23,027 nt of DNA, from the IMG/VR virus record IMGVR_UViG_3300027985_000247, positions 1 through 23,027 of that record. The stretch is one strand, 5' to 3'. Shown one piece after another: positions 1 to 23,027 of this stretch. The DNA is from a virus. The stretch's first letter is position 1. Each line of letters starts with the position of its first letter. A program made the position numbers and the translations under genes. The notes below the pieces were generated by a model. That model was given only the letters and a program-made list of their open reading frames with translations. It made no database searches and was not told the DNA's origin.

Positions 1-10
1 GACTGATCTA

Positions 11-1045
11 ATGGCGTGGGCAATCCGACAGCCAGGTATTCAGAAGGCTGCTAAGAAAAAGATCAAAAAGAAGACTACTTCCAAGAAAAAGAAGTCGTCT
101 AACAAGAAGGCGATTGATGCAGCCAAGCGCAAGGTAGCCAAGAAAAAGAATAAGAAGGTTACCAAGAGCAAGGTGAATAAAAAGAAAGCTACAAAGGCTG
201 CAAAGCGTAAGGTAGCCAGTAAGAAGAAGGTTACTAAGAAGGGCAAGGCTCATAAGGCTGCAAAGCGTAAGGTAGCCAGTAAGAAGACTACCAAGAAAAA
301 GACTTCTAAGCAGAAGAAAGCTCAGAAGGCTGCAAAACGTAAGGTTGTGAAGAAGCAGCCTCTTGGTGATCCTAAACCTGTTTCTCAGGAAAAAGAAAAA
401 GAGCCTATGCCTGAGATTCCCGTGGAACCTCGGATTGGGATTGATACTCACCTTCCGCAGCCTGATATTAATAACCCGGTGAGTAATTTCACTGGTCGTT
501 TAATGCTGCATACAAACTATGAATTAGATAAGGCCGAGGCTGACGCCCAGCTGGATTATCAGAATGCGTTGGCGGCCTCTAAGGGTAACCTTGATTCTGC
601 TGAAATTGCATATGCTAAGAGCCGACAGGACCTTACCCGAGATATGCGTGAGCGTAGGGGTTCACTGAACTCTAACATGGCGTACCGAGGTTTGGCGTAC
701 AGCGGTATTGCAGCAGGTAAGAAGCAGGAACTTGAAACTGATGTTGCCCAGCAGCAGAACGCAATTGAAGCACAGCGTAGTGCCGCACGTTCTCAGTATG
801 ATACGAACAGCGGCTCTTACATGGCAGCAGCACGTTCACGGTTGAACCGACAGAAGGCAGATGTTACTGCTCGCCGCCGGAACTACACGGTGGACTTGGC
901 CAATAACGGGGTTCAGATGTCCGGTACCCGCCCTGTCGATGGCGGTGTTACTATGATTAACCCGACTCCCCCTTGGCCGGGTGCTACTCCTTTGAAGCCT
1001 CCGACGAGTGCCTCTCGCATTCCTACGCTTTGGGAGAAGAAATAA
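11..1045 (+). CDS. Lysine-rich coiled-coil virion protein (probable ejection/internal protein)
   Basis: A 344-aa protein starting at ATG 11, with only ten bases of upstream sequence visible. Residues 13 to about 118 are a histone-H1-like tail made of Lys, Ala, Thr and Ser, with four copies of an AAKRKV motif. Residues about 165-290 are rich in Ala, Gln, Arg and Glu and look like a coiled coil, with a segment RGLAYSG of the kind I have seen in phage internal virion proteins. The C-terminus is Pro-rich. It overlaps the next gene by one base (TAATG), and that gene has the same architecture, so the two may be paralogues. From context (followed by a giant virion protein and an M23 peptidase) I infer an internal virion or ejection protein whose basic tail could contact packaged DNA. 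No enzymatic motif is seen. Function is inferred from composition and position only. Confidence 0.75.
   Translation: MAWAIRQPGIQKAAKKKIKKKTTSKKKKSSNKKAIDAAKRKVAKKKNKKVTKSKVNKKKATKAAKRKVASKKKVTKKGKAHKAAKRKVASKKTTKKKTSKQKKAQKAAKRKVVKKQPLGDPKPVSQEKEKEPMPEIPVEPRIGIDTHLPQPDINNPVSNFTGRLMLHTNYELDKAEADAQLDYQNALAASKGNLDSAEIAYAKSRQDLTRDMRERRGSLNSNMAYRGLAYSGIAAGKKQELETDVAQQQNAIEAQRSAARSQYDTNSGSYMAAARSRLNRQKADVTARRRNYTVDLANNGVQMSGTRPVDGGVTMINPTPPWPGATPLKPPTSASRIPTLWEKK
194..286 (+). repeat. 33-bp perfect direct repeat, 60-bp period, inside the lysine-rich gene
   Basis: Positions 194-226 and 254-286 are identical over 33 bases, exactly 60 bases apart. Each encodes the AAKRKVASKK segment. Diverged copies lie around 117-140 and 325-345. 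The 20-residue period suggests tail growth by slippage or unequal recombination. Confidence 0.85.
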
Positions 1046-2934
1046 TGCCTAGTCGTGATAAGATGCTCGAACGTGCTAAGAAATCCGCAACCAAGAAAAG
1101 TAGTAGTAGCAAAAAGAGCAGCACTAAGGCTTCTGGCAGCGGTGGTGGAAGTTCGTGGACTAGTGCCATTGGGTCGTTTTTAAAGCTTATTGGGGGCGGC
1201 GGCGGTGGCGGTAGTTCTTGGGGCGATGAGAGCGTTAAGAGTAAGAAAGCTAACAAGAGTATCGAAAAAACGAAAAAGTCGAAGACGAAGAAAAAGACCA
1301 GATCGTCGATGCCTTTTATGGGGCAGCAGATTATTAGGAAGAAGGGGGAGGAAGAAAAGAAGAATAGGAAGAAGGCTGTAAAGGCCGCAAAGCGTAAGAT
1401 TGACAAAGCAAGGAATGCTCTTAAAAACCAGACTACTAAGAAGAAGCAGGACGCAGAAGCTAAAAAGAAGGCTGCTGCGGCAGCGAAGGCTGCTAAGCGT
1501 AATGCAAACAAGAATAAGAATAAGAAGAATAATAATGGTACCAGTACGAAGCCTACTAAGGTCACCACTGTTAAGCCTAAGACCACTACCACTACTGTTA
1601 AGCCTAAGACTACTACGACACAGAAACCTACGACTACTGCGCAACAGCCTACGACACAGCAGCCTCGGTCTGATTCGCTGATGGACAGGGCGCGTATGCT
1701 TACTGAGACAGCATTCTCGCCTAATTTTGCTACTATTGATGCGGCACGTATTGCTAACGAGAATACGTACCGTGGTCATGGTGACCAGCGTATTCAGGAG
1801 TTGAACCGCGCTCTCGGTAGTATTCAGGGTGCGGGGCAGGTTACTGACAAGACACTCGGACAGTACCAGCAGGAGACTGACCAGAGTTACCAGCAGGCGC
1901 AGCAGTTTGCGCAGCAGCAGCAGCAGGTTTCTGCTCAGCAGCGTAATACTACTAACAGTAACATGCTGAGTAATTTGCAGGCTGAGTTGCAGGCGCGTGG
2001 ACTTAATGCGCATTCTCAGGATGCTATGGTTCGTGAAGCGCAGACGAACCAGTCTTCCTTGATGGATGCTATTAACGCTTCTGGTAACTCCGCTATGGCT
2101 ATGCAGCGACAGAATGCTGGCGACCTGATGACTACATTGCGCTCTCAGGCAACTATGCAGACTGCCGGAGACACGGAGCGCGCTAAAGCTGCCGGGCGTA
2201 GTGACTTGCAGGGTATGTATAACCAGTATCAGCAGCAGCGTTTGGGCCTTGATTCGCAGGAGGCTCAGGCTGTCGCCGAACAAGGTAAGTACTTCACTAA
2301 CACTTACATGACCTTGGAAGATCAGCAGCGACAGGCGCAGGCAGAACAGGCTGCGCTTGAGATGGAATACGCCTACAAGGGCGCAGTGCTGTCGGAAACT
2401 CAGCGGCATAATATGGCGTCCGAAGCAGGTAACCTTTCAAGGACTAACCTTGACGCTGCTAAATTACAGGCGGATCAGTCTTACAAACAGGCGCTTCTTA
2501 AGTTGCAGCGCGGTGAGTTGAGTCTTAAGCAGGAAGAGGCTTTACTTAAAGCACAGCAGCAGGCAAACAGTTACCTGAACGGCGGAAGCAGCGGCAGCAC
2601 TAAAACTGCCACTAAAGGTTACAACGCTGCTAATCAGTATGCTCTGGATGCTATCAGTTCTACTGGTTTGTTCAGCGGTGATGTGTCGGCTAGACTGGCT
2701 GCGGCTATTAAGAATTTCGAGCCTGAAATGGGGAATAGCGGTCAGAGGTATGCGCGCGCATCTACGGATTGGTACAACCTGCTGAATGGCGGTGGTGAGC
2801 GGGGGGACCTCGACAGGTATCTTACGACTATCGTCGCGCAGGGCGGTGTTCCGCAGAATCAACTTGCAGTTGCTAAGAATGTGCTGTCGAATATTCTGAA
2901 GCAGTATAGCCTTATTGCTGGAGGTAAAGCGTGA
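1045..2934 (+). CDS. Second lysine/glutamine-rich virion protein (probable ejection protein)
   Basis: 629 aa from ATG 1045, chosen because it overlaps the upstream stop as TAATG and has a GGGAGAAG ribosome site just before it; the frame is open further upstream but without such signals. Order: Ser/Lys-rich N-terminus, a Gly-rich linker near residues 30-55 (a run of seven Gly), a long Lys/Ala region with AAKRK motifs (about 100-165), a Thr/Lys/Pro/Gln low-complexity linker (about 170-205), then a roughly 350-residue Gln/Ala-rich helical region with LQARGLNAHSQ, matching the RGL...S element of the upstream protein. The C-terminal 80 residues are more globular. No enzymatic motif is visible. It ends with a GTGA overlap into the giant gene. 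By position it resembles the mid-sized ejection proteins of podoviruses; this is inference. Confidence 0.75.
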   Translation: MPSRDKMLERAKKSATKKSSSSKKSSTKASGSGGGSSWTSAIGSFLKLIGGGGGGGSSWGDESVKSKKANKSIEKTKKSKTKKKTRSSMPFMGQQIIRKKGEEEKKNRKKAVKAAKRKIDKARNALKNQTTKKKQDAEAKKKAAAAAKAAKRNANKNKNKKNNNGTSTKPTKVTTVKPKTTTTTVKPKTTTTQKPTTTAQQPTTQQPRSDSLMDRARMLTETAFSPNFATIDAARIANENTYRGHGDQRIQELNRALGSIQGAGQVTDKTLGQYQQETDQSYQQAQQFAQQQQQVSAQQRNTTNSNMLSNLQAELQARGLNAHSQDAMVREAQTNQSSLMDAINASGNSAMAMQRQNAGDLMTTLRSQATMQTAGDTERAKAAGRSDLQGMYNQYQQQRLGLDSQEAQAVAEQGKYFTNTYMTLEDQQRQAQAEQAALEMEYAYKGAVLSETQRHNMASEAGNLSRTNLDAAKLQADQSYKQALLKLQRGELSLKQEEALLKAQQQANSYLNGGSSGSTKTATKGYNAANQYALDAISSTGLFSGDVSARLAAAIKNFEPEMGNSGQRYARASTDWYNLLNGGGERGDLDRYLTTIVAQGGVPQNQLAVAKNVLSNILKQYSLIAGGKA

Positions 2935-5900
2935 CCGCGTTAACTCCCGGTACGGTTGCGTGGTTCAACCACTTTACCGCCGAGAACACTAAAGAGATGA
3001 GGGCTATTAAGCCCCTGTCGTTTAACTACTTAGCCAAGTCATATGTTATTGATATTCCCAATACTCCTAATCTTCGTGAAGAGTTTGAGAAGACTGTTCG
3101 TAAACAGTATGATAAAGCTAATAGGTTCTCATCGGAAATTGGTGGCTTTGACGGGGCTGCTTTTAATTCAAGCCTTTTGAAGCAGGACCCAACTTTTGGA
3201 CTGTTTGCGGGTGCTCAGGGTACTAGTGCTCCCGGTTCTGGTACTAGTGTTTATAGGTCTAGCGATAATGTTAACCAAGCTTTGAAGCGTAATCAGACGC
3301 TTTGGGATCAGATTGTTTCTTTCGGTAGTGATACCGGAAAGCGCGCAATCACTACGCTGGCTTGGATCGGCGACCAGATTTCAAGACTTGAGTATTCCAA
3401 CAACGCTATGCACAATGTGTACGTTCAGCGTGCGAAGCAAGCCGGCTCTGCTGGCGGTAGTGATATCACTCTTGGTGAGCACCTTGCAGCATGGACACTT
3501 CCTTGGATCAATACTGTAACTCCTGCGTGGGTGTTTGACGATGAGGTTAGGAACGCCAAGTTCGACGGGCTCTTCCTTCGTAGTAAGATTTCAGGACAAG
3601 AACTCTTAGAGAGCGAATACGAGAACTTCGCAGAAATGTCAGGGTTTGCTAAAGGCAGCCTTGGCTTCTTCGTTGATGTTGCCCAGGACCCGCTGACGTA
3701 TATCACTATTGGTTACGGAAGTGTTGCTAAGGTTATCGGTGCTGGTGCTGCTCGGGCTGTCGGAAAGAAAGCAGTTTCCGACGCCCTGTTTAAGCGTACC
3801 TTCTTTAGTGCTGAAGGACGTGCTGCTGGCCGTTCTGCGGCTGTCGGGGCACTTCGTTCTAGCGCTATCAGTAAGGGCGGGAAGAAGATTGCAAAAGGCG
3901 CTAAGTCGTCTATTAAGAAAGATCCGACAAGGAAAGCAATCTTCGAAGAGGCTTCTAATGATGCCTTCGATCAGTTGAAGGCTAAGATTGCTGTCGATAT
4001 CAGTGATGATCTTAAAGGTCTGCGTTTAGCAGCGAAATCTATTAGCCAGAAGCATGCTTTGAAAGCCTGGAATGCTTATGCTGCTGGTGTGCATGGCGGA
4101 GACCTAGCCGGTGCCGCTAAGGCTATTGATAAGTTATATCTCAGTAGTCTTGAAGATGCTAAGAGTATGATTAAATCGCGCAACCCGATTTTGTTTGACT
4201 TCCATGCTCGTAATGCTGGTAAGTCTTTCCGGTATGGGAATCAGGGCGCTGCCTTTAAGATTGCTGATGATTTCGATACCTTCCTTGATGAGTTCGCTCG
4301 CGTTGTAATGCCGAAGTTAGACCTCACTGAGCGTACCATGCGTGACTTACGTCTTCGTCGTGGTAAGCTTATGCAGATGGATGCAGAGGCTAAGAACTTC
4401 ATTAACAACTTCAACAAGCTGTTGAAGGATCACGTTGCAGGTTTCTCTCCCGATGGGCGACCGCCGAGCCCAGAGTTTGATGCTCTGCTACAGAGCGGTA
4501 GCGCGCCGTATGTTAACCCCGTTGGCGTGACGCCTGATTGGGCAAAGCCTAAGACAGCCGCAACAAAAGCAAAAGAAGCAAAAGAAGCAGCAGACAAGGA
4601 GGCCCTCAATAGGGTTGCAGATGCGCCAGAAGTTCCAGAAGCGCCAATAACTAAGACGAACGATGATGTTGTTGATGAGCGTCTTGCTGAGTTAATGGCC
4701 GAGCAGGAAATCAACGATAACGCGGTTAAGCAGGGGTTGGCTCAGTTACACGAAGAGAATATGTTGCCTACGCATCAGGTTCTCGGTAACTCACCTACTA
4801 CTGCTGCTGTCGCTAAGTCGTTAGAAGAGACGTTCCGACAGCGCCTCGACGAAGTTGTTGATGCCTATAAGACGAAGGCAGCAGATCACGCTCAGCACGA
4901 CAAGGGACAGAAGAAAGCCCCTGTCGTCTATTCTCGTGAGGATAATGCGCGTTTAGCCGAGGCTATCTATAACGCATACATTGAGGCTGCTCACAGACTT
5001 CGTGCAGAACAGCACGCTAATAACCCCATCGTGATGGCTGATACGCTCAAGTCTCACGCTGCTGAGGTTATCAATACTCTTACTGCTGATGCGAAACATC
5101 AGGTATTGAGCGATCTTTCTATGCGTTTCGGCAAGTCGCTTCCTGAGGCTATTCCCTTCAAAGGTGAGTTTACTGATCCTGATTTCTTTAGGAATATTAA
5201 CGCCCACAACGGCGGTAAGACTGCTGAGGACAGTTTCAACACCCTTGTTCGCTTCTGGCTTGAACGAGGAACCTCTAGCAACCACACCAACCAGCGCAGC
5301 AGTAGTTTAATCCCAAACCCGGAAGCCTTACAGAAACCGGGTTTCACTGCTGATGATGTTTTCGGGGTACCGAAAACTACTGATCCTCGTGAAGTTATCA
5401 GTCTGCTCAATACGGCAAACGCACCTGAGAAATTTGTTTTAGCGGTTAAGACGCTCTTTAATGCTAAAGCGAAGATGCGTAAGATTGCAGATACGAATGA
5501 GGAACTCGGTGGCATTTCGGGCATGCGTGTGAATAACCACACCATGCTGGATTACTTCCTTCACGAAGACACTAAGCTGGAATTCCGCAACGAATTCGGC
5601 AAAGCTGTCGGGAATATGTCGGTATTTGGTTTCAATGAAGTCAATCAGCCTAGTAAGGCAGTGCTGCTTGCTGTCGAAGTTTTTAAAGATTTCCAGGCTA
5701 AGTATCCGACCAGTCCCTTAGGTAACACTATTAAGCATATGCTTCTTGGGGACGACCTTCAAAACTTGCAGGGTGTTGATGGGCTTTTGTCGTTCCGTAA
5801 GGCATTAGATAGTCTTGGCACCCATGCTGCACTTACCCGACAGGCAGTTCGTGGAGATTTCCAGGGTAGGATTCCTGATGCTGGTTGGCGCGTTTCTATG

Positions 5901-8900
5901 TTCAATCAGATTTGGGGAAACAAAGCTATCCATGAGAAACTGACTAATGCTATTCATATTGGCATTCTGTCGGAAGTCTTGAAGCCAGGTCATAGGTTCA
6001 GTGCTACTAAGATTGCTGAACTTATCAATGACTATACTAGTAATCCTGCTATCGCTGATATGCTTTACAAGGCTGCTAAGTTAGAAGAACGGGCTGCTGA
6101 GGTAAAGACCGTGCGCAGGGCTCAGGACGCCCAGCAGGCCGCTCAGGAAGCCGAGGCTGTTCGACAGGCAGGGCGAGACGCACCGCCTATCGCTATCCAG
6201 CATGAGAATGCTACATTTGATACTGTCACCATTAAAGGTAAGCAGGTTAGGCATAAGCGTACCCCTGTCGTGATTGACGGTAGGACTGTCGGTTACGTCG
6301 AAGAGACTGGCCGTAAAAACGGTGCTGTTGTGTTCCACGATCTGCGAGACAATCAGCGCTACCCGGTCAAATCAAATCGTGGTCCCGGTGCCAGCGGTAA
6401 CAAGCCCGGTGAACGCATTGTTAACGATGCGGCTGTCGGAGAAGTTCAGCGTGCCGATAACGCACACAAAGGCTTACAGAAGCAGATTGAAGACTTACTC
6501 GGAACCCCGCGTAAGGTTGGAGATACTGCTACACCTGCCAACAAAGTTCGGGAACTGATTAAAAACGTCTACGATGAATATGGCGACGCCGAGCAGGTTC
6601 GCCGTGCAGCGCGTGAAGATACAGAGTATCGTGCGCAGGAGTTTAAAGAAGCAGAAGAGATTGGTGCCCCTGCGGCTGCTGAACATCAGGCACAGTTAGA
6701 TGAGGGCGCCCAGCGAGTTGCTGCTAGTCAGCAGGCTAGTAAAGAAGCCCGACAGGCAAAGCGCGCCGCTGCTTCCGATAAGGAAATGCGTGCTGCTGCC
6801 TATGAAGAGGGGGTACAGCCGGCGCCTGTCGAGAGTGTTGAACAGGTTATTGCTGACAGCACTCCGAATCGTCCTTACGACAAGGATACCGTTAAGGCAG
6901 TGCAAGACCTGTCGGACAAGTTAGATACTCCCGAAACCAGAGCTTTCATTGCAGGTAGGTTAGCCTCGGCAGCAGAGAACCTTACTGCCGACCTCTTCTT
7001 CTATCAGGAGAAGATGGCAGATGAGTTAAACAAGTTCCGACTCGGTATGGGTGCTTCCTTAAAGGTTGCTGGTATCCCTGTTGCGCCGCTGCCGTACTTT
7101 ACTAACCCGTTCCAGACCTATGCTGGGCTTACGGTCTTGAATGAGCAGCGTGGCCGCGTGCGTAACTGGGTCACTAAGGTGCTTGCAGAGCGGCCTAATA
7201 TTAGTAACACCATGGCAAAGTTCCGTCGTCCGAGTTCAAACCTTGACTCGATGTTGAATGAATTACGTAAGACCTCAGCCAACAACGGTTATGGTGCCTT
7301 GTTGGCGATCCACACTGAGATTGATGAGACGTGGAAGCCTATTAGGAACCAGAGTTACCGTAGCCAGGTTACTGAGGCTTTCTTCTCTAAGGGTGCTGAA
7401 CTTCCTAAGGAGCTGGAAGAGACTGAGAATCGTCTGCGCGATATTGCTGCATGGCTCTCTCTGAACACTGACGGTGATCCTCAAATCATTCTGTCGAGGG
7501 TCCGTGCTCTTAACAGTCTGATGCCTAAGCGTTTCAGGTTGCCTGACGCAGCGTTCTCCAACAAGGCAAATAACGACATTGCATACACGCGCGAATGGCT
7601 TATCGAGGTTTCTCGTGGGTTAGCAAGGGATAACATTACTCGTAATGCTTTTGCTGGCAAGGCTTTGAAAGACCTTGATCTGCCGAAGTTCGAGTACGCC
7701 TTACAGCACGCTAAGGCTAAGTTGCAGGCCCGTGAGGATACTGTCAACTCTATGCTTGCTAATTTCTCCGTTGCTGCTGAGTACGGAGAGGGCGGCCGAC
7801 AGCGCAGGGCCTTCATTGCTCAGATGAACAAGAGTATCCTTGACGAGAACATGCATTATGTTCAGGTTACGGATGAGATTATTCCTAGGACCCATATTCC
7901 GACCCATATGCGGAATTACGACTACTACGTTCGTGCGGACTACGCTGTCGAAATGAAGAAGATGATGGCGTACATGTCTGACTCGTATGTGGCAGACGCT
8001 AAGTTACTGAACATGGGCTTCTGGTCCTCGGTGCTTAACTACTGGAAGGGTATGGTGACGACGTTCAACATTCCCAAGTTCCATGTTGCTAACGCCATGT
8101 CGGATACTTTCTTAGCAAGTCTTGATGGCGTTACTAATCCTAAGATGTACCACAAGGGTTTCACGGTTATCAGGAACTCGCACGAAGCCTCCAAAAAGAT
8201 TTCGGCTAATCCTGAACTCTACACTGGGATTATGGAAGAGGCTATCGACACGCCATTCCCGTCTAGGGCAATGCGTGTCGGGCAACGACAGGACAACATG
8301 CCTAATATCCCGGTGCGGGAAGAGGGCGGTCCTGCTCCGCTTATTAGCACCATTAGTACGCGAGACAATTTAACAGTGCATGTTGATTCTGACATGTATA
8401 TGAATGCCTACGTTGCCCGTGGTGTCGGACAGACGCAGGTTACGAACATCCTCTACAAAGGTGTTCCTGCGTCCCGTGATACCGCAGCAATGGATATGGT
8501 TATGGGTGTGTTCGACAAGGTGAATGATTGGAGCAATATGCGGGAGGATGGCTTCCGCATGTCTCACTTCATCCACGCTGTCGAAGATGAGGCACGTAAG
8601 GGATCTCTTACGCTTGATGAGATTTTTGACAAGGCTGCTGAACGAGTTATCAGATATCACTTCGACTACTCTGACGTGAGTGATATCGAGAAGCATCTTG
8701 TCGGTAAATACATCCCCTTCTATAAGTGGTCGAGGAACATTGTTCCGCTGACGCTTAACCTGTTCTTCACCAACCCCAAGGCATTCACTATCCCTCAAGC
8801 ATTCAACGAAAACATGTCTCAGGTACTTATGCCTCAGCAGAGGGATCAGTACGGTAATGAGATCCCGTTCGATGCTGTGGTTCCTGATTACATTGCATCT

Positions 8901-9494
8901 AGTGGTTGGTTACCTGTTAGCTCATACACCGACGCTAATGGTAACAAGATGGCGCGATATGCTGCACTGAATCTGCCGCTTACCCAGACGATCAATCAGT
9001 GGATTGCTCCGCTTGTTGATCCGTTCTTAGACGATGAGTTGCAAACAACAACTCAGGTAAGGAACAGCGCTATTGGTTTGGTACGCGCCGGTCTTGGCGC
9101 TGCTAACCCATACATCAAGATTGTTTCTGGTACTGCATACGGGACTACGTTCGGTCCGGGCGGCGCAGAATTCCGATCTGAGAATGTTGTGATGGATACT
9201 CTGAAGCAGCTAATTCCCGGTACTGCTGCCGCTACGTCTATTAACAGGGCACGCGAGCGTGGGGTTAACCCATGGGATATGACAAGTATTCTGCGCGACA
9301 GGATCGGCTTCCTTACTGGTGGTGATAACACCGAAGGTGGTCAGATGTGGCAGTTGTCAGATGACATGGATAGATTAGTCAACGCCCGCGAGGGAGCAGG
9401 TAATCAGTGGGAGCAGGCTTCATACGGTCCAGCCGGGGCGCCTGTCGGGTCCGATGTTCAGGAGGTTTTCTTGAAGCAGCGAGGGCTTAAGTGA
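2931..9494 (+). CDS. Giant virion protein, 2187 aa (probable ejection/DNA-transfer protein)
   Basis: Starts at GTG 2931, eight bases after a GGAGG site and overlapping the previous stop as GTGA. I see no catalytic motif that I can name. Landmarks that I recall from very large phage virion proteins: an FVDVAQDPLTYITIGYG segment near residue 250, WKGMVTTFNIPKFHVANAMSD near residue 1705, and a YHFDYSDVSDIEKHL...PFYKWSRN segment near residues 1910-1935. Residues about 1060-1330 are Ala/Glu/Gln-rich and likely coiled coil, with Ala/Lys-rich stretches also near 540-570. There is no signal peptide and no obvious transmembrane helix. It sits between two lysine-rich virion proteins and a peptidase, a layout like the large internal core protein of short-tailed phages (compare T7 gp16 in role, not in sequence). 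At least eleven CTGTCGG motif copies lie in it. A polyvalent injected protein is an alternative. Confidence 0.75.
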   Translation: MTALTPGTVAWFNHFTAENTKEMRAIKPLSFNYLAKSYVIDIPNTPNLREEFEKTVRKQYDKANRFSSEIGGFDGAAFNSSLLKQDPTFGLFAGAQGTSAPGSGTSVYRSSDNVNQALKRNQTLWDQIVSFGSDTGKRAITTLAWIGDQISRLEYSNNAMHNVYVQRAKQAGSAGGSDITLGEHLAAWTLPWINTVTPAWVFDDEVRNAKFDGLFLRSKISGQELLESEYENFAEMSGFAKGSLGFFVDVAQDPLTYITIGYGSVAKVIGAGAARAVGKKAVSDALFKRTFFSAEGRAAGRSAAVGALRSSAISKGGKKIAKGAKSSIKKDPTRKAIFEEASNDAFDQLKAKIAVDISDDLKGLRLAAKSISQKHALKAWNAYAAGVHGGDLAGAAKAIDKLYLSSLEDAKSMIKSRNPILFDFHARNAGKSFRYGNQGAAFKIADDFDTFLDEFARVVMPKLDLTERTMRDLRLRRGKLMQMDAEAKNFINNFNKLLKDHVAGFSPDGRPPSPEFDALLQSGSAPYVNPVGVTPDWAKPKTAATKAKEAKEAADKEALNRVADAPEVPEAPITKTNDDVVDERLAELMAEQEINDNAVKQGLAQLHEENMLPTHQVLGNSPTTAAVAKSLEETFRQRLDEVVDAYKTKAADHAQHDKGQKKAPVVYSREDNARLAEAIYNAYIEAAHRLRAEQHANNPIVMADTLKSHAAEVINTLTADAKHQVLSDLSMRFGKSLPEAIPFKGEFTDPDFFRNINAHNGGKTAEDSFNTLVRFWLERGTSSNHTNQRSSSLIPNPEALQKPGFTADDVFGVPKTTDPREVISLLNTANAPEKFVLAVKTLFNAKAKMRKIADTNEELGGISGMRVNNHTMLDYFLHEDTKLEFRNEFGKAVGNMSVFGFNEVNQPSKAVLLAVEVFKDFQAKYPTSPLGNTIKHMLLGDDLQNLQGVDGLLSFRKALDSLGTHAALTRQAVRGDFQGRIPDAGWRVSMFNQIWGNKAIHEKLTNAIHIGILSEVLKPGHRFSATKIAELINDYTSNPAIADMLYKAAKLEERAAEVKTVRRAQDAQQAAQEAEAVRQAGRDAPPIAIQHENATFDTVTIKGKQVRHKRTPVVIDGRTVGYVEETGRKNGAVVFHDLRDNQRYPVKSNRGPGASGNKPGERIVNDAAVGEVQRADNAHKGLQKQIEDLLGTPRKVGDTATPANKVRELIKNVYDEYGDAEQVRRAAREDTEYRAQEFKEAEEIGAPAAAEHQAQLDEGAQRVAASQQASKEARQAKRAAASDKEMRAAAYEEGVQPAPVESVEQVIADSTPNRPYDKDTVKAVQDLSDKLDTPETRAFIAGRLASAAENLTADLFFYQEKMADELNKFRLGMGASLKVAGIPVAPLPYFTNPFQTYAGLTVLNEQRGRVRNWVTKVLAERPNISNTMAKFRRPSSNLDSMLNELRKTSANNGYGALLAIHTEIDETWKPIRNQSYRSQVTEAFFSKGAELPKELEETENRLRDIAAWLSLNTDGDPQIILSRVRALNSLMPKRFRLPDAAFSNKANNDIAYTREWLIEVSRGLARDNITRNAFAGKALKDLDLPKFEYALQHAKAKLQAREDTVNSMLANFSVAAEYGEGGRQRRAFIAQMNKSILDENMHYVQVTDEIIPRTHIPTHMRNYDYYVRADYAVEMKKMMAYMSDSYVADAKLLNMGFWSSVLNYWKGMVTTFNIPKFHVANAMSDTFLASLDGVTNPKMYHKGFTVIRNSHEASKKISANPELYTGIMEEAIDTPFPSRAMRVGQRQDNMPNIPVREEGGPAPLISTISTRDNLTVHVDSDMYMNAYVARGVGQTQVTNILYKGVPASRDTAAMDMVMGVFDKVNDWSNMREDGFRMSHFIHAVEDEARKGSLTLDEIFDKAAERVIRYHFDYSDVSDIEKHLVGKYIPFYKWSRNIVPLTLNLFFTNPKAFTIPQAFNENMSQVLMPQQRDQYGNEIPFDAVVPDYIASSGWLPVSSYTDANGNKMARYAALNLPLTQTINQWIAPLVDPFLDDELQTTTQVRNSAIGLVRAGLGAANPYIKIVSGTAYGTTFGPGGAEFRSENVVMDTLKQLIPGTAAATSINRARERGVNPWDMTSILRDRIGFLTGGDNTEGGQMWQLSDDMDRLVNAREGAGNQWEQASYGPAGAPVGSDVQEVFLKQRGLK

Positions 9495-10159
9495 GTGACT
9501 TTCTTGAATATTTGAAAAAGTCTCGTGGCGAAGGTAGTCATCATCAGAAGTTTATGACGGCACGTCGTGGCGGTCTTGATGAAGCACAAGAACAACTTAT
9601 CAAGAACTCTGAGGCACCTATTATTTCTGGTAGTAGTGCCGCTAACAGTAATGATGATCTTGTTTATCGTGGTGGTCAAACTAAAGAGCAAGTAATACAG
9701 TCTGCGGCTAATAGCGCTAGTACCTTCAAGAAGGGTACTAATGTTCAGGCTGTTCCGATGAACCTGAGCAAGAAAAAAGTGCGCCCGACAGCCGGGAGAG
9801 TTACACAGGGGTATGGTGGTAACAAGCCAAACTATGCTGCTGGTAGACATACTGGTGTTGACTTCGGAGGTAAGATCGGTGATGCCATTAAAGCAGCAGC
9901 TAGCGGAACTGTTACTTTTGCAGGAAGCTACGGCTCCTATGGAAACGCCATCAAAATTAAGCAGGTTGACGGAACCACCGCCTTGTACGCCCACCTGTCA
10001 GGATACAACGTTAAAGCCGGACAAACCGTTAGCGCCGGAACTAAGATCGGGAAACTCGGTAACACGGGTAACTCAACCGGACCTCATTTACACTTTGAAG
10101 TGCGAGGAAGAGATCAGTACGGCGGAGATATTAACGCGTCGAGTTGGTTGAGCAAATAG
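9491..10159 (+). CDS. M23-family peptidase, virion-associated peptidoglycan hydrolase
   Basis: 222 aa from GTG 9491, overlapping the preceding stop as GTGA. The N-terminal 95 residues are low complexity and polar with no signal peptide. Residues 100-222 are a lysostaphin/LytM-type M23 domain: GRH120TGVD124FGG (zinc ligands H120 and D124), H168 in YAHLS, and H199-L-H201 in the HLHFEV signature, so all expected metal and catalytic residues are present. M23 enzymes cut peptide cross-links in peptidoglycan. Because it is the last gene of the virion block, directly after the giant protein and without an export signal, I infer local wall digestion during DNA entry, although a role in lysis cannot be excluded. 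The stop codon is followed at once by the bidirectional terminator. Confidence 0.9.
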   Translation: MSDFLEYLKKSRGEGSHHQKFMTARRGGLDEAQEQLIKNSEAPIISGSSAANSNDDLVYRGGQTKEQVIQSAANSASTFKKGTNVQAVPMNLSKKKVRPTAGRVTQGYGGNKPNYAAGRHTGVDFGGKIGDAIKAAASGTVTFAGSYGSYGNAIKIKQVDGTTALYAHLSGYNVKAGQTVSAGTKIGKLGNTGNSTGPHLHFEVRGRDQYGGDINASSWLSK

Positions 10160-10210
10160 AAAAACCCCCCTGTCGGATAAGTGGCTAACTCTTCCGACAG
10201 GGGGGCTTTT
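10160..10210. terminator. Bidirectional intrinsic terminator between convergent operons
   Basis: Perfect 13-bp stem: CCCCCCTGTCGGA (10165-10177) pairs with TCCGACAGGGGGG (10193-10205) around a 15-nt loop. A-tract on the left (10160-10164) and CTTTT on the right give U-tracts in both directions. It starts right after the M23 stop and separates the rightward and leftward gene blocks. Each arm contains one copy of the CTGTCGG motif. Confidence 0.92.
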
Positions 10211-10224
10211 ATCTTCCCCTTTAG

Positions 10225-10264
10225 CCTCCTTGATGCCCGACGGGGGATGCAGGCACCAAGGAGG
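10225..10264 (-). other. Strong hairpin at the 3' end of the leftward operon
   Basis: CCTCCTTG (10225-10232) pairs with CAAGGAGG (10257-10264), continued by a G-T pair and a TGCC/GGCA helix, about 13 bp with a 14-nt loop. No U-tract follows on the minus strand, so it may stabilise or process the 3' end; the terminator lies 15 bases further on. It is not made of the CTGTCGG motif. Confidence 0.6.
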
Positions 10265-10267
10265 GTC

Positions 10268-10378
10268 CTATTTGTAGACGACTTTAACTTCACCCTTAGA
10301 GGTAAGCACAACAACCCTAACGTCACTGTGCGTGCAAGGCTTGGGCACGGGGCGCCGAGCCGTTGGCTTCCTGTTCAT
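10268..10378 (-). CDS. Small hypothetical protein, 36 aa
   Basis: An ATG at 10378, four bases after the stop of the upstream zinc protein, opens a 36-codon frame ending TAG at 10268. The product is basic (begins MNRKPTARRPVPKPC and ends GEVKVVYK), with an alternating hydrophobic C-terminal half compatible with a beta hairpin. No good ribosome site is seen, so translation would depend on coupling to the upstream gene. It fills most of the space before the terminal hairpin. Could be chance. Confidence 0.4.
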   Translation of the reverse strand: MNRKPTARRPVPKPCTHSDVRVVVLTSKGEVKVVYK

Positions 10379-10382
10379 GGGT

Positions 10383-10835
10383 TCATTCTAGCCCGAGTTC
10401 CTCCGCGATGGCAAGTGCAGCGGCCATCTTCGCATCGGATTCCTCATTACTCTCCGCATCCAACTGGTCTATTACAGTGATCGCCTCGGGCGGGACGACC
10501 AGAGGCTCAGGCATGTGCCTCCACCGCTGGTCCGGGGGACGTAGCCAGTTCCATTGGATACCAATAAGAGCAAGTCCTTCTGCTCTACAAGTATCAGAAC
10601 AGAAAGCAACTGCGCCCCTAGTATGTGCAAACGTCCTATTGCACATCTTGCAAGTCTTACGGATGAAGTGCTTAGGGTCCTCCATGTAAGCAAGAGTAGC
10701 CTCAGCCTCTCGGGAGACAGTTTCTTGCTCTTGGGTATTGACGGGAGCGGGAGCGTCAATACCCAGGAGTGCTGCTAACTTAGCACGTTCTTTATCAGCT
10801 CTTGTTAATTTAGGCTTTTTGTTTAACTTGGTCAC
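10383..10835 (-). CDS. Small treble-clef/zinc-ribbon-type protein, 150 aa
   Basis: Starts at GTG 10835, overlapping the RuvC-like stop as GTGA, with GGGGAGAG eight bases upstream. The N-terminus is basic (KKPKLTRADKERAK). A zinc-binding cluster C62-x2-C65-x13-C79-x3-C83 has the FCSDTCR pattern of treble-clef or FCS-type fingers. The C-terminus is acidic and Ala-rich. I do not recognise the family; a DNA- or protein-binding role next to the resolvase and polymerase is plausible but not shown. Confidence 0.7.
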   Translation of the reverse strand: MTKLNKKPKLTRADKERAKLAALLGIDAPAPVNTQEQETVSREAEATLAYMEDPKHFIRKTCKMCNRTFAHTRGAVAFCSDTCRAEGLALIGIQWNWLRPPDQRWRHMPEPLVVPPEAITVIDQLDAESNEESDAKMAAALAIAEELGLE

Positions 10836-11263
10836 TTAAGCTCTCCCCTACGCATAATCGGGATTTGAAGCCCCTTAACCTTGTGATTGTAATACACCAG
10901 ATGCGCCCATGCATCTGTTTGATGTGACATGCTGTGGTCTTTAGGGACCGACAGGCCCGCCCACTTATAGCCGATAGGCTTGACACTCGGTTCCTGTAAG
11001 ATGTATTCACAACCTAACTTGTAGGCTGCAAACTCAATGGCTCCGATGATACGGATAACCTTCATCCCGTCCCATGAGAAACTTTGTGCTTTCTCTGGAC
11101 GGATACGGAAGTTCTCAACTACGAAAACAGCAGCGTCATCAATACCTTTCAGGAACTCATAGAGCTTTTCAAGAGTAAACTGATCGACCTGCTGGCAAAT
11201 ACCCTCTTCATCGGAGACAGCCACCCCCGTAACAATACCGGGATCAAAAGAATAGTGTCGCAT
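10832..11263 (-). CDS. RuvC-like Holliday junction resolvase (RNase H fold)
   Basis: 143 aa from ATG 11263 with AGGA seven bases upstream. The sequence follows the RuvC/RNase H fold of phage resolvases: SFD7PGIVTG on strand 1, VVE50NF on a later strand, an acidic residue near E91, and a C-terminal HQTD117AWAH helix, giving the D...E...D metal-binding set. Such enzymes cut four-way or branched DNA made during replication and recombination, and trim branches before packaging. It lies two bases after a small membrane-protein gene and overlaps the downstream zinc-protein gene, in the replication operon. Length is typical of compact phage versions. RuvC-fold membership is fairly sure; exact substrate is inferred. 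Confidence 0.82.
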   Translation of the reverse strand: MRHYSFDPGIVTGVAVSDEEGICQQVDQFTLEKLYEFLKGIDDAAVFVVENFRIRPEKAQSFSWDGMKVIRIIGAIEFAAYKLGCEYILQEPSVKPIGYKWAGLSVPKDHSMSHQTDAWAHLVYYNHKVKGLQIPIMRRGELK

Positions 11264-11264
11264 A

Positions 11265-11471
11265 TCAGTATCCTAACTGCTCTTTTCTTTCTTCCTTGAA
11301 GTGCCTGTCGCATAACCAGATAATAACGAGCGCTTCGTTCTCTAGTTTGCTCTTTAACTTAGGACTGCATTTCCAACAATGTCGTCTATCCCACCATTTG
11401 TCGAAAATACGCATTATCAATAAAGCGGCAGCGCATCCGGCTGAAACTGCAAACCATGATTCCCATGTCAT
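11265..11471 (-). CDS. Small single-span membrane protein with a CxxC
   Basis: 68 aa from ATG 11471, chosen because it overlaps the polymerase stop as ATGA; the frame is open further upstream but inside the polymerase gene. A hydrophobic helix covers roughly residues 6-22 (FAVSAGCAAALLIMRIF), followed by a basic, Trp-rich stretch with H-C-W-K-C and a charged C-terminus (RHFKEERKEQLGY). One transmembrane segment with a cytoplasmic basic tail is likely. Could be a membrane anchor for the replication machinery or a lysis accessory; no family recognised. Confidence 0.65.
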   Translation of the reverse strand: MTWESWFAVSAGCAAALLIMRIFDKWWDRRHCWKCSPKLKSKLENEALVIIWLCDRHFKEERKEQLGY

Positions 11472-13261
11472 TCTACTTCTCCCCACTGCTTTCCAGAGAC
11501 AAGGAACGGAAGATTGAATACATTTGTCGGCAACGCCTGCATACACTCAACAATCTGCGGTGCATAAGTATCGACCATAGCCTTCCGAACCTTGAACAAC
11601 AGTTCGTCGTGAACCTGCAAGACGAGCCGACAGTTGTCGTCGCACACGTCACGGTCCACATCAATCATTACCGTACTAACAACTTCAGCGCCGCCGCCTT
11701 GCAATAGCGAGTTGAACGACTTGTAAGATTCATCCCTATTACGGAAGTGGCGCTGTCGGCCGGTCCAGTACCGAATATAGCCTCGCTGTGCTGCAATCTT
11801 CTCAGTACGCTTCTTGACTGCAATGATGCCAGGAATCGACGCAACGAACGCATTGTATGGTGCTTCGATATCCGAAAGGCTGCGCTTAAGGGTTCTGGCA
11901 ATTCTATCTTTGCCAGCACCATAGATCATTGCGTAGAAGAAGGTTTTGGTAGTATAGCGATCAACACCAATGATCTCTGCATACCGGGTAAAGGGATCTG
12001 CGTCAGGGCGGCCAAACTCTTCGATAAGGTCCGCTTCTTCACCATAAGCCGCCGCGAGCCGCAGTTCCAATTGAGAGTAGTCGAATCCGATATGCACCCA
12101 TTCGGGGTCTGGGCAATGAAAAGCGCCGCGAATCTTACCGTTCCAAGGTTTATCCGAAGTCCGGGGGATCTGTTGGAGGTTAGGTTCAGAACAAGAAAGG
12201 CGACCCGTGACGGTGCGGTTCTGTCGGAAACTACAGTGAATCTTACCCTGTGAATCCGCCAAGGTTTGGAATGGCCGATAAAATGTACCGAGAGCCTTCT
12301 GCCATCCCCTATAGTTGAGGACCAGACGGGCACCTTGATCTTCCTCACTTTCTGCCATGTGTTCGAGCATACGCTCATACTCTTCCATGACATTCTTATT
12401 CAGAGAGGGCTTACCACCTGGGGTGTATTCCAACACCGGCAATTTCATAGTTTCGAATAACCACTTGCTTAACTGAGTCGACTTACTTGGTTCAAACCCA
12501 AGTTCTCGCTCAATCTCCATCATTTCGAGTTGAGAGATACCCTCGTAAATCTTGCAGAAGTGAAGGTCAACGTCTACGCCTTCCGCCTCCATACGATAGA
12601 GGACGTTGTTCTTCTTCATTTCGTAGGCGTTATATTCTTCAGCCTTGTCGCCATACATACGCTTGAAACGAGGCCACAGTATTTCCCACAGCAGTAGAGT
12701 AACCTCGGCGTCCTCTTTAGCGTAGGGAGCCATCAGGTTTGATGGAACATTACCCCATCCAAAGGTATCAGTAAATTTCTGCATCTGATCTTTATGGGAT
12801 TCACGCTTAAGATACATCTTAGCAACACTAGCCATGTCTTTTTTCATGGGATAGTTCTCGTTGATAAGATGAGCGAGAATGAGACAATCGTAATGAGGAT
12901 TGTTTACAACCTCAAAAAATCCAGCCGGCAGCACCCCGCCCATTGACGACAGGGAGTGCAAGTCGAATTTTCTATTACACCAGACTAACTGTTTCGTCCC
13001 CAGAATTTCAACGAGACGAAAGAAATACTGCCTACCTAAGTTGTGTCCTTCGTTATGCCGGAAAGGAAAATACTCTTTAAGAATACCGAAAGGCGTGCGG
13101 TAGGCTACCGACACGCCTTGTAAGTAATCCTTACCTCTGCTTACCTCAAGCCCTGTCGTCTCCGTATCGACAGCGACGACAGTAGCCTGTTGAAGTCCTT
13201 GTAAGAATGCTTCCAGATTATCAAATTCCGTAAGGATTTCCTCGGTTAGTACGCTTGTCAT
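11468..13261 (-). CDS. DNA polymerase, family A, with 3'-5' exonuclease domain
   Basis: 597 aa. Residues 1-200 are a DnaQ-like proofreading domain: VD32TE34TTGL (Exo I), N96RKFD100 (Exo II), Y180AKED184 (Exo III), all acidic residues present. Residues about 345-597 are the polymerase: TGRLSCSEPNLQQIP, motif A D394YSQLELR, motif B R435-x3-K439-x7-Y447G, motif C QVH551D552E. There is no 5'-3' exonuclease domain, as usual for phage replicative Pol A. The residue four after K439, equivalent to E. coli F762, is Y443, as in T7 polymerase. The start ATG 13261 overlaps the primase-helicase gene by 41 bases with GGTGAAG upstream. Its stop overlaps the next gene as ATGA. It is the likely replicase of this phage, working with the PrimPol-helicase upstream. 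Confidence 0.96.
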   Translation of the reverse strand: MTSVLTEEILTEFDNLEAFLQGLQQATVVAVDTETTGLEVSRGKDYLQGVSVAYRTPFGILKEYFPFRHNEGHNLGRQYFFRLVEILGTKQLVWCNRKFDLHSLSSMGGVLPAGFFEVVNNPHYDCLILAHLINENYPMKKDMASVAKMYLKRESHKDQMQKFTDTFGWGNVPSNLMAPYAKEDAEVTLLLWEILWPRFKRMYGDKAEEYNAYEMKKNNVLYRMEAEGVDVDLHFCKIYEGISQLEMMEIERELGFEPSKSTQLSKWLFETMKLPVLEYTPGGKPSLNKNVMEEYERMLEHMAESEEDQGARLVLNYRGWQKALGTFYRPFQTLADSQGKIHCSFRQNRTVTGRLSCSEPNLQQIPRTSDKPWNGKIRGAFHCPDPEWVHIGFDYSQLELRLAAAYGEEADLIEEFGRPDADPFTRYAEIIGVDRYTTKTFFYAMIYGAGKDRIARTLKRSLSDIEAPYNAFVASIPGIIAVKKRTEKIAAQRGYIRYWTGRQRHFRNRDESYKSFNSLLQGGGAEVVSTVMIDVDRDVCDDNCRLVLQVHDELLFKVRKAMVDTYAPQIVECMQALPTNVFNLPFLVSGKQWGEVE

Positions 13262-15014
13262 CGCTCTTCACCGCCTTACCAATCTCCGACTTAGGTGGTT
13301 TGTATGAGAGTACCGTAGCCGCTTCATCTGCTGTCGTCCGTGAGAACGTGAGACCGCTTTCCCTTTTAATGAACCACGGTTCTTTCTTCGGCGCAAGCCT
13401 GACCTTAAGTTCTCTAACTTTAAGGACGCTATTACTGATGGGCCATAGTGACAAAACAGAGGTAGATCGTGCCGTGATATACATGGACCCGTATACGTCT
13501 TCCAACTGAGAGGGCTCTTTGTTGTTTTCAGTAGCCTTACGCTGATGATGAATGAACCACGTGAAAACACCCATGTCGTTTCTGAAGCGCTCCGTGAAAT
13601 CAAAGAGCGCCTTAGTTTGTTCCTCATCAGAGAGCGACTTGGACGTTGCGCTACCGAGTGAGTCAAAGACGACGCCATCCAAGTCGAGTGCGTCCACCAT
13701 TCGGCGTAGCCTGTCTTGATATGCCGTTTGGTTGAGGTAAAAAGACTCCCCGAGCGGGAGGATAAGCATGTTGCTTCTAAGGAGTTCATGGTATTCCTCA
13801 CCATACATTTTAGTAATTTGATCTGTGAAAACCTTTAGATCAGGCGCGGGCATTTCAGCACTGATAAACAGAACACGCTTAGGAGATTCAGGAGCATAGT
13901 CTAGCACCGGCTGCCCTGTCGCAAGACCATAACAGAAATTGAGAGCCAACTGTGTCTTCCCGACACCAGAAGGGCCAGTAAGAAGCATTGACCCATTCTG
14001 CTGTAATAAGCCGGGAAGTAGCCATTCAACTTCAATAATCTGATTACCGAAAGAAATCACATCGTAGATTTCGATATCTTCGGATTCGACCTCCTCTTCC
14101 CCTGTCGGGAGAGGGTGCTTAATACGAACTCTCTCGATAATATCGAGCAACCTACGATGCCTGTCGGAGCGGTCGGCGTACTTCTTCCAACGGTCGTCAC
14201 AGTTACGAAGTAGTGCATAGAGTTCTTCGTTAGTAGCACCGGCCTCAGCAGCCATATATCCGACACGCATATAGTAAGTGCTTCTGTCGCCCTCTCTAGG
14301 ACTAGACGTGAAAACGTCCTTGAACTCTAGTCCAAGGGCGTACTCATAAATTACATCCGTCACATCTGGGATAGTTCCCAAGTGGATGGAGTCGTCTTCG
14401 ATTCTGTCAGGGGCTTTAAGGCTGGAAAAATCACCAATGTTGTATCGTCTATGCTGGTCGTACCCGACAACGGCAACAGGCAGGCCCCGTTTGTGGTTTC
14501 TGGTTTCAGGAGGACGGAGGATTTGTGTACAATCCCAGCCTGATTTATCAGCGCCGAGTGTATAGGCGAGAGCACGGTTGATATCCTCTAAAGTCTTAGA
14601 ATCAATAACCGGTTCGTCTAATCGCCAGTAACAGTGAACGTGATCGTTTGTGGATGATCGGATTCGAATAGAGGGCTCAATATCTTGTCCAGCAATTCCG
14701 CTTCCTTGGATCGCTGGTCCGTCAAACTCTGACCATACAAAGTTTGAACCAACGAAGTTAGATTTTGAGACTCTGGATTCTGAGAAGACACTGGGAGAGA
14801 GGTAGACTTCTGTAGTCTCAGACGACTCTCGAATGTGTTGCTCCAAGCGTCCAATAGAATGCGGAACTCGACAGAAAACCGGCCTAAAGTCACCTGTTTC
14901 TCGATCAAGTGTGGGCGCATATGCGTATCCCTCCAAACCATTAAATAAGTCATGCAAAAAGTCCGACAGGGTAATTGCATCGGTACTACCTGTCGGACTA
15001 CCGTCGGGCACCAC
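13221..15014 (-). CDS. Primase-helicase: PrimPol-like domain plus RepA/DnaB-type ATPase
   Basis: 597 aa. The N-terminal half resembles archaeo-eukaryotic primase-polymerase domains: FVWSE96FD98G (metal-binding E-x-D), SSTNDH125VH127CYWRL (the S-x-H-type strand with YWRL), and D156KSGWD...LRPPETRNHK, the usual R-P-x-T-x-N-x-K ending. The C-terminal half is a RecA-fold ATPase of the RepA/AAA_25 type: Walker A G347PSGVGKT354, Walker B GVVFD451S, and an HHQRK segment near 489-493. A protein of this kind primes and unwinds at the fork. Two adjacent GTG starts (15014 and 15011) follow AAAGGAG; the second has the better spacing (8 nt). A hairpin made of CTGTCGG motifs sits just inside the coding start. 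The stop overlaps the polymerase start. Domain assignment is confident for the ATPase, good for the primase. Confidence 0.9.
   Translation of the reverse strand: MVPDGSPTGSTDAITLSDFLHDLFNGLEGYAYAPTLDRETGDFRPVFCRVPHSIGRLEQHIRESSETTEVYLSPSVFSESRVSKSNFVGSNFVWSEFDGPAIQGSGIAGQDIEPSIRIRSSTNDHVHCYWRLDEPVIDSKTLEDINRALAYTLGADKSGWDCTQILRPPETRNHKRGLPVAVVGYDQHRRYNIGDFSSLKAPDRIEDDSIHLGTIPDVTDVIYEYALGLEFKDVFTSSPREGDRSTYYMRVGYMAAEAGATNEELYALLRNCDDRWKKYADRSDRHRRLLDIIERVRIKHPLPTGEEEVESEDIEIYDVISFGNQIIEVEWLLPGLLQQNGSMLLTGPSGVGKTQLALNFCYGLATGQPVLDYAPESPKRVLFISAEMPAPDLKVFTDQITKMYGEEYHELLRSNMLILPLGESFYLNQTAYQDRLRRMVDALDLDGVVFDSLGSATSKSLSDEEQTKALFDFTERFRNDMGVFTWFIHHQRKATENNKEPSQLEDVYGSMYITARSTSVLSLWPISNSVLKVRELKVRLAPKKEPWFIKRESGLTFSRTTADEAATVLSYKPPKSEIGKAVKSDDKRTNRGNPYGI
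14960..14999 (-). other. CTGTCGG-type hairpin within the first codons of the primase-helicase
   Basis: An 11-bp stem (14960-14970 with 14989-14999), AGTCCGACAGG and its complement, loop 18 nt. It covers about codons 6-18 of the gene and lies 38 bases after the tRNA-Lys 3' end, so it could affect translation initiation or tRNA 3' processing. No U-tract is visible. Confidence 0.6.
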
Positions 15015-15037
15015 AGCAACTCCTTTCTGTCACAGAG

Positions 15038-15110
15038 TAGGGGCGGTGGGGCTCGAACCCACGATCCACGGATTAAAAGTCCGTTGCATTACCAACTATG
15101 CTACACCCCC
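15038..15110 (-). tRNA. tRNA-Lys (anticodon UUU)
   Basis: 73-nt cloverleaf on the minus strand. Acceptor GGGGGTG pairs with CGCCCCT (one G-U at 1:72 and one at 6:67), anticodon stem ACGGA/TCCGT with loop CTTTTAA giving UUU at 34-36, T-arm GTGGG TTCGAGC CCCAC, discriminator A, no encoded CCA. It sits between the ssDNA-binding-like gene and the primase-helicase, flanked on both sides by hairpins carrying the CTGTCGG motif. UUU-Lys fits the many AAA/AAG-rich virion genes. Confidence 0.93.
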
Positions 15111-15111
15111 A

Positions 15112-15153
15112 CGACAGGGCCAGCGCAAGAGAGGATTTACGCTGGCCCTGTCG
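15112..15153. other. 14-bp hairpin between ssDNA-binding-like gene and tRNA-Lys
   Basis: CGACAGGGCCAGCG (15112-15125) pairs perfectly with CGCTGGCCCTGTCG (15140-15153), loop 14 nt. It begins eight bases after the stop of the ssDNA-binding-like gene (minus sense) and ends one base before tRNA-Lys. No U-tract, so an RNA-processing site or attenuator is as likely as a terminator. Confidence 0.75.
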
Positions 15154-15163
15154 GGTACTAATT
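15147..15163 (+). repeat. 17-bp exact repeat, copy 1 (partner at 18185-18201)
   Basis: CCTGTCGGGTACTAATT occurs here, spanning the hairpin arm and the end of the ssDNA-binding-like gene, and again identically at 18185-18201 inside the DUF6378-like gene. It extends the CTGTCGG motif by nine further identical bases. Confidence 0.8.
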
Positions 15164-15599
15164 AGAACAGGCTGGCGTTAGCCTGAACGTTACTGTCACC
15201 GCTATGGCCCATAACTAACTTGGTCACGTTGGTGAAGGTACGGCTGCCATCAGCACTCGGCTTGTTCTTGACGGTGATCGTAACCTCGATACCGAGAATG
15301 TCACCTGGCTCAATAGAACGAGCATCCTCATCACTAATGGCAAGGCTCTGAAGACGGCGCTTAAGGAACTGCTTACGCTCATCAGGAAGCCTCGGGTCCA
15401 GATCGAAGAACTCAGAAACAGTCTTACCGCCAACGCTCTCAACATCGTTGAGAACGCGGTACGTGATCTGCCACGAGTTACCGTTCCGGTTATTGGGAAT
15501 GATCTTGCTGTCGGTGATAACGGCGGGGTACACGCCATTAGGAATAGACCAGTCAGAAACCTCAACGTCGTCTAAACCAAGGTCATCCAGGAATCCCAT
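15162..15599 (-). CDS. ssDNA-binding-like protein (OB fold, DUF669-like)
   Basis: 145 aa starting ATG 15599, with AGGA about twelve bases upstream (loose spacing). The pattern IPNGVYPAVITDSKIIPNNRNGNSWQITYRV...GKTVSEFFDLDP, then EPGDILGIEVTITVKN...TNVTKLVMG, is that of small OB-fold proteins found next to Sak4-like ATPases in phages and considered ssDNA-binding. The C-terminus ends hydrophobic (NASLF) rather than with the classic acidic SSB tail, although the region before it is polar. It is 15 bases downstream of the ATPase gene in the same operon. Function as single-strand DNA protector for replication and recombination is inferred from the pattern and neighbours. Confidence 0.72.
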   Translation of the reverse strand: MGFLDDLGLDDVEVSDWSIPNGVYPAVITDSKIIPNNRNGNSWQITYRVLNDVESVGGKTVSEFFDLDPRLPDERKQFLKRRLQSLAISDEDARSIEPGDILGIEVTITVKNKPSADGSRTFTNVTKLVMGHSGDSNVQANASLF

Positions 15600-15614
15600 T
15601 TTACTCTTGATCCT

Positions 15615-16382
15615 TTACTTATTTAGATGAGTCCACGTTGGACTCATGATTTCATCGGGCAGGGCAGTTACACGGGATTTAGCAAGCACCGTGTTAGATG
15701 GACGAACACGAAGTACGTATTCACCCTTGCCAGTACGCTTGATGTATGCAACGATATCGAAGATACCAGCAACCGTAGCGGCAAGTTTAGGGGTAAGGTC
15801 AGGACGTGAGACTAAGAAACCTGTCTGGTCATCCTTCTCGACCTTAGCATGTGCAGTACAGACAAGGTTCTTTGGAATATCACGGAACGCCGACAGGAGC
15901 ATCCTGAGACGCTGAGTATTCTCTCCGTAAACTCCCCAGTCTGCCTTGTAAACAGGAGCGTTACCTTTGCCTCCGAGAACTTTTAACTGATCGTCAATCA
16001 GGCGTTTCTGTAACTCAGAGATGCTGTCGAGAACAATCGTATCGTACTTATCAAAGGCATGACTCCCAGCCTTCAAGTATTCGATTGCCTTCTCAACCTG
16101 AACCATAGAAACGTACTCTAAAACATCGACCTCATTACCGCGATCAGCAAGAACCCTAGTACCACGCTCAACATCAATGATAAGAGGCTTAGGCGCAGTA
16201 GCAGCGAACGTCGTCTTTCCGGTTCCCGGGTCACCATAGATCAGTACCTTAAGAGTGCCAGAGCCTTCATGGACAGGAGAAATCCTACCCATAATCTTAT
16301 CGAGAATATCATCAACCTGTGTTGGCTGAATCTCAGTAACGGGAGGGTTATCTCCAAGAATAACAACAGGAACATCAACCAT
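15615..16382 (-). CDS. Sak4-like RecA-fold ATPase (phage recombination protein)
   Basis: 255 aa from ATG 16382, overlapping the preceding gene by eight bases with AAGGAAG upstream. Core RecA fold: Walker A G50DPGTGKT57, IIDVERGTRVL after it, Walker B YDTIVLD119S followed by ISELQK. The length and the KPLIIDVERGTR and TAHAKVEKDD segments fit the phage nucleotide-binding/AAA_24 group that includes Sak4 single-strand annealing proteins. Known members promote ssDNA annealing with help from a partner SSB, which here would be the next gene. A Cas4-like exonuclease is two genes upstream, giving a complete recombination set: nuclease, annealer and ssDNA binder. Confidence 0.85.
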   Translation of the reverse strand: MVDVPVVILGDNPPVTEIQPTQVDDILDKIMGRISPVHEGSGTLKVLIYGDPGTGKTTFAATAPKPLIIDVERGTRVLADRGNEVDVLEYVSMVQVEKAIEYLKAGSHAFDKYDTIVLDSISELQKRLIDDQLKVLGGKGNAPVYKADWGVYGENTQRLRMLLSAFRDIPKNLVCTAHAKVEKDDQTGFLVSRPDLTPKLAATVAGIFDIVAYIKRTGKGEYVLRVRPSNTVLAKSRVTALPDEIMSPTWTHLNK

Positions 16383-16728
16383 CTGCTTCTTCCTTTCCTT
16401 TAAGGAGATCCTGTAACGACTTCTCTTCGATTTCTCTTAAGCTGTCAATAGCGTATTGAAGTGCTGCTATAAGTGAGGTTTGAGTGAAGTTTGTATTCGG
16501 ATTAACAGCGAAGCCAATCCCGACAGGAACCGGGTCCCCAGCGTCATTCAACTTAAAGATCGGAGGGGCTAACATCACAAAACCGAGCCCAAAGTGAGCA
16601 AGTGTCATACCTGCAATCTGAGCCAGAGGTTCTGCATGTTCCTTAAAATCATCATCAGACAGAAGGGTAGTCTCAACCCACTGTTCTTTACATTCGGGAC
16701 CGTGCTCATGATCATGGTCGTCACTCAT
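16375..16728 (-). CDS. Hypothetical acidic protein with His/Asp-rich N-terminus, 117 aa
   Basis: Starts ATG 16728 after GGAGG (7-nt spacing), overlapping the exonuclease stop as ATGA. The N-terminus is His/Asp/Glu-rich (MSDDHDHEHGPEC), possibly metal-binding; a short hydrophobic segment (AQIAGMTLAHFGLGFVMLAPPIF) is in the middle; the C-terminus has a helix with EIEEKSLQDLLKGKEE. No family recognised. Tight overlap with the exonuclease and ATPase genes implies a shared role in the recombination operon. Confidence 0.7.
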   Translation of the reverse strand: MSDDHDHEHGPECKEQWVETTLLSDDDFKEHAEPLAQIAGMTLAHFGLGFVMLAPPIFKLNDAGDPVPVGIGFAVNPNTNFTQTSLIAALQYAIDSLREIEEKSLQDLLKGKEEADG

Positions 16729-17603
16729 AATTGAACCTCCGCGGGGTGATTGTATCCGTAAGACTGCTTCTTCTGGAAGTCTTGCTGGACGGCATATTCC
16801 AGCGGAGTTCCCTCCATAGAATAGTCACACAATTGAGCAAAATTACAAGAGCCGCACACCATCTTGTTCAGCAGTGGCGGCGTATCCTGAATCTCTGGCT
16901 CACTAGCACGGAAGTTCAGAATCTCAGTACCTGCTTGGATGTGCTGTCGAATAACAGAACGAACCTTAGCATCTGTCGGGATCACTGCTTCCCTGCGATA
17001 CAATTCATTACCCGGCTTCAACTGTCGGGTACGCAACTGGTTCACGACAGCACCCTTAACGTTCATGCCCTGAGAACGCAGAAGGAACACGTACTTAGGG
17101 AACTGACCGTTCAGCGTTAACTGTTCTGCGGAGAAGAAGTTGTAACTAGACTTGTGATCCCATACATAAATGAGCCCAGTACGCCTATCTCGAACAACAA
17201 GATCAAGGGTACCGGGAAGCCCAATACTGTCGGTCAATTGAGCAACAACTTGCATTTCAACGCCAATGATTTCATAGTGCTCATCATCAACGCCACAGTA
17301 GAAGTCAAAGTAACCAATAACAAGGTCCTTAACAGATCCAAGTTCAGCAACACCCATACTCATATTGGCTGAGGCTGCCTGCATAAACGCCTTCATAGCC
17401 CATTCGCGGGCCTCTGCTTCGTCCAATCCTTCGGACTTAGCGATGTAGTATTCCTCTAACATCGCATGGATAATGTTGCCCTTTGTCAACGGATCACTAA
17501 ACTGCTTGGGCTCAATATCCATGATGAATTCAAAGAAATACTTCCTCCTACACGTAAGCCAGGAAGTTACCTCAGAATTACTAATGTTTCTTGAATCAGT
17601 CAT
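16725..17603 (-). CDS. Cas4/RecB-like PD-(D/E)xK exonuclease with Fe-S cysteines
   Basis: 292 aa from ATG 17603, chosen over GTG 17606 because AAGGA then has a 6-nt spacing. RecB-family motifs in order: H46 in the helix after KGNIIH, D134 in LPGTLDLVV, D149-H-K151 in YVWDHKSS (the E/D-x-K catalytic pair) and Q167-x3-Y171. Four cysteines are placed as in Cas4/AddB clusters: C18 (WLTCRRKYFF) and C250-x2-C253-x5-C259 (CGSCNFAQLC), so a 4Fe-4S cluster is likely. Such enzymes resect DNA ends to make single strands for annealing. It is the first gene after the 17.6-kb promoter and leads the recombination/replication operon. Cas4 proper is unlikely since no CRISPR array or cas genes are present. Confidence 0.9.
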   Translation of the reverse strand: MTDSRNISNSEVTSWLTCRRKYFFEFIMDIEPKQFSDPLTKGNIIHAMLEEYYIAKSEGLDEAEAREWAMKAFMQAASANMSMGVAELGSVKDLVIGYFDFYCGVDDEHYEIIGVEMQVVAQLTDSIGLPGTLDLVVRDRRTGLIYVWDHKSSYNFFSAEQLTLNGQFPKYVFLLRSQGMNVKGAVVNQLRTRQLKPGNELYRREAVIPTDAKVRSVIRQHIQAGTEILNFRASEPEIQDTPPLLNKMVCGSCNFAQLCDYSMEGTPLEYAVQQDFQKKQSYGYNHPAEVQL

Positions 17604-17627
17604 CACTTATCCTTGTCTCTCGCATTG

Positions 17628-17664
17628 AGTATACCAAGTATACCACATATCTATTGTATGTCAA
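17628..17664 (-). promoter_or_regulatory. Sigma70-type promoter for the replication/recombination operon
   Basis: On the minus strand: TTGACA (17664-17659), 16-nt spacer, TATACT (17642-17637). A second TATACT follows nine bases later (17633-17628), the pair forming tandem GTATAC palindromes. The exonuclease start codon lies 25 bases further on. Perfect -35 and near-perfect -10 make this the best promoter in the window, consistent with host RNA polymerase use. Confidence 0.78.
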
Positions 17665-17673
17665 GTCGACATA
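17657..17673. promoter_or_regulatory. Inverted repeat overlapping the -35 box (candidate operator)
   Basis: TATGTC (17657-17662), five bases, GACATA (17668-17673): a perfect 6-bp dyad covering the -35 hexamer, which also holds a GTCGAC palindrome. The position would let a dimeric repressor block the promoter. No repressor gene is identified in the window. Confidence 0.45.
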
Positions 17674-17674
17674 A

Positions 17675-18076
17675 CTAACGGCAGTCGTCACAAACGAAGC
17701 GAAAGCCCATAGATGGTGGAGGGAAACTCTTTGCTAATGTTGGCTCGGTACATTCATCACACGGGTAGATATGGCTTAACGCACCGATTACTGCGCCGCA
17801 CTCAATACAGTAGAGAAGCCCATCACGATACTCGCGCGACGGGAACTCCCTGTTAGCGTTTGCCTTACACCGACAGGCTTTGAAGCCTAGCCCTTCAACA
17901 ACACGCGCATAGCTTTCATATCCGTCAGCATACGCGCGTGTTGCAAGGGCGCGATCAATCTGTACGATAGGACGTCTAACGCTCTTGTCGCCGCTTAACC
18001 ATAAGCCCGGTACCGGCCACTTACTCTTTGTTCTAGTTCTCGAACTCTTTGTCGTTGTGCGGGAAGATACCGTCAT
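17675..18076 (-). CDS. Zinc-finger-like protein, 133 aa
   Basis: Starts ATG 18076 after GGTGGAG (7-nt spacing), overlapping the upstream gene by 44 bases. The N-terminus is Ser/Thr/Arg/Lys-rich and probably disordered. Then come paired cysteines: C-R-C in FKACRCKA, C-x2-C in LYCIECG, C-x2-C in YPCDEC, and C-x2-C in the final FVCDDCR, suggesting two zinc sites. The KACRCKA...CIECG part resembles a rubredoxin/zinc-ribbon knuckle. Family not recognised. It is the last gene before the operon promoter, and no clear terminator follows. Confidence 0.65.
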   Translation of the reverse strand: MTVSSRTTTKSSRTRTKSKWPVPGLWLSGDKSVRRPIVQIDRALATRAYADGYESYARVVEGLGFKACRCKANANREFPSREYRDGLLYCIECGAVIGALSHIYPCDECTEPTLAKSFPPPSMGFRFVCDDCR

Positions 18077-18362
18077 TTGAAAGCTCCACCATTAACCCTG
18101 CGTATCCTGCAATGTCTACAACATTATCATGCTTGGGGTTTGCCTTGTCTCGCGCGCACTTAAGAAGTACCATCATGCGGGCGACCTGTCGGGTACTAAT
18201 TGGCATGTCAAGTTCCACAGACCAGAGGGCTGCGATATCGGCGAAGCAATCCTCAGCGTTACCGTATTGGTCCTGTCGATCATGAGTAATAACCTGAATT
18301 GCCTCACGAAGCACAGCCTCGCGGTACGCGATGTTCTCAACGACCTGATGGGTAGTTGCCAT
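18033..18362 (-). CDS. DUF6378-like phage protein, 109 aa
   Basis: Starts ATG 18362, sharing one base with the MazG-like stop (TAATG). The pattern LREAIQVITHDRQDQYGNAEDCFADIAALWSVELDMPISTRQVARMMVLLKCARDKANPKHDNVVDIAGYAGLM follows a small phage family I know as DUF6378: a dRxxqYG motif, an IAxLWs helix, a KxaR motif, and a final D-x-aGYa helix. The function of the family is not established. The helical pattern and adjacency to a MazG-like gene suggest a nucleotide-related role, but that is inference. Confidence 0.8.
   Translation of the reverse strand: MATTHQVVENIAYREAVLREAIQVITHDRQDQYGNAEDCFADIAALWSVELDMPISTRQVARMMVLLKCARDKANPKHDNVVDIAGYAGLMVELSNDGIFPHNDKEFEN
18185..18201 (+). repeat. 17-bp exact repeat, copy 2 (partner at 15147-15163)
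   Basis: Same CCTGTCGGGTACTAATT as at 15147-15163, here in the coding sequence of the DUF6378-like gene (reads ISTRQ on the minus strand). Confidence 0.8.
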
Positions 18363-18688
18363 TAAATTAACGCTCCGTGGAGTCGGGGACGGTTGAAGTT
18401 CGCAATAACCTTGCGCTCAATGATGCCTTCAATGTCGGTAGTATCAACGACACCGTGCTCATGGAGTCCAGCAATTAAATCAAGAAGGCGGATAATGATA
18501 TCAGCGGCTTCCTCCATGATCTTTTCGGAGCCCATCTGCTTACGATAGGCTTCGAGCATTTCAGAAACCTCAGAATGCACAAGTCCTAACTTTGCAACAA
18601 CCAGATCGGGACCAAAAGTACCGTCCCAGAAGCCCTTATCGACAGCGTTAGTGTGGATAGGCTCAGCAAGATCATTGATCAGACTCAT
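18362..18688 (-). CDS. MazG-like nucleotide pyrophosphohydrolase
   Basis: 108 aa from ATG 18688, chosen because GAGG lies nine bases upstream; a start at 18736 would lengthen the overlap with the HNH gene to 65 bases. The all-alpha NTP pyrophosphatase signature is present: HSE40VSE43MLEAYRK followed by E59E60AAD63IIIRLLDL, giving the E-x2-E...E-x2-D magnesium site. MazG-like enzymes hydrolyse (d)NTPs to monophosphates; in phages they are proposed to adjust nucleotide pools or alarmones. It overlaps the HNH gene by 17 bases and the DUF6378-like gene by one. Confidence 0.85.
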   Translation of the reverse strand: MSLINDLAEPIHTNAVDKGFWDGTFGPDLVVAKLGLVHSEVSEMLEAYRKQMGSEKIMEEAADIIIRLLDLIAGLHEHGVVDTTDIEGIIERKVIANFNRPRLHGALI

Positions 18689-19304
18689 TAATACCAACCT
18701 CTTCCTTAGACTGGATAACTCCGCCGCCCACGACACCCGATTTCAGAGCCTTATTAGCATGCTTCAAGTCCTGCGTGTCGGGTAAGAACCCGTAGACTGT
18801 CTGGTAAATCTCAGCCTTGTGCGGGTCATTCTTAGCATGGATTAAATTATGACATGAGTGACACAACAAACCGATGTTGTCTCGGTCATTATTCATGACG
18901 TTATAGTCGTGGTGATGACGCGACTGCGCCTTCCCGGGAAGTGTACCCTGTCGGACCCCACAGCCGTCAATCTGCACTTTCATGAAGTTAGGCAGGGCGT
19001 CTTTTTTACCTGCTAGATCGCATGGAAGGCGGTTACCGTTACCGTCAATCAACGGGTAGAGGCTGGCGGCGCGTTTACGCCCGGTGCTTTGCGGATCTGT
19101 TACAGATTGATCGTCTTTATACCTGCGGGTAACGGTACGGCTGTCGGGTTCGGTAGGTTCCAGTCCAAGTGAGTCTCCAATAGCACTATTAGGTACCGGC
19201 GCAACAGTGTCATGTGTGCAGTCACACTGTAAATGCAACGTCACGAACCCGGCGCATCCGTTATGTTGCCCTCTCCGACAGGGCCAGCAGATGTTACTCG
19301 CCAT
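18672..19304 (-). CDS. HNH endonuclease with N-terminal zinc knuckle
   Basis: 210 aa from ATG 19304 with AAGGA five bases upstream. The N-terminus has C6-x2-C9-x2-G-x-H14-x2-C17 and then C27-x-C29-x-H31, a zinc-knuckle pattern that I associate with actinobacteriophage HNH proteins. A linker of about 40 residues follows, then the HNH core: C95 and C115, RHHHDYN (H130-H132), DNIGLLCHSCHNLIH with N143, C148-x2-C151 and H152/H156, ending in N159. All ββα-metal residues are present, so it should be active. It may be a packaging-associated nuclease, or a homing enzyme; its place within an ordered operon with overlapping starts argues against a recent homing insertion. Confidence 0.88.
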   Translation of the reverse strand: MASNICWPCRRGQHNGCAGFVTLHLQCDCTHDTVAPVPNSAIGDSLGLEPTEPDSRTVTRRYKDDQSVTDPQSTGRKRAASLYPLIDGNGNRLPCDLAGKKDALPNFMKVQIDGCGVRQGTLPGKAQSRHHHDYNVMNNDRDNIGLLCHSCHNLIHAKNDPHKAEIYQTVYGFLPDTQDLKHANKALKSGVVGGGVIQSKEEVGINESDQ

Positions 19305-19389
19305 TCTTTTCCTTCTTACAGTCGCACTTACACACTACTGAGGTAAACATGCAGTTCCAGTGTTTCCCAGCCTTACACCAAAAGCACAT
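19294..19389 (-). CDS. Zinc-knuckle micro-protein, 31 aa
   Basis: ATG 19389 lies one base after the upstream gene's stop codon, with AAAGGA seven bases ahead, and the frame ends TAA at 19294, overlapping the HNH start. The product contains six cysteines and a histidine in C-x2-C-x2-G-x-H-x2-C, then C-x-C-x-C, the same arrangement as the N-terminus of the HNH protein encoded next. It is either a tiny stand-alone zinc knuckle or a duplicated fragment of that gene. Ribosome site, tight spacing and motif conservation argue for a real gene. Confidence 0.72.
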   Translation of the reverse strand: MCFWCKAGKHWNCMFTSVVCKCDCKKEKNGE

Positions 19390-19390
19390 T

Positions 19391-19798
19391 TTATTCCTTT
19401 TCTATCGGTTCCAAACCGGCTAATACATCATTACGGGTAGTGTAGGGGATAACCTTTTTGAGCATCTGTCGGGGTGTTACTAGAGGCCATGCGCGGAAGA
19501 TACGTCTTTGTTCATCTGCATCATATCCTATGATACCGCATTCTCCCATTTCAAGTAAGGAGGTATTAACAGCGGCATCATATCCCCAAGTACCTGTTAA
19601 GGAGAATGCTCTGTTGAGCACTGTAACGGGGCATGTGCCTCCGTGTTCAGATACATGGCGATAGATTTCGAAAAACATCTCTGCTTCATTGAGAATCAAT
19701 AACCCGTTAAGTGTTAGGCGTCCTCTTTCTTCTCCGTTTTCTCCTGTAATGATTCCCGTTTCTTTTAATTCTTCTCTCATTGCGCTACGGCGGGGCAT
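19391..19798 (-). CDS. Hypothetical winged-helix-like protein, 135 aa
   Basis: Starts ATG 19796-19798 after GAGGAATAG. The central part (FFEIYRHVSEHGGTCPVTVLNRAFSLTG...AAVNTSLLEMGECGIIGYDADEQRRIFRAWPLVTP) reads as helix, turn-helix, helix and a two-strand wing, which is the layout of winged-helix DNA-binding domains, but I cannot place it in a family. It is the first gene after the tRNA-cluster terminator, so it needs its own promoter or read-through; I see no convincing promoter in the 70 bases before it. A transcription regulator is a guess from the fold pattern. Confidence 0.6.
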   Translation of the reverse strand: MPRRSAMREELKETGIITGENGEERGRLTLNGLLILNEAEMFFEIYRHVSEHGGTCPVTVLNRAFSLTGTWGYDAAVNTSLLEMGECGIIGYDADEQRRIFRAWPLVTPRQMLKKVIPYTTRNDVLAGLEPIEKE

Positions 19799-19859
19799 CT
19801 ATTCCTCGATTCGACTACAATCCATCCAACAGACTACTAGTTTGTCTCTTCTTCTACTG

Positions 19860-19905
19860 AAAAACAATAAAGGCGGCGTAGGCCCGACAGGGCCGTAGCC
19901 GCCTT
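19860..19905 (-). terminator. Intrinsic terminator of the tRNA cluster
   Basis: Two-part hairpin: AAGGCGGC/GCCGCCTT (8 bp), a GTA/GTA internal loop, GGCCC/GGGCC (5 bp) capped by GACA; one CCGACAG motif is at the tip. On the minus strand it is followed by TATTGTTTTT. It starts 17 bases after the tRNA at 19922-19990. Confidence 0.85.
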
Positions 19906-19921
19906 ATGTACAGTGTTCATG

Positions 19922-19990
19922 TGGTCTAACCGGGAATCGAACCCGGATCACCCGTTGAGTCGGGTTACTCTCCCATTGAGCTATTAGACC
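19922..19990 (-). tRNA. tRNA-like gene with non-standard anticodon loop, identity uncertain
   Basis: A 69-nt minus-strand cloverleaf. Acceptor GGTCTAA/TTAGACC is a perfect 7 bp, D-arm GCTC/GAGT, T-arm CCGGG TTCGATT CCCGG perfect, discriminator A. The anticodon arm ACCCG/CGGGT leaves only six loop bases (ACTCAA); opening the last pair gives eight. No register yields a 7-nt loop with U33, so tools may call it Glu(CUC), Leu(CAA) or undetermined. The variable loop is only three bases. Perfect acceptor and T stems suggest selection, so it may be a non-decoding tRNA-like RNA or a recently damaged gene. Confidence 0.7.
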
Positions 19991-20309
19991 TGCCTATAGA
20001 GTTAGGCGCCATTCCATAAGCAGTTAGCCTTACCACGTCTGGTTCCGCTACCACCGCTAGCTTTGAGGCAAAGAAGCTAGCGAACCTGCGTACCCTCCTG
20101 AGGAATTGAACCCCAGAGCCTTTGTTACTTCAGCCATGAAGTAGGCCGCGTTGGCACAACCTAAATATGATCATGCCTTCAAGCCTTGCGAGGGCTGTTC
20201 GTTAGGTTGATCACTCCTAACTTGCGCTGAACAGTGAGCCACTGGCTGACTCATACCACCAGGATTAGATTAGGCACTTTTACCTAATGCAGGTTCACCG
20301 GCAACCTCG
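19991..20309 (-). other. 319-base non-coding stretch rich in hairpins within the tRNA cluster
   Basis: No convincing gene. On the minus strand it holds a series of inverted repeats: AGGTT/AACCT (7-nt loop) beside tRNA-Leu, ATTAGG/CCTAAT (8-nt loop), GTTAGG/CCTAAC (9-nt loop), AGCC/GGCT with loop CTCGCAA that looks like an anticodon loop, TACTTC/GAAGTA (6-nt loop), the orphan T-arm at 20091-20115, and CGCTAGCTT/AAGCTAGCG (10-nt loop). Two tiny open frames (20171-20254 and 20057-20137) have weak ribosome sites. I read the stretch as structured RNA or remnants of former tRNA genes. Confidence 0.5.
20091..20115 (-). other. Orphan T-arm plus 3' acceptor strand (tRNA 3'-end remnant)
   Basis: Minus strand TGGGG TTCAATT CCTCA forms a 5-bp T-stem with the classic 7-nt TTCAATT loop, followed by GGAGGGT and A, as for an acceptor strand and discriminator. 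No complementary 5' acceptor strand is found at the right distance (about 72 bases upstream). It is either a decayed tRNA gene or a copy of a host tRNA 3' end. Confidence 0.45.
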
Positions 20310-20383
20310 TGCCCCTTGTGGGATTCGAACCCACACTGTGACGGTTTTAAGCCGTCTGCCTCTGCCAATTGGACTAAAGGGGC
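20310..20383 (-). tRNA. tRNA with Leu anticodon UAA but short (class I) variable loop
   Basis: 74 nt on the minus strand. Acceptor GCCCCTT/AAGGGGC is perfect, anticodon stem GACGG/CCGTC with canonical 7-nt loop CTTAAAA (U33, anticodon UAA), T-arm GTGGG TTCGAAT CCCAC perfect, discriminator A, no CCA. The D-stem has three pairs plus a C-A mismatch. The variable loop is five bases (ACAGT), although bacterial tRNA-Leu normally carries a long variable arm. UUA codons are frequent in the virion genes, so a UUA reader makes sense if the host uses that codon rarely. A CTGTCGG hairpin abuts its 5' end. Confidence 0.85.
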
Positions 20384-20386
20384 AGG

Positions 20387-20420
20387 CCCGACAGGGGAAC
20401 TTACTCGGCCCCCTGTCGGG
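20387..20420. other. CTGTCGG-type hairpin next to the 5' end of tRNA-Leu
   Basis: CCCGACAGGGG (20387-20397) pairs perfectly with CCCCTGTCGGG (20410-20420), 11 bp, loop 12 nt. It ends three bases before tRNA-Leu. The next 100 bases (20421-20523) show only a weak ATATGGG/CTCATAT dyad and no gene. Confidence 0.75.
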
Positions 20421-20523
20421 GTCTTACTGTAATAAGAGTCTGAGTACACTTAACGCTTCTATGGGTTAGCTATTCCCTCCACATGCACTCTTATATGGGT
20501 AGACTCATATCTCCATTGTAATT

Positions 20524-20575
20524 CAGATGATGGCCCGGACTCGAACCGGGATGCCATGCCGTTTCTCATCATCTG
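20524..20575 (-). other. 52-nt tRNA-like minihelix: acceptor stem plus perfect T-arm, no D or anticodon arm
   Basis: On the minus strand, CAGATGATG (20575-20567) pairs with CATCATCTG (20532-20524) as a 9-bp acceptor-like stem. Inside it, CCCGG TTCGAGT CCGGG is a textbook T-arm, separated from the acceptor by one base on the 3' side as near-continuous stacking. Only 16 bases stand where D and anticodon arms should be. ACGGCAT in that insert can also pair with GTGCCGT upstream (20587-20593). Too short for a functional tRNA; either a deletion remnant or a tRNA mimic. Confidence 0.6.
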
Positions 20576-20599
20576 ATTGGGTACCCACGGCACCTTTAA

Positions 20600-20660
20600 C
20601 CTGTCGGGGAAAGTTTACCGGGGTCACTAAGAGATAGGTGATTATTCTTTCCCCGACAGG
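20600..20660. other. 14-bp CTGTCGG-type hairpin after the Acb2-like gene
   Basis: CCTGTCGGGGAAAG (20600-20613) pairs perfectly with CTTTCCCCGACAGG (20647-20660), loop 33 nt. It begins three bases after the stop of the Acb2-like gene and separates it from the tRNA cluster. Little U-tract follows on the minus strand (TTAAAGG), so termination may be partial. Confidence 0.75.
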
Positions 20661-20663
20661 AGC

Positions 20664-20921
20664 TTAGTCTTCCAGTCGATATGCAACAGCCGCGTTGCAC
20701 CACATCATCGACTCCTGCAATGCGGTAAGTGCAAGGGCCTTCTCGCGGCTGTTGGGCATCACGTCTTCGATCCATGCTGCCAGTTCCCTATGATGCAGCC
20801 TCACCATATCGTGTGTCAACTGCGTCTTAGTAGTCTTAGCAGGGTGGTAGGAGAAACGCCTAAGGACCTCAGTGCTTGGAAGATCAGTGGTCGGCGTTTC
20901 ATTATTGTCGTGGTCGGTCAC
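20664..20921 (-). CDS. Acb2/Tad1-hairpin-family-like protein (candidate anti-CBASS cyclic-nucleotide sponge), 85 aa
   Basis: Start GTG 20921 chosen because AGGA lies six bases upstream and the resulting 85 aa matches the short length of the family; the frame stays open to 21050 but those codons overlap another gene. The body EVLRRFSYHP...KTQLTHDMVRLHHRELAAWIEDVMPNSREKALALTALQESMMWCNAAVA has the order typical of Acb2-like proteins: an RF-x2-HP N-terminal motif, a long helix, then P-x-SREkaLAlT-x-LqEaMmWxNAa-A. Family members such as T4 Vs.4 and Pseudomonas phage Acb2 form hexamers that bind cyclic di- and tri-nucleotides and block CBASS signalling. It overlaps the zinc gene by 20 bases and precedes a strong hairpin. 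Family by pattern memory, function by inference. Confidence 0.72.
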   Translation of the reverse strand: MTDHDNNETPTTDLPSTEVLRRFSYHPAKTTKTQLTHDMVRLHHRELAAWIEDVMPNSREKALALTALQESMMWCNAAVAYRLED

Positions 20922-21063
20922 GATGAATCCTAATATAGTTATCGAGGGTGTTTTCAGGGTTCTGCTCTTGCGACAGCAGCATGCATTCGGTACAGAGGTA
21001 GATGCTAGTAAGCAAGTGTAGATAGTGTGCAGGTTTACCACACAATGCACAAGGCTCAGGCAT
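20902..21063 (-). CDS. Small double-CxxC zinc protein, 53 aa
   Basis: ATG 21063 to TAA 20902. The product has C5-x2-C8-G and C24-x2-C27 separated by 15 residues, a typical small zinc-ribbon layout, with the second pair as LCTECM. The C-terminal part is charged (NYIRIHRDRPRQ). It follows the acidic Cys-rich gene by nine bases and its last 20 bases overlap the GTG start of the Acb2-like gene, suggesting translational coupling. Ribosome site is weak (GAGACGACC). The family is unknown. Confidence 0.72.
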   Translation of the reverse strand: MPEPCALCGKPAHYLHLLTSIYLCTECMLLSQEQNPENTLDNYIRIHRDRPRQ

Positions 21064-21072
21064 GGTCGTCTC

Positions 21073-21351
21073 TTATGCTGGATCTGTGCAGTCTAGGCAT
21101 CCTCCACCACCACATGTTGAGCAGGACGATAAGGGGAAGGTTGCTTGAGTACGATGTATAGGTAGGAGGTTCTCTTCCTCATTTTCCTCATCTTCCTCAT
21201 CTTCATCGTCCCACTCTAGATTTTCCCAACAGTCACCATAATGCTCAAGTCCGCACATATCGCAATAGGGAGGACCTTCATTAGGGTAGTTATCAGCGTG
21301 CTCACAGCATGACCAATCTTCGCAATTGCAATCTTTTACTGGTTGTGTCAT
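21073..21351 (-). CDS. Acidic cysteine-rich zinc protein, 92 aa
   Basis: ATG 21351 is two bases after the helicase stop TAA, with GGTGAG upstream. Thirteen cysteines lie in clusters: CNC and SCC near residues 8-16, CDMCG near 30, a single C in GDCWE, and a C-terminal SCSTCGGGGCLDC that resembles half of a DnaJ-type C-x2-C-x-G-x-G finger. Between them is a strongly acidic run (about residues 47-60, Asp/Glu). It may be a zinc-binding adaptor or DNA mimic; no family recognised. Confidence 0.7.
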   Translation of the reverse strand: MTQPVKDCNCEDWSCCEHADNYPNEGPPYCDMCGLEHYGDCWENLEWDDEDEEDEENEEENLLPIHRTQATFPLSSCSTCGGGGCLDCTDPA

Positions 21352-21353
21352 TA

Positions 21354-23027
21354 TTACTCACCTTCGATCAGATACTTCTTCAATGCTTCTATATCGTCAA
21401 TAGCGGTGTCGAATCCTTGAACAAGATTCTTCTTGGACTCTACTAGACCTTCCAGCCACCCGTCAATGGTATGCTCCATGACGATCTTGTGAATGGTTAC
21501 GTCTTCGGTTTGGCCGATACGATGGACGCGATCAGTTGCCTGTTCTTCTCTACCGAATGACCATTCGGAATCGAGCATAATGAGTTCAGTTGCTCGGGTG
21601 AGTGTAACTCCCACCCCGCCCACTCGATAGTTAGCCAAAACAACTTGCCACTTCGCGTTATCTGAACTTGTGTGCCGTCTATCAAAGTCAAGGATAATTT
21701 CGTCTCTAGTGCTTTCTGGAGTATCGCCATCAAGAACGATAGAGGAAATTCCCATTGCTTCACAGCGACTTTGCAACTCTCGCAAAGGAGCTTTGAATTG
21801 TGAGAACACAACGCACGTTGCTCCGTCTGTGAGTCCTCCTTCACATAGATCCGCAAGTAGCCCATTTCCGTTCCTGTCGAGAACGTAATCCAACTTCTGA
21901 GACTCTTCGATATCCAACTTCATCTGGACGATACCTTCATCATCCTTGAGTTCGATACCGGCAGGCCAAGTTTCGATCTGACGAAGACGGGTGTAAATAG
22001 CGATCATTGCAGCAGCAGTAATAGCCTTGTCTGCCGACAGGCGGATCGCTCCCCACTTACGCATCTCATTACGAGCGCGAGCCTGCTCTGGGTAGTTGTC
22101 AGTGTTGAGTTCGATGATGTGGAGTTCTTCATGCTTACCGGGAAGTGTAATACCTGCATCACGCTTGGTACGACGGATGTAGAGATTACTGATTTTCTTA
22201 GCAAGGCTTTCCAGTCCGCCTGCTGCGAAGGACCACTTACCAGTATAGATATCCTGCTTACAGTATGCTCTCAGGAAGTAGAGTTCACTATTGAAGTGGT
22301 CAGGATCAACAAGTGTCAGCAGTGAGAATAAATCTTGCGGCTTATTCAGGATTGGTGTACCAGTCATCAGAATCCTGAAAGGCACGTACCTGTTGCTTGG
22401 CTTATCCCATCGGTATTGGTAACCGTTTGCTACGTCAGAGTTATACTCTGGCATATCGATAGGGTAGTCTTTACCTGTCTGCGCGAGCCCTCTAGTGGTT
22501 ATGTATGTATTAGTCTTTCGTTCCTTGATAGCGTGGGCTTCATCAAGAATCATCACATCGAACTGTAGAGACTTAAGGTCCTCTAGAAGTGCCTTGTCTC
22601 TTCGCCAAGCTTCATAGTTGATAATGACAAGGAAGTCTGAAAGTTCGTTGAGTGTATCAATAAGGAAGCGGCGAGTTGTTTTTGGCTGATTACCCATAAG
22701 TACTGGACTCCGGTCTGTCCAGAGATGGACTTCACGAAGAACGTTACGTAGAAGTGGGGCTGGGCAAACATAGAGGATCTTACGTCCGCATGGGTACGGA
22801 ATCCCCTTGACTTTATCCTTGGGATCGTAACCGTACGGGTTATCTGGACGCGCATTCTTAGTTGCCTCTGCAATCAGGTCGCAAGTAGCAAGAGCAGTAA
22901 GAGTCTTACCAAGCCCAGGGGCGTCAGCAAGGATCATTGCACGCTGAATTGTGATCTTCTTAGCGGCTTCGAACTGGTGCTTGAAGGCGGCAGCGAACCA
23001 CTTAGCAGAAACTAGTGCTTCTTCCAG
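21354..23027 (-). CDS. SNF2-type superfamily 2 helicase/translocase (5' end beyond the window)
   Basis: The frame is open to the window end with protein-like sequence (KWFAAAFKHQFEAAKKITIQR) before the first ATG at 22937, so the gene continues outside and the coding start is not seen. Motifs: ADAPGLGKT (I), ILYVCPAPLLRN (Ia), MILDEAH (II), LMTGTPILNKPQDLFSLL (III), CVVFSQFKAPL (IV), NYRVGGVGVTLTRATELIMLDSEWSFGREEQATDRVHRIGQTEDVTIHKIV (V and VI, split here by the SNF2 R-x2-RiGQ signature). It fits the SMARCAL1/HARP-like phage group, which remodels forks or unwinds branched DNA. It is the most upstream gene visible of the leftward block. Confidence 0.93.
   Translation of the reverse strand: MEEALVSAKWFAAAFKHQFEAAKKITIQRAMILADAPGLGKTLTALATCDLIAEATKNARPDNPYGYDPKDKVKGIPYPCGRKILYVCPAPLLRNVLREVHLWTDRSPVLMGNQPKTTRRFLIDTLNELSDFLVIINYEAWRRDKALLEDLKSLQFDVMILDEAHAIKERKTNTYITTRGLAQTGKDYPIDMPEYNSDVANGYQYRWDKPSNRYVPFRILMTGTPILNKPQDLFSLLTLVDPDHFNSELYFLRAYCKQDIYTGKWSFAAGGLESLAKKISNLYIRRTKRDAGITLPGKHEELHIIELNTDNYPEQARARNEMRKWGAIRLSADKAITAAAMIAIYTRLRQIETWPAGIELKDDEGIVQMKLDIEESQKLDYVLDRNGNGLLADLCEGGLTDGATCVVFSQFKAPLRELQSRCEAMGISSIVLDGDTPESTRDEIILDFDRRHTSSDNAKWQVVLANYRVGGVGVTLTRATELIMLDSEWSFGREEQATDRVHRIGQTEDVTIHKIVMEHTIDGWLEGLVESKKNLVQGFDTAIDDIEALKKYLIEGE

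Follow-up and report, generated by a model that had tools for sequence, protein, structure and literature searches.

Short DNA words dispersed across phage genomes as predicted recognition sites of archaeo-eukaryotic-type primases

Primase start sites are known for few enzymes, mostly as very short motifs, and whether genomes are shaped to supply them has been hard to ask. The closest described case is the polymerase of phage NrS-1 (NrSPol), an archaeo-eukaryotic primase (AEP) primase-polymerase with a helix bundle domain, whose measured template sites are an 8-base site, TTTGGTTA, and a shorter GTGG/GTGA site (PMC8718748). A dispersed excess of the site is not described in the passages of that paper that were consulted. 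Another related system is the primase RepB' of plasmid RSF1010, which acts with the helicase RepA and reads a specific initiator with a GTG start motif (PMC4434180), but RSF1010 has a single ssi site per strand. T7 gp4 and DnaG also appear to use short template words to set primer starts, but these are probably trinucleotides, and the enzymes probably have a different (TOPRIM) fold. Asymmetric short words that are strongly over-represented on both strands also occur as DNA uptake sequences and Chi sites.

We examined a phage genome segment (hereafter the window, the whole 23,027-nt stretch of IMG/VR virus record IMGVR_UViG_3300027985_000247) in which the 7-mer CTGTCGG is about eighteen times more frequent than expected by chance. 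Exactly 46 copies were found (26 on the + strand and 20 on the - strand), against 2.6, 2.6 and 2.5 expected with Markov models of order 0, 1 and 2, respectively. A model of order 3 gave 6.2, because that null already contains the inflated 4-mers, and a maximal-order null hides the word, since its sub-words CTGTCG (82 copies against 10.6 expected) and TGTCGG are inflated too. The reversed word was found 9 times. Single-base variants at the core positions of CCTGTCGG occurred in 0-2 copies against 25 for the word, and the fuller site is S-CTGTCG-R. The copies of CTGTCGG are as follows:

25..31, - strand, CTGTCGG
622..628, - strand, CTGTCGG
847..853, - strand, CTGTCGG
2389..2395, + strand, CTGTCGG
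3757..3763, + strand, CTGTCGG
3841..3847, + strand, CTGTCGG
4835..4841, - strand, CTGTCGG
5605..5611, + strand, CTGTCGG
5837..5843, - strand, CTGTCGG
5967..5973, + strand, CTGTCGG
6286..6292, + strand, CTGTCGG
6433..6439, + strand, CTGTCGG
6749..6755, - strand, CTGTCGG
6909..6915, + strand, CTGTCGG
7796..7802, - strand, CTGTCGG
9442..9448, + strand, CTGTCGG
9785..9791, - strand, CTGTCGG
10170..10176, + strand, CTGTCGG, arm of a 13-bp inverted repeat with 10194
10194..10200, - strand, CTGTCGG, arm of a 13-bp inverted repeat with 10170
10948..10954, - strand, CTGTCGG
11627..11633, - strand, CTGTCGG
11753..11759, + strand, CTGTCGG
12221..12227, + strand, CTGTCGG
14102..14108, + strand, CTGTCGG
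14161..14167, + strand, CTGTCGG
14963..14969, - strand, CTGTCGG, arm of an 11-bp inverted repeat with 14990
14990..14996, + strand, CTGTCGG, arm of an 11-bp inverted repeat with 14963
15148..15154, + strand, CTGTCGG
15508..15514, + strand, CTGTCGG
15890..15896, - strand, CTGTCGG
16520..16526, - strand, CTGTCGG
16973..16979, + strand, CTGTCGG
17022..17028, + strand, CTGTCGG
17227..17233, + strand, CTGTCGG
17870..17876, - strand, CTGTCGG
18186..18192, + strand, CTGTCGG
18948..18954, + strand, CTGTCGG
19141..19147, + strand, CTGTCGG
19275..19281, - strand, CTGTCGG
19466..19472, + strand, CTGTCGG
19884..19890, - strand, CTGTCGG, in the loop and inner stem of a hairpin
20388..20394, - strand, CTGTCGG, arm of an 11-bp inverted repeat with 20413
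20413..20419, + strand, CTGTCGG, arm of an 11-bp inverted repeat with 20388
20601..20607, + strand, CTGTCGG, arm of a 14-bp inverted repeat with 20653
20653..20659, - strand, CTGTCGG, arm of a 14-bp inverted repeat with 20601
22034..22040, - strand, CTGTCGG

We first asked whether the excess could result from chance, codon usage or a recurring peptide, as 13 copies encode Arg-Gln in one frame. Of the 46 copies, 39 were located in coding sequence, whereas 1000 shuffles of synonymous codons gave a mean of 2.5 +/- 1.6 and a maximum of 9. In addition, all six classes of frame and orientation were used, and 7 copies were found in about 1.9 kb outside the genes. These data reject an origin in codon usage or a peptide and support the original prediction that the DNA word, not a peptide, is selected; all 17 frame assignments given in that prediction were right. 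The prediction further offered uptake sequences, Chi-like sites, or recognition sites for a phage DNA-binding or priming protein, and of these possibilities the priming protein is the one favored by the comparative evidence described below.

The proposed reader of the word is encoded in a replication and recombination module on the - strand, the relevant parts of which are:

13221..15014, - strand, predicted AEP primase/RepA-type helicase fusion (597 aa)
14400..14981, - strand, predicted AEP catalytic domain (aa about 12-205)
14106..14399, - strand, predicted helix bundle domain (aa about 206-303), the template-reading domain in other AEPs
13335..14063, - strand, RecA-fold helicase domain (aa about 318-560)
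11468..13261, - strand, family A DNA polymerase
15162..15599, - strand, single-strand DNA-binding protein
15615..16382, - strand, Sak4-like recombinase
16725..17606, - strand, Cas4-like PD-(D/E)XK exonuclease

The fusion protein matched PHROG 3123 (1.2e-70) and, in its C-terminal part, Pfam AAA_25 (1.8e-22), and its AlphaFold model had a pLDDT of 87.7. The helicase half resembled RSF1010 RepA both by structure (Foldseek, 1nlf, 3.9e-12) and by sequence (hmmsearch, 1g8y, 3.4e-17). As the search with the full-length model was swamped by helicases, the N-terminal part (aa 1-305) was modeled alone (pLDDT 91.2, pTM 0.80). The only PDB hits below E 0.001 were AEP primases, namely phage S-2L PrimPol (6zp9, 1.6e-9) and RSF1010 primase RepB', free and bound to its initiator DNA (3h20, 4.3e-8; 3h25, 5.3e-6). 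The AEP motifs hhhDhD/E, sxH and hD/E (PMC4538821) were also present: the catalytic domain contains FVWSEFD, STNDHVHCYW and GADKSGWD...LRPPETRNHK, with D98 (in VWSEFD) and D156 invariant and H127 conserved in 90% or more of the sequences. The adjacent domain has helices at 218-299 in the model and conserved R244, S245, K278 and R282. Thus, the folds of both halves are shared with RepB' and RepA, which are two proteins in RSF1010 but one here. However, the Pfam RepB_primase model did not reach its cut-off; for the RepB' family (PF16793) there was no match in the window, and the best relatives scored 21.1 and 19.7 against a cut-off of 24.3. The window protein also had no match to the NrSPol helix bundle model (PF22763), and it differs from NrSPol in having a RepA-type helicase half and a separate family A polymerase. 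The other proteins were assigned by Pfam DNA_pol_A (2e-62) for the polymerase, PHROG 378 (6.8e-6) for the single-strand DNA-binding protein, PHROG 124 (3.5e-53) for the recombinase and PHROG 1218 (1.8e-39) for the exonuclease.

We then searched for relatives of the primase-helicase. Single-sequence queries to viral contigs found almost nothing, but a profile query found 80 loci. Interestingly, nearly all phages that share this protein had their own dispersed word, with a common 5' part and a variable 3' part. The words included CTGTCGG, CTGTAGG, CTGTAGC(G), CTGTAAAG, CTGTGGG, CTGTGGCG, CTGTCGC and CTGTAAAGG, as well as GTGTGG in distant kin, the last being seen in phages of Serratia, Microbacterium and Mycobacterium. 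In 70 loci, the best STGTNNN 7-mer had a median z of 7.7, with 86% above 4.5, although ten of the 70 showed only a weak word. The top 7-mer of all contained [CG]TGT in 49 of 70 loci (6% expected), across host phyla. The words followed the primase tree (18 changes against 29.4 when shuffled, 0 of 200 shuffles as low), and the window and two other loci (designated L024 and L025), all with CTGTCGG, formed one clade (100/100). The sites themselves turn over, giving a mixed answer on the site conservation proposed as a test in the original prediction, but they were kept about twice as often as matched control 6-mers (35% vs 18%). Where the word differed between sister phages, few sites had switched in place, too few to decide on this mode of change.

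The occurrence of the same word family in phages of Arthrobacter, Microbacterium, Gordonia, Mycobacterium, Curtobacterium, Brevundimonas, Serratia and Pseudomonas, where it tracks the phage primase and not the host, argues against a host-linked signal carried by the phage, such as a DNA uptake sequence, a host Chi or protection by a host system. The layout of the word (dense, on both strands, with inverted pairs used as hairpins) does recall uptake sequences. However, other phages of the same host strain lack the word family (Goodman against YuuY on Microbacterium foliorum, Pumancara against Jasmine on Arthrobacter sp. ATCC 21022), and two bacterial genomes that contain distant homologues held the word no more often than its reverse. 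Although the host of the window phage is unknown, we consider this explanation very unlikely. A Chi-like role is also not supported by orientation: no clear strand bias by replication direction was detected, and both orientations occurred along all genomes.

A second possibility is that the word is the site of another protein of the same module, such as Sak4, the Cas4-like exonuclease with the SNF2 helicase acting Chi-like, the SSB or the RuvC-like resolvase. These genes are co-inherited with the primase in most relatives, and Chi sites are asymmetric 7-8-mers too. We compared eight control phages that have a Sak4-like recombinase (seven with a Cas4-like exonuclease, four of these also with family A polymerase in the stretch) but other primases, and none had an STGTNNN word at the top. 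That is, phages with Sak4 and Cas4-like exonuclease (some with RuvC and PolA) but a PF09250-type or other primase lacked the word family. Identity of the AEP domain predicted the same word better than that of PolA, Sak4 or exonuclease (AUC 0.81 vs 0.70, 0.64 and 0.59 for the first five letters). However, PolA, Sak4 and exonuclease are mostly co-inherited with the primase, and for six or seven letters 8-10% of bootstraps placed the AEP advantage over PolA at or below zero. In addition, the helix bundle domain, expected to read the site, predicted the word less well than the catalytic core. Another reader within the module is unlikely, but somewhat less so than the other alternatives.

An independent anchor came from a second group of phages, whose primases are like NrS-1 polymerase. 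Six of six carried TGTGG(T/G)(T/C)A, with TGTGGTTA, TGTGGTCA or TGTGGGCA as the top 8-mer, which is close to the measured NrS-1 sites. Four of these primases passed and one nearly reached the cut-off of PF22763, and the sixth was a homologue by tblastn. The NrS-1 genome itself was not found among the hits in the collections searched. Phages of this group also carry Sak4 and Cas4-like genes, which speaks for another reader within the module. More generally, AEPs with known sites use CCTG, GTG or GTGG (PMC8718748), which are contained in CCTGTCGG or GTGTGG.

The same pattern in the second group also argues against the possibility that the word is bound by a phage repressor, condensing or packaging protein (stoperator-like or nucleoid-like). 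Stoperators of cluster A mycobacteriophages appear to be numerous, asymmetric and different between phages, and some relatives encode Lsr2- or HTH-like proteins. However, stoperators would be expected to be mostly intergenic and in one orientation to transcription, whereas most copies of CTGTCGG lie inside genes, in both orientations and all frames, and no DNA-binding regulator shared by the whole set was seen in the annotations. This reading is very unlikely.

Taken together, these data suggest that CTGTCGG is probably the template-strand recognition site of the phage's own AEP-type primase, the N-terminal half of the primase-helicase. In the absence of a priming assay for this protein, it is inferred that the primase reads the word, where initiation occurs and that the word has a role in lagging-strand synthesis. 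In this model, as the fused RepA-type helicase unwinds the fork, the primase meets the word on single-stranded template and makes a primer at or just 5' of it, which the family A polymerase extends. Selection would keep the word frequent on both strands (one CTGTCGG per about 0.9-1.15 kb per strand and one core CTGTCG per about 0.56 kb) so that priming is frequent wherever the fork passes, and in kin the 5' part CTGT stays while the 3' part drifts together with the primase. A 7-letter site is, however, longer than the trinucleotides that DnaG or T7 gp4 are expected to use, and the lack of a clear strand bias also speaks against this model. The sites were slightly more evenly spaced than random (mean z -0.44, SE 0.13).

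It is also likely, though less certain, that phages that replicate with AEP-type primases in general write the recognition word of their primase over both strands of their genome, many times above chance, and that the word co-evolves with the enzyme, in which case the site specificity of an uncharacterized AEP primase, and its changes through evolution, could be read from genome sequence alone. Not every AEP phage shows the effect, as cyanophage S-2L, the nearest solved AEP, had no single dominant word. No description of such an excess was found in the openly accessible literature searched. The signal, seen in two separate groups of phage primases, yields direct predictions for dozens of uncharacterized primases, a way to map lagging-strand starts and possibly sequence-addressed primases as tools, and the natural series of switched words point to the residues that read DNA.

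Finally, inverted pairs of the word with 10-16 bp arms were observed, suggesting a second use, such as terminators.

Genes on the + strand (1-10.5 kb) of this 23,027-base virus record include a 2187-aa protein and an M23 peptidase, whereas genes on the - strand (10.8-22.9 kb) form a replication and recombination module comprising a RuvC-like resolvase, family A DNA polymerase (PolA), primase-helicase, SSB, Sak4, a Cas4-like exonuclease and an SNF2 helicase. The nearest annotated phages, which share about 30% protein identity, are MW202795 from Manatee Spring, Microbacterium phage Shocker, Cellulosimicrobium phage DS1 and Arthrobacter phage Jasmine. Three genes showed additional features:

2931-9494 (+), the 2187-aa protein, with no Pfam or PHROG family; only a 440-aa stretch resembles a large protein of Cellulosimicrobium phage DS1
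20664-21050 (-), a protein with an Acb2/Tad1 hairpin domain (Pfam PF24729, 3.4e-15), a domain known from phage anti-CBASS/Thoeris sponges
21354-22937 (-), the SNF2-type helicase, whose C-terminal part resembles ZorD and DpdE of defence systems (7e-35, 1.2e-30), here in a phage replication module

CTGTCGG was detected 46 times, 26 on the + strand and 20 on the - strand, against 2.5 expected. The core CTGTCG was present 82 times against 10.6, and CCTGTCGG 25 times against 0.6. Substitutions inside TGTC were almost absent, so the word is sharp, while the flanks prefer C or G before it and a purine after CTGTCG. When synonymous codons were shuffled within each arm, only 2.5 +/- 1.6 copies remained in coding sequence, compared to 39 observed. 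All frames and both orientations were used, and spacing was near random. A null of maximal order hides the signal because the sub-words are themselves inflated.

The key result is that each relative has its own word. An unbiased ranking of 6- to 8-mers gave CCTGTAGG for MW202795 (28 observed vs 1.1 expected), CTGTAAAG for Shocker (45 vs 0.1), CTGTCGC for DS1 (47 vs 7.4) and CTGTGGG for Jasmine (47 vs 3.3). Shocker also contained a second strong word, TTAGGGTA (15 vs 0.1), and direct terminal repeats of several hundred bases that carry four CTGTAAAG each. More distant kin gave GTGTGGCC for YuuY (39 vs 3.0), GTGTGG for Serratia phage Serbin (62 vs 14.3) and GGTGTGG for Mycobacterium phage NoShow (34 vs 8.4), and weaker forms were found in others. 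We further searched viral contigs with a profile of the primase-helicase, which brought 80 loci. Across the 70 loci of 8 kb or more that were scored (annotated phages included), the best STGTNNN 7-mer had a median z of 7.7, and the top 7-mer overall held [CG]TGT in 49 of 70, with 6% expected, although some loci are near-copies and these are not 70 independent cases.

To examine which protein is linked to the word, we mapped the words on the primase tree and found that they are clustered (18 changes, compared to 29.4 when shuffled). The window and its two closest kin (58% identity) form a clade, all members of which use CTGTCGG. Among 40 dereplicated loci, identity of the AEP domain was the best predictor of a shared word, with an AUC of 0.81 for the first five letters, against 0.70 for PolA, 0.64 for Sak4 and 0.59 for the exonuclease. 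However, the replication genes are co-inherited, and for longer words the lead over PolA is less sure. Eight phages chosen for Sak4 or the exonuclease but with other primases showed no STGTNNN word at the top. Two of them share a host strain with phages that do have such a word (Goodman and YuuY; Pumancara and Jasmine), which also speaks against a host cause. Other words were noted in Streptomyces phage Keanu, which has a PF09250-type primase and contained GGGTAACA (10 vs 0.3) and CTGTTACC (8 vs 0.4).

Sequence searches of the N-terminal half of the primase-helicase failed or stayed below cut-offs. However, an AlphaFold model of aa 1-305 (pLDDT 91.2, pTM 0.80) matched, as the only hits below E 0.001, the AEP domain of cyanophage S-2L PrimPol and the RSF1010 primase RepB', free and bound to its initiator DNA. 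The C-terminal half matched the RSF1010 helicase RepA. The protein thus looks like a fusion of the two RSF1010-type activities. RepB' reads a specific initiator with a GTG start motif (PMC4434180), and known AEP template motifs include GTG, CCTG, GTGG/GTGA and TTTGGTTA (PMC8718748). A word of 7-8 letters is unusual for a primase, though not for NrS-1 polymerase, and not every AEP phage shows the effect, S-2L being one that does not.

Interestingly, one control, E. coli phage KS_S4, had a word of its own, TGTGGTTA (15 vs 0.7), and its primase matched the NrS-1 polymerase helix bundle model PF22763. Five more phages of that group gave TGTGGTTA (13 vs 1.0), TGTGGGCA (9 vs 0.2), TGTGGTCA (9 vs 0.8), TGTGGGCA (8 vs 0.2) and TGTGGTCA (9 vs 0.7). 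Three of these five primases pass the PF22763 cut-off, one (from locus L115) lies just below it, and the fifth (from locus L121) is a homologue of the KS_S4 primase with a weak match to another AEP model. NrS-1 polymerase itself was measured to use TTTGGTTA and GTGG/GTGA. A word predicted from genomes thus agrees with a measured site in a second AEP group. In addition, a very strong word, CCCCGGC/GCCGGGG (78 vs 8.2), was present in corynephage BFK20 (NC_009799), whose gp43 primase-polymerase has been studied, and is a candidate site for that enzyme.

How the word may function is inferred, as the window is a single genome fragment of a phage without a known host and without an assay of its primase. 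The common 5' part CTGT fits a start region, and the variable 3' part fits a recognition region that drifts with the enzyme; NrS-1 polymerase starts mainly at the first base 5' of its site (PMC8718748). Per strand, there is one CTGTCGG per 0.9-1.15 kb and one core per about 0.56 kb, which is probably close to the usual length of lagging-strand fragments. Words lie on both strands without clear bias, as expected if forks pass in both directions or if both strands are primed. Sites turn over but are kept more than matched 6-mers (35% against 18%), so density rather than position seems to be selected.

The word may also have a second use. Four inverted pairs in the window have arms of 11-14 bp and fold well below shuffles:

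10160-10210, inverted pair of the word (10170/10194)
14955-15000, inverted pair of the word
20382-20426, inverted pair of the word
20596-20665, inverted pair of the word

The pair at 10170/10194 lies just after the peptidase gene between an A-run and a T-run and looks like a terminator in both directions. Relatives have similar pairs with 10-16 bp arms, and over all loci inverted close pairs outnumber direct ones 53 to 26, though the total is as expected. These pairs may represent mere reuse of the word or may be part of the initiation signal, as in the hairpin of RSF1010 ssi. Five copies of the word were also found in a noncoding stretch with tRNA genes, and a tRNA-Lys is located elsewhere in the window:

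19799-20663, noncoding stretch with five copies of the word
19921-19990, tRNA gene with an odd anticodon loop, within this stretch
20309-20383, tRNA-Leu, within this stretch
near 20527, a further tRNA-like sequence, within this stretch
15037-15110, tRNA-Lys
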